In this document: positions 1 to 64,000 of the stretch, piece by piece
Layout: every line of letters starts with the position of its first letter
Numbering within the stretch: the stretch's first letter is position 1
Assembly: GCA_024345305.1 (NCBI GenBank)
Contig: BRON01000008.1
Coordinates: forward strand, 930,001 to 994,000
Length of the DNA stretch: 64,000 nt
Direction of reading: 5' to 3'
Source of the DNA: Mrakia gelida
Lineage: Eukaryota > Basidiomycota > Tremellomycetes > Cystofilobasidiales > Mrakiaceae
The notes under the pieces: generated by a model
Databases searched by the model: none
What the model saw: only the letters and a program-made list of their open reading frames with translations
Told to the model about the DNA's origin: nothing
Position numbers and translations under genes: made by a program

Positions 1-2960
1 AAGCTCGCTGGAGTCGTGATGGACATGGAGTGCGGGAAGGAGTGAGTCGACGTTCACCTCAGCTGCTCTTCTTGCTTCTTCGAGCTGAGCTCACCTTCGC
101 CTCCCCACTCTTGTTTTGAATCTTCCAGCGAGGTCCCTCCGACGTTCCACCCCGAGTTTGGACGCTACATGCTGGAGTCGACACCTGGAGCTCCCTACGA
201 CGTGTCGATTGGGAGTTTGTTGAGCGTTGAGGCGAACATGAGACTTCGGTGAGCTCGCCTTCCTCCCTTCCCCTCGTATGCGTTCACTCGGCTTTTTGGA
301 GACTCTGAGGATGCTCTCGACCTCGAGATACGATTCTCAGTCAGCTAAGGTTCAGTTCTGACTCGTTTTGTCCTCTGATTTGCCCTCCTCAGTCGCAAGA
401 TCGCTCGAGCTCACCTCGCCGACAACGAGATCCCAATGACCTTCACGTCCTGGCCTCGTCTTGGAGTCACGGAGGCTCCTTACACGGATCCTCACCTCTC
501 TACCAAAGGAGACGCTATGAGGTCTCTGTTTGTCGGTGACAACCTCATCAACGAGCACGTCAGGTTCCCGTGAGTCGATGCCTTCCTGCCCTCCTTCGCG
601 CGACGCGTCTTGCCCTCCGCCGCCTTCCCCGCCTCGACCCATCTTTCGATGTTCTGACACCCGCACCCGTTTCTCTCTCGATCAGAACCCTCGCTTCCAA
701 CATCCGAACTCGTCGAGGCTCGAAAGTCGCCATCAACGTCCCCATCTTCCACGACACGAACACGCCTCGTCCCTTCATCGACCCTTCCATCCCTTACGAC
801 CGAGACCTTTACCCCGGAGACCACGAAGCCAAGGATGGAGCAGCTCTCCCGGATCACATCTACATGGACGCGATGGCTTTCGGAATGGGTTGCTGCTGTC
901 TGCAGATCACGTTCCAGGCGACGGATCTGAAGGAGGCGACGACGGTGTACGATGCTTTGGTGCCGGTTGCTCCGATTATGGTGAGTCTTCTGAACTGGCT
1001 CGAAGGAGACTGGAAGGGACGATGTGGTGTACGAGAGCCGCTTGAGTGATGTAGCTCAGCCTGGAGGCGAAGAAGGGGACTCGCTGACTCGCTTCGTCTC
1101 TTTTCGTCTCGCAGCTCGCGATGAGTGCAGCTTCTCCTGCTTACCGAGGTTTCCTCGCCGACGTCGACTGTCGATGGGACGTGATTGCTGGAGCTGTTGA
1201 TGATAGGACTCCTGGAGAGCGTGGTCTTGAGGTGAGCTCGCTTCTCTCCGCTCACCGAAGGAGACGCGTCGAAGCTGATCCCTTCACCCCGCCGCTTTTT
1301 CTCCTACGTCAGCCCCTGAAGGAGGGAGAGCGTCGGATACCGAAGTCGAGATACGATAGTGTGGACTCGTACATGTCCTCGGACGCGAAGAACCGACCGG
1401 AGTACAACGACAACGACGTGCCGGTGGACGAGGAGGTGAAGAAGAGGCTGTTGGATCACGGTTCGTCTTCGTTTCCTACTTCGAACACCTTCTTTATCTT
1501 CTCCTTCTGACCATCATCTTACTCCTCCCTTCAGGTCTCGACGAGCCTCTCGCTCACCACATCGCTCATCTCTACATTCGAGATCCTCTCGTCATCTTCA
1601 CCGAGACCTTGGAGCAGGACAACTCGCTGTCGACGGATCACTTCGAGGTCAGTACCGTCTTGCTCAGAACGAGGACCCCTCTTCGACCTATCTTATCTGA
1701 CCTTTCGCCTCACCTTCACACAGAACATCCAATCGACGAACTGGCAGACTCTTCGATTCAAGCCTCCTCCACCAAACTCACCCATCGGCTGGCGAGTCGA
1801 GTTCAGGAGCATGGAGGTTCAACCCACCGACTTCGAGAACGCCGCCTACTCGATCTTCATCGTTCTTCTCACGAGAGCTATCCTCAGTTTCGGTCTCAAC
1901 TTCTACATCCCAGTCTCGAAGGTTCGTTCACCTCGACGCGTCTCTCTCTCCTCCCCTTCTCGTTCGTCCAACTGACCTTTTTCTTCGCTCCCGTCTCTTT
2001 CAGGTCGACGAGAACATGAAGCGGGCACAAGTCAAAGACGCCATTACCGAGAAGAAGTTCTTCTTCCGAAAATCCGTCTTCCCTGGTCGAACTCTCAGCA
2101 AACACGACATTCGATCTCGCCCTCCCTCCCCTCCTCCCTCCGCCCCATTATCTCCTCTCACCTCCTCCCACTCGGTCCCCTGGAGCGGAACATCTACCAC
2201 TCCTTCACCAACCTCAACCCACTTCTCCTCGTCGTCGCATCTGCCGACAACGAATGGAAACGGAAACGGACACGCTCACCCATCGCGAGCTTCGTCGTCT
2301 GGAGACGGAACAAGACCCTCTTCGCCGAGTGGACCTGTCGAGGACGAGTACGAGGAGATGACGGTCAACGAGATCATCAACGGAAAGGTGCGTCCCTTTC
2401 CTTTTCACTCGAGACGCGAGGACACGAGCTGACCTCCGCTGCTCCTCCCTTTCGCTTCCCAGGACGCCTTCCCTGGTCTTCTTGGAGTCGTCAACGCCTA
2501 CCTCAACTCGCTAGACATCGACATCGGAGCCAAGTGCCAGATCAGGAAGTACCTCGATCTCGTTAAGAACCGATCGAACGGTCAGTCCTTTTCGTTCTTT
2601 CCCTCTTCGACCCAACGATTCGAAAACGAAACTGACTCCTTCCTCATTCGTTCTCGCAGGTACCCTAATGACTCCCGCAGCCTACTACCGTCGGTTCATT
2701 CGCTCGCACCCGAGTTACAAGTTCGATTCGGTCGTCGGAGCGGACATCTGCTACGATCTCGCGAGGGAGGTCGACGATCTGTGAGTTTCTGCTTTCTCCC
2801 GTCGCGCCGCCGCGCCCGTCTCTCGTCTGCTCTCCCCCATTTCTGAACCCTTCCTCTTCTCTTGAATCTTCTTCTTCACCTTCACAGGGAACGAGGAGTG
2901 AAACAGGCTCCTGAGCTGCTGGGTCGAGACTACGTGGGGTCGAAGGCGTGGAAGTGCTGA
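1..2960 (+). CDS. GSH1: glutamate-cysteine ligase catalytic subunit (5' partial)
   Basis: Catalyses the first, rate-limiting step of glutathione synthesis: ATP-dependent joining of glutamate to cysteine in the cytosol. The first in-window exon starts in mid-protein at base 1, and about twelve exons can be joined to a stop at 2958-2960, giving roughly 630 residues. Family signatures seen are the [14 protein letters not shown] start of the core, [12 protein letters not shown], the glycine/cysteine segment [50 protein letters not shown] segment (YIRDPLVIF), [17 protein letters not shown] and [22 protein letters not shown] Ser/Pro-rich stretch near 2120-2330 lies in the loop before the C-terminal helical part and is not conserved in most homologues. 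About 50 N-terminal residues are expected upstream of the window. Identification is from these motifs and is firm; exact exon ends are by eye. Confidence 0.95.
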
Positions 2961-3555
2961 GCGGATTGGGACGCGTCGGCTGAGCGGCAGGCTCGTTTCA
3001 CGTCTCTCGCTTTCGTTACTTCGGACCACTAGACTAGAGGCTGTTATTTTCTTTCTTTGGATCTTGCTCATCGGGGAGGGGGTTGATGAGTCGAGCGGGG
3101 TTCGCGTTTTCTTTCTTCGCACGCATGTTTTGTACTTCTTTCGACGAGATCGGGTTCGTCGTTTCTTTCCCGAGTGAGAGTGGCCTGGACCAAGAGAGCA
3201 CTTCAAATCAAGTCCGGCACTAATTAAAAGAGAGAAAATGAAAAAGAGGCAAAGCAATGAAAGCGAAAACGAAGGCGAGGGAGTCAAGACGCGACAAGCT
3301 CGACGCCGAACTCGACGAGAATCTACGAGCTATTCGAGAGAAGGACTGGTAAAGGAATCGAAGACTAGGTACGAGATTTTGAAGTTCGAATACCGAGGAA
3401 GGAAAGGCAAACAAAGCGAAGAAGGAAAAGAGCAACGTCGGATCAAGGGACGAGCTAGCGAAGGACTTCGTGGTGTTTTAAGTGTTGATGTTGAGAATTT
3501 CTTTTAAGGGACTGGAGATGGTGCTGGCGTTGATCAGGTGGCCGGTGTTCGAAGC
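2961..3555. other. intergenic, convergent 3' ends
   Basis: Gap between the stop of GSH1 and the stop of the minus-strand gene at 3556. It is AT-richer than the genes and holds the two 3' UTRs. Open frames here have no coding features. No RNA gene or repeat seen. Confidence 0.6.
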
Positions 3556-4486
3556 CTAGTAGTCGTGCTCGGACGAAGAAGAGGCGTCCGAAGAAGAGGA
3601 CGACGCGTCCGAGGAGGAGGAGGAGTCGACGAACGCCTGAACAAAAACGAGATGAACACAGTCAGCAAGTGCGAAAGAAGAAGAGATGAGAGAGCAAGAA
3701 TAAGAACCTCGACTCACCTGCCACGAGAACGGACCCTCAGCGAGCTGGTAGAGCTCGTCGGCCTGATCGACGACGACAGGGCAGGTTGGGAGTCCACCCC
3801 ACCAATCGACTCCCTGGAAGGCTCGTCGGACCGTCCTGAGGGCATGAGCGTATCGATGATCATCCCTTCCGATGGCTTCCGAGCTGGCGGCGAAGTTGAA
3901 ACCGAAAGGGTCGTCCGAGAAGGCTTTCTTGACGACGGCGGACACGGGAGCGAGATCGACGACCGACGAGTTGGGACTGCCGAAGTTGGAAGTTTCGATG
4001 GTGATGGATTCGAAGGTGAAGTACTCGTTTGAGGTGAGGGAGGAGATGGAGAGAGAAGGGGAGATGTATGGAGGGAGAGGAGTGGTGAAGATCGAAGTCG
4101 ATCCGTCAAATCGAGGCTGTGTGAGCGAAGAATGGAATCCGTCAGTCCAAATCCAAGAAGAGGCAAGAAGAGGGTGAAGCGAACACCAGGGAGAAGAAAG
4201 ACTCACGACAGTCTCAGCTGGGACGAGATCCAAGTCGTCGAGCTCCTTCGAGGGGACGTCGAGAGGGACGTTGGCGGAGGGGAGGGTCGCCTCGGAAGTC
4301 TGGGAAAGGAAGGGAAGCGAAGGTCAGTTCTCTATTCGAAGTGGAGGCGAGGTAATCAGGAGACGGAAGAGCACTGACGAAGATCATCTTGAACCAATCA
4401 GGAAGCTCCTTTCCTTGAGTCTCGAATCCGAACTTGAACTCGAGGTGGTCCGCGACGCGGGTGGCGGGAAGGATGGTCGAGGACAT
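3556..4486 (-). CDS. hypothetical protein, about 210 residues, Ser/Asp tail
   Basis: Not recognised. Four exons join cleanly. Exon 1 runs from the ATG at 4484-4486 (MSSTILPATRVADHLEFKFG) to a GTCAGT donor. Exon 2 carries an acidic segment (KELDDLDLVPAETV). Exon 3 is the largest and starts PRFDGSTSIFTTPLPPYIS. Exon 4 encodes a tail of serine clusters ending EHDY. Exon 3 contains what looks like an ordered core, with SNEYFTFESITIETSNFG, DDPFGFNFAASSEAIG and an aromatic stretch QGVDWWGGLPTCPVVVDQAD. No signal peptide or membrane segment is visible, so a soluble intracellular protein is inferred. It is convergent with GSH1. The splice phases agree across all junctions, which is the main support that it is real. 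Confidence 0.6.
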
Positions 4487-5069
4487 TTTGGAGGGGTAGA
4501 GTTACGAGGAAGGTGGTAGAGGAGAGTTGGAGAGAGTGATGGTCGTGAGAGAGAAGCGAAAGGCGGCTTCTTTGATTTCTTTTAAGGCGGTGAGAGACGA
4601 GTTGTTGACGGTTGATCGATAATGTCTCAAACCCGATTCTGAACGAAAAACTGTTAATTTGGCTGCGCTATCACCAGGCACTATCACACTTACACTTCAT
4701 GCAACCGTAAACAGAGAGCTGCAACGTGTACCTTCGAGCTGAAAGTCGTATAGCTCAAGAACGGGAGGTGGTGGCGGCGCGTCTCTTGCTCGATCGTCGA
4801 GAGGATGATTGCTAGTTTGAACAACATTAAGAACGACGTTATCGAATGAAATGGCGAAGGTGGAGATCTGGAAGAAGGAAAGTCGAGGAGACGTGTCAGC
4901 GGGAGGGACGGACGAGGGCGAAGGACGGGAGCGTCACCGTCACTCACAAGAAACTAAGGCTACAATAAAAGCAAAGCAAAGAGCATACGAGATCTGCGTA
5001 AAAGGGTAGATAAAAGGTCAGATACGAAGTCGGAGAGAGAAAGGAGGGAGGGACGTTGGCCCTACAAGT
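4487..5069. other. intergenic: promoter of 3556-4486 gene and 3' UTR of LCCL gene
   Basis: Both flanking genes are on the minus strand, so this gap holds the upstream region of the small hypothetical gene and the 3' UTR of the LCCL gene. Open frames such as 4690-4947 show no conserved features. Confidence 0.55.
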
Positions 5070-7912
5070 CTATGACGTGCCGGGAAGCGGGTCGATCCAG
5101 GTTCCGTTTGGGAGATACGTCGCGGCTTTGGTGAAGCCGCCTGAGGTGCCGTCGAGTTGATACTGGACGGAGACGAATCCGCATTAGCTGGATGTAGTAT
5201 GAGAGGGAGTAGAAGGCGAGTACGAACGGCGATTCGGAAGAAGTGAGGGAAAAGCGGCGAGAGAGACGAGAACGAGAAGTCTGTCGAGCGAACGACGAAG
5301 TGGTTCAGTGAACAGTCTTCCGATGCGAGAAGCGAGAAGCGAAATCGAACTCACTCGTACCAGAGCCAGTATATCGCTCTACATCGTCCACCAGCAGCGC
5401 GAATCCATCCCAGCTGCTCGCGAGATCCGACGGGATCGCATTCCAAAGAAGCGACGAGTTGGCGAAAGCTGCATCCGTGAGATTTGCCCAGGTCGAGGAG
5501 TTGGTGATGAAGGTGGGTATGGAAGTGTCGAGAGCCGCGTCTCGTTGTAGCTGAAATGAAGAAAAGGAAGTAGAGGGCGTCAGCGGACGAGGTTCGAGAA
5601 ACGAAGAGAGTACAGTAGAGTGTACGCACCTCCGCCGCCGTCTCGAGGATAGATTCGAACCCAAATTTCCCTACTCCGTCGCAGCAGATACCAAGGAGGA
5701 GGAATTGGAGGGCTAACGAAGGTCGAGTGGCGAATCCGAGAGCTGGGACGAACATGATGGCGAAGACATAGTGATGCAGTCGGAAGGTGAGATCGGGAAG
5801 CTGCGAGAGCACGACGATGACCAGCCCACAAGCGACGGTCCTGAGCGTCCGAACGAGAGCAGAAGAAAGGGAGTCAGCGACGAGGTCATTCGAGCGAGGG
5901 TTCGTCTCTCCTTCCGCTCACTTCCGTCGCGCAAGGAATCGAGCAACGGACGCGAGACACTACTCACCAGCAAGCATAGAACCTAAACCACCCCGTCCTC
6001 CACATCCACCAGATCTGAACGCATACGAGGATTACGATCACGACGATCAGCCCAACGACCCAACCCAACGCGTCTCCGCTGAACGCGCCATCGGTGAGGG
6101 TGTCGATAGGGATCTTGACGGAAACGATGTTGAGCAGCATTCCTGGGATGAATCCTCCTAGGGACCAGATGACGGTCTCGATGGGGGCGGAAGTGAGGAA
6201 GGAAGGAAGGGTGAATCGACCGGCGACTGGAACGAAAGGAACGAACGACGGCGAGGACAAAAGAAAGAGGGATCAGATTTGAAGCAGAGGGAGGGACGAG
6301 GAGGAATGTGGAGCGGAAGCTCGAGCGCTCACCTCTCCAGAAGAAGTACGAAACGAAGAGGAAAGGGAGGAAGTCCTGGAACGCGTCCGAGATGATGGGC
6401 GGATTGTCTCTTTGATCGGTTACGAGGATAACCGACCAGAAGCCCACACAGGCGAGGGTCCAGAACTGGGTTACGACGCGAGAAGATCACCGGAGATTAG
6501 CTTCAAATTCGCGAGGGCGAAGGAGGACGAGAGGAAAAGACGCGCGACGTACCCAAACGAGCGGTGGAGGGTCGAGGAAAAGACCCAAGACGACGGCCAT
6601 TCCGATATGGAAACCGAGGATCTGCCATCTGAGGTCCTTGCAGTTGTATCCCTTGCAGGTGGTGAAGCTGAAGGCGTTGGGGAAGGTGGTAGGGAAGGGG
6701 ATGGAGGGGAAAGGAGTGTTGGAGGAAGGGTAGGTTGAGTTGGCGATGGAGGGAGATGTGCTGTCCGAGAGAAGGTTGAGGATCCCGCATCCTCCTGAGG
6801 ACGATGAGATGAGTCCAGCGTGGACGGCTGAGGCGCAGATGAAGGAACTGAGAACGAAACGAAGGAAGGAAGACGCGTCGGGAGTCAGCGAGGAGATGGT
6901 CGACGGCGACGCGTTTTGAGTCGGCTCGTTCTCTGCGAGATCGCATCCTCTTCCTCCCCCAGCTTCTTCTCACGCACTCCCACAAACCCAGATTCGAGAC
7001 AGACGGAGAACCACTCACTCAGCACGATAAATCGGCGGCGTCGACCCTCCTCCGATAACCAAAGGGACCAGATCCGGCTCGAGATCCCCAATCGCTCTCG
7101 GATTATAGATAAGCTGAGTAGCACATCCTCCAGGACACCTGAACGTCAAGCTCCCAGAACTCAAACACTTCCGTCCAACACCGAACCCAAAGCAACGATC
7201 AGCTCTCTGCCTCTCGTTCGTCACCCAACACGACCTCCGCCCTCTTCCTCGTTCAACCTGGACTCACATTCACCCCATCAAGTCCACACCCATCGTTCCC
7301 CGACCAGAACGTACTCGTACACCCCAACACACTGACCCCATCCCCGATGCTCGGCTCCGTCCGACTCAAGAACGAGTTCTTCTTGACGAGAAAAGCGAAC
7401 CCAACGATCCAAACGGCGAGGAAGACTCCTATCCCAAGCCCTTTCTTCCAGGGGTTCCGTTTCCCGTATCGTCGAAGCTTCGAAGTCCAATTGGTAGTGA
7501 GCCAGAGGTCAGGTTTGAACGAGTGCGAAGAGGTGTTGAGCGTGTAGGCGAAGGTGAGGAGGGGGGAAGCTGAAGGGAGAGGGAGAGGTTGACTTCCTGA
7601 GCTTGGACCGGCGGTGAAAGCGATCAAGCGTTTGAAGCGAGAGGGTTTGTGGATCGTTGGGGAGGGGGAAGGGTTGGTAGACGAGGAAGAGGGGAGAAGA
7701 GAGTCGTCCTTGGAGAAACAGCGATCTTCATCCGGTTCGATTTGGGAGGTCGTTCCTGGATGAGAGGAAGGAGGAGTGGAGGTCGACGTCGCCCTGGTCG
7801 ATCTGCGAGGTTCGTAGTAAGGGAGGGTGGAAGGGGAGTCGGAGGTAGATTCTTGGGGAGGGGAGGAGATAGAGGGGGAGAGCTCTATCTCTTCGTGAGA
7901 GAGTCGAGCCAT
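5070..7912 (-). CDS. LCCL-domain multispanning membrane protein
   Basis: Start at MARLSHEEIELS (7910-7912). The first exon has a long Ser/Pro-rich cytosolic region, then a membrane segment (GIGVFLAVWIVGFAFLV) followed by a Cys-containing LCCL domain: GCTSTFWSG, TFRCPGGCATQLIYNPRAIG, IYRADSSVCLSAVHAG and GGCGILNLL. A series of hydrophobic segments follows (for example FHIGMAVVLGLFLDPPPLVW, ALGWVVGLIVVIVILVCVQI, FAIMFVPALGF). The lumenal C-terminus ends with a pattern typical of fungal LCCL membrane proteins, RYTGSG...FFRIAYQLDG and FTKAATYLPNGTWIDP. The last intron is best read with a GTTCGT donor, a CTAAT branch and acceptor before YQLDG, giving a stop at 5070-5072. LCCL domains are extracytoplasmic; the molecular role of the fungal proteins is unknown. 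Function beyond membrane location is not claimed. Confidence 0.85.
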
Positions 7913-8520
7913 GGGAGGGTGTTGCGGAAGGAAGAAGAGAAGGAAGGAAGGAGAGCCAAAATGAGCTCGGCGTCGCAAGAGGGTCGACGCCGCAGGCTGC
8001 GAGGGGAAAACTCCGGCTTGAAGACCGTGAGAGGGAAGATTTTTCGTTTCGGTCGTTGGCGACAGAGACACGGGGAGTTCTGACTGTGTCTGACACTGAG
8101 TTTGACTGCGAAAAAAATGAGCTGCAAAGAGCTGAGCAGCGCCGAAGAGTCGAAGGCGATTCGAAGTCGCGACTCAAGGTTCAGCCCCTCGACTTTCTTC
8201 TCCGTTCTCTCTCACGGGAAGGCTTTCGCTTCGGTCGTCGGCGAGACAGACAGAGGAGATGTACATTCTGTGTGTCGAGGCGAAGAGACTGCGGAAAAGG
8301 GAACTGCAAGGAGCTAAGCAGAGCCGAAGCCTCGTACGCGATTCGAAGTTGCGACCTGCTCGCCTCCCCTTCTTCCTCGCTCTCCCTCTCTCCCAAACCC
8401 ACAGCGCAGGCAACAACGTTCAGAAAGGGTCGTGGCATGTCATCATGTTAAGTAAATTGATTCTAAAACTACAATAAAGCGTCGTCCGTCCTTCCGTCTT
8501 CCATCGTTCCTCCTCCCCAA
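7913..8520. other. intergenic: upstream region of LCCL gene, 3' UTR of kinase
   Basis: Both neighbours are on the minus strand. The gap contains an imperfect tandem duplication (separate entry). No gene is supported. Confidence 0.55.
8030..8357. repeat. diverged tandem direct repeat, period about 182 bp
   Basis: Two copies lie side by side, about 8030-8175 and 8212-8357. Matching landmarks are spaced about 182 bases apart: TTCGGTCGT at 8048 and 8230, CTGCAA at 8121 and 8303, and ATTCGAAGT at 8159 and 8341. Single-base indels and substitutions separate the copies. The period is not a multiple of three, so this is not a repeated protein segment. It sits directly upstream of the LCCL gene start and may be a duplicated promoter element. 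Confidence 0.75.
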
Positions 8521-10927
8521 TCAAACAGTCTCCGACCTCCCCTCCCCTCCCTCTCTCGTCAACCTCCTCGAAAGCATGGTCTCCACGCCCGGTTTCAGCG
8601 TATCCTGTTTCCTGAGGACCCTGAGGGGATGATCTGGATCGGGGAGGTGAGCTTGAGGGCCTGGAGCGTCGTCGGGGTTGGGTGTTGCTGGACGAGTTGG
8701 AGGGTGGGAGGAGGGGGGGATGGGGGATTGGAGCCACTGTGAGGGGGAGGAGGCGGGAGTAGAAGGATGGAAGAGAGGTGAGGTGGGTGGAGGGGTTGAG
8801 AAGAGGGGAGGAAGGGGAGAGGTCAGCTCGAGGGAGGGAGGGGAGAAAGGGAATGACGCGACAAACGAACCTCATGAGCACGAGCTTCAGCTGAGGAGGG
8901 ACGTTTGTGAGGATTGGGGGACATGAGCCAGCAGATGAAGTTCTTGGCTATCGATCCCGAAGAATCAGACCGAGTGAACGAAAGTCAGTCATCGACGACG
9001 AACAGCGCGAACGCGAAGATACGACAGGAGAGCTCGACGAACCATCTTCAGAGACGTGATCGAACCTCCTCCCCTTGAAGTTGACCTCCCTCATCTTGAC
9101 CGTCTCCTGAACGAGATCCCAAGGTTCTTTCGAGTCCCACGGTGAGGATCCACAGAGCCTGCAAGCGAGAACGAAGCGAAAACGAGACGAGGTCAGTCTT
9201 CTCGCGTGAGGAACAACGAGGGGGAGGGTAAGAGAAAGAGAGGAGAGACTCACATCGCGTACCCAACCACTCCCACCGAGAAGCAATCTGCGTTCTTCCC
9301 GTATCCTGTCCGAAGGAAGACCTCGGGAGCTGGTCGCGAGAGCAAGACGCGTCAGTTCCGACCTCCTGGCTCAAGCTCGATGCGTTTCGAAAGCGAGTCC
9401 ACTCACCAGCATAACCCGGCGTCCCCGACACCTCCATCTGAATTTTAGGATCCTCGTCGCTCACTCCAGGCAAAATCTGCCCCGCAAGAAATCGAAGAGG
9501 TCAGCTTCGAGCTCGTCGCGTGTCGAAGGAGGGGAGAGAGATGGAGGGTCGAAGACGAACCTTGCTGATACCGAAATCGATGAGCTGGAAGTCGTCTATT
9601 GGACTCTCCTTGGTTCGGTAGAGGAAGTTCTCGGCTTTGATGTCTCGATGGATCACTCCCTGAAGGTTGTTTCCGAAGCAAGAAGGAGGGCAGTCAAATC
9701 AGTTCTCGTCCAATCCTCCTCGTCCTTGTCGGTTCCGTTCGACTTCGAGCCTAAGCTCTCGAGTTTGCCACTCACCTGATGATGGATGTAGACGAGTGTT
9801 TCCTGGTGGGATAAACGCGTGAGGCAGAGTGGGAGATTCAGCTACCGTCTCATCTCGAGACGGTGGGTCGACGCGAGAGCTCCAGACCAGAACGGATCGA
9901 CGGACGCACCAGAATCACAATCAGCGCGAGCCTCGTCTCCTCCTCCGAGAACCTCTTCTTGTCGAGGATCTTCTGTAGCAGTTCTCCACCTTGCATGAGG
10001 GGGAAGGTGAGGTAGTAGTGATTTGTGCTCTCGAACCAGCTGAGAATAAAGACGGACGGGTGAGGATCAAGCGGAATGACGGGTGAGCTTGAGGCGATGT
10101 GGGAAGGGATCTGAACGAGGAGAGGGGACGGAAGAGAGAGAGATGGACGAACTCTAATAATGGACCTGGGTGAGAGTGAGATGAATCCGAAAGGTCAGAG
10201 AGGGAAGAAATGTCGAGAAGGGAAGGGAGGGAAGGAAGGAAGGGACGCGTTGAGCTCAAACGAAAGACTCACAGATGTGAGGATGCCTTTCCGACAACGA
10301 ATGACCCCAACCTCTGTACAAACGAGCTAAACGCATCAGCACTACCCTCTCCACCTTACCCAACCCTAAGGAGAACTCGAGACTGACGCTATCAAGATCC
10401 TCATGTACTTCTCCTTATCCTGAATAGCCTTCTTGTCAACAATCTTCACGGCGACCAGCCCGTCTCTTGTGACGTCCCCAGGGTACGTCTCGTGCGAAGG
10501 ATGCTTCCAACGAGCTAATCGGACGGTAGCGTATCCTCCAGAGCCTACGATGAACGAGGTGAAGGCAAGGATGAGTGAGGTTGAGGTGGAGGATTCTAAA
10601 GGGAAGAAGTGAGAAGACAGCTCGAGGGAAGCTCGGAACGAACCAAGGGGAGGGACGTCTAGGAACTTGTACCTGCACACAGCAAGACAGAGTCAGCGGA
10701 GGAGATCGACGGGGTATATAGGAGAGAAAGAGGGACTCACTCTCGTTTCTTTACAGCCGAAGGAGGTTGTGAGCTGGACATTTGGGGGGGAGAGAGAGAG
10801 GAAGGAGAAAAGGTCAAGGTGACGTCGGGAGAAGGAGGGAGGGTGAGCTTGAGCTTGGGTTCGAACAAGTTCCAGAGACAGGAGACACGTACGAGAACGC
10901 AGCCAGAACATTCGCGAGGAAGGGCAT
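8521..10927 (-). CDS. CaMK-type serine/threonine protein kinase
   Basis: All core kinase motifs can be read across the exons: glycine loop LGSGGYATVRLARW, the lysine motif VAVKIVDKKAI, catalytic loop IHRDIKAENFLY, magnesium loop QLIDFGISKILPG, activation-segment end SGTPGYAAPEVF, and CGSSPWDSKEPW. The domain ends PHKRPSSAEARAHEWL. The pattern is that of fungal Ca2+/calmodulin-dependent kinases. The lysine of the DxKxxN loop is present and both aspartates are intact, so it should be active. A Pro/basic tail of about 70 residues follows, where a calmodulin-binding helix could lie. Start: an upstream ATG at 10925-10927 (MPFLANVLAAF) splices in frame to SQPPSAVKKRE; a downstream ATG at 10779-10781 (MSSSQPPSAV) is also in frame without that intron, so 10781 is the alternative start. 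Stop at 8521-8523. Confidence 0.9.
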
Positions 10928-11266
10928 CTCAGTGGTAGAAGCGGTCTTGTGAGCTGTAGAAGAGAGAAAAGAGAGAGGCGAGCGGTTGTCGAGGTTGAGG
11001 TTTGGTTGAGCTCGCCTCGAAGGAAAAGCAAAGGGAAGGATGGCCGAGGTCCGATAAAGCGGCTCTTCCAACCGAAAATAAGAAGATCACAAGATAAACA
11101 ACTTCGAATCAAGATGAGATCAACAAGCTCGTGTCTCGGAGGTCAGAAAGAGGAGAGTGGAAAATTTGGGACTAGAGAAGCGGGCTCTGTTGAAACAAGC
11201 GAGCTCGAGAGAGCACGCGTCCTCTTTTCCTTTCCCTCCCTCCCTCTTCTTCAACCGCCAGCTGCG
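10928..11266. promoter_or_regulatory. divergent promoter region, kinase / DEAD-like gene
   Basis: This 339-bp gap separates divergent start codons, so both promoters must lie here or in the 5' UTRs. It has pyrimidine-rich runs just before the plus-strand start. No specific element is identified. Confidence 0.5.
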
Positions 11267-14034
11267 ATGATGTGAGCTCTCCTGCTGCTCCTTCCTCCCT
11301 CTCAGACTCCAAAGCTGACCTCTATCTATCTCCTTTCAGCCTGGATCCTCCTAAAGAGTCTCCTCCCCCTGCTCCCTCCTCCTCTTCGACACGACCTCGG
11401 CGACCTCCTCCCCCTTCGTCGAGCTCGACAGCTTCCCGTCTACCTCGCCCTCGTCGCTCGCCTTCCTCCCAGGAGTCTCAACCTCAACTCTCACATGGGC
11501 CTCCTTCTATAGAGAGGTCAGTCAGCTCTCTTTCTCGTAGATCCAGGCGAGCGCTGACTTTCGTTCGTCCTTCAGAATTCGTGAGCTCATCGCCAACGGA
11601 GAAACGGACCAGGTCTTGCTCGCTCAAAGCGAGCTGCTCTCCTCCATCTTCAGTCTTCTTTCACTACAAGCTCAACGCGTGGGTCCAATCCGTACCATCT
11701 CTTCTTTTGGCTCAGCTGACTCGCTTCCTCTTTGGTGTTGGGGGACAGCAGCAAAACGAGCTGGACTCGGCCCTTCCTCCTTACTCCCATCCCCCTCCTC
11801 CCCTCCCCCTTCCTTCTCTCCCTCCCCCCGCTCCTCACTCGACTCCCCATCGCTCATCAACTCCCGGACCCTCCAACTACACCTCTTCTCTTCCACCCAC
11901 TTTCGCCCTTACCACTCCTTCCTCCTCAGCTCCAACCTCATCGGCCCAGTCCGACCAACTCCCACCGACCCCGCCAACCACTCCCTCTCCTCACCTCGAC
12001 TCTCCCCTCGCTCGTAGAGTCATCAGACGAGGTCCTCCGCCCTCCTTGAACTCATCCCCAGTCCCACTCGATGCGGCTCCGCTGAAACAGACGCTCAAGA
12101 ATCACTTCGCGGCGCTGGGGGTCCGAGTTCTGAGCAAGGTACAAGCGGAGATGGTCGCAGCGAAGGCTGGTGCTGCTGGGAGGACGTTGGTAGTTGAGGG
12201 AGGAAGCTGTGAGGGTAAGACTACAGGGATGTTGATGAGTTTGCTGAATCAGGTGAGTCCAAAACGTCTTTGCTCGCGTTCTGCGTTGCTTTCTCTCTCG
12301 TCGAACCTCTCGTCATCTCGACTCGACGCGTCGTTTCCCACTCACTCACCCACTTCCCGTCCCTCTCACAGATCGACCACCCCTCCCCCAACCCTTCCTC
12401 CCCTCAAATCCTCCTCCTAACACCCACCCCAACCTCAGCTCATGCCCTACACCAACTGCTCCCCTCCTCAAAACCGGCGTCCGTCAAGTCCCTCACGCTG
12501 CACTCTTACGATCATCGCGAGGATGCCAGGAACCTTCTTCGAACGCAGCCCAACGTGGTGATCGGGACGGCTGCGAGGGTGGAAGAACTTGCTGGTGGGG
12601 GTGGAGTGAAGGGGAAGGGACGCTCGGGAGGGTTGAGGTTGGAGGGGGTTCGGTGGGTGGGGGTTGAGGAGGGAGTTTGGGAGGAGGAGGAGGGGAGGGA
12701 GGCTTGGAAGAGGGTGTTGGGGATGATGGGGGAGGGGAGACTGAGGAGGGATTTGAGGGTGAGTGTTTTGGGGCTTCATTGGGATTGAGAGAGGAGGGAG
12801 AGAGTGCGAGGGAGATCTGACGCGTCGTTTTTCGTTCTTCGTTCGTCGTTCGACTCTTGCAGTACATCGTCCTCTCTTCCAAACCTCCCAGCGCAGCTCT
12901 GTCCGCCTTTATTGCCTCGCTGCATCCTCCACCTCACCTCTCGCCGCTATCGATCGTCGGTCAACACGACGTCGATTTCCTTCGTTCGCCTTTCGTCAAA
13001 CATTTCCGTTCGTCCTTCCCTCCTTGCCTTCTCTCTTTCCCTCCTCCACACTCATCCCACTGACTTAGTCCCACCTTCACCAAACCAGATATCTCAACCC
13101 CAACACCCATCTCCTCCCTCCTCCCGATCCACCAAACCCTCCTCTCCCAACTCTCAACCCTCATCTTCTGCTCGACTCCCGCCTCCCTTCGATCTCTCTC
13201 GCAAGCTCTCGACGAAAGAAGGGCCGAGTACTCCAGCTTACGTTCGTCCCGAATCCCCAACTCTCCAGTCCCTCGCGTCATTCTCTCTCGCTAACCCTGC
13301 TTCTTCTCCCTCTCCAGACCCAGACGACTCCCCTCAAAACTCCCACGTCTTCTTCCCCCGCTCCTCGTCTCGCTCCTCATCCTCACCATCTCCAGGAGGA
13401 TCCACCTCGACGTCAGTGCCCTTCTTGACGACGCCCTTTGAGGGACATACGTCCGATCGGGTCGCGTGCGTCGTAAACTGGGATGGGCCGATTTCGGTTG
13501 AGACTTAGTGAGTGCTTGCTTTGTCTCGCGTCCTTCTCCCTTTCCTTCGTTTCTCGTCGAACGACACCTGACTCGACCTCGTCTTCGTTCGTTCTCAGCA
13601 TCCATCGAGCCAAGAAACTCGACGCTCATGGTTCTGGGAGGAAGGTCGTGATGTTAGTTGCATCCGTTCCCCTTCTCTTCCCTCGCTTGCTTCGCTCGCG
13701 TTGCTCTCGCCTGACTCGACGTTTCATCCCCTCTCAGAACTTTCACCTCCACCATCGAAGAAGAAACGACCTTCCTCGAATCCATCGAAGAGCTGGAGAT
13801 CGAGTTGTCGTCGTCGGAGGGTGAGTTTCGTTTTTGGTTTTCGTTTCGCGCGCGTACACTCCCGCCACCTTTTTCGTCGCTTACTGACCTCTTGCCTTCG
13901 GCTCGTATTTTGCCTACAGAGCTGAAAGGTACGTTCCCCTTCTCCGTCTCTCCTTCTTCCCGACGACGACGATCAAGACGCGTGCTGACTTTCTCGTTTC
14001 GTTCCTTCTTCGCGCTCGCCTTTCAGATCTCTAG
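11267..14034 (+). CDS. DEAD-box-helicase-like protein with degenerate motifs
   Basis: A 5-nt first coding exon (ATGAT, 11267-11271) splices through an intron with a CTGAC branch to an exon beginning LDPPKESPPP. A long Ser/Pro-rich N-terminus follows, then a two-lobe DEAD-box fold. The Q-motif region is ALGVRVLSKVQAEMV and motif I is EGGSCEGKTTG, which keeps GKT. Motif II is degenerate (VRWVGVEEG in place of DEAD) and motif III reads IVLSSK in place of SAT. Motif IV is STLIFCSTPASLRSL, motif V region LTTPFEGHTSDRVACVVNWD, and motif VI YIHRAKKLDAH, which keeps HR but loses the following arginines of HRxGRxxR. The C-terminus TFLESIEELEIELS matches the IE..L pattern of eIF4A/DDX6 proteins. It is probably unable to hydrolyse ATP normally; a scaffold or RNA-binding pseudo-helicase is inferred. 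Confidence 0.75.
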
Positions 14035-14346
14035 GACTATGATTGTCGAGAGCATACGTAAGACGAATATCTAAGGAGCATAGCCACGACCCCAAACGAC
14101 CATCACACCCTTTCTCTTGAATCGCGATCACAATGCACCAATCTCGCGCCCATCTTCTTATCTTTCTCGACGCGATGGAGAAGAGAGCAAAGAGATCATG
14201 ATCGATAGATAGGCGACATAAATTGATTGTGGAGGAACAGCAACTAAGTGATCGAGGACAACAGCAACGAACGAAGGAACAAAACCAAAAAATCCCCAAA
14301 ACAAAGTCGCGTCGAACCCCTCCCATCCTCCATCCCCCATCCCCAC
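14035..14346. other. intergenic, convergent 3' ends
   Basis: Gap between the stops of the DEAD-like gene and R1. Only 3' UTR sequence is expected; nothing else is seen. Confidence 0.5.
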
Positions 14347-16983
14347 TCACTCCCCCTTCCTCCTACCCTCAACCCTCCCCCTCCTAACCTCCAGCCCACG
14401 CTTCACAACCTCCTCCGTCACCCACGCTAACCTCTCCAGCTCTCCTTTCTCCCCTCCTACTCCCATCAACCCCCCCATCCCCTCCTCCCCTCCCTCCCCC
14501 AACCTCGCATCATAGACCCTCTCGCACTCCCCACACGCCAGTCGTCCCGGCACGCTAACCACCTCCTCTGGATTCTCGAGACTCTGAGTCGCCAGAGCGA
14601 GGGTGGTGAAGGTTGGTGAGTCGGAGTTGCCGCAGAAGAAGCAGTAGGGCGCCGAGGAGGAGGGTGAGAGGAGGGAGGGTCTGGATCCGATGGTGAGGAA
14701 GGACGGAGGCTCGAGAGGCTGGGGTGGAGGGGAGGGATGAGAGGGTGGAGGAGAAAGATTTGGTGCTGTTCCTGGTGGTGGTGTTGGGACTTGAGTTGAG
14801 CGAGTGGGGTGGGTTGAACGAGGGAGTGGGAGACGAGGTTGGGATCCTGACGCGACGGCGTTCGCGTTGGAGGGGGGAGGAGGAGGAGGAGCTGCTTCCG
14901 TCCGGACTCGTTTCGAAGGCGGGGGAGCGGAGGGACCGACATGCTGATCCGAGGAGCGGCGATCCTTGAAGGCAGAGGAGGAGGAAGAGGAGGAGGCTGC
15001 TGACGAGCGAGCGGCGGCGGTGGGGCGGGAGGAGGAGGACGGGGAGGAGCGGCCTGAAGGATGGCCACCATCTCGGCGTAGGCCTGCCTGCGTAATTGGA
15101 ATCTCGATCTGATTCCCTCCACATTTCTGTTGGGATGCTAAGGGAGGAAGAGAGTCGGAAGGAGTCAGTGAACGAACGAGCTGGACGAAAAGAGGCAAAC
15201 GAACGGCTTGAGTTGACCGACTCACTGTTCGATGGAACTCCTTAGCCACCTTTAGGATTGACGGGTAAGGATTCGCGACTGAAAGGAGAAGAGCGAGATC
15301 CTTGTCCTCCTCCTGATTCCAGAAAACCTTGGACGTCCCCGAGCTGAAAGAGAAGAGTCGAAATCAGCTCGCGTGAATCACGAGAGAAGGTGAATACTCA
15401 CTGGATTTCCTCGATGCGGCGCGTGAAGAGGAGTCTGTGGCAGGAGTAGTACTCCCGGCAAGCGGTGGCGGAACGCTTCGTCGACTGAGGAGAAACGAGA
15501 AAGCACAGTCGCAGAAAGCGAGAGTCGAAGAGATCAGCCGCTTGGTAGTCGAAGTTAGATAGAGCCGTGCGATGGAAATGGCGAAGAACGTACTCTTGAT
15601 TCAGCATAGCGTTCAAAGGCGTTCTGACCGTTCTCGTCTCGTACCAAATACCCTTCGCGCTGCGAAGCGAGAAAGCGAGCGAGACTTTCCTTCTCCGCTT
15701 CGAGCCAGGCTCCCCACGTTGGAAGAAGAGCGTCGAGTTGACGGCAGGAAGCAGGTTGAAATTGTCAGGTATGGAACAGAGGGAACAAGTCGACGAGAGA
15801 CGAAGTCAACACTCCTTGAACGAACGAACTCACCTTTCACTCCGAGTCGTCCTCCCTCCTCCTCGTTCTGGTCCCCTTCTCCTCCGAGGAATCGGCATCG
15901 CCTCAAAGCCATCTTGAGCCCTCAGTTCCTTTGCTCGAGCATCGATCGACTTCTTGACCTTCCGGCAGTGTTTCCAGCACACTTCGGCGGAGCGGTTGGT
16001 GAACTGTTGGGAAAAAGGGAAGGCGAAGCAGACGCGTCAGGATTGTTCTATTCTCGACTTCGATACGGAGCTCAAACTTGAGAGGGGAACGTACCGCAGT
16101 CTTGGCATAATCCTGGAAGGTTTCCCAGTCGTACTCGTTCTCAGCAGCCGAATCATCGTCGGCAGTGGGTAGAGACGCGATGAAATGAGCGAGATTCTCG
16201 TCCTCCTGTCGGCTCCAGGGGCCAGTCGAGGGAAGGGTAGCCTCCTTTAGGCTGTGGGAAGTTAGGCTAGATACAACAAAGTCAGCTCGTCACGACTCGA
16301 GCAAAAAAAGAGTGGAGGTAGGAGAAAGAGGGCGAAAACGAGCGACTCACCTCGACTCGACCTCCTGCTCCTCGACCCGCTCGACCAAATCCGCCTCGGC
16401 CTCGACTCGCACCTCCCTTCCCTTGCCCTTGCTTCTCCTCCTACTCTCCTCCAAGCTGCAGATCAGGAAGTCTTCTTCCGGCTGCCATTCCTCCGATTCC
16501 ATGCTCTGGGAGAGCCATTCGAGGGAGACGAGGTGTTGTTGTTTGGAACGAGCCGACGTTCGGTTTGCTCGAGCGACTGCCTCCCCAAATCCAGAATCCG
16601 GATCGACGATGAGGCGGGTTGCTTTGAGGAGAGTGGCAGTGATGAGGGGTTTGGGATGAGTTCCAGTCCGAGGGATGGAACGAGGAAAGAAGAGGTCAGA
16701 GGAAGGGCAAAGGAGGAGAACTCAGGGCTGAACAAAGGAAACGAACGACACGCACTTGGAGCTGCTGAGAGAGCTTGAGAGCCTTGTCAGACAGAGGGTC
16801 GAAGTAGAGGATGAAACCTAGTGGCCAGACGGGCTTGAGGTTGGAAGAGGAGGATGTAGACGCGACGGAGGAGGGCTGGATGGGCAGAGGAGAAGGAGGA
16901 AGGTGTCGAGCTCGAGCTCGAGGAGGAGAAGGCCGAGCAAGCCCTGCTGGAGCTCTTGAGCTTGATGCTGGTGGATTCGACAT
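14347..16983 (-). CDS. R1: RAP1-like BRCT / triple Myb / C-terminal CxxC protein
   Basis: Start MSNPPASSSRAPAG at 16981-16983. Exon 1 ends with the family strand LKPVWPLGFILYFDPLSDKA. The next exon completes a RAP1-like BRCT segment (ATRLIVDPDSG...LVSLEWLSQSMESEEW). Three Myb/SANT-like repeats follow. In each, the first half starts with Trp and acidic residues and the second half begins directly after an intron: WSRQEDENLAHFIASL + FTNRSAEVCWKHCRKV; WLEAEKESLARFLAS + STKRSATACREYYSCHR; WNQEEDKDLALLLSV + HPNRNVEGIRSRFQLR. A Ser/Pro linker leads to the C-terminal module FLTIGSRPS...YCFFCGN, ACGEC and the helix LERLAWVTEEVVKRGLEVRR. Nuclear, DNA- or chromatin-binding function is inferred from the domains. 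It is convergent with the DEAD-like gene and divergent from the nuclease gene (228 bp). Confidence 0.85.
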
Positions 16984-17211
16984 GGTCGAGGGTAGGAGAG
17001 TAGACTGTAGAGTTCCGTTCTTGATGATGAGAATGACCTCAAAAGGTTGGCTGTGAGAACGTGGACGGTTGCAGGAGAGGAACGATCGGTCCAGCTTTCG
17101 ACCTTCCCTTCCTTCGAACCCTCACGACTGCTCCTCCTCCTGCCTATGGGAGCTGGCTTCTTCGCGTCCAGATCGCTCTCTCCCTCGACTACACTCCTTG
17201 CTCGTATATCC

Positions 17212-19180
17212 ATGCCCCCTCAACGTCAACCGCAACCGAATCGCCCTCCCTGGAGGAACGACCAACGCAAACGAGGAGGAGGAGGTCGAGCTCAAGATCC
17301 TCCTCCTCCTCCTGCTTCCTCCTCGTCTCGCCTTCCTCCCAACCCCAAAAGGTCCTACGCCACTACTCCCATCGCTTCAGCATCACCTCGAGGTCAGACC
17401 CTTATGACCTACAACGTCGACGGCCTCAGGAAGGTCACGAACGAGCGAAACGGGCCTGTCAGTCTCTCCTTCCTTCGAGCTTGTGAGCTCGATCTGCCCT
17501 TTGATCTCGACTCGACGCTGACTCCTCCCGCTGCTTAAACTTTCACCCCTCAGTCCTTCTGGAAGCTCCTCGAGAGAGTCCAGCCCGACTTCCTCATGCT
17601 CCAAGAACATCAACTGCCTCGTAGGACTCTTCTTGATCCTCGATTCGACGAGCTCGGCTACAAGCACTGTTATATCGATCGTCCAGCGACCGTGAGTTTC
17701 ACGATGGCATCAACGAGGCTCGGAGGACACAAGACTGACATTGAGCTTGATCGGATGGCTGTAGAACGGACGGTGGGGAGTTGCCACGTTCTCTAAAGAG
17801 GAGCCGATCAATATCTTGCTAGGGGAGGATGAGGGGATGCCTTCGGACCTGCATGGAAGGTTTGTCACTTCTGATATATCTTTACTCGGAGACTCAGAAG
17901 ACACAGCTGACTTGGCTTGGACCCTTTTGTTCGGTCAGGCTGGTCGTGCTCGAGTTCGAAGAGGTTCGTCGACTCGCGATCTCGACTTCTTCATCGACGC
18001 GTCTTGCTCTTCCTGGCTTCCTTCCCACCTCCTGACGTTTTCGCACCTCCAGTTCATCCTTCTCAACGTCTACGCACCCTACGCAGGCGATATCGTTTCA
18101 CAAGTCAAGGTCCGGTCAACCTTTCCCCTCAAAGCCCTCGACACTCTCCTCGACTGACATCTTTCTTCTCGTTCGCTCGCACAGAACCTCGATCTGAAGC
18201 TCCAGTACCTCAGCAACCTCGAGATGGTACTTCGGAAGTGTGATAAGAGGAAGTGAGTAGCACGAAATCAGCTGCAATAAATTAGCTCTCCAGAAACCAT
18301 CCCTCCTTCGATGACTGACTTAAATCCCTCTTCGATCCTCAGACCTTTGATCTGGTGCGCCCTCCCTCGCTCGCTCGCTCGATTTCCTTCGCTGACCTTG
18401 TCTCTTTCTTTCTCCCACAGGGCTGGTGACTTCAACGTCCGACTCGACTCTCTATCGACACCGCTCCCCGTCGTTCCACCGTCGCAGAGGACGGGGAACT
18501 TCACCTCGTTCGTTTCCTCGTCCCTTTGCGTCTCGTCTTCGTCTTCGTCGAACGTTCGCATAACCGGCACCAGCACCTCTTTACCTTTTACGCGTCATCA
18601 GGGAAGAGCTATCGGCCTACCATCGAATCCTCAACCCTCGAGCTCCAGGTTATCGACCGATGCGAGACGCGTTCTCACACTTCCATCCCATCTCGCCCAA
18701 CCACCCCTTCGCCGCTCAAAGTCAGCTCTGGAAGCGGTTTACTCGACCTAATGGCTGGGATGGAAAGAGTGAGCTCCACCGAGCACCCGCCTCGTTTCTG
18801 TCTTCGTTTCGAGTCAGCGCTGATCTGCTTCGTGCTCGTTCTCATTCTCGTTTCGCAGAGGTTTTGGTCGGTCAAGGGTCTCGGTTTGTCCTCTCCTTCT
18901 GATGCTCCTCCATCTCTCCTTCGACTGACTGTTTCTTTATCTTCTATCAGGCTCGATGGGTTCATCGTCTCGAACCGATTCGTCTCAAGGCTCGAAAGCT
19001 GCGAGATCGAACGCAACACGTTCTGCTCGGATCATTTCCCCGTCGTTCGTCCTTTCCATTTCGACTCTCGTTTCCGTCTGTCCACTCTCTGACTCTCTTT
19101 CGTACTTCGTTTTGACACAGGTCCTCACTCTCAAACCGACCAAACCACCGCCAGCTTCCTCCAGCTCGAAACAGTCGTAG
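17212..19180 (+). CDS. ExoIII/APE-family endonuclease-phosphatase-fold nuclease
   Basis: Signature motifs of the ExoIII/AP-endonuclease family are present in order across about eight exons: TYNVDGLRK (metal-site Asn), FLMLQEHQL (metal-binding Glu), GRWGVATFSK, FILLNVYAPYAGD, AGDFNVRL (catalytic Asp/Asn), GSRLDGFIVS and CSDHFPVVLTL (catalytic Asp-His). Every catalytic residue expected for phosphodiester cleavage is therefore retained. The start MPPQRQPQPNRPP opens a Gln/Pro/Arg-rich N-terminus that may hold a nuclear or mitochondrial targeting signal; earlier in-frame ATGs exist but add a low-complexity segment. The stop is at 19178-19180 after a Ser/Pro tail. Likely role is base-excision repair of abasic sites. 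It could also be another member of the superfamily, because the YAP loop differs from the usual Y-x-PN. It is divergent from R1. Confidence 0.85.
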
Positions 19181-19494
19181 AAGAGTCGCGTCGCACGAAT
19201 TCAATCCTCTCGCCAACTCTCACCCTCGCATCACTATCACGGCTTTATTCACGATCTCATGACCCTCTTTCTTGATCCATCCGGCCTTCTTTTTCGGGCG
19301 AGCTGAACAACCGAAGTACTAGTCTGTCGAGGAAAAAGAACGACACGCGAACAACATAAGAGCGACGTTGGTAATGAGAGGTACGAGAGGAAAGGGTAGG
19401 AGGGTCGTCTGATACGTAGAGTAAAGCGGGAGTGTTCGTAAACGGAGGAAGAAACTAAGAGAGGTGTCTCGAAAGCGTGGAGAACGGGGAGCGA
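19181..19494. other. intergenic, convergent 3' ends
   Basis: 3' UTRs of the nuclease gene and of the membrane protein ending at 19495. Nothing else recognised. Confidence 0.5.
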
Positions 19495-21331
19495 TCAAGC
19501 CGCCTTGGACGAGCGACGGTTCGACGTTGATGAGGTCGAAGTCGCGTCTGAGTGGGTGAGAGCTCCTGGTGCTCCGGTTGCGTTCTACACGAAAGCGAAG
19601 AATTCAAGGGTTCAGTGTCATACTCTCGCAGAGCGCCTGCAAAAAGCGATGAGGCAAACTCACTCCGTAAGAAGGAGGGATCGTCTCTCCGTCGAGATGT
19701 CCAACGTCGACTTCTTGACGAAGTTGCGCTGGTGGAAGAGGCTCGATTTCCGAAGCGAGACGAGTCGGCAGAGAGGGATGCGTATCCTGATGCGTATCCT
19801 GGCCTACGACTGAGGACGTTGAGGAGAAGGAGGGAGGAGAGAAGAGAGTCAGACCGGTGCGAGAGCAAAAGAAGACGAGCCAAAGGTCGATCGAACTAAC
19901 GCGACGTTGCTGGCGAGGTGTAGTTCCAAACTGGGACTTGAGACGCATCGTACGAGGTCTGTCTGATCTGAACGGGATCTCTATGGAGGGTGGTGATCGC
20001 TTCGTAGCCTGCGACGTCCTCCTGTAGGTTCGGATCCGGCTTCTCGCCCGACTCTTCGACGCGTCCGACTTCGGCGTTCTTTTGTTTCCTCCTCCTCAGA
20101 AACAGGAAAACGAGCACCCCAGCGATGACCACGACGGCTACGACACTGACTCCTCCGGCTATCGCTCCCGTGTTGGTAGATTTGGCTGCGAGGCTTCCTG
20201 CGGCGGCTGTTGCTGACGAGGAAGGGGTCGAAGAAAGAGTTGCTGAGTTGGAGGATGGGGCGACCGAGTTGGATACGATGGCTCCGGCGAGGGACGCAGT
20301 AGGCGATGTTGTCGGAGGGGTGGATGTTGGAGTCGTTGGAGGTAGGGAGGAGGTGGAAGGTGCTGCTGAACTCGTGGACGCGGCGATCACCGTCGCGCTC
20401 ATCGTCACTCCCTGCTCGACGTGCTCAGGATCTCCGACGTAGTTTTGAGAGCCTGCATCTTGAGCGAGGCAAGGAGTGATGTTCGAGTTTTGGACACTGA
20501 CTGAAGACGTAAAAGAGGGGGTAGGGATCGAAAATAGCGGGATCGTCAGGTTCACGCGTCGCGGTCGAGAAAAACACGCTTGAGAAAGACGAGACTCACC
20601 GCCGTCTCCCAGAAGATAGCTGACACCTCCATCGTAGTCATGGAGCTCTCCCCACATGACGGACTGTGATAAGATTCAGAGGGAGGAAGCGGATTGTGAG
20701 CTTGACGCTCGAACCTCTTGACGACGCGACTCGCTGATACGAGGAACCTACCCCTCCCGAAACGTCCACTGACCAAACGCGAGGAGAAGATCAGGTCAGC
20801 CATCGGCCGATGGGAGAATTCAGGCACCAGAGGAACGAACCGTTGTTCCAAATCACCCTAGTTACCGTCGTCGAGTCTTTCCAAGTTCCGTTCGGAGGGG
20901 CCAACCAAGGCCAAAAGCCTGCCGCGACTGGGACGTTGTTAACGGCGATGAACAAAGTGAAGTTCTGAGGTGCACTAGGGCTAGTGAACTGTATGTCGAG
21001 CTAGATCAAAAACGGAAGTCAGCACGAAGGAAGCGGAGGACGTCGCCGGAGTCGAGGGAGGAGAGATGAGAAAAACGAACAGGTCCGCACTGAGAGACGA
21101 TGGTTGCTGAGTTGGGGCTCAAGAAGGTGGCTTCTCCGAGGACCGAGAGAGCTGTAGAGCCGAGATAAGGGGGTGTGTGAAGAACTGTAAGGCGTACGAG
21201 AAGGAAGAACGTGAACTTTGAGCAGAGCGAAGGCGGCGAGATTGGATGAAACGCGTGAAGGACGAACCTCGAGCAGAAACTCGGCCCAGAAGACCTGAGA
21301 CCAGGACGACAATCGCCAGAGTACGAAGCAT
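19495..21331 (-). CDS. single-pass type I membrane protein (paralogue 1)
   Basis: Start at 21329-21331 with a clear signal peptide (MLRTLAIVVLVSGLLGRVSA). The extracellular part contains ATFLSPNSATIVSQCGP, FTLFIAVNNVPVAAGFWPW, APPNGTWKDSTTV, a YDGGVSYLLGDGG segment and VSVQNSNITPCLAQD. It is followed by a Ser/Thr/Ala-rich stalk and one membrane helix (AIAGGVSVVAVVVIAGVLVF) with an RRRK stop-transfer motif. The cytosolic tail extends through two further exons: one with LRQEVDVGHLDGETIPPSY, and the last ending NRRSSKAA at 19495. The tail motif EVDxG...PPxYG is shared with the neighbouring gene at 21634-23674, which supports these exons and shows a tandem duplication. The architecture is that of fungal cell-wall or sensor-like proteins; the ligand is unknown. 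Confidence 0.75.
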
Positions 21332-21633
21332 CACGTCTGGAGAAAGGAAGGTGAAGAGGTGGACGCTGATGGTTGGGGAGGAAGAGAGGGAAGGCTGGAG
21401 GAAGAGGACGAAGAGCGAATGAAGTCCGCTCCTATTCAGGGGCTGAGTGTTGAAGTTACGTAAGATCTCGGCGCACAAGGCTGACTTCTTTTTTTGGTTG
21501 GGAGGGGTCGCGTGCAGCCATGAAGAGGAGTTGTATATGCGAAGAAGAACGCCGAAGGGAACGAGAGGTCGACACGTCGAACGAAACGAGTGCTTTGCTC
21601 CAACGAAGAAGCGGAAAAACGAAGAAAATCCTA
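21332..21633. other. intergenic between tandem membrane-protein genes
   Basis: 302 bp holding the promoter of paralogue 1 and the 3' UTR of paralogue 2. Nothing else seen. Confidence 0.5.
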
Positions 21634-23674
21634 CTATCCCACCTTCGAGAACGAGGTCCTAGTAGTAGTGCTTCCCGTCGGAGCGGAAGGAAGCGAACGA
21701 GGACCGGTGCTCTGCGAAGCCGAGGGAAGAGAGGATAAACGAGACGCGTCGAGTCAGACTTCGCGTCGATCGAGGAGAACGAGGGGGGGAAAACGAGGAC
21801 TCACCCCGTACGCAGGAGGAGTCGAGGGATAAATCCCAGCATCAACTTCTTGGATGATGTGAGGACTTGTTTGGGGAGTTGTTGGGCGAGGAGGAGCCGA
21901 AGTGTTGTGGGTGACGGGGGCAGCTGGAAACGCCACGCGCACGAGGTCAGTTCGGCTTGGCTTTTGAGAGGAGCTCGTTGATATTTCAGGAGGCAGAGAG
22001 TTCGAGAAACAGGACTCACGAGTCGAAGGATGAGAGTAGGTCCAAGTCGAGGGAAGAGGAGTCGCTGATTCATCCCCTCGTCCACCCCCGTCCTCACTCG
22101 GTTCCTTCTCCTCAACTCCAGCTCCAACCGCACCTGCGCCAACCCTCTTCTTCTTCCTCAAGAGATAAAAAGCCACCGCGGCACCGAGCGCGAGAGCAGC
22201 GACTCCTGCAACGACTCCGCCGACGATGGGTCCCGTGGTGCTCTTCTTGACGGCGAAAGCTGACCCAGACGACGAGGATGTTGCTGAAGGCGAGGAGGAG
22301 GGAGACGTAGACGATGAGGTGACGGGAGGGAGAGAGGACGAGGCGGAGGGAATCGACGAGACAGCAGTCGAAGTCGAGACGGGAGTTCGAAACATCGCCT
22401 CCTTAAGGACCGTCGTCGTGATCCCTTGACCGGACATGATGTCGTTGAGTTCTTCGTGAAAACGGAGTCTCCTTGGTAGTCGTCGCTCAAACCAGGTCGT
22501 CCGAGGCAGGAGGTGTCGTTCGAAGCTTGGACGGTGACTGCAAGGACAAGACGCGCGAGAGATTAGTCGAAGCTCTGGGATCCTCCTCGACTCGACAAGA
22601 GCAGATGCTGACTTCCGTCTCCGAGCAGGTGAGATATTGTAAGAAGAAGGGTCCCAGCTTCGTCAGATTTGTCGTTCGTAGTCGAGTTCGGAGGGACGAG
22701 GAGAAAGAAAGAGGAGGGAACGAGAACTCACCAGCTCCTCCGTCGTAGAGGTAGAGCTCGACCCAAACTACGGTCTGCAGAGTCAGAATTGCATCAGCAC
22801 TCGCCCTTCTATCTTATAATCGACGGAAGGAGCACTCACCCCAGCAGCGACATCGACTGTTCTCGAACGAAACGAAGACCAGGTCAGCGTGAGCTCGACG
22901 CGTCTTCCTCGCTCTCTCTCCTCCATCCTCCCTTTCTTCCCACGAACGCTTCCCCACTCTCAACCCATCCCGAGAGGACTCACCTCCATCCCAAAACACA
23001 CTCATCAGCGTCCCAGCATCCTTCCAGCTCGTATCCGTCTCCGCCCAATTCCACACCGCCGCAGAGAAGGTCTTGTTGTTGATCGCGAAGAGGACGGATT
23101 GGTTCTGAGGTCTTGCCGGCGAGAAGAAAGAGATCGTGAGCTGTAGAGGGCGAGCAAACAAACGTCGGAAGGGGAAAAGGAAAGGAGGAGGGAGGCGGCG
23201 GTGAGCTTCGAGGCAAGTTGTTTGGTCCGTGTTCGAGGGAGAGGGTACGAGGTGAGAGAGGAGGAAGACGAACAGGATTGCATTGGGCGACCTTTTAGGA
23301 AGCGAAGAGGGTGTAAAGCAGAGCGGGCGAGAAGTCAGCAAGGCGGTGAAGTGAGGGAGGAGCAACGTGGACGCATGGTGAGTGGGAAGCTCTGTCTCCG
23401 TCGAGAGAAGAGCAACGAACTCACGAGAGTCTGCGAGTTCGGGGACGTCCAGCTCGCTGGTCCGATGGCAGAGAGTATCCTAGGCTCCAAGGTCGTACCT
23501 CTCGCTGCTAAGAAAGGTGAAGAAGGAAGAGTTTCAGCTCCGAACGAGGAAGGAATCGAGAGGAGGCTAGCTCGAGGAGGGGAGAGACGGGAGCTCACCT
23601 GGATTTCCAAGCACCATAGCTTCCACTCCGACCAGGAACAGCGCTGCAAGAGGTACGAAGAGAGGAAGAAGCAT
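21634..23674 (-). CDS. single-pass type I membrane protein (paralogue 2, apparent frameshift)
   Basis: Same design as its neighbour. Signal peptide MLLPLFVPLAALFLVGVEA starts at 23672-23674. The ectodomain contains ILSAIGPASWTSPNSQTL, LTISFFSPARPQNQSVLFAI, VTVQASNDTSCLGRPGLSDD, then a Ser/Thr stalk, a membrane helix (VGGVVAGVAALALGAAVAFY), an RKKKR stop-transfer and a cytosolic tail IIQEVDAGIYPSTPPAYG spliced to a last exon ending FSKVG (stop 21634-21636). Within the exon after the ectodomain the frame encoding VTVQASNDTSC does not continue into the frame encoding MSGQGITTTVLKEAMF and the stalk; a one-base change near the run of four A at 22459-22462 would join them. This is either a sequencing error, a real frameshift, or an unseen splice. 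The rest of the gene is intact. Confidence 0.7.
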
Positions 23675-24031
23675 ATCGTCCGACCTTGAAGGGGAAGCGA
23701 TGCTGGTGGTTTGGAAGGGGGAGGGAAGAGATGAGAGCGACTGAAACCGAGTCCGACCGTCGACAGGGGAACCACCGACCGGCCGAGCCTTCCTTTCCCT
23801 TGCGTGACGAGAGGCGGTGATGTAGAGAAAGCCCTAAGAGCGGCTGGGGGTGGTCATGATCAAAAGGACAGCGAGGATTGCAAGCAAAAGTAAGTAGAGA
23901 AGAAAGAAGGAGAAAGCAGTCCCGTCGTGTCGTCGGCTGGAAGGCGGAGAGAGACGCGAGAGGTCAGCGAGATCAAACGCGAAGGACGGAGAGGAGTGGA
24001 GTTGAGATACTCACAGAAACAGTAGCTACGT
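23675..24031. other. intergenic
   Basis: 357 bp between two minus-strand genes: promoter of membrane-protein paralogue 2 and 3' UTR of RAD23. No feature recognised. Confidence 0.5.
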
Positions 24032-26413
24032 TTATTCGTCGTTCATGCTGTCGAAAAGGTAGTTGGCAGCCATCTCCTCGTCTCGGTCGCAGAGAAGGAA
24101 AGCCTCGAGGACTCGGTTTCGCTCGAAGCCCATCTCCTCGAGCTGTGGATCAGAAGAAAACGAGAGAAGAGGTCAGCGTACTCGTTCGAGGGTCCCTAGG
24201 GAGTCCTACGTCGGAGGACTATCTTCGGAGAGGAAGAGACGGTGAACTCACCCTGGCGATGGCAGCCCTCTCCTCCTCCGTCACCGAGACGACGTTGTTG
24301 GGTCCTCCTCCCTCTCCTCCCTCTCCATCATCTCCAAAGTCTCCCTGCTCCCACTCGTCCTCTCCAAACTCTCCTCCCTCTCCTCCTCCGGCTCCACCGA
24401 GGAGGGCGTACAGAGCTTCGGGGTTGGCGGCGAGCTGCTGAGCGAGTTGAGGGTTGGATTGAGCGAGTTGTTGGATGAGGGGTTGGATGAGCGCGGGATT
24501 TTGTTGGACCATCTGATGAAGGGAAAAACCGAGCACGAAGAGGAAAGATGGGGAGGAAGAGGAGAAGAGGCAGGAGGGACGCGAAGACATCAGCGACGCG
24601 TTTTGCTCGGAGAACGAAAACGGACTGTTCTCAAGGAAGAGCGATATCAGAGAGGAACTGGAAGCTTGACTTACCTCACGAAGCTGTCCAATCATAGGGT
24701 TGTTGGCCAAAGCAGCGAGCTCGGCAGGGATTCCAGCTCCAGCTCCTCCTCCAGCAGCGGCAGCGGCAGCAGGAGCAGCTCCTCCTCGAGCGGCACCTCC
24801 AGGGGCTTGCTGCATAGCGGCAGCGGCAGCCTAAAGTGTCGAACCATGGAGAAGAGCAAAGCAAGGTCAGCTTCGCGAGATGAGAGCGAACGAGACGCGA
24901 AGAGAAGGAGAGGACGGGAGGAGGGAGGCAAACGTACAGCGAACAAGTTCTCGGGCTGTCCTCCGGGAGCGAGAGCGGCAGGAGCAGCGGCGGCGGGGGC
25001 AGGAGCAGCTGGGGCGGCAGCAGCGGCGGAGGGAGTGGAAGGAGCGACGGGAGCAGCTGCTGGGGCTGGAGGAGCAGGAGCGGGTTGGTCGAGCTCAGCG
25101 GGGATGCCCTAGAAGGAGAGAGGAGTTCGAAAGTGATCAGCCTAGATACGAGGGTGTGTGTGAACCACACGAGAGGAAAGATGAAGCGCTGAGGCTGTAA
25201 GCTCACGCTCATGAGGTACTCGACAGCTCGGTCGGGGTTGTTGAACGAAGCTCGCAGAGCCTTCATGACCTGTTCACGCTCGAATCCCATCTCCATCATG
25301 TTGGCGATGGCTGACTGCAGATGCTCTCCGGAGACTGTGAGCACCAATACGAGAGAAAGAGAGGGAAAGTGTGAGCTTCGGAAGCTCAACAAGGAGAAGG
25401 AGGAAGAGACGAGCTCGAGGTGGAGGAGGAGGAGCAAAGAGATGGAGACGTACCGAACGAAGCCTGGCTGTTGAAAGGAACGGGCTCTCCAGAAGCGGCG
25501 GCAGGGGCCTCAGCGGCAGCAGGAGCGGACTCGTCCGACATAGCAGCGTCCTCGGTAGCGGCGGCGGGAGTAGAGGTGGAGGTGGAAGAAGGAGCTGAAG
25601 GAGCAGGAGCAGCCTCGACGGCTGGCTCAGGAGCTTTGGGAGCGGGCTTGACTTTCTGATGGATCGAAGAAGAGGAGGAGAACAGAGAGGCGTGAGCATG
25701 AGAAGAGGAAGGCTGGGTCGAAGCAAGCGATGTCGAGGTGATGAAAGGGAAGGAAGGGGAGGGAAAGAGGTCGAAGGAAAGCACTCACGGCGAACATGAC
25801 CACCACGAAATCCTTCTCCTTGATATCGATCTCGGAAACAGTCTTGGCGTCATCAAGCACCTTTCCTGTAGACACGAGAACAGAGAGAGACAAGTCAGTA
25901 TGGGAGAAGGAGAAGGAGAAGGAAAGAACGATGTGATGCGAAGGAGGAGCGAGCAGTCTTTGCACGAGCTCATTCCTCCTCCTCAACGGTCTTCACAGAC
26001 CCAGATCCATCACCAGATATAGCCCTAAACCCATCCAGCCGACGATGGGCTGCTCCGAGCCAAGAACGAAGAGAAAGGGCGGGAAGGGAGAGCTTGAACG
26101 AACCTGAGTAGATGAGCTTCGAGACGGTCTTCCCGAGAGCGTTGACCTTCTCCTTCACGCTCAATATCTACCGAAGAAAGACCAAAAGGTCAGATCGAGG
26201 TCAAGATGAGTGCGATGTCTACTGTATGAGATGAGCTCACCGAGTCCGAGTCCTGGACGTTGACGGTGAACGACTGAAGACGAAAGGAAGGAAGAATCGA
26301 GGTCAGCTCAGCTCGCTCCCTTCGTTCCACTTCGCTTCTCATGTTCAAGGCAGAAAAAGATGAGAAATGATCACCTTCTGATCGAGAGTCTTGAAAGTGA
26401 TGTTACGAGACAT
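24032..26413 (-). CDS. RAD23: UV excision repair protein Rad23
   Basis: Proteasome shuttle factor that binds ubiquitin chains and stabilises the Rad4/XPC damage sensor in nucleotide excision repair. The order of domains is complete. An N-terminal ubiquitin-like domain starts [17 protein letters not shown] and contains LSVKEKV and [15 protein letters not shown]. An Ala/Pro-rich linker leads to UBA1 ([35 protein letters not shown]), then a second linker, the XPC-binding (STI1-like) region [20 protein letters not shown], an acidic stretch, and UBA2 ([26 protein letters not shown]) ending at a stop at 24032-24034. The gene has many small introns and about 400 residues, as usual for the family. 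It is divergent from the cyclin gene. Confidence 0.97.
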
Positions 26414-27757
26414 GGCGAGAGGGAAGGAAAGGAAGGAAAAAAAAGGGAGAGGGTGGAGGGTTGAAGGAGCGAGGGAGGAGGTCGAGGCCCGTCGACGAAG
26501 CGACTCGTGGAGGCGCAGACGAGGAGGTCGACCTTTTGCTTTCGTCTCCCAACCACGACAATCCATCCTGGGAGAAAATACTGAGATGTGAGACGATAGT
26601 AGAGACCTCTCGCCAGAGATCCTGCGAGCTGGAGAATCGATACTTCCATCCTCGGCCGTTCTCGAGCGTCGAGCGCTCTGAGCTTCTCTCTCGTCCCCTC
26701 CTCTTCCCTCACCTCGGTGTACTCGCTCTCTTTTGACCTCATTACGACTCTAGCGTCTTCTTTGGCGAGCTACAGTTGATCGACAAACAGGACTCGTATG
26801 CGATGCCCAACTCTCGAGAGCGTTCGAGTCGTGCGTCCGCCTCTCGCTCTGTCTTCCTCCATCCCTCGCTTCCTTCCCTGATCTCTACTTCTCCCTCTTT
26901 CCATTTCACCCTTGCCACGTCTAGCTCTTAGCTGTGCTGCGGTGAAATCATCCCCTTACTCGAGTCCTTCACCGCTCGACTCCACCCTTCGACGCGTCGT
27001 CCCCTCTGTCTCTCCCGTCGTCCCTTCCCCTACTTCCCTCTCCTACTCCATTCGGCATCCTGCTCTTCCTCCCCACTCAACCTATGCCCCAACCCCAAGC
27101 GACGAGCAAACTCCGTCCGCCAGAATAACTTCTCTCACAGCAACCTCGCTTCGCCTTCGCCCTCTTTTTCACCTCCGCCTCCCGACCCTGCGGTTACTTT
27201 CTTACGCCCAAGTTACGCCCCATGGATGCAGATCCGTGGGGATCGAAGGGACCAAATCTTCAAGGGCGCCGAACCGTCGGCGTTCTTGAAACAGCTCAAG
27301 ATCCGACTCAAGATCCGACGTGAAATGGAGAACCAAACTCTCGCCCCTTGCTCGCTTCTCGCTCCTCCTTCGCTGCAGATCTTCTCGCTCGTTCTTCCTC
27401 TCGCCATCTCCTGGGACAAGCTCCAGCCTCAGCGACTTGTATAGATAGTATCGACCTGACTTCTCTTCGCCGGCGAATCGACCGCTCGCCGACGCACGGC
27501 TGTTTTTCTCGATTCTCACCCTCTGCCCCCCGTTCCTGAGCTCGTTTCCCCTTCCTTCCTTTCAGCCCTGCACTCACTTCTTTCCACCTCCCCTCGTCCA
27601 GTCGGCTACGGCGTCATAGCTTTGTCCGTTTTCTTCCGATATCGATTTCGCGAACCCTCGAAAAAGTGCAACGAGATCGATCGACGGTGGTTTCCTCTCT
27701 CCCTCTCAACCACCACCATCGTCTCGATTCTTCCTTTCTTTCCCTTCTCCACCACCG
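26414..27757. promoter_or_regulatory. 1.3-kb divergent intergenic region, RAD23 / cyclin
   Basis: The longest non-coding stretch in the window. It separates the divergent starts of RAD23 and the cyclin gene. Open frames such as 26912-27289 on the plus strand and 27202-27519 on the minus strand are Arg/Ser/Pro-rich, have no conserved motif, and lack a gene-like exon structure. The last 150 bases before the cyclin ATG are pyrimidine-rich, as expected of a 5' UTR. A long 5' UTR or leader intron for the cyclin gene is possible, which would fit a cell-cycle-regulated gene. Confidence 0.5.
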
Positions 27758-29254
27758 ATGTCCTCGCTCTTTTCCTCCTCCTCCTCCATGCCTTCCCTCG
27801 ATCTCAGCAAATCCAACGACTCGATGCTGCTCTCCTCCGCTTCGCCGTCGCCAGCTTCCCTCACGACTCCTCTCCCTCCCTCTCCACCTGCGTCTCCCGA
27901 CTCCCCTGCCTTCCTCTTCGCAAACCTCTTCGTCCCTCGAGGATCATCCAAGGAGTACTCTTTCCCTTCCGACGGCGACGCAGGAGGAGGAGGATCAACC
28001 TGGGACTCGGACGAGCATGAACGTCGAGTCGACGAAGTCGACTTCCAGCTTCGAATCGAGGATCGGAACATGATGGATGAACTGATGTCCATCAAAGCAT
28101 CAAGAGCTGCTTGTGGTGAGCTCGTCTTCACTTCATAGACACCGAGATGGGAGGTGGAGGAGTTTGGTTCCGTCTCACTTCCGGCGCGAGCTCGTCTCAT
28201 CGCTGACCTTGTTTGGTCTTTTTCCTTTCGTTTTTTGCTTCTGAACGGCAGAGATGGCAGCCGAGGTGGTTGGAATAATTGTGCCCGCGTTGCCGAAGAA
28301 GTCTGGGTACGATCTGAAGACGAGGTACAGGGAGGCTGCTCAGCAGCAGCAGAAGAAGGTTGTTGCTGCTGGGCTTTTTTTGTGGTCGAACCTTGCTCCT
28401 TCTCCTGTTCGTGCCTTTCTCGATCTCTCTTGCGGATCTTCTTCCCCTTTTGTTCCATAGAGAGCTAACCAACCTTGATTTTGGGCTTGTTCGCAGCTCA
28501 TCGCTCTCATCGTCACTGTGATCCTGCTCGAAAGGCTCGTCGCGTCGCATCCGAGGATGGGAGAAGGTTCGTGACCGGTTGCGCCGTCTTCGCCTTCTTT
28601 TTCTCCGAAACTGAATAGACTTAATCTTCTCCGATCTTCCTCAACTCAGTGATCACCCGAGACGCTCCTCTACGAATCGCCTTCGCTGGATTCCTCCTCG
28701 CTCTCAAGATCACCTCCGACACGTCTCACCTAAACAAGTCCTTCGTCCACTACACCCCTTGGAAACTTCACGACCTCAACGCTATGGAGAAGCAGCTTCT
28801 CGAATTCCTCGGGTTCGACTTGTGGATTTCGAGCGAAGAGTGAGTCTCGTCTTGACTCGACGCGTCGAATCTTGAGCGTGTTCTCTGCTTTTCCCACCCG
28901 CTGACTTTTTTCTCTTCCCCTTCACTCCCCTTCTCCACCTACCTCTTTCCAAGAATCCTCCATCGAGCCTCAGCCTTCTGGATCTCGCGCAAAACCCCTC
29001 CCACCTCGACCGCCAACTCCTCAGGCTCGTCCGACGACGTCGAACACCCTCTCCCCTCGCTCCTCGGCAACCTCTTCCTCATGCAGCCTCGTTTCGGAGT
29101 CGACGAGAAGTCTTGGAGAGGCGGGCTTGTGAGAGGATCGGGAGAGAGTGGGAGTAGGATCTCGAGTGCTGGAGAGGAAGAGGAGTCGACGGTTTGGCGA
29201 CGAGGGAGGTTGGAGAGGAGGGAGGAGATGGACCAGTATGGGAGGGAGAAGTAG
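27758..29254 (+). CDS. PCL/PHO80-like cyclin
   Basis: A Ser/Pro-rich N-terminus ([17 protein letters not shown]) precedes a cyclin box split by introns. It contains EMAAEVVGIIVPALP, LIALIVTVILLERLVASHP, APLRIAFAGFLLALKITSDT, HLNKSFVHYTPWKLHDLNAM and EKQLLEFLGFDLWISSEE. The LLALK.TSDTSHLNK and N.MEKQLLEFLGFDL patterns are those of Pcl/Pho80-type cyclins that partner Pho85-like kinases in G1 progression and polarity. The C-terminal tail after the box is Ser/Gly-rich and ends DQYGREK (stop 29252-29254). The start is the first ATG of the open frame after a pyrimidine tract. Assignment to cyclins is firm; the kinase partner is inferred from family membership. Confidence 0.85.
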
Positions 29255-29790
29255 TTGAGGAGAGTGTGTTACCTTTTGCCTGCTTCGGTTCGATCTTGCT
29301 TTCGCTTCGTTCTCTTCCTTCGGTTCGTCTTCCCTTTGCCTTTCCGCCGCCCACGACGCGTCTTTCGTTTTTGCTTGCTGTTCTTTTCGGCCCATCAGCC
29401 CCGCGATTCTTTTACTGTATCCCTCTTGCATACTCTTCTTGGAATACAATACGACTCGCTCTAGTTCCTCTTCTCTCGTGTTTCATATCTTATAGACGTT
29501 CTCTTCGACGCGAGACGAAGAGAGGGGGAAGCGAGCGAGCGAGCACTCGAGAGGTCTGCCAGGAGGGTCAGTGAACATTTTCGAGGGAAAGTCGAAAGTC
29601 TTCGCTGAAATCTTACCCGTCGTCCTCTGTACCCGCAACTTTCGAGACGAAAACCTGAAAAGACAACGCGTCGTCGAGTCTGGTGTCGTCGGAGTCGAAC
29701 CGCGGAGGGAGGAGGGAGTCGAGGCTCAGAATTTGGATTGAGCTCGACTCCCTTCCCACCACCCTCCCACCCTCCCCCCCGCCTACAGAT
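29255..29790. other. intergenic, cyclin 3' UTR and KRR1 promoter
   Basis: 536 bp between two plus-strand genes. An antisense open frame at 29461-29934 runs into KRR1 exon 1 and is a shadow. A CT-rich tract with a CAG lies immediately before the KRR1 ATG, so an intron in the KRR1 5' UTR is possible. Confidence 0.5.
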
Positions 29791-32138
<2,348 letters not shown>

Positions 32139-32413
32139 TCGTGCTTTGTACTTTGCTTTCATCTGCCGTTCGTCGTGTTGGTCCTGTTTTCGTTAATGAT
32201 CTTTTACGAGAAGATTCCGGGGATTGTTGAGCACTGGGAGTGGGTTGTCCCGAGCGAGCGAGAAGAGGAGAGCTTCGTGATGGTGGGCAGGAGACGCGGA
32301 TCTCGAGCTCGAAGAGGAGCGAATCATCAGTCTAGTCGCGAGGTGATGACTTCAGATCATGCAAGACGTTCGTTAAAGATATAATGAGGCGTAAAGACGA
32401 AAACTGACGCACG

Positions 32414-35400
32414 TTACTTAACCCAAACCGTGTCGCGTCCGAGCCACCTTCCACTCTCCCTCGTTCGACCTATTCCCCCCTTCTCCCCTTCTCCCCTTCT
32501 CCCCTCCTTTCCAAACACCCACTCCCTCCTCTGCTTCAGCCCCTTCTCCACCAGCAACTCCGTCGCCCAAACGTCCTGATCCTCCCCCTTCAAACCCAGC
32601 CGCTCAGCCTTCGCCCTCGTCTTCACCTCTCGAGCTTCGCACACGTCGCACGCCGTCTCCTCCCTCCTCATTCGATCCTTTCCGACGAGTTGAAGGGTGA
32701 TGTAGGTTGGGGAGTCGTCTTCTCCGCAGAGGTAGCAGAAGGGAGAGTTAAGAGAGCAGGTGGAAGGTTTGGATCCGAGGACGAGGAAGGAGAGGGGTTC
32801 GAGGTCGTCGTCGTTCGATGGTAGGTCCACTTGGGTGGTGGAAGGTTTAGGGGGATTTGGGAGCGGTAGTGGTGATTGAAGATAGGAAGACCGAGAGGAA
32901 AGGGAGGTGGTGGGCTCGATTGTGAGGTGCGAGGAGGGAACAGAAGAGGAGGGGGCGAGGTTGGTTTGGTCGAAGGGGGAGCGAGACGAAGACGCGACGG
33001 CGTTGATTCGAGGTGACGCAGAGGGAGGAGGGGCTTCTCGGACGAGTGGAGATGGTATGACCGGGCGGGAGTGTCGATCCCGTGAGGGTGTCGGTCGAGA
33101 AGAGGGATGGGAGAGGCGATGGGAGTTGGAAGACGACGCGACGGCGTTGGGAGGTTTGGTCGGAAGGCTGATCCTCCTCCTCTTCGAAGAGATCTCGTCC
33201 TTCTCCATCTGTCTCTTGATGGTCTCAACCTCTTGGTAGATTACACTCTTGTGATCTTCGTAATAACTTTTGCAAGCGACCAAGGTCCGTCGAGGATGCT
33301 AGAATGTCTCAAACGAAGGGAGGAAAGGGCAACGACGAACGCGAATTCAGCAAGGCTCGTCGACCTCGAGGAGCAAGATAGACTCTTACCTTCTCCGTAA
33401 ATGCCCGAAAGGAGTCGTTCCTGCTTCCCTCCCGTAGAGCGAGGATCTGGTACAGATCTTGTTCCTCCTCCAAGGTCCAGGTTGGCGCTCTGGCGGTGGA
33501 GGCGACGGGAAGGGTGGCTTCAAGGACCTCCTTCGCGTACTGAGCTCGTCCACGCGACAGACGCGTGATCACAGAGCTGAAGCCCCGGTGAGGGTGCTGC
33601 AAAACGATGGCAGGAAATCAGACGCGACCTCGCTCGACTTTGAAAAGGAGAGAAGCCAGAGACTCACCTTCTCGTGGAACAATCGCGCAATTTTGCTCGC
33701 GGTCTTGCCGTTCGAATTGATCAGAAGCGAGAGAAGATCACTCTTCTCTCTCTCGTTCCATGGAGAGCCGGAAGGAGGGAGTGAAGAAGCGGAAGAAGCG
33801 ACGGTTGAACAGTTGAGGTCGACGCGCCGGCGAGAAAGAGAATCAGCTGGTCGCTCTTTCATCCTCATTCATGAAAGGCGTTCGAAAGTAGAACTCACTG
33901 AGAACCATGACCTCCGATATCGACTTCCGAAGCGTCCGAATCCGAAAGCTCCGACAACGATGACGATCCTGAGCGTTCTGCTCGTTCCTCCTCCTCCTCG
34001 AGAGATCGTCTCTTCCTTGAGATTAGCGCGTCGTCGCCAGTCCCAGGTCGTCTCCTGTTCGCTTCGTGCCCCTCAGGAGTAGGAGAAAGAAATCAAAAGG
34101 AAGACATCCATGCACTCGTCGCGTCTCGAAGAAGAAGGAAAAGACGAGACGAACAGATCGTGCGACACCTCGCGCAATACGATCGGTCCTCCTGCTCGTT
34201 GTACCGGTACCACTGAGAACAGGTGCGGGTCGTTCTACAACTGAAGCAGTCTCGATGACCGCCAGCCATACCTCGCTGTCTACCCCGGTCTCGTCGAATG
34301 TATTGGAGGGGGATGGGAGTGAAAGGATCGAGGGTTGTCGGTCGTTGACGTTTGAGCAGAGAACGAGATTCCCTGCAGTCAAGCAGAGCGAAGAGGAAAG
34401 TGTCAGCTTGAGTCAGAAAGTGGGAGTGGGTGAGAATTGAAAGACTCACGAGAAAGAAAGGACTCGCTCCTCGATCTCCTCCGTACGCGTCTCGACGACC
34501 TCAGGATGCTCGTAGACGATGAGGTGACCGTTGTTGGCCTCCCTGAGCTCGGCGACCTTCCCGTCGAAGTAAGTTAGCTTCCTCTTGCAGTATTGTACGT
34601 AATATGCGTGTGAGGTTCTCGAGGGATGCTGTACGAGAAGAGACGAAGAAAGAGGAGGCGAGAGTCAGTTCAGTTCAGCGGCCTTGCGTGCAACATCAAA
34701 ACTGCTTGTCTGACCTGTTGCAAGCCCAGACTCACAGTGACATGGTACCGCTGAAAAATCGATGTAAAGCTCTCGTTGTTCTGAGGAACCGAAGCAACAA
34801 AACGAGCGAGGTCTTCCTCCTCCTTAACAAGCCAACCTCCGAGGCTCGCGTATCCCCTCACGTAGTTGGCATCGAGACGCGAGAGACTGAAAGTCAGAAC
34901 GACGGCGAAGTTTCGTCAGAGGGTGAAGTTGAAGCTTACACGGCAAAGTACAAAACTCACGCGATGGGATCCTCCTCCTGCTCGACGACGAACCCTCCGT
35001 TGGCGGCAGCTCTGAGCTTAGCGACCCGATAGGCCGTCTTTCTAATGAAGTGGTGCTGCCTGTAGGCAGCCAAGGTTCGAGAGGGATGCTGGGAGAGAGA
35101 AAGCGTCGGATCAGCGGGAGACGACGAGTGGGAGGAAAGGAAAGAGAAAGAGCTCGCGTCCTGTTGATAAGAGAGCCAGGTCGAGAGGATGTCGCCATTC
35201 TTGCTCGAGTCGGCGGCAAGGAATCGAGCCATCTCCTCCTCCTCCTCTCTACGCCAAGCTCGAGGATGGTAGGTCGAGCCGGTCCTGGCGACGAAACGGC
35301 TTGGGGAACGAGCTTCCTCCTCGGCTTCGACGACCTCGACCTCCTCTTCCTCCTCCAAAGGTGTACTGAGATCGTATGACTCCTCAGGAAGAGCTTTCTC

Positions 35401-35922
35401 TTCGAGGAACGAATCGACGAGCCACTGGACGGAGACGACGCGTCGAGGGAGAGGTTGGGATCGAAGAGCGAGGTTCTCGTTGATGAACTCGGGGTCGAGG
35501 ACGACGTGGGAGGCTTGGTCGAGGTTGGTGGTAGAGTAGGAGGATGAGGAGAGTCCGAGGGGCAAGGCTTTCCTCTGCGAACGAAAGCGAGAAGGAGAAC
35601 GGTCAGCAAAAGGACGAGGAACGAAGGGGAGAAATTCGCGCGAACCGTCGAGCTCAACATTTCTCCTTCCTTCCCTTCTTTTAAAGGCTGGAGAGACTCA
35701 CCTCGAGGGTCTTTGGAGTGATTGAACCTTGAAAGAGAAGGGATCGAAGTAGAGAACGATCTTTGGGTCCGAGAAGGGCCAGACAGGAGGTGGTTGGGCG
35801 GCTTGAGGGAGGGAGGAGGAGGAAGGAAGGGCTGAAGGAGGAAGGGGATGTCCGACGATGGGTTGCTGCTCTCGGGCTGGTGCTGGAGCGTCGAGAGTGA
35901 AAGGGTTGGGATCAGAAGACAT
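32414..35922 (-). CDS. R2: RAP1-like BRCT / four-Myb / GATA-finger / C-terminal CxxC protein
   Basis: The largest family member. Start MSSDPNPFTLDAPAPA at 35920-35922, with EQQPIVGHPLPPSAL shared exactly with R8. BRCT segment: VWPFSDPKIVLYFDP, ASHVVLDPEF and RRVVSVQWLVDSFLEEKAL. Four split Myb repeats: WRREEEEEMARFLAAD + HPSRTLAAYRQHHFIRK; WLVKEEEDLARFVAS + HPSRTSHAYYVQYCKRK; WNEREKSDLLSLLIN + HPHRGFSSVITRLSRG; WTLEEEQDLYQILALR + HPRRTLVACKSYYEDHK. A GATA-type finger (CFSCRTTRTCSQWYRY...YCARC, near 34163-34250) lies between repeats 2 and 3. The C-terminal module is SFLVLGSKPS, FCYLCGED and CDVCEAR, then a helix WATELLVEKGLKQRR. Exon 1 ends one base short of the family phase. Using the second AG of the next acceptor (GCAGAG, near 35573-35577) restores the frame. 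The exact exon after the GATA finger is uncertain. Confidence 0.83.
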
Positions 35923-36388
35923 GGCGGTCGGTGCTGAAGATCGAAAAGGGCGATGGCGAGACTGAACAGAGAGAGGTGGACTCCTCCTGAAGGGAAGGGA
36001 AGAGGAAGACGATGGACGTTTGGGACGAACGAGGGCGGACTCTTCCAAACTCGTCCTCCTCGCCCTCGTTTTCGTTTCGAAGGTGTACGAAGTCTTCCTT
36101 TCTTTCTTTATTAGTGAGAAGGTCTCTTGAAGAGGCGAGCGATGAACGCAAGTGCTCGATAATAGCGGTGGGCTCGACGAGTGCGAACGGCCTCTGCACT
36201 TTCCCTCGCTCGACCTCTGTGAATTGGTTGATTCTAGAAGCGCAGATGCATCAACGAAAAGCCAAACAAAGTCGTAAAACAAGAACGGAAACATACGAAG
36301 TCCAAATAAAACACAAGCGCGGCGAAAAACGAAAGTGAACGCGAGCGAAGGAAATCACAACCCACGACGACGCGTCGCTCCCACCTCG
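35923..36388. other. intergenic, R2 promoter and SEC2 3' UTR
   Basis: 466 bp between two minus-strand genes. Open frames here (for example 36012-36338) have no family features. Confidence 0.5.
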
Positions 36389-38954
36389 CTACGAGTTCCA
36401 CGGATTCTCCCCACTCGCGTTCGACTGACTCATCAGTAGCACTCTCCTCGGACTCCCCGTCCCTTCTCCCGGCATAGGCGACGCCGCTCGAGCAGAAAGC
36501 ATCCTCGGGGAGCTGGGAGGTATCGATCTGGGTGAGGCGGATCGTGGTTGTGGTGAGGAGGGAGGAGAGAGGTGGAAAGATCGTTGGGAGGTGGAAGTGG
36601 GGAATCGGCCAGATGGTGGTGCTGGTGGGGGTGGTGGTGAAGAGGCGAAGGAGGCTGAGGTGGGGGTGGCGACATCTCCGAACTCGGCTTTCATGTCTGC
36701 GGCGAAAGGGCGAGAAGGAGTGAGTAAGGTCAGGATGGAGCAAGAAGGGTTCGACGCGTCGAAACGTAGGGTTGTGACACATACCAGCCATAAGTCGATC
36801 CAGAGACTCAACCGACGAGGTCGTCCCGCTCCTCTTCCTTCCCTCTCCCGTCTCGTCTGCCCTCCCTCGATCCTCGTTTCCGACGCCCAATCCCAAACCG
36901 AGCTGCTGAACCCTTCGTTGACTGCTCGGAGTCAGAGGAATCCTCCTTCCCGATGGACTCCTCTCTCCTCGACTCTCGACGGACGAGCTGCTGTAGTTGC
37001 TGTAGTTACTGTGTATCGACGAAGTGTCCGACGAGTCCTTGTTTCTCCTTCCGAGCGGGATGCGACGACTCGGGGTTTGTGGTGAGGGAGAAAGGATGAT
37101 GTTGGTGTTGTTGGTTGCGAGGGAAGGGGAGAGAAGGAGGGCTGATGGGGGGCCGCGTTGTTTGCGAGGAGTGGGCGATGGGGACCGGTTGCGAGGAGGG
37201 AGACGACGCGAGGATGAGGATGGGGAGGAAGGTGGGAGGGAGGAGGTGGAAGCTGTTGGGGAGTTACTGAGATCGACGGCTCTTGACGAGGAGGAAGCGG
37301 CGTTGCTGCTTGACTCTGGGACACGAGCTCCGAGACTTTCGACGATGGCTCGAAGGGCTTTGCAGTCCTCCTCGACGACGCGAACGGCTTGTCGAAGCGC
37401 GTCTCGTTCGCTTCGAGCTTCGGTGGCTTCCTCCTCCTTCTCGAGACGCACTCGTCGTTCATCGGCGACCATCTTGTTCGCCTGAGGAAGAAGATACGAG
37501 AAGTGATCAAGTCAGTCCAAATCTCGGGAGTCGAGGCCTGAGAGCTGCGAGAGAGACGAAGCTCACCTCCTCGAACAGAGCCTGCGACAGGTTCTCGAGC
37601 TCAGCTTCCAGCTCCTCCTTCGAAGCCTGCAGAGCCTTGAGCTTCGATCCAAGAGCGAGTCTCTGAGTCCGTTCCTGAGCAAGCGACTGCCGAAGCGCGA
37701 TGATCTCTCCGTTGGTAGGGGTGGGAGAGTTGAAGGAGGGTTGAGAAGGGGAGGTTGCTGGAGAGGCGATGACACCGAGACCCAGACCGAGGTTGGGAGT
37801 AGAGGAGCCGAAGTGAGAGGAGACCATGACTTCGTTTGATCGTCGGGGCGAAGAGGAGTTGAGAGGTGGTGAGGACATGGAGGGAGGGATGGGAGAGAAG
37901 CCGTTCTTCTTGTTTGTTGACCGACGACTGAACCATCCTCCGCTGCCTGTCGAGGCGACTTCCTCCTGAGTGACTGGCAGCTCGGTGCTTCGACGTCCGA
38001 TCTGGACGGGAGAGGCGAGACCTTGTTGAGGTTGAGTGGATTGAGGAGGAGCAGATCTTCGATGCGTTTGAGCGATGAGGGCATGACTGGGGAGACCAGA
38101 AGGAAGGCGTGGTGAGCTCGCTCATCTTCAGCTCGTTCGAGGGATCAAACGGAACCAACCTGAACTCTCCACCTCTCCGCAGAGCTTCCTCAAGCATCTC
38201 AGCGTTAGCTTCCTGCATCACGAGGTTGGATCCTGGAGAAAGAGACGAGAAGGAAAGGAGGGGAAAGGGGGCTCGTCAGCTGTTGAGCTCTCGAAGACGA
38301 CGACTCAACTCGTACGAGGCCCTAAAGTGAATCGATGGGACTTACGAGCTATAGTGAGCTGATGATCTGTCTCGAGCTGCTTCGCTAGTGATGTATGAAG
38401 TCGAACGGTCTGGAAGAGAGGAAGAAAAGGAAGGAAAGAAGGAGAAGGGATGGACGTCAGCTCCGAGCTCAAAAGGAAGGATGGACCTCCTCCCTCCCTC
38501 CCTCCTAGACCTCCAAGGTAGCACCAAATCCACGTTGCGAGCATCTCAGCGGCACTTGGGACCTCGACAATCTCGATCTCGTCTCGAAGACGCCCCTCGT
38601 CCGGCAATCTCTTCATCGCACGACCTTTCTCGCCCCCTCCCCCTTCGAGCGCTCGTTCCTCCCTTTGACTGCTTCCCTACCTCCCTCTCTCCCTCAGACG
38701 AACAGAGAACTCGTACTCACCAAACCATCCACATGATCCAACAGCATCCTCAACGCAGCCTTGACCTCTCCCTTCCTCTTCGCATCCTCTCCTCCTTCTT
38801 CGTCTTTGTCCTCCGTCTCCAGAGAGGCAAGCAAGGCCCTATAGGGAAGGAGATCGAACCCTCCTGTAGATCCTGCTCGATTCCTCCGATGAGTCTTGGG
38901 GGTGGTGTCCGTCTCTTTGCTAGGCGAGGAAGGGGAGTCGACGGTGGGACTCAT
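36389..38954 (-). CDS. Sec2-type Rab guanine-nucleotide exchange factor
   Basis: The diagnostic Sec2p coiled coil is present: a heptad-rich helix from EIIALRQSLAQERTQRLALG through KALQASKEELEAELENLS to QALFEEANKMVADERRVRLE. The motif LFEEANKMV is the hallmark of Sec2/Rabin proteins, which activate the Rab GTPase Sec4 on secretory vesicles during polarised exocytosis. N-terminal to it (start MSPTVDSPSSPSKETD) are a helical segment ALRMLLDHVDGL, TVRLHTSLAKQLETDHQ and an ANAEMLEEALRRGG helix. C-terminal to it lies a long Ser/Pro/Arg-rich region, probably phosphoregulated, ending SNASGENPWNS (stop 36389-36391). The coil order differs slightly from yeast Sec2 because of a long Ser-rich insert before it. 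Basidiomycete architecture is expected to be longer than yeast. Confidence 0.85.
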
Positions 38955-39425
38955 GAGCGCATGGAACGGTCTTCAGGAAGGAGCGAGGTCGTGGATTGAG
39001 GAGAAGAGAAGGAGCGATTCAGGGGGCAAGCTTGAGTCGTCGACGTCGACGTCGGGCCTCGGCTTCAGAAAAGGGGAAGAAAAAGGTATAATCGATCAGC
39101 GACTCGAGCGAAGACTTTCTTTCGTTCCTCGACAGGTCCTAGTCTCCAGAAGCAAGCACAGTCGACATGAAAGTTCCCTGCTTTTATCTTTCTCGACTGT
39201 CATCGCTCTCGACGCGTCTCGCTCACTCGCACTCCTCGTCCCTCCCTCTCCACCTTCAAGACGTAAAGGTAATCGATCCTCTAGCCTGAAGTCCATCTAC
39301 TAGTACAACCATCGAGCCTCAACCCCCTCTAGCCCTAATCAAATATCCCCATCCCATCCAGAAACCGAATCAGCCCAAAATCAAAATCAAAAAGGAAACC
39401 CGCGACGTCGTCGTCGACTCAAAGC
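38955..39425. other. intergenic, SEC2 promoter and RTA1-like 3' UTR
   Basis: 471 bp between two minus-strand genes. No feature recognised. Confidence 0.5.
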
Positions 39426-41054
39426 TCACGCCTTCATCTGTATCTCCTCCGTGTACACCGTCTGCAGTTGACCTTTCGTCGCTCGAGCTCCGAGGTACAT
39501 CCCAGGGTAGACTGAAGGAACGGGAGGGAGGGGCGGAAGAAGAAGGGGGTCAGCTCGAGAGGAAGAGACGAGACGAGGCGAGGGTTGTTGATCGTTTCGA
39601 GTTTTGGTGCGAAGAGGAAGAGGCTAGACTCACTAGGGATGAAGACGATGAGAGCGATGAGGAGAGGCAGGGTATCGAGTCCGTAGAGGAACCCTTCGTT
39701 GAGGGAGAGTGAGCCGTGGTAGCCCTGTGCGAAACGAAACGAACGAGGAGAGTGAGTATGGGTTTCGACGACGACGCGTCGAGTTCGAGGGAGAGGGGAG
39801 GTAAAGACGCACCTGCGCCAGCTCGATGGATCGGAAGACGGATCGGATCTGTAGCGTCGCAAAGAAGAAGCGAGGAGTATCAGCCAGAGGCTTCAACGAG
39901 GAGGAAACGAGCCGAAAGGAAAACGACGAACCAGGAATCCAAAACAAGTCCAAAGAATCGCGAAGTAGAGCTGCTTCCACCGGACGTTGTTCCCCGAAGT
40001 TTTGTACCAGACTTGGTGCTCGTGTTTTCGAACCTCTGCGAGAACGAGCAAAGATCGAGCCAAAACGCGTCAGTCCGAACGAACGACAGAGAAAAGCGAA
40101 ACGAACGCGAACGCGTTGACTCGACTCACTGTATCCCCACTGCAGGACGAGGAGGCTGTATAGCACGCAAAACCGAGAAAGGTCAGTCGGAGATCAAGGT
40201 AGGTCGAGAAGGGAGTAAAGCGGACTCACGTGAAAGCAACGAAAGAGACCATCTGCGCGATGATCCCGATCAACGTGAGGACGGTTCCGATCTTCCTCAT
40301 GCTCGAAACGGCAGTGAGTCCTCCTCCTCCGCACTGGAGCATGAAGGTGACGATGTCGGAGGTGACGAAGAAGCGAGAGATGCGATCTTCTCGACTGGAA
40401 AAGCGAGCACGACGAAGGGAGCGGAGGTCAGCGTTCGTTCGGTTCGCGTCGCGTCCTCCCTTCGTTCGTTTCTACCGCTTCTGCTTGACTTACATGAGAA
40501 GATAAGACCCCACACCCGAGTCCCTCACCAGCCTCCCAAACACGAGGTAGTCGAACGCGAGGAAGAAGCACGGCGGCAGCAAGACGAACAAGTTGGAGAT
40601 GATGTACGTCATGAGGTGGTACTGGCCATCGCCCAAAAACTGTCAGAACCATCCTCGAGCACGAACGACCCACGACCCAGCGAAGTCGACTCACAGGATC
40701 AGAATGGATCGGGATCCGAATCGCCACACCGACCGCGTAGAACAGAATCGCTCCTATAAGCACCCAGACGAGGTTCCATCGGTATTGGGTCCAGCGCCAG
40801 AAGAGACCGGCGGCGAGGAGGACGTAGACGACTAGGGCGACGACCGCGAGGGGGATGGAGGGGATGTAGCCGAGGTCTGGAGAAGGGGGAGGACCAGCGA
40901 GAACGAGAAAGTCAGCTCGCGACTTCGATTTTGGTTTGCTACGAGAGAGAGGAGGGGAATGGGACAAACAGTTAAAGTCTGCAGGCACATCGAAAGCGAG
41001 TGCTGTTGGTGCGAAAGCTGCGAGGACAAGGAGGGAGGGGAGGAGGGAAGGCAT
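39426..41054 (-). CDS. RTA1-like seven-helix membrane protein
   Basis: Starts with a signal-like segment MPSLLPSLLVLAAFAPTALA. It continues with the seven hydrophobic helices of the RTA1 family, which in yeast confers resistance to aminocholesterol and includes Rsb1-like sphingoid-base handling proteins. Family motifs seen are NLFVLLPPCFFLAFDYLVFG, ISRFFVTSDIVTFMLQCGGG, GTVLTLIGIIAQMVSFVAF, IRSVFRSIELAQGYHGSL and the segment ending PSVYPGMYLGARAT. The C-terminus is short and basic (QMKA, stop 39426-39428). About nine exons with consistent phases. Assignment to the family is firm; the substrate is unknown. Confidence 0.9.
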
Positions 41055-41642
41055 TTTGGGGAGGGGAGGCGGGGGAGAGCGAGAGAGGCGAGACGCGTTC
41101 GACTTGTTGAGTTGGGTTTGCTGGTGAGTTCGAAGGCGAAAGGATAAGAACGAGAGAGAGCGATGCTAGCGGTAGTGGTGGTTCATGGTCCAACTGTCAC
41201 CCATCTTCCCTCCTTCCCCCCCAAACAAAAGGAAAGCTCACCTCGACTGTGCTTTTCCCGCTCAGGCAGCCTCAACTCCTGCCTCCGAGCCTGCCTCGCC
41301 AGCCCTTTCCTTCCTTCGCTCAGGGGCGATGGCGATGATTCCAAGCCTTCGGGATGAAGCGAGAAGGTCCAAGCGAGGGGCTGTGTCGAGAAAGAGGGGG
41401 TCGTTATATCGGCAGGGACGGGTCGTGACAAGGAAAAGTAAAGGAGAGGCGACGCGAGGAGAGAAAGACGAGACGAAAGGAGCCAGCCCTTCGAGACGAG
41501 GAAAGGGATGAACAACAGAAGACTATGGAGTGAAAAGAGACGGAGCACAGAGAAGAGAGAGGGACGAGAACGAGAACGAGAAAAAGACAAAGACAAACCG
41601 AGGAGAATCCGAACGAAACCAAAACGAGAACGCGACGAGTTT
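41055..41642. other. intergenic, RTA1-like promoter and 3' UTR of KEN-box gene
   Basis: 588 bp. Purine-rich on the plus strand; the Lys/Glu/Arg-rich open frames are compositional. Nothing else seen. Confidence 0.5.
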
Positions 41643-43770
41643 CTACTCCGTTGCGACAACTTCTTCCTCCTCATCCTCACCAAACTCGAACCCACCCTCC
41701 AACGCACCGCCCACATCCAACCCGAACCCCAACGCACTCTCAAACTCATCCAACCCTCTCGTCACCTCCTTCCCTTCGTCCTCCCTCTTCTTCCTCTCAG
41801 CAGCCATGTCCCTCGGCATGGGAGCTCGAAGAGGAGCCGAGGCGGTCGAGCGAGGAGCTGGTCGAGCACTGGAGGTGACTGGTCGAGAGGTGGTGGAAGG
41901 GATGGGTCGTCTGATAGTGGTGGTGGTGGTTGGTGCGAGGGAAGAGGGTTTGGACGAGGAGACGCGTGCTGGTTTGGCAGCGAGGGAAGGGATGGGAGCT
42001 GAGGCTCGGATGTTGGTGTTGGAGGAGGGAAGTCTGGAAGTGAGAGAGGAGGGTTTGGTGGTCGAGAGTCCTTTGCGAGGAGCGGGGGTGGTGGTGGGAA
42101 GAGGGGTTCGGGAGGTCGAGGGAGGAGGAGCTCGAGCGAGGGAGGAGGTGGGTTTGGGTTGGAGTCGAGAGGTGGTGGGGACGATTGGTTTCCTGATTGA
42201 TGAGGAGGAAGGAGGAGGAGCGACTCGAGCTCCGTTGGTGAGGGTAGGAGCGCGACGAGCGGTGGTCGAGGGAGTCGGAGTGGGCGAGACCGTCTTCGAA
42301 GCGAGTCGCGTGGGCTTGGGGAGTCCAAGGTCGAGTTCGTCGTCGGAGTCTGTGAGGCAAGCAAAGTGGGAAGAGAATAACCTCGGTCAGCTTCGATCTT
42401 ACCGAGAACAACAGCGCAGCCAAAACGCATCTGATCAACTCACCAACACTCTTCAGCTCAACCGTCCAGTTCGGTCGTTCTCCCTCCTTCCCAAAGCAAG
42501 CCACCTCATCCAACTCAGTCTCAGGAAGAGCGGTATCCTCCTCGTCGGTAGGCCAGAAGACGAGTCCAGGCATGGTACGGATGTGATCTCCCAGGACCTT
42601 CGCGGAAGTGACTTCGTACGGGAGGGAGAAGGGCTCAACTGAGGAACGAACGACGGCGACGACCAAAACCGAGTCAGTTAACGAGCTCTTCTCACTCTCG
42701 AGCTTCTCGTTCAGACAAAGCGAGAGAGATTCAAACTTACTGTACGCCGTAGGAGCCATATACTCCACCTCCGCCTCATCATCGAACTCCACTCCCTCCT
42801 GCAGCTCTCCCAGCCCAACCATCGACTCGACCCCACCCTCCTCCATCTCAAAGCTCAAATCAGCAGCCATCCCCCCCTTCCCCTCCGGCGTCGACATCGC
42901 AGCTCCAGCTGAAGGGAGGGGAGTATGCATCTGTTTACTCCTTCTCCTCGCTCGCGTGGCGGAGGGGAGGGGAGTCGCTGCCATGGAAGGAACAGCGGCG
43001 GCGAGGGAGGGACCAGGAGTCTTGAGTCGACCTGCTGAGGGAGCTGCTGTTTTCTTGAGGTGAGGGGTCTTCTGCTGTTGAGGGAGGAGGGAGGTTGAGG
43101 AAGAGGAAGCGTTGGTGACGTCTTTGAAGTCGAGGGAGGAGGGAGCGAAGGTGAGGGATTTGGAGGTGGGAAGAGTTCGTTTGACGGTGTTGGGGTTGGA
43201 AGTGGTGGAGGGTTTGGCGGAGAAGTTGGTGAAGAGTCGTTTGGGTTCTGTACCAGCAACACCATAAAACGAGAGAGGGAGGGAGAGAGAGGTGAGCCGA
43301 GAGCTTGAGACCTTGAGGTCGTTCAATCAACCAACATCCCTTCCCTCCCCTTCGAGCTCAAGCCTCCCACCCCCCTCCTCGCACCTGAGCAGATTTTCTC
43401 TACCCAAGATGGCAAGCAGCGTACAACCCTCCCACCTCCCTCCCCACCTCCAAAAACGACTCCCAAACGAACGAGCCAAAGTGAAAGAGAGCGCGAACTC
43501 ACCAATCCCTTCCTCCTCTGCTCCTCCCTTCCCTCCTCCTCCTCCTTGCATCTTCTCCTTCCCCTTCCCCGTCCTCGTGGTCATCGTCAACTTCAAATCA
43601 TCCCCTCCACCCATCCCCCCCTTCCCACCCGCTCGTCCAACCGTCTTAGACCCTCCTCCCAGATTCCCATCCTTCGCTCCCACCGAAAGGCCTCGAGCGG
43701 GAGTCTTGTGATGGAGTAAGGTCGAGTGAGCGTTCTCTTTGTCGGCGAAGTGGGAGCGGGATTGGAGCAT
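41643..43770 (-). CDS. KEN-box protein, possible securin-like or other APC/C substrate
   Basis: Start MLQSRSHFADKENAHST at 43768-43770. The KEN box sits about ten residues from the N-terminus, with KTPARGLS just behind it, similar in placement to the DKEN of securins. The middle is low-complexity and basic (KTPHLKKTAAPSAGRLKTPG, RARRRSKQMHTPLP). An ordered-looking acidic segment follows: EVEYMAPTAYIEPFSLPYEV, KVLGDHIRTMPGLVFWPTD, EEDTALPETELDEVACFG and RPNWTVELKSVDSDDELDLG. The tail is very Ser/Thr/Pro/Arg-rich with an acidic end. Four exons join in phase to a stop at 41643-41645. No known fold recognised. A cell-cycle-degraded, spindle- or chromatin-linked protein is inferred from the KEN box only. 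Confidence 0.75.
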
Positions 43771-44079
43771 CGTAGGAAGGGGTGTGTGTGTGCTCTGGTG
43801 AGAGAAGGAGGAGAGAAAAGGGGGGTGGGAAGGGGAGGGGAGGGGAGGGGAGGGGAGGGGGGTGGGGGGTGGGAGGAGAAGGGACGCGGAAGTTCGAGGG
43901 AGAGGACGCGAGGTGGCTGGATCAAGAACGAGACGGATTCAGTTCGAGAAGGGGAGGGAAAAAACCTGCTTCTTGAGGCAGTAGGTTGCAGGGAGATGGA
44001 GATGGGCATAAGATCGTCATCAAAAGTACAAAAAGAAACGCAAAGAGAAAGGAAGAACTTCAAGCTCGTACAACCAAAA
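43771..44079. other. intergenic, KEN-box promoter and R3 3' UTR
   Basis: 309 bp upstream of the KEN-box gene, containing the G-rich tandem tract listed separately. Confidence 0.5.
43831..43874 (+). repeat. G-rich AGGGG tandem tract, potential G-quadruplex
   Basis: Six or more consecutive AGGGG units followed by longer G runs on the plus strand, about 60-100 bases upstream of the KEN-box gene start, so the C-rich strand is the sense strand for that gene. Four or more G-runs at short spacing can form a G-quadruplex. Confidence 0.6.
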
Positions 44080-44973
44080 TCAACACTCGACCCTCTTCGC
44101 CCTCTCCTCATGCCCACGTTCCAGCAGCGCTATCGTCACCTCGATCAACCTCTCCAAATCCCCAGCATCCTCCCCCTCCCCTCCAGTTTCTCCCAACCTC
44201 TCCTTCACCCTCCCAGCGAACTCAACACACTCCTCGCACCCGAACTGCCCCGGAACCCTCGTCGCGTCGTACCCATCTCCCTCGGGGACGGCGAGCTCGA
44301 TCTTCTTGAACATATCCGAGTCCATGGTGCCACAGAAGTAGCAGAAGGGAGCGAAGGGAGGGCGGGAGGTGGGTGGGTTGCCGACTTGAAGGAAGGAGGA
44401 GGGTTCGAGAGGGAGTTGAGGAGGTTGGTTGAGTGAGGAGGACGCGTTCGAGGAGGAAGATGGTTCGGGTTCGGGTTCGGCGAAGGGAGATGCGTCTTGG
44501 GAAATCTGGGAGTACGGAACCGACTGGGATGGAGTAGCGATGGGCGATGGGGTGTATCGCGTTCGTTTGGCAGGAGAAAGGGGAGGAGGAGGAGCGCTCC
44601 CTGCGTCGACGGCTGCCTTTGCGACTGGCTTCCTGGAAGACGAGGGACCAGCAACGGCGTTCTGGGGAACAAGCGGTCTCGAGCGTTGTTAGTGGCGGGA
44701 AGGTGGCTGCCTGGAAGAGGTGTCTGCGAAGGATCAAAAGGCCACGTCGTTGAGGAAAAGCGAACGCGTCGAGACCTCGAGCAGTTTCCTCGACTCACGG
44801 TTTCGTTCCTCCAACTCGTTCGACCACTGCTTGTGTTGGTCGTCGTAAGACTGAGAGACGGATCTAGGGTAGAAGAACGACTGCTCAGGACGGGCAACAG
44901 GATCAAGGAACTCCCAAGAGGCTGTCGTTGAGCTCGGACTTCGCCCTTGCTCCTCTCTTCCTCTGCCAGCCAT
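44080..44973 (-). CDS. R3: truncated family member, one half Myb plus C-terminal CxxC module
   Basis: An open frame from MAGRGREEQGRSPSS (44971-44973) leads to FFYPRSVSQSYDDQHKQWSN, which resembles the second half of a family Myb repeat and directly follows a CAG that would be the usual acceptor. Downstream, the C-terminal module is intact: LEPSSFLQVGNPPT, FCYFCGTMDSD, FGCEECVEF and the helix LERLIEVTIALLERGHEERA, ending at a stop at 44080-44082. The BRCT segment and at least one Myb first half are missing. The frame between the Myb half and NAVAGPSSSRKPVAK cannot be joined with a standard intron. This is therefore either a decayed copy or a short gene whose exons I mis-assign. It is divergent from R4. 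Confidence 0.5.
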
Positions 44974-44985
44974 GTCGAAGACTCA

Positions 44986-45351
44986 CCTCATCGTATCCCT
45001 GCTCTCTACCCTACCCCCTGAACTTCTCTCCAACCCACGAGATGACCCTCCCTCTGCCTCGAAGGATGCAGCATCCTCCTCGTCTCCGATCCCTTCCTCT
45101 TCTTCCTCCTCCTCCTCCTGCTCTCCCTGTGTTTCCTCCCAGACCCGCATCTCTTCCTCCCACACCTGCATCTCTGCTTTCCACTTTGCGGTCTCCCCAG
45201 CTCTGTACTCCGCTGCAGCTTTCCTACTGGAGGGAGCTCGTTTAAACAGATTCGTGGCTCCTCGTCCCCGTTGAGGTCGAAGGGGACGTGGGGGGGGTGG
45301 GTGAGTGTAGGAGTGAGACGGAGGAGGCGCTCTTCTGCGTTTCTTGAACAT
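44986..45351 (-). other. possible upstream exon or relic of R3
   Basis: Open frame starting MFKKRRRAPPPSHSYTHP with a central segment APSSRKAAAEYRAGETAKW that resembles the second half of a Myb repeat in this family, then coiled, acidic sequence with Glu runs. It ends at a GTGAGT donor whose phase does not match the following R3 exon. It may be the remaining N-terminal part of R3 or an independent fragment. Confidence 0.35.
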
Positions 45352-45595
45352 GAGAGGAGGGGGAAGAGGAAGGGGGTGGATGTCGAGACGATAGGGTGGA
45401 GTCGAGAGATACGAGGTTGGGGGATGGAAGCTGAGGAGGAAAGGAGGGAGAAGCGAGGTCGAACTCACCGGTGGTCGAACTTCGCTCCTCCCTCTCCTCC
45501 CCCGTCTTTCATCTTTCTTCTCTCCGCCTTTTTCGAAGCTCATCTTCTTTTTAGATCTCAACCATCACCATCTTCTTCTCTATCATCTTCGAAAA

Positions 45596-47969
45596 ATGAA
45601 TCCTCAGCCAGAGAGGACAGGTCTCTCCTCCTTCCCAGCTGCTCGAGCTCATCGAGCTCAAGCTCACAATGTTCCTCCCTCTTCTCCTGCTCCTCCCTCC
45701 CACCCTTCCCCATCTTCTTCGTCTTCGAAATCACCTCCCGTCGCTCCTTCAGTCACACTTCGATCAACCTGGCCCTTCAACGACCTTACCCTCAAGCTGC
45801 ACTTCGATTCACGCTCCCTCAAGGCTTGCAACATCGAAAGCGATCTCAGGGTGAGCTCGACTCGACTCTCCGCTCCATCTCCTCCTCGACTGCATCTCTT
45901 CTCCATCCTCTTCCTCTCCGTTCTCTGACCCGTACTGACCCTCCTCACTCACTCCTACGTCTCAGATTCGACTCCAAGAAGCTGGTCTCCAAGATATCAC
46001 CCCTCGAGACGCTTCGGAAGCGACCCATCTCATCCTCGACGAAGGCTGCGTCCTCATCAACTCCCGTCCCTTCGTTCGAGAGGGTCAGCATCTCGTGCCT
46101 CTCTACTGGTACCTAGAGTCTTATCACGCTGGACTGGCGAAGCCGGAGCACGAGTACGAGGTTGTTTTGGAGTTGGAGAAGGGTGAAGGGGACGAGGACG
46201 CGGACTTCGAGTGCGTCCACTGTTTCTGCCCGTCTCGTCTTTTTCTCCTTCCGTCTCCATGAGTTCTCGAGCTGATCTCGTCTATCTCCAATCATATACT
46301 CACAGTCCATCGGACGACGAATACGACCAAGCTGGACGACGAAAAAGGTCAGTCAGTCCTTCTTCTGCCTCGCTTGATCTCGTCCTCTTCTTTTTTCTTC
46401 CTTCGCTCTTCGCCAGAGGTCTGACCTTCTCCCTTCTTCTTTATTCTCTTCTCCAAGTGTCCCCTACTCGGAGGAAGAGATCTCGTACCTCACAGCCCTC
46501 GTCAAGTCGTCTAACTCCAACGCCGACGCGTTCAGGAAATTCGTTCTTCGAGTGAGTACTTCCCTTCTCGTACAACGTTGTCTCTCCCTCGTTGTACCAG
46601 TTCTAACCTACATCTGTCGGTGCTTTTCTCTTAATCAGTTCCCCGGACGATCGGTCAAGAGCGCCGATCAATACTACCGTCGCGAGGTGCTCTTCGGACG
46701 ACGAAGACGAACGGGAGTTGGTCGCTGGCACAAGGAAGAAGACGACGAGCTGGCTCAACTGCTGGCAGCTAGAGATCCACGAGCTTCGATGTCTTCAGCC
46801 TTCCAGATCTTCTCCACCAGAGTGAGTTGCGCTCTGTTGATTCGCTCGGAACGACGCGCGCGAAGCTGATCTGACGCGTCTCGTTCGTTCGTCGCTTCGC
46901 ACAGAACCCGACTCGAACCTACGCCGCCGTCAGCAATCGTTACGACGGAAACAAGACCAAGTTCGAGCTCGCCATCCAAGTCATCCGAGCAGCGCAGTCG
47001 ACGTCTTCCACCGAAAAGAAGAAGAAGAAGAAGAGGAGGGAGAGAAGACGATCAGTTTCCTCCGACGAGGACGAGTTGGGACGACCCACGAGCGAGCAGG
47101 ATCAAGCTCAGAGGACCTTCCAGCTTCTACAGTCGGTGGACTCGTCGAGGATCAGGAGAGGATCAATTGGAAGGAGCCCGTTCGGATCGTACGTCGCTCG
47201 ACCTTTCGACGCGTCGTCGGACAAGGAGGAGGAGGACTCGAACCCTCGAACGTCGAAGAAGACCACCAGCACCCACCACAACTCGCTCTTCGCCATCCCC
47301 TCACCTCCAGGTTCATCTTCGAACCCTCTTCATCGTCCCTACTCCTCCCACGCCTCCTCCTCCTCCTTCAAATCCACTCTCGACACCTTGCCTGCTCGTC
47401 TCCCTCAGCACGCGTCTCACTCCTTCCCCAACCCCTTCAGCTCCTCCACCGCCTCTCCTTCCAACTCTCCCACTGTCACCACTTCCTCTCCCATAAAACC
47501 CGTCCTCTCAACCCCCTCCAACCCGCCCTCGTCGTCGTTCTCGTTCTTCGGCGCGTCGTCTTCCAACTCCACCCACGACGACCATCATCAGACTTCCTTG
47601 CCTCCTCCCCGACCCCACCCGTTCCTACAAGCCGGAGCGAAACCACCCCAATGCGCCGACGACGATCCTTGGTGCTACTTCTGCTCCGAGACCGACGCGA
47701 TGTGGTACGACACGTCGTCGTTCGCGTTCGAGGACGAGGACGACGCGTCGAGGATCGAGACGAGGGAACTGGAGGCGTGTTGCGAGTGTGCCAACTTCCT
47801 CCAGAAGGGGATGGAGAGGAAGATGGCGGTGGGAGAGAACGAGGAAGCCGAAGAGGGAGGGAGGGAAGGGAAGGTGGCGAGGGAGGAGAGGCGACTCGTT
47901 TTGGAGACGGAGAGGTTGGTGGAGAGGGGAGAGAGGATCAGGGGTAAGAAGTTTGAGGGTCGTGCTTGA
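45596..47969 (+). CDS. R4: RAP1-like BRCT / double Myb / C-terminal CxxC protein
   Basis: Start MNPQPERTGLSSFPAARAHR at 45596. BRCT segment: STWPFNDLTLKLHFDS in exon 1, then IRLQEAGLQDITPRDASEAT, HLILDEG and HLVPLYWYLESYHAG, placing the intron after the first BRCT strand as in all siblings. Two split Myb repeats: VPYSEEEISYLTALVKSS + FPGRSVKSADQYYRREVL, and RWHKEEDDELAQLLAARD + NPTRTYAAVSNRYDGNKTK. A basic KKKKKKRRERRR tract (likely nuclear localisation) and a long Ser/Pro/His linker precede the C-terminal module PHPFLQAGAKPP, WCYFCSETD, ACCECANF and the helix RLVLETERLVERGERIRGK. Stop 47967-47969. No GATA finger. All splice phases agree, so this copy looks intact. Confidence 0.88.
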
Positions 47970-48670
47970 TGAGAGGGGAGGTTCAGAAGTGACTCGGGCT
48001 GAGCTTGAGACGATGGGGAGAGAGAGGGCGGAGGCAGAAGGAGGACGCACGCGTCGTCGTGCTACTTTCGTTTTCTGTAGTTTGGCCTTGTGTCGCGATG
48101 TGATACGACTTTTCGCTTATCAACACATTCCGTGGCAATATACGAGATTGATCATTCGGGGGAGGAGAGAGAAGCCGAAAGGGAAGGAGAAGAACGACGG
48201 GACGGGACGAAACTGGGACCGTGTGCGACGCGTGACGGCGAGCGACTCAGAAATGGAGGTTTCTTCCTCACCTCTCGTCGCTAGACTGTCGACTTTAAGA
48301 CTCAGATTTCGACGAGTCTCTAAGATAGATCGCTCGATCCAGGCCTTGCGGAGCGGGGGGAGGAGGAAAAGATGAAGACGCGTCTCGTTTTCAGCCGAAA
48401 AGGGATCAGAGGGAAAGCCAACCTGCTTTTCGTTCAACTCGTCACGTTCTTGGGGCTGTATAAACCGCCCAAAATTTCTAAGATGGAACAAGACCTGCAT
48501 CACAGCGACACGTAAGAGCGGAGGCGTGAGGGAAAGAGAAAAAGCAGTCGCGTCGCCCCTGTCCTGCCTTGCCTCGAGGCCTTTTCGTCATGTGACACTC
48601 CCTTCTCTGCCCCCTCTCCCACCTTCGCTCTTCCCCTCGAACCACATCAAGCTCCACCTCTCACGACAGC
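47970..48670. other. intergenic, R4 3' UTR and R5 promoter
   Basis: 701 bp between two plus-strand family members. Open frames are short and unconserved. No repeat shared with the promoters of other family members was recognised by eye. Confidence 0.5.
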
Positions 48671-50637
48671 ATGCCTTCCGGTCCCCATCCTTTCCAACCC
48701 CTTCCCTCTTCCGTTTCCAAGTCTTCTCGAAACCCGGACGACCTCGCGTGGCTTCCAGACGAAGTCTTCTTCTTCGATGTCGTATCTCAGAAGGCGCAAA
48801 GTCACAAGAAGACCCTTCAGGTGAGGCAGAACGCTATCTTCCGTCTCCGCTCCTCGCGCTCTCCCTTCTTCGTCGAGCTGATATTTCGCTCGCTTTCTAT
48901 CGATCATCCCCCAGGACCGACTTCTCGAAGCCGGACTCCCCGACTGCACCACTCAAGTCTTCAGCGAGGCCACTGTCATTTTCATCGATATGACTCTCGC
49001 CTCGCACGAGTTCCAGGACCCATCTCCCTCTCAAAAAGTCCTGTCGCTCGACTGGTACCTCGAGTCGTATCACCAACAGCTAGCCCTTCCGAAGGAGGAA
49101 TTTAGGGTCAAGTCAGAGTCATCTTCCGACGAGGAGGAAGAAGACGAGGAGGATGGGAAGTCGGAGGAGGATGGGAAGTCGGAGGAGGAGGAGGGAAACA
49201 GACCTCGGTGGGAGGCTGGCGACAACGACGAGTGCGTACCTCCTTTGGTTGATCTCCCCACCTCTCTTCTCTCTACTCATCTGACTGTTGCATTCATGTG
49301 GTTCTCCACAGCTACGATCCTAAGGCTGATTCAGATCGGCAAGTTCCTCGGTTCTCAGGTCATCTCTTCTCTTCGCTGACCCCCTCTCGCTTTCCTCTTG
49401 CTCCTCTCCAGATACTCGCAGGTGGAGATCGACAATCTCAAGCGATACGTGAAGCAAGCCAAGACCAACGCCGAGGGATTTGAAAGGTTTCTCAACAAGG
49501 TTCGTTCGTTGAGAGCTTCCTCAGTCAAGGAAATGATCGCGTCGCGTCGGACTCGCTGACCTCGTTCACTTGTATCCTTTCGTGCTTTTTTTACCCTTCA
49601 GTACCCTCAGAGGACCCTCCAAGGAGTCAGTAGCTTCTACTACCGTCGATGCGATCGAGCTGTGCCTCAGTCGTCGAAGGGAAAGGACAAGGGAACCAAG
49701 TGGTTGAGATGGAGCGACAAGGAAGACGAGAAGCTCGTCGAGCTTCTGGTTCGTGCTGCATCGGGTACGAGCATGAGGAGTGTCTACAAGAAGTTGTCCG
49801 ACGAGGTGAGGTTACTTCTTTCGCTCGTTCAACAGCAGCTTCTCGAGCCTTGCCTTCACGCGTCGACGACTTCTCCAACTGACATCGCTCCCCCCCCTCC
49901 TCTTCCTCCTGCCCCTCCTTCTCTTGACCTGAACCCCCTTCCCTCCTTGTCATTTTCAGAGCACGACGCCCTTCCGAACCCCTCGATCTGTCAAACGTCA
50001 CCACGAGCGCAAGAGGGCTCGCTTCGACCTCGCCGTCGCCGCTCTCAAAGCCAAGGAAGCCTCGTCGTCGACCACCTCCCAGTCGAAGCGACCCTCCTTG
50101 TCGAGAACCGATCCTCAAGTCCCCAAGCGAGCGAAGACGACGAACGAAAAGTCTTCCGGATCCTCTCACCATCATGGACATCACCATCCGTCTCCCGCTC
50201 CTCCCTCCGATCGCCCCTCCGGCTCGCCACTCCAACACCACCACCCTCCCCACTTCCCTCCCACTTCTCCTTCCTCCTCTCACCAAGTTCACCATCAACC
50301 TCCTCCTCCTCCAACCTCTCAGTACCACCCCGTTCCCTCCGACGAGCCTGCGAACCAGGTCCAGAAGGTCCTCTCGTGCTACTTCTGCTCAACAACGAAC
50401 GCGACCAACTACCAGAAGGCGATCTACGCCGAGGCAAACCCTGCCAGCCCCAGCAGTATCGCCAAGGGGAAAAGGATGGCTTGCTTCGAGTGCTACCAGT
50501 GGTTTAAGGAGAGGATCGACTCAAAGGGGGCGGAGGAGGAGGCAGCGATGGGAAAGCTGGATAGGTTGGTTTGGGAGACGCGGAACCTGATGGCGTGGGG
50601 AGAGAAGAAGAAGGTCGAGAGGAGCGGTGGGGAGTAG
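48671..50637 (+). CDS. R5: RAP1-like BRCT / double Myb / C-terminal CxxC protein
   Basis: Start MPSGPHPFQPLPSSVS at 48671. BRCT segment: DLAWLPDEVFFFDVVSQKA, DRLLEAGLPDC, ATVIFIDMTLAS and KVLSLDWYLESYHQQLAL, the last nearly identical in pattern to R4. An acidic region with a short tandem duplication follows. Myb repeats: VPRYSQVEIDNLKRYVKQ + YPQRTLQGVSSFYYRRC, and WLRWSDKEDEKLVELLVRA + the exon starting STTPFRTPRSVKRHHERKRA. The first Myb exon requires a GTTCTC donor to stay in frame. A His/Pro/Ser linker leads to SCYFCSTTNATNY, MACFECYQW and the helix LDRLVWETRNLMAWGEKKK, stop at 50637. Tandem with R4, convergent with R6. Looks intact. Confidence 0.87.
49149..49184 (+). repeat. 18-bp tandem duplication inside R5
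   Basis: The 18-base unit encoding EDGKSE occurs twice in a row in frame, within the acidic region between the BRCT segment and the first Myb repeat. It is exact, so recent. Confidence 0.85.
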
Positions 50638-51080
50638 GGACGAAGGATGAGCCTTTCTGGGAGTTGGTGCAGTGGGTTCGAGTGATCGTTGTTTTTGTGT
50701 TTCGTTGGGGATGACGGGAAGGGGAAATGAGTCGCGTCGTCGTCGTCGTAGTTTTGCTTTCCCGTTTTTTCGATAGTTTCTCGTCTAATCTTCTCGTAGT
50801 ACTCTTCAAGCATGCCTTTGAATTTTCAGAATCCAGCAGGGGGTAGAACGCGAGGAAGGAGACAGCGAGGAAGACAACTGGGGTTCTCGATTCGACGCGT
50901 CGAACCCTCGCCTCCCTCTTTTGGCCCGAGGCGATGTCTCAAGGAGCGAAAGGGTAAACCCCAGTAAAAGTCACAAGGAGAGATGCTGATGATTTGACTG
51001 ATGAATCATAGGGTCGTCAAAACGAAGCGAAAGAGGAAAACGTAAGGAATCGAAAGAGATGGTCGACGAGCTCGCAACAA
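50638..51080. other. intergenic, convergent 3' ends of R5 and R6
   Basis: 443 bp; only 3' UTR sequence is expected. No feature recognised. Confidence 0.5.
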
Positions 51081-52547
51081 CTACCTCCCCGCGTTCAAGA
51101 TCACCTCAGCCCTCTTCTCTTCTCCTTCCCGAACCAGAATTCTAATCACCTCCTCAGAATCTATCTCCTCCCCTCTTTCCTCGGCAGACAGCGTCTTCTC
51201 CTCGTAAGACTCAACACAAGCCTCGCACCCGTTCATCTCAACCTGGCCCCCGTCCGACGTCGACTCCCCCACGCACTCCAATGCGATATTCCTCCACGTC
51301 CCACAGAAGTAGCAGAACCTCTTGGCCTCGGGACAGCCTGGAAGTGGCTCTCCGACTCGGTAGCCTTTTCCTGAGGAAGAGGCGGAGATGGGCGACGAGG
51401 GATGCCTCGCGAAGGCGGCGGGCGTGGTGTGGTTGTGATGAGGAGGTGGTCGAGTTGCGAGGTCTTCTGTGGAGGAGGAAGATAGAGAGACAAGTCGTCA
51501 GATCTGATTACCTCTCGTCGTCCGCAAGGAGCTCAAAGAAAGAACAAGAGAACCTCACCATGGCCGTTCGACCTTCGAGAGTCGTAGACGGTCGAGGCGC
51601 TTCGTCGATCTTCGTTGACCTGTCCGTTGGGTTCTCTGAGATTTGAAGCCAAAGACGAGCCACGAGAAGAATGAGTCAGCGTCGACGTCCGAGGTCGAGA
51701 GGAACGAAGAGAAGGCGGAGCAGGAAAGGTGAGGACGTACCCGTCGACTTGGCTCGAGACACGTCCGTTTCCGATGGCGTCGAGTCTCTGTCTCTTGTTA
51801 GCGTCCGCCACGGATCTGAGCACGTATATCGAGGAAAGGAAGAGTGAGCTAAGCTCGTTGTCGCCCGTTTGAAGTCAAGGGAAGCGAGGGATGTCGAGCA
51901 CTCACCCAGAACCATCGTCTCCGGCAGCACTTCGTTTCTGTCGATGAGGATCTTCCGATTGAGTTCGAGATCTGCACGCGAAAGAGGGGATCAGGAGGAA
52001 AGAGACCGTCAGCCAAGGCTGAGTGGGAAAAGAGACGACGAGCGAAGCTGAAACAGGGTGAGGGAGGAGCTGACCTTCCGGCGTCGAGTTGTTCTCGTCA
52101 TCTCGATCTCCTCCTCCTCCTCCTCCGACGGGATTCTGGAGCTCAAAGTCCTCCTCCGGGAGCGTCCTGTCTGATCGATACACTCAGACAACCACTCGGT
52201 CCTCACGACCTTCAACCCTCGATTTTTGCTCTTCCAGAACGCTTGGAAGTGGAGATTGTCCTCGAGTTCGGCAGCGGTAAAGGCCTTGAGGACGACATGA
52301 GTGGCGTCGGTAGGGCGGTTGACGATCGTAAGATGAGGGTGGTGAGCCTGACGGGGACGAAGGTCGAAGAGAGCGAGGGTGAGCCGGAGAAAGGAAGAGG
52401 GACGAAGGGAGGAAGGAGAGTCGAACGAACCGTGAGGTTCTGAGCCCAATACTAAGTCGATCTCGAGAACTCGTCGAGGAAGATTCTGATGTTCTCGTCG
52501 GGACCAGGCCAGGAGTCGTCGTCTTGATGTCCGTTCGGGAGACACAT
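51081..52547 (-). pseudogene. R6: BRCT plus C-terminal CxxC family member interrupted by a stop
   Basis: The ATG at 52545-52547 opens MCLPNGHQDDDSWPGPDENI and RIFLDEFSRST, which aligns with the first BRCT strand of the siblings (W-P...I.L.FD..S). It then meets TAG at 52452-52454, after which the same frame continues to a GTTCGT donor in phase with the next exon. That exon completes a good BRCT segment (RPTDATHVVLKAF, LKVVRTEWLSECIDQTGR, LPEEDFELQNP). Only a weak Myb-like piece remains (DLELNRKILIDRNEVLPE). The C-terminal module survives: RFCYFCGTWRN, GCEACVESY and a short helix ending ILNAGR (stop 51081-51083). A start after the TAG would lose the first strand. Nonsense decay is the simplest reading; a sequencing error is the alternative. 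Confidence 0.65.
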
Positions 52548-53036
52548 TGGCTGAAGCGAGAGAAAGAGGTAGGAGAAGGTGGCCGTCGGAGTGGAGCGAG
52601 AGAAGGTCGAATCACCTCCCTCCTTTCGTTTTTCGCGGTTAGTAGCCTCGGTCGCGAAGACAGCCGCAAAACAATTTCCTACAGGTTTCCTCTTTTGGGC
52701 TCACTCCCTACCTCCCAAGACAAGGAAGACGAGAAAGCTGAGCGAGAGAGAGCAGCCCTCCTGCCCTCCTCAACCCATTCTCGAGCTCAAACTCGACGCG
52801 TCGAACCTCAAACTCGAACTCCTCGTCCCTCTCCCTCCCTCTCTCCTCCCCCCCCGTCTCCCAAGCTCAAAGGGAAATGCTAAAGGGTGTATATCGTTAC
52901 AGATCACAACACGAACAAGGAAAACACAATCAAAGGGGTGAGGTGGGAGGCAAGCAAGCAAAAAGAGCGAGCAATAGGATGCAAAGACGAGAGGACGAGA
53001 GACGAAGTTCGAGTCGACGAGCGAGGTCGAGGTCCT
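52548..53036. other. intergenic, R6 promoter and TOP1 3' UTR
   Basis: 489 bp between two minus-strand genes; open frames here are unconserved. No feature recognised. Confidence 0.5.
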
Positions 53037-56000
53037 TTAGAAGATCCATTCTCCGTTGGTGTCGACGGCCCACTGTTCGAAGACGAGACGAAGGCGAGAC
53101 GAGAAGCGAGGGTCAGCTCGAGGAAGGCAGGGGAGGGGAGGGACGCGACGAGGGCGAACGAGAGGGAGGCGGGGAAAGGGATGGAGGGAGAAGAGAGAGG
53201 GGACGAACCTGGAACTTCTCGATGAGGACCTTGCTGAGCAGTTTTTCGACTGGGACGTCGTTCTTCTTGGCTGTTGGGATCAGAAGGAAGAACGAAGAGC
53301 GAGAGTCAGCACAAGGAAGACCAAGCGAGGGCAACAGAAACGAGAGGAAGACGAGAACGAACCCCAAGCGACGGTAACTCGAGGATCGATGTAGTTGATC
53401 TTCGAACTGTAGCGAAGAAGCACGAACGAACGAGCGAGGTCAGTCAGAGACGACTCGAACGGAGGACGCGTCGAGCGAAAACGAGAGCCACTCACGTTCC
53501 CAACGAAACCTCCGCTCCCTCCTGCCTATCCACAGCGTTCATCTTGGCTTGACTGTTTCATCGACCCAACCCAATCCAACCGACGAAAGGTCAGCAATCG
53601 CTCGAGCGAAACAAACGAACGAACGAAGCGAAAGGACGAAACGACTCACGCAATCTTCTCATCCAACTTCTTCATCGCCGCCTCGATCAGCGCCACGGTC
53701 CCCAAGTTCTTCTTCGGGGTAGCCACCTTCTTCTTGGTCTCCTCCATGATCTCCTTGAACTCGTCCTTGATCATCTTGATGTTGTCGGCGAGAACGTCAG
53801 GTCCGTCGACGGCGTGTCCATCGGCGAGCTTCTTCTCGTTTCCCTGAGAGAGGCGAAACGAGACGAGGTCAGCGAACGAGGTGGTGTGGAAGGATGGGTG
53901 AAACGAGAGTCGGTGCTGACCTTCTCAAACTTCTTCTTTGCCTTCTCAATCTCCTTGAGCTTGTTCTCCTCCTCGTGAGAATCGATCCACTCCTCCGTCA
54001 GGTCGTCCTCGAGCGTCTTCCACTTGTCCTTCTTCTTGAGCGTCGGATCAACAGAGCAGGCTTGATGACGAAGCTTCATCCTCTGGTACTTGAGGGCGAG
54101 GATCTGGTTGCGTGCGACGAAGACAAATCGGAGGAAAAGGACTCGAAGTCAGCGAGAGTTTGCCTTCGTCTTCGTTCGCATCGAACGCGTCTCGGTTCGA
54201 AAAAGGTCGAGAGAGCAAGGGAAGAGCGACTGACCTTATCCGAGAGCTTCTCCATCGACCCAGCATGACCCTTCCCAACTGCTCTCTGATGGTTACAGAG
54301 CACAGCGACGGCTCGGTTGGCTCGGTTGTAGGCGAGGAGCTTCTCGGTGACGGTTCCGTTGGCGGGTGTGAGACGAGCGAGTTCCTGTTCCATCGTGTGC
54401 GAGGCGTTGTAGGTACGGAAGACCTTGGCTGAGAGTCCGGGCATGTACGACGAGAGGTGCTTGTTGATGATTCCGGTCTGGCGAGGAAGCGAGACAAGGC
54501 GAGGGAGGGGAAGAGGAGGGTCAGCGAACGAGCTCGAGAGAGACGAGACGCGACGAGAACGAAAACGCGACGAGACGAGCCACTCACATCCAATCGATCG
54601 AACAACAGATCCCCATCGACCTTAGGATCCCTCTTGAACAGCTTGACGTTCTTGAACACCTGCTCGTCGACGACGATCTCGTTGACGTATCGAATCGAGT
54701 CCTTTCCGAGGAAGTCGAACCTGAGCGTGTTGGGAGGATCCTGGATGAGTCCGACATGCTCGATCCTGAGCGAACAGCATCCGACGGTATCGGCCTCGTC
54801 CTCTCCCTTCTCGTTTCCAGCTCGGAGAGCGAGCTTGTCAATGAAGTACATGGCCGTCGCTCGTTGTCGGTCGGCGGTGACCTTGTCCTTCAAGCCGGCG
54901 GTGTAGTCTTGTCGGATTCGATCGATGAGACCCTGAGAGGAGGTGAAGAGGTGAAGAGGAGTCAGATGAGGTGGTCGCTCGAGCGAGGAGAGAGAGAGGG
55001 AAAGGAAGTCGCGTCGAGAAGGAGGGACGAACCTTGAGAGCTCGAGCCTTCTCGAACTTAGCCATATCACTCTGACCCTTGAGCGACGAGTTGGGAGCGA
55101 GGAAGACGTATTTGATGTTGTCGTTGACGTTCTCCTTCCAGGTAGCGAGCCAGGTGACAGTGTTCTCGTGGACGACCTGAGACGAACGAGGCAGCAGAAC
55201 GAGTCAGCGTCGAGGTCGAGGTCTACTCTTCCGAGAGCGAGAGCGACGACGAGAGGAGACTCACATCCTTCCACTTCCCAGGAATGTTGGGCACAGGAAC
55301 CGGCGAGTCCTTTCCGATGTTGATGGTGATGTCCTCGGGAGCGAGTCGAAGCTGCGAGGCAAGGGAAGAAGACGCGAGGCTCGTCAGCTCGACGAAGGGA
55401 CGCGACTCGACGAGACGCGAGTGCATCTCCGAACGGAAAGAGAGAGGACTGATAAGACTCACCTTGAGTGTCCCCTTCTTAGGATGTTCTCCTCGACCTC
55501 TGAACAAACCAGGAGGTTCGACCCTGAAGTTCCCGACCTTCTCCTTTCGTCCGTCGAGAAGACACGTCGTGTAGCTCTTCTCCGACTCGTCCCTCAGTCG
55601 CTTGACCCTGCGAAACGAAGCGCGAAAGGTCAGCGACGAAGCCAAAAGACGAGCATCCAAACGAGCGAGCAAAGGGAGGAAGGGAGGGAGGAGGGCAACG
55701 CGAAAACACTCACTCCTTCTTCTCCGCCGAACTCGTGCTCTTCTTCTTCTCCTTCTCGTCCTCGAAGTAGGTCCACATCGGCTTGAAGTCGCACTTCTCC
55801 AGCTTCTCGATCGAGATGTTCTCCACCTGCAACGGGCAAAACGAACGAAGCGAGTCAGAACGATCTCTCTCGAATCCACGAAGGGAGGGAGGGTCGACTC
55901 ACGGGAGGATGATCCAGAAGCGTCTTCTGGAAGTCTCTGAAAAAGTTGGCTTGGAAGGTAGCGTCCTTAGCGTGGTCGGTCTCGATCATGGCAGCGAAGA

Positions 56001-57951
56001 ATCCAGCGACCTCCTCGGATCCAGGAGGGAGAGTGACGGGGACGCCTGTCGACGAACGAGAACGAAAAGGACGCGAGGCGGTAGGTCAGTCTCGCGTCCT
56101 CTCTCCCCTCCCAACCGCTCGCCAGCTCGCGACCCACTCACCATCGTACTTCATCCTCACATGCTTCGGCAGAGGCTCGTAAGGAGGAGGGAACAGGACT
56201 CCAGCGTGAACGAGTGTGGACCACTTGACGCTGGTGTCTTGGTTCTCCATCTCCCACCATTTGTACTGTTCGAACCACGAAACGCGAACGATGGTCAGCT
56301 TCACCACGAACGAGCGATCGAACCAGAGAAGAGAGGGACGAACGACTTCCTCCTCAGGCTCAGCGTCGGGACTGGGAAGACCAAACAACAAAAACGAAGC
56401 GAGCGAGGTCAGTTCCCCATCCCATCTCCTTCCCTCCCTCTCCCTCCTTCCTACCCACCCAACCCACCACCTCCCACCCAAAACAACTCAAATCTCGCAA
56501 AAAGACTCACTCCTCCTCCTTCTTCACCTTCTTCTTAGCAGCCGCCTTCTCCTCCTTCTCCCTCAGCTTCTCCTCCTTCTTCCTCTCCCTCTCGAGCTTA
56601 GCCTCCTCCTTCTTCTTAGCAGCGTCTACCTTCTCTCCCTTGACCTTCTCCTTCGCCTTCGCCTTCTCCTTGGGTTTCGTAGCAGCCTTCTTGGACTTCT
56701 TAGCGATGGGTTTGTCGTCTTCCGAGTCGTCGTCTGCTTCGGAGGAGGAGGAGTCGGAAGGGGAGTCGGAGGAGGAAGGGGAGGGAGAGGGTTCGGGTTT
56801 GCTGCACAGCACACGATCAAAAAGAAGACGCGAACGAGGGAGGGAGAGAGAGAGGTCAGCGAGGGAAGGAAGGAGACGAGACGAGGGAAGGAGAGAAGAC
56901 AAGAAACGAGGCGAGGTGATGGACAAGGAAGGAAGGGAAACGATGAGCTCGCTCGACCCGAACTCACACAGCAGCAACACTCTTCTTCTTCCCCTTCACC
57001 TCTTTCCCCTTCTCCTTCACAGCAGGCGACGCCGACGCCGACGCCGAGTCCTTCTTAGGCTTCTTCTTGATGGAAGGTAACTTGGGAAGCACCTTCTCGT
57101 CGTCGCTCTCCTCCTCCTTCTTGGCCTCCTTGACCTTCTTCGACGAGGGCTTCTTCTCGAGAGGCTTGTCGTCCTCCGCCGAAGCAGACGATTCCTTCTT
57201 CCTCTTGTTGTTGCTGGTTGAGGTTGAGGCAGCTGGTGGAGGAGAGGGAGCTTTTGCGGCGACGACGACTTTGGCCAAAGGGACATCCTCGTCCGAGAGA
57301 TCTGACCCCCCATCGTCCTTGGGTTCAGCAGGGAGGGAAGGATCCACTTTGATGGCGACGGAGAGGACCTGAACACGATTCAAGAACGAAAACAGACGCG
57401 AAAGAGAACAAGGAGTCAGCTTACACGAAACGATTGGGGCGGGAAAGAAAGGAAGCGAGGGAAGGACGGCGTGAGCTCACTTGATGAGCACCCTCCGCTA
57501 CAGCTGGCTTCTCCTCCTTCTCGTCGTTGTCTGACTCATCCGACTCGATAGCTGTCTTCCTCTTCTTGATGGGTGGAGGAGCGTGTTTCTTGCTCTTCTT
57601 GGTCTGGGAGGAGCGAACGAACGCGTGAGGGGGAAGGGAGGGAAGGTCAGTTTCGCTTCCTTCGCGCGATGGGTTGGGTGAGTGGGCTCCTTCCTTCCCT
57701 CTCTCTGTGCTTCCTTCCTTCGCGACGCGTCTCTCTCACGCGAGCCAGACATAGGAGTTTGGACTTACAGGCTTCTTCTCCTCACTCTCACTCTCCCCTG
57801 CTCGCTTGCTTGAGGAGGAGCCGCCGTTGACGATGGTGGAGTCCTCCTTCGTCGAAATCGTCGCTTTCGAAAGAGCTTCCACGCTGGGGGAGTGGATGGG
57901 TTTGTCGACGTCCATGGGTTCGAGACCACTGGCTTGAGAGGGAGTGGACAT
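53037..57951 (-). CDS. TOP1: DNA topoisomerase I (type IB)
   Basis: Relaxes supercoils by forming a transient 3'-phosphotyrosine link. The N-terminus (start [18 protein letters not shown] at 57949-57951) is long, charged and Lys/Glu/Ser-rich, as usual. The core starts [20 protein letters not shown] and contains [93 protein letters not shown] and the catalytic [20 protein letters not shown] segment. The linker is followed by the C-terminal catalytic tyrosine in [17 protein letters not shown], and the protein ends [10 protein letters not shown] (stop 53037-53039). All catalytic elements (Arg, Lys, Arg, His, Tyr region) are in order. It separates R6 from R7 and is a housekeeping gene within the family cluster. 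Confidence 0.97.
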
Positions 57952-58113
57952 CGCTCGCTCGAGACCAGAGAGGATGGGGGGTGAATGGATGGGAGGGGTG
58001 ATGGATGCGGGCGAGGGAAGGAAGGAAGGAGGCTGGCGCGAGCTCTTCCTCTCGCGACTTTTTAGATTTTTATTCGACGCTCGACACGATGTATGGAAAT
58101 AAAAAACATTAAG

Positions 58114-59106
58114 CTACTCGACCATAGGTACGTCCTCTGCCACTGCCACCGCTTCCACAACAGGCTCAGCAACAACCTCAGGCTCAGGCTCAACAGCAGA
58201 AGCAGGAGCAACAACGACCTCCTCCAACCCCAACTCGACCGTCCCCGTCCCATCTTCCGGCGGTCCTTGCAATCCAGCTTCAGCGATCCTTCTTCCTTCC
58301 CCAGCGGGGTCAGCTCCGTCCTCGGAGGTGAGAGCCATCTCCCCACTAGGCAGGACTGAAGCTTCTCCTGCTGGAGCAGAGGGAGCGGGAGCAGGGGAGT
58401 CGACGACGATGTCCATTGAGGAGGAAGTGGACGCTTCGACGACGGCTGGTGGTGCTGGAGGAGGGGGAGCGAGGGAGGATGTAGATGCGACTGGGGTAGG
58501 TGGTTCCTCGACGATGACGATGGGAGCGGGAGTAGAGGTGGATGTGACGACTTCAGGGACAGGCGACGGTTCAGGCTTGATGGCTTGAGGAGTGGCAGGA
58601 GGAGGAGGAGGAGCTGAAGGAAGAACGAGCGTGGGAGCATGGTTGTCCTCGAACCCTTCGATCTCTTCGTCGTCCGAGTCTTCGTCGGAGAATTCCTGAA
58701 CAAACCCAACGCAACGAGCTCGTCAGCTTGAGAGAGAGAGGGTGGATGGGCAAGAGGGACGAACCTGCTTCTCCTGAGAGAGAACCCATTTCAGGACCTG
58801 AACGAACGAACGAAGGTCAATCTCGAGCTGTCTCTCTGCCACAAGAACGACTGGAGACTCACCTTATACTTCGACCCCACAGGCACCCCAGCAGGAGTGA
58901 CCCATTGTTTCGTCCATGTTTCAGAGGGAGCGACGAGAGCTCGGGTGTCTAGACGAAGGGAAGGGGAAGGAGAATGAGCTCAACGTTCGTTTCGTTCCTT
59001 CCCTTCCCTTCTCCTACTCCTTCGTGCTTTGTGTGGGAGACGACTCACAGATGGAATGAGCATCGTGCGTGACGAATCGACCTCCTACGCGACGAAGATG
59101 GGCCAT
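58114..59106 (-). CDS. BCL7-like protein (possible chromatin-remodeller subunit)
   Basis: Start MAHLRRVGGRFVTHDAHSI at 59104-59106, spliced to YTRALVAPSETWTKQWVTPA, GVPVGSKYKVLKWVLSQEKQ. The W..QWVT...V.....Y.VLKWV pattern resembles the N-terminal BCL7 conserved region (W-E-K-K-W-V-T-V-G....I-x-K-W-V), a subunit type of SWI/SNF complexes in animals. The remainder is acidic then Pro/Ala/Val-rich (VASTSSLAPPPPAPPA) with no other domain, ending VAVAEDVPMVE (stop 58114-58116). A short basic-aromatic core with a low-complexity tail is also how BCL7 proteins are built. The family call rests on one motif and is tentative. Confidence 0.6.
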
Positions 59107-59548
59107 GATTGGGAGGGAGGGAGGAAGGGAGTGGATGGGTGGGTTGAAGGGTGAGGGAGCGGGGTGGGTGTTGGGAGGCGATTGAGAAGGGTGCGAGACG
59201 CGAAGAGGTTGGGAGAGATGAGGAAATGTGTATTTGAGGGCGGTGTGAGAGAAGATTTTCGTGGAGAGAGAGGAGTCTGGATTGATCTGGTTTGTGCAGA
59301 GATGGATTCGAGCGAAGTGAAATCTACAGCGGTGGAGCTTGAGGGAGAGAGGTCGAGTCGAGTCGAAGAGATCGACGAGCGTTTAGCTCCAGCCGAGAAG
59401 AAGAGCGTCCATACGTGGTAGAGAAGTCGTGTAGATCGTAAAGCTGAAGGAAGGAAGAGAAAGCTAGCATGTGTCGAAGCGTCAAACGTAGTCGTGAAAA
59501 AAGGAAGGCTATGCGAATGAAGCAAAACGAACGGCGGCGCGTCCCACC
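59107..59548. other. intergenic, promoter of BCL7-like gene and R7 3' UTR
   Basis: 442 bp between two minus-strand genes. No feature recognised. Confidence 0.5.
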
Positions 59549-61827
59549 TCACCTCCCTCCTCCCTCCACTCCCTCCCTCCTGACCCTCATCCCCTTCTTG
59601 AGCACCTCCTCCGTAATCCACGCCTCCCTCACCATCCCTTCCAACCCCTCGGGAGGCTGAACTCTCCCGATCCTCCTGTTGTAGACGAACGAGGAGCACG
59701 GCTGGCACGCTCGTTTCGACCCGACTCGATGGAACGTCTTTGCTCCGTCGGCACGCTCCTTCCAGGCGACGAGATCGAAGAGCATCTTCCAGCGATAGGT
59801 GGATGTATCCCCGCAGAAGAAGCAGAAGGGGGAGGAGGGAGGAAGGAAGGAGGGTGCAACGCCGGGGAGGCGGAAGGAGTCTGGTTCGAGGGTGGAGAGG
59901 GAAGAGTTGGCTTGGAGTTGAGATCGAGAGGAGGTTGTGGAAGGGTGAGGAATGGGGTAGAAGTTGGAAGAGAAGGGAGGGTGCTGGTGATGGTTCGAGA
60001 TCGACGACGATGCGACGGGGAACGGCGAGGGCTGTTGCGGTCTCGTTGCGTTTGGACGAGGTCCTTGAAAGACGGGAAGGCGGGACGAGGAAGCGCCTGG
60101 CGCCTGCTGTTGATGGTGATTCGAGGAGGAAGAGAAGGAGGGAGGTTGCTGAGGCTCCTCGTCGATGTTCGAGTCCGAGTTCGAGCTCGATCCGAGTCCG
60201 GGTTCGACGCGATGTTCCTTCAACGCTTTCCTCTTGAACGATCGAACGGCGGCGTCGTACCAGGCTCGGTTTCTAGAGTAGTACCTGGAGATCCCTCGAA
60301 CTGATCGACTTGGGTGCTGGAAAAGCACAACGGAAGCGAGACGCGCAAAGGTAGGTCAGTTCAGAGGAGGGGACGCGACCGCGAGCGAAAAAACGGGCTA
60401 GAAAGATGCTCACGATTTCGCGTAGCTTCCTCGCCACTTCCAAGACGCTTGTGTTTCGACCGGCCAGGATTCTAACGAGATCTTCCTTTCCTGAGGTGTG
60501 TAGGGAGTTCGAGCGCTTCGTCTTGAACGACGGACGGGTCGGGAGGCGAGCTTGTTGGTGGAGGTAGAGGGCTGAGGAGGGGATCTGGTGGTGCGCGAGC
60601 AAGCAAGACAGGAAGGGTCAGATGGGAGAGAGGTCGCTAGGGAAGAAGAACGGAAGGATACTCACTGCTCTTCGATCGAAGACGCGTCCGACTCAGAAAG
60701 CGAAGACTGCTCCTCCTCCTCCTCCTCCTCCTCCTCCGAGACCTCGACGCCCTCTTGCCTGGCTCTGGCAGCGAGGGCAGCATCTCCCGACCCAGATTTC
60801 CTCCCGTTGGCTTTGTAGACTGACGAAGGTTCAAAAAGAAAGGGGAATGGCCATCGTTTTAGTCGGAGGGGACGCGTTGATGAGGACGCGAAGCTCGTCC
60901 TGCGTCGTCAATGGAGAGAGAGGAGCCAGACTCACAGATACCTCGACAGCTCCCACACGTCAAAGCACCTCCCTTCTCCTTCAAGAACCTCCAGTCCGAC
61001 GAGCTTGTGGTTTTGCAGTTGTGGCAGACTCTCTCCTTCGGTCGCGGTTTGGGAAGTTGTTCCCTTCGAGAAAGAAGGAAGGTAAGGATCGTCAGTCAAA
61101 AGCTCTGAGGCGTATAGAGGTACGGATATGGTGCTCACATCGATTCCGCCTCCTCAACGCCTTCGAAGGCCTCATCCTCGCTCGAAGAGTAGTCCGTCCC
61201 AGAATCGCTCCTCTGCTCCTCCTGCTCTCGACCTCCTCTCCCCGACTCGTCTCGTTCCTCCTCCACCTCCCTCGACCCCCCGTTCCCGAACGAAGACGCA
61301 GCAGCAGCTCCTCCGAAGTTGGTCGAGTCCAATCCGTATCCGCTCTCTGGAACCGAGAATCCATGGAGGAGGGAGTCCTCGATCCACTCGAAACGAACGA
61401 CGTGCTGATCTGGTCGAGCCGCTTGACGAACCCACGAGCTCTGAGGGCAGTCCGGATCGAGGATGAGATGGGTGGCTTCGAAAGCGAGGAGGGTAGTGGG
61501 AAGAGTCCTGCCTGAGGAGAAGAGGTTGTCCTGGGAGAAGGAGACGAAGAGACGCAAAGGTCAGAGGAGAAGAGGGAGGAGGAGCGAGGAAGGTGAGCTC
61601 GAACGTACCTCGACTTCGGCCCTGACGGAGCTAGCCTTGGAAGAGAAAGGGTCAAACAGGATGAGGAGAGGTCCTCGGTGATTTTCTGGCCATCCTCGAA
61701 GGATCGAGGACGAGGAAGAAGCAGAGGGGGCATAGGGAAGAGGTGGAGCTGGGTCGAGGGAGGGAGGAGGAGGAGGGACAGAGGGGTCGACTGGTTCTTC
61801 TTGGGCTGGAAGGAAGGGAGTCGACAT
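59549..61827 (-). CDS. R7: RAP1-like BRCT / GATA-finger / Myb / C-terminal CxxC protein
   Basis: Start MSTPFLPAQEEPVDPS at 61825-61827. BRCT segment: GPLLILFDPFSSKASSV, TLLAFEATHLILDPD and HVVRFEWIEDSLLHGFSV. A GATA-type zinc finger follows (CHNCKTTSSSDWRFLKEKGG...CGSC, near 60947-61028) with the classical spacing, TT dipeptide and Trp-Arg. An acidic coil with a run of Glu leads to one Myb repeat: FKTKRSNSLHTSGKEDLVRI (weak first half) + HPSRSVRGISRYYSRNRAWY after the intron. A His/Ser/Pro linker and the C-terminal module follow: LEPDSFRLPGVAPSF, FCFFCGDTS, ACQPCSSF and the helix VREAWITEEVLKKGMRVRRE, stop 59549-59551. It is divergent from R8 across 406 bp and looks intact. Confidence 0.87.
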
Positions 61828-62233
61828 GTCGTGCGAATCGAGATGATGAATGGGCGCTTCTACTCTGGAAGATGACTAGGAAGTTGTAGCATCCAGGGTG
61901 AAGAACCGTGGCGAGAGCGCAGATGCAGTAGGAGAAGAGGGTGGGTCGAAAGGTGAGCTTCGTCCTTCGTTCGAGCTCATCCCCGCACCCGCCCCGTTGC
62001 TTGTATAGACCCATCGATGAGCTTTTGAGTTCTGAAGTAGCTCTTTTCCTTGACACCTGATCTGAATTATCTCCAAAGCCGAAAAAAACTCACGAGGGTC
62101 CAATTCTCTCTCGAGAGCTCGAGCTTGCCCCTGCTCCGTCTCGCCTCCTTGCCCACAACGGCCATCGTCTCCCTCTCGGAGACGTCCTTTCTTTCGTATC
62201 TTCGCGCACCTATCCGGCCCCTGGCTTCTAATC
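61828..62233. promoter_or_regulatory. divergent promoter region, R7 / R8
   Basis: 406 bp between the head-to-head starts of two family members; both promoters lie here. No specific element is recognised. Confidence 0.5.
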
Positions 62234-64000
62234 ATGTCCACAGGTCCAAACCCATTCGGCTTCGTCGCTTCAGCATCGACCTGGGAGCAGCAACCCATCG
62301 TCGGACATCCCCTTCCTCCTTCAGCCCTCTCCTCCTCCTCCTCCTCTTTCCTCACTCAACTCGCTGAACCGCCTCTCGTCTGGCCCTTCCCGGACCCAAA
62401 GATCGCTCTCTACTTCGATCCTCTCTCCCCCAAAGTTCAATCTCTCCAAAAGACCCTCGAGGTGAGTCTCTTGAGCCCTTGAAAGAAGGGAAGGAAGGAG
62501 AAATGTTGAGCTCGCGCGATTTTCTGTCCTTCCTCCCCTTCCTCCCTCCTTTTGCTGACCTTTCGTCGTTCTTGCTCTCTTTCACAGAGGAAAGCCTTAT
62601 CCCTAGGACTCTCTCCATCCTCCTAGCCTACCACCGACATCAATCAAGCCTCCCACGTCGTTCTCGACCCCGATTTCGTCAACGAAAACCTCCCTCTTCG
62701 ATCCCAACCTTCCCCTCGACGCGTCGTGTCCGTTCAGTGGATCGTTGATTCGTTTCTCGAGGAGAAGGCTCTTCCGGAGGAGGAGTACGATCTCAGTACA
62801 CCCATCGAGGAGCCTTTGGAGGAGGAGGACGTCGAGATCGTCCAAGCGGAGGTGGAAGCTCGTCCTCGAAGCGCCTTCGTCGCCAAAGCTCGTTCCCGCC
62901 CCGCCCCCAACGCCTGGCGTAGAGAGGAGGAGGAGGACATGGTTCGCTTTCTCGCTTCAGGTTCGAAGAAGGATGGCGACCTGCTTGAGACCTGGCACTC
63001 TTATCAACAGGACGTGAGCTCAGGGTTTCTCTTTCTTTTCGTCTTGACTCAAATCTGACGCTTTTGCTTTCCCAGCATCCCTCTCGGACTTCAATCGCCT
63101 ACAGGCGGCAGCACTACATAAGGAAGAAGGTATCTTTCAATCCGAAGGTCGCTAAGCTCAGAGCTGCCGCCGACGGAGGACTCGTCGTCGCGGATGAGAA
63201 GGAGGAGGACGAGAACGAAGAGGATCCCATTGCGTGAGTTTATGTATCTTGCTGTGTACCCTTCAACCTGACCCTCTGACGAATTTTTGCCGTCGCTCTC
63301 TCCTTTCAGTCCCTCGCGTCTCGATACCAACTACGTGAACGGATACGCGACACCGAAAGGTTGGCTCGTCGAGGAGGAGGAAGAGATGGCTCGGTTTATC
63401 GCCTCGAACCCTCAGAGGAACGAACAAGGGATGATACTATGGGAGCAGTACCAGAAGACAGTGAGTAGCTTAGGACTGAGAAACAGCTTTGTGGATCGAG
63501 TGTGCGTCGTCGCCGCGTCTGACGGACGGGTTCGCTTCCTCCTTCCCACCCAGCATCCGTCGAGGAGTCGCGTGGCCTACCGGCACCATCACCTTTACGT
63601 TCGAATGGAACAGATCGAGGCTCGGGTCGCCTCCCTGATTGCAGCCGACGGCGGTCACCCCATCGTGTACGAGCATCCCGAGGTTGTCGAGACGCGTCCG
63701 GAGGAGATCAAGGAGGATGAAGTCCTTCCTGTTTCGTGAGTATTTCTGTTATCGCACACTCCCATCGGTTTGGGCCCGAGGTGACACCTTACTTTTGGCT
63801 CTGCTTGACTGCAGGGAAGCTCGTTCCCAGCTCAAACGTCAACGACCGACGACCCTCGATCCTTTCACTCCCATCCCCCTCCAATCCATTCGACGAGACC
63901 GGGGTAGACAGCGAGGTGTGGTTGGCGGTCATCGAGGCTGCTTCAGCTGTAGAAAGACTAGGACTTGTTCTCAGTGGTACCGGTACAACGAACAGGAGGA
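62234..64000 (+). CDS. R8: RAP1-like BRCT / Myb / GATA-finger protein (3' partial)
   Basis: Closest to R2, with EQQPIVGHPLPPSAL and VWPFPDPKIALYFDPLS in exon 1 (62234-62461). With the acceptor used by R2, exon 2 would read RKALSLGLSPSS then TAG at 62624-62626, where R2 has TAC. That TAG is preceded by CTCC and is itself a usable acceptor, in phase, so the exon can begin at 62627 with PTTDINQASHVVLDPDFVNE. The rest reads RRVVSVQWIVDSFLEEKALP, WRREEEEDMVRFLASGSK + HPSRTSIAYRRQHYIRKK, WLVEEEEEMARFIASNPQ + HPSRSRVAYRHHHLYVRM, then a final exon with the start of the GATA finger (CFSCRKTRTCSQWYRY) that runs off the window. By analogy with R2, two more Myb repeats and the C-terminal module should lie beyond base 64000. 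Confidence 0.78.

Follow-up and report, generated by a model that had tools for sequence, protein, structure and literature searches.

About forty Rap1-like BRCT-Myb genes, some with GATA-type zinc fingers, are concentrated on one contig of Mrakia gelida

Within the window, the whole 64,000-nucleotide stretch of Mrakia gelida DNA analyzed here, eight related loci occupy positions 14347-64000, the last of which (R8) extends to about 65.7 kb, and they are part of a much larger family. Places encoding its terminal zinc module number 39 in the genome at E <= 1e-3, with 36 of them on a single contig (C8, 1.79 Mb), where members are spread over 530-1665 kb of 1793 kb. We consider it probable that the family as a whole comprises about 40 nuclear, multi-module DNA-binding regulators that have been spread and reshuffled within one chromosome. 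A sequence-only reading of the window had proposed a common origin for the eight genes and a large local expansion; the former is supported, and the genome-wide count of homologues it suggested as a check enlarges the latter from eight loci to about 40 on C8.

The figure of about 40 is made up of the 36 C-terminal modules on C8, the module of R6, and three BRCT places (764, 787, and 1509 kb) with no C-terminal module nearby; a single gene may account for two of the modules, at 784-785 kb. The counts are lower bounds, as they come from exon-wise matches to six queries, none of which recovered the R6 module. Matches with E > 1e-3 were left out of the place count, while two doubtful places, on C9 (E 7e-4, two stops) and on C7, were kept in. 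The family is nearly absent from the other 24 contigs, where C1 has one gene that seems complete, C6 a BRCT copy with no further family parts seen, and C7 a decayed copy whose matched stretch contains seven stops. A plain tandem array does not describe the arrangement on C8, as 7-661 kb separate closest relatives, and relatedness shows no trend with distance in a C-module tree of poor resolution (12 of 20 inner branches left open). A mating-type chromosome was also considered and rejected: C16 carries all four STE3 matches, and the homeodomain matches, ten in all, are on C1, C9, C11, C14, and C16, so that C8, with no homeodomain match, is not the pheromone-receptor contig.

The features in the window are given below. 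Gene models were made ab initio, those in the window being anchored on motifs picked by eye, and several exons are uncertain, chiefly in R2, R6, R7, and R8.

14347-16983, minus strand: R1, with BRCT (about 16800-16351), three Myb repeats, Ser/Pro linker, and C-terminal zinc module (about 14643-14347); anchored gene model, alignments, and splice sites
32414-35922, minus strand: R2, with BRCT, Myb1-2, GATA-like finger, Myb3-4, linker, and C-terminal zinc module; gene model and splice sites
34155-34262, minus strand: GATA-like zinc finger of R2, C-x2-C-x20-C-x2-C; in profile A4, Pfam GATA not reported for it singly
32810-33996, minus strand: R2 side of the R2/R8 gene-conversion tract, with Myb3, Myb4, linker, and introns; sliding identity 96-100% to R8
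44080-44990, minus strand: R3, a short member with linker and C-terminal zinc module (44343-44080); matched by family queries
45596-47969, plus strand: R4, with BRCT (about 45764-46150), Myb1 (46458-46700), Myb2 (46720-47010), linker, and C-terminal zinc module (47667-47969)
48671-50637, plus strand: R5, with BRCT, two Myb repeats, linker, and C-terminal zinc module (50371-50637); gene model and splice sites
51081-52560, minus strand: R6, with BRCT and C-terminal zinc module (51320-51081); divergent, poor gene model
59549-61827, minus strand: R7, with BRCT, GATA-like finger, one Myb repeat, linker, and C-terminal zinc module (59830-59549)
60935-61035, minus strand: GATA-like zinc finger of R7, C-x2-C-x7-W...C-x2-C; ranked third by Pfam as GATA (E 0.0028, below cut-off)
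62234-64000, plus strand: 5' part of R8, with BRCT, Myb1-2, and the start of a GATA-like finger; the window ends inside the gene
63849-64000, plus strand: region of the R8 GATA-like zinc finger, truncated where the window stops

The domain make-up was established by profile, and searches with the BRCT and Myb segments, another check proposed beforehand, matched known BRCT and Myb domains. The seven-member BRCT profile (A3) matched 69 PDB sequences, including TopBP1 (E 1.1e-5) and BRCA1 (E 3.6e-4); the others among the 60 of 69 matches listed are proteins that we take to be BRCT-bearing. For single members, Pfam ranked BRCT first in R7 (E 0.0054) and BRCT_2 first in R8 (E 0.0062), both below cut-off. 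The BRCT-like N terminus claimed for all eight genes thus stands for seven (R1, R2, and R4-R8), but neither the gene finder nor a three-frame reading of 44600-46000 on the minus strand gave one for R3.

The family Myb-repeat profile matches known Myb repeats, and a Rap1 affinity comes from a relative on C8, g1262, in which the Rap1 Myb model PF08914 scored 28.4 bits over two stretches of the whole protein against a curated cut-off of 27.1. Taken singly, repeats 1 and 2 of g1262 had PF08914 as their best Pfam model (E 0.0012 and 0.014, below cut-off). The model was not reported for the tested R8 repeat nor for R1 and R4, Rap1 chains were absent among the PDB profile matches of the Myb repeats, and the sole PDB match of the Rap1-like repeats was a non-significant one to Tbf1 (E 0.13). 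Repeat number varies, as had been suggested, with three Myb repeats in R1, four in R2, two in R4, two in R5, one in R7, and four in R8, the complete repeat in R7 being new. Intron-split repeats were found in these six genes, while R3 and R6 hold remnants at best. At the DNA level an AG acceptor abuts the codon opening the HPxRT-like helix 3 motif in 11 of the 14 repeats, a placement that is not common by chance, unlike an AG somewhere within 12 nt; R1 repeats 1 and 2 have it one codon ahead of the typed motif, and R5 repeat 2 has it at a greater distance upstream.

The Ser/Pro linker with an in-frame terminal CxxC...CxxC module holds for seven of the eight genes (alignment A1) but not for R8, where past the window end, to about 65.7 kb, Myb3-4 and the linker are followed by a module that is out of frame. 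R2 and R8 each contain one frame break; exon 1 of R2 has a one-base gap relative to R8 and g1041, by which its two BRCT exons are set out of phase with the usual acceptor.

Overlooked in the earlier reading was an internal GATA-type finger in R2, R7, and R8, which was present in 8 of 23 regions examined. The profile of the eight fingers (A4) matched the PDB entries 2kae (E 1.4e-4), GATA-3 (2.1e-4), and GATA-4 (0.005), followed by a LIM protein (0.0051). Pfam GATA ranked first for g1262 and g1525 and third for R7 and was absent for R2 and g1107, with all ranks below cut-off. A genome search with PF00320 exceeded the cut-off at C8:1053668-1053736 and recovered the R7 finger (C8:990946-991026, 16.4 bits, below cut-off). 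The finger answers to the C-x2-C-x17-20-C-x2-C form of the GATA profile. It shares with GATA factors (AreA, GATA-3, C. elegans 2kae) the C-x2-C-x7-W...C-x2-C pattern and the profile matches to GATA structures, but it has 19-20 residues between the Cys pairs, sits among Myb repeats, and has an altered end (e.g., GACRAAHY), which in GATA fingers is usually NACGLYY. The terminal module is tentatively predicted to adopt a GATA-like zinc fold; its profile gave no meaningful match in the PDB, and in the structure comparison families outside the compared list may also come into question, and a new fold does not follow from the absence of a match.

Rap1, which acts at telomeres and promoters, is deeply conserved and usually single copy. 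Like Rap1/TERF2IP, the family has Rap1-type Myb repeats (PF08914 in whole g1262) after a BRCT at the N terminus, but it has no detectable RCT, carries a GATA finger in some members plus the C-terminal zinc module, has as many as four Myb repeats, and numbers about 40 copies. The RCT domain (PF11626) was found in none of three full-length models (R4, R1, and g1262) or four C-terminal modules, and its best genome match, in a search with no positive control, was below cut-off (E 0.127). The RAP1-type domain order claimed earlier therefore stands for BRCT and Myb only, with zinc modules in the place of RCT, and because no Rap1 C-terminal domain was found we call the family Rap1-like, short of Rap1 proper. 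The family may descend from a Rap1-like ancestor. Genome searches with PF11626 and PF08914 found no canonical Rap1 gene, from which nothing is concluded as they had no positive control. An RCT domain is ascribed to all known RAP1 homologues in PMC10813129. Rap1 occurs in one or two copies per genome, in contrast to the 39 C-module places here; Hansenula polymorpha is reported also to have more than one Rap1-like gene (PMC6510891), but with two copies (HpRAP1A/B) against about 40.

R2 and R8, which are mutually inverted, are 96-100% identical over about 1.2 kb, in their introns as well, whereas elsewhere the two genes are 50-89% identical, and dS in the tract is 0 to 0.007; this one tract is therefore a recent gene conversion. 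Purifying selection acts on the family, the 17 informative segments, drawn from five gene pairs, having dN/dS of 0.13-0.66 (22 segments tried, three without an estimate). In a comparison bearing on positive selection at DNA-reading residues, as in an arms-race family of the KRAB zinc-finger type, Myb helix-3 exons had a dN/dS of 0.54 and BRCT exons 0.36 (p 0.07, from non-independent pairs). Recently duplicated long segments are not supported in the compared pairs, in which homology is nearly confined to gene bodies.

An unlikely explanation is a birth-and-death family under weak constraint, in which drift governs the multiplication and decay of copies and the function is minor or redundant. 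The frame breaks in R2 and R8, the reduced members R3 and R6, the decayed C7 copy, and the C6 BRCT copy agree with it, but dN/dS is well below 1 in the 17 informative segments, intron positions are kept, and in 22 other members (R8 gave no such exon) the C-terminal module sits in a long open exon. That a mobile element carrying gene bodies spread the genes is highly improbable: the family's near-absence from the other 24 contigs and the flank likeness of R4 and g877 (about 100 bp upstream of the start codon) and of R8 and g1041 (about 60% over some 300 bp downstream) speak against it, even though R2, R8, and g1041 homology ends near the start codon while introns remain alike.

It is quite unlikely that the genes are paralogues of Rap1 proper, diversified as telomere or subtelomere proteins for chromosome ends and subtelomeric repeats. 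They lie in the interior of C8 (530-1665 of 1793 kb, on a contig whose ends may not be chromosome ends), TTAGGGTTAGGG is absent from the window, the RCT domain was not found, and Rap1 is normally one copy, not about 40; the combination of BRCT and Rap1-type Myb, TTAGGG arrays at contig ends (e.g., both ends of C1), and the non-significant match to Tbf1, a TTAGGG-binding factor, speak for such a role. A family that coats or marks C8 as a chromosome-specific factor would explain why copies stay, given 36 of 39 C-module places on C8 over 1.1 Mb without distance structure. We hold this very unlikely, as there are the seemingly complete C1 gene and the C6 BRCT copy, and within-chromosome inversions would give the same pattern with no cis function.

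The reading that we prefer is a diversified set of chromatin or transcription regulators, and the folds suggest nuclear location, DNA binding, and regulation. The ground plan runs from BRCT through one to four Rap1-type Myb repeats and a Ser/Pro linker to a second zinc module, perhaps GATA-like, with a GATA-type finger among the Myb repeats in about a third of examined members. Most likely each protein would have an individual combination of Myb repeats and zinc fingers for contacting DNA, and would contact proteins through its BRCT domain and C-terminal module. The family probably grew by duplication inside one chromosome and was scattered along it, probably by inversions, while gene conversion, together with repeat gain and loss, reshuffles it.

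Vertebrate KRAB zinc-finger clusters likewise place many DNA-binding paralogues with variable repeat number on one chromosome, with unrelated domains. By analogy, a fungal counterpart, in which some 40 chromosome-restricted, gene-converting Rap1-derived proteins, each with an individual set of Myb repeats and GATA fingers, evolve against invading DNA or so as to control their own chromosome in cis, is conceivable, if doubtful. Basidiomycete Tay1, with two Myb motifs in tandem, and TRF/TBF are Myb telomere proteins in fungi with TTAGGG telomeres; in the main texts BRCT goes unmentioned (PMC7952879, PMC7744550), as does GATA in PMC7952879. Literature titles and abstract openings, covering few subscription journals, report no BRCT-Myb-GATA or large Rap1-like family. 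Among 5.8 billion proteins, R4 and g1262 had no match at E <= 0.01 (7988 and 7976 candidates with the most words in common scored), a result from which lineage restriction is not to be judged, as scoring covered those candidates only and both proteins are rich in low-complexity stretches. The neighboring topoisomerase I, as a control, gave 7732 matches from 7995 candidates (best 64%, Trametes; Sporobolomyces 61% among the 120 matches listed); basidiomycetes are therefore in the database, Mrakia gelida itself seemingly not.

A Rap1 relative with zinc modules in the place of RCT, multiplied to about 40 copies on one chromosome, offers a case for asking how a core chromatin protein may turn into a large family of predicted DNA readers, how DNA-binding modules are mixed through gene conversion, and what makes copies scatter inside a chromosome yet hardly leave it.

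The eight related loci (R1 to R8) that the sequence-only reading had placed at 14347..64000, as RAP1-like BRCT-Myb genes, are present at those positions in both the window reading and the gene models, all of which are computational. R8 extends about 1.7 kb beyond the window end. The loci lie on contig C8 (BRON01000008.1), which accounts for 1.79 Mb (5.1%) of a 34.86-Mb genome assembly in 25 contigs; the window covers its bases 930001-994000. Interspersed among them are four ordinary genes, modelled computationally and named here from their motifs, together with one further region:

17212-18157, endonuclease/exonuclease-like protein
19896-22662 (-), two open stretches, both with a Ser/Thr-rich part and with basic residues after a hydrophobic helix
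24173-26010, RAD23-like UBA protein
29791-32138, KRR1-like KH protein
53646-55989, topoisomerase I

The identity of topoisomerase I is backed by a protein database match, and its best matches are basidiomycete proteins, with at most 64% identity among the 120 matches listed, so that the fungus itself is probably absent from that database. The two minus-strand stretches resemble small membrane proteins and could be local duplicates of another family.

The family is far larger than the window and is concentrated on C8. Merged matches of six protein queries (R4, R7, an R8/R2 chimera, R1, a gene on contig C1, and R5) identified the C-terminal CxxC...CxxC zinc module (C-module) at 39 places with E<=1e-3, namely, 36 on C8 and 1 each on C1, C7, and C9, and BRCT segments at 30 places (28 on C8 and 1 each on C1 and C6). 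Tightening the limit to E<=1e-5 leaves 36 C-modules, 35 of them on C8, and 24 BRCT places, 22 of them on C8; a binomial estimate for the C-modules is 2.7e-44, although duplicated copies do not count as independent events. On C8 the family extends over about 530 to 1665 kb on both strands, with some 17 of the roughly 40 members known as sequence matches alone. Elsewhere, the C1 gene appears complete, the C9 C-module match is weak with two stops, and two other copies were found:

C7:1641136-1641690, C-module copy that has decayed, its matched stretch containing seven stops
C6:955384-955803, family BRCT copy followed by an early stop

No further family part was seen by eye in the 1.7 kb read for the C6 copy, which is either a BRCT-only relative or a remnant.

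Other features of the assembly were also noted:

C8:1741349-1741378, short internal TTAGGG array 51 kb from the contig end, the sole C8 place among the matches listed
C1, TTAGGG arrays near both ends
C16:465013-466017 and C16:503471-504508, a pair of STE3 pheromone-receptor genes separated by 38 kb
C16:222554-326504, weak homeodomain matches

The C16 features may mean that the assembly contains both mating-type alleles or that the species is self-fertile.

No tested domain in the window genes reached the Pfam cut-off, and family alignments were therefore run as profiles against PDB sequences. The BRCT profile (seven regions) matched 69 sequences, led by TopBP1 (E = 1.1e-5) and BRCA1 (3.6e-4), and the Myb profile (fourteen repeats) matched c-Myb (1.2e-4); these are whole-sequence values, and the best single-stretch values were weaker (BRCT, 0.0067; Myb, 0.0034). 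The remaining BRCT matches among the 60 shown are presumably BRCT-bearing proteins. Rap1 chains were absent from the 16 PDB hits of the Myb profile, and a further profile, built from thirteen Rap1-like repeats that closely resemble one another, matched Tbf1 alone, without significance (E = 0.13). Support for Rap1-type Myb repeats comes from one relative on C8, g1262, and not from each gene individually. The whole g1262 protein exceeds the curated Pfam cut-off for the Rap1 Myb domain (28.4 versus 27.1 bits; E = 2.3e-6; two stretches), whereas its repeats 1 and 2 taken singly rank that model first below cut-off; repeat 3 best fits the general Myb model. "Rap1-like Myb" is thus backed by one over-threshold member.

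A Cys4 finger with GATA-like spacing, missed by the sequence-only reading, lies between the Myb repeats of R2, R7, and R8 and also occurs in g1107, g1189, g1212, g1262, and g1525, for a total of 8 of the 23 regions examined by frame reading, which intron-split fingers would escape. A profile of these eight fingers matched GATA factors first in PDB (2kae, 1.4e-4; GATA-3, 2.1e-4; GATA-4, 0.005), followed by a LIM protein (0.0051). The Pfam GATA model ranked first for the g1262 (0.0057) and g1525 (0.0029) fingers and third for that of R7 (0.0028), after a domain of unknown function and a zinc ribbon, all below cut-off; it was not reported for the R2 and g1107 fingers. In a genome search, one C8 finger exceeded the GATA cut-off (1053668-1053736, with a same-strand family match about 0.76 kb downstream), as did four on other contigs.

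The acceptor AG directly precedes the HPxRT-like motif in 11 of 14 Myb repeats tested, lies one codon before it in 2, and is further upstream in 1, a pattern in favor of common descent of the repeats. Across 22 C8 members whose C-module could be read, closer spacing on the contig did not go with greater similarity (Mantel rho, 0.12, a value equalled or exceeded in 382 of 2000 shuffles), and a member and its nearest relative are separated by 7 to 661 kb. Repeated inversions scatter genes inside a chromosome without their leaving it. A study of ascomycetes describes such a mode as mesosynteny (PMC3219968), and it may apply to the C8 family.

R2 and R8 are inverted copies 26 to 29 kb apart. Alignment windows are 96 to 100% identical, introns included, between R8 64208-65391 and R2 33996-32810, versus 50 to 89% over the rest of the gene; on the 5' side of the start codon, homology falls to background. 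The tract is best read as a recent gene conversion over Myb3, Myb4, and the linker. Relative to each other and to g1041, another family member, the two genes have one frame break each, that of R2 lying in its first BRCT exon and that of R8 at the C-module. Nei-Gojobori dN/dS (custom script) was computable for 19 of 22 segments from five gene pairs. The 17 outside the tract gave 0.13 to 0.66, and the two inside are nearly unchanged (one 0 and 0; the other 1.46, from one synonymous and four other changes). Pooled values of 0.54 for Myb helix-3 exons versus 0.36 for BRCT exons (Fisher p, 0.07; overlapping pairs) are suggestive, and not more, of faster change in the predicted DNA-reading part.

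The domains present suggest nuclear proteins, which would read DNA by several modules and make protein contacts via BRCT. The family matches two of the three defining domains of Rap1, but the third, the Rap1 C-terminal domain (RCT), was not found, and the Rap1-like order may reflect either descent from Rap1 or independent arrival at a similar order. Rival accounts would give the family a role at telomeres or one in cis on its own chromosome, or would attribute its expansion to plain birth-and-death drift or to spread by a mobile element. On the most economical account, the genes form a family of predicted DNA-binding regulators that would have expanded and scattered within one chromosome and may still be undergoing mixing by conversion.
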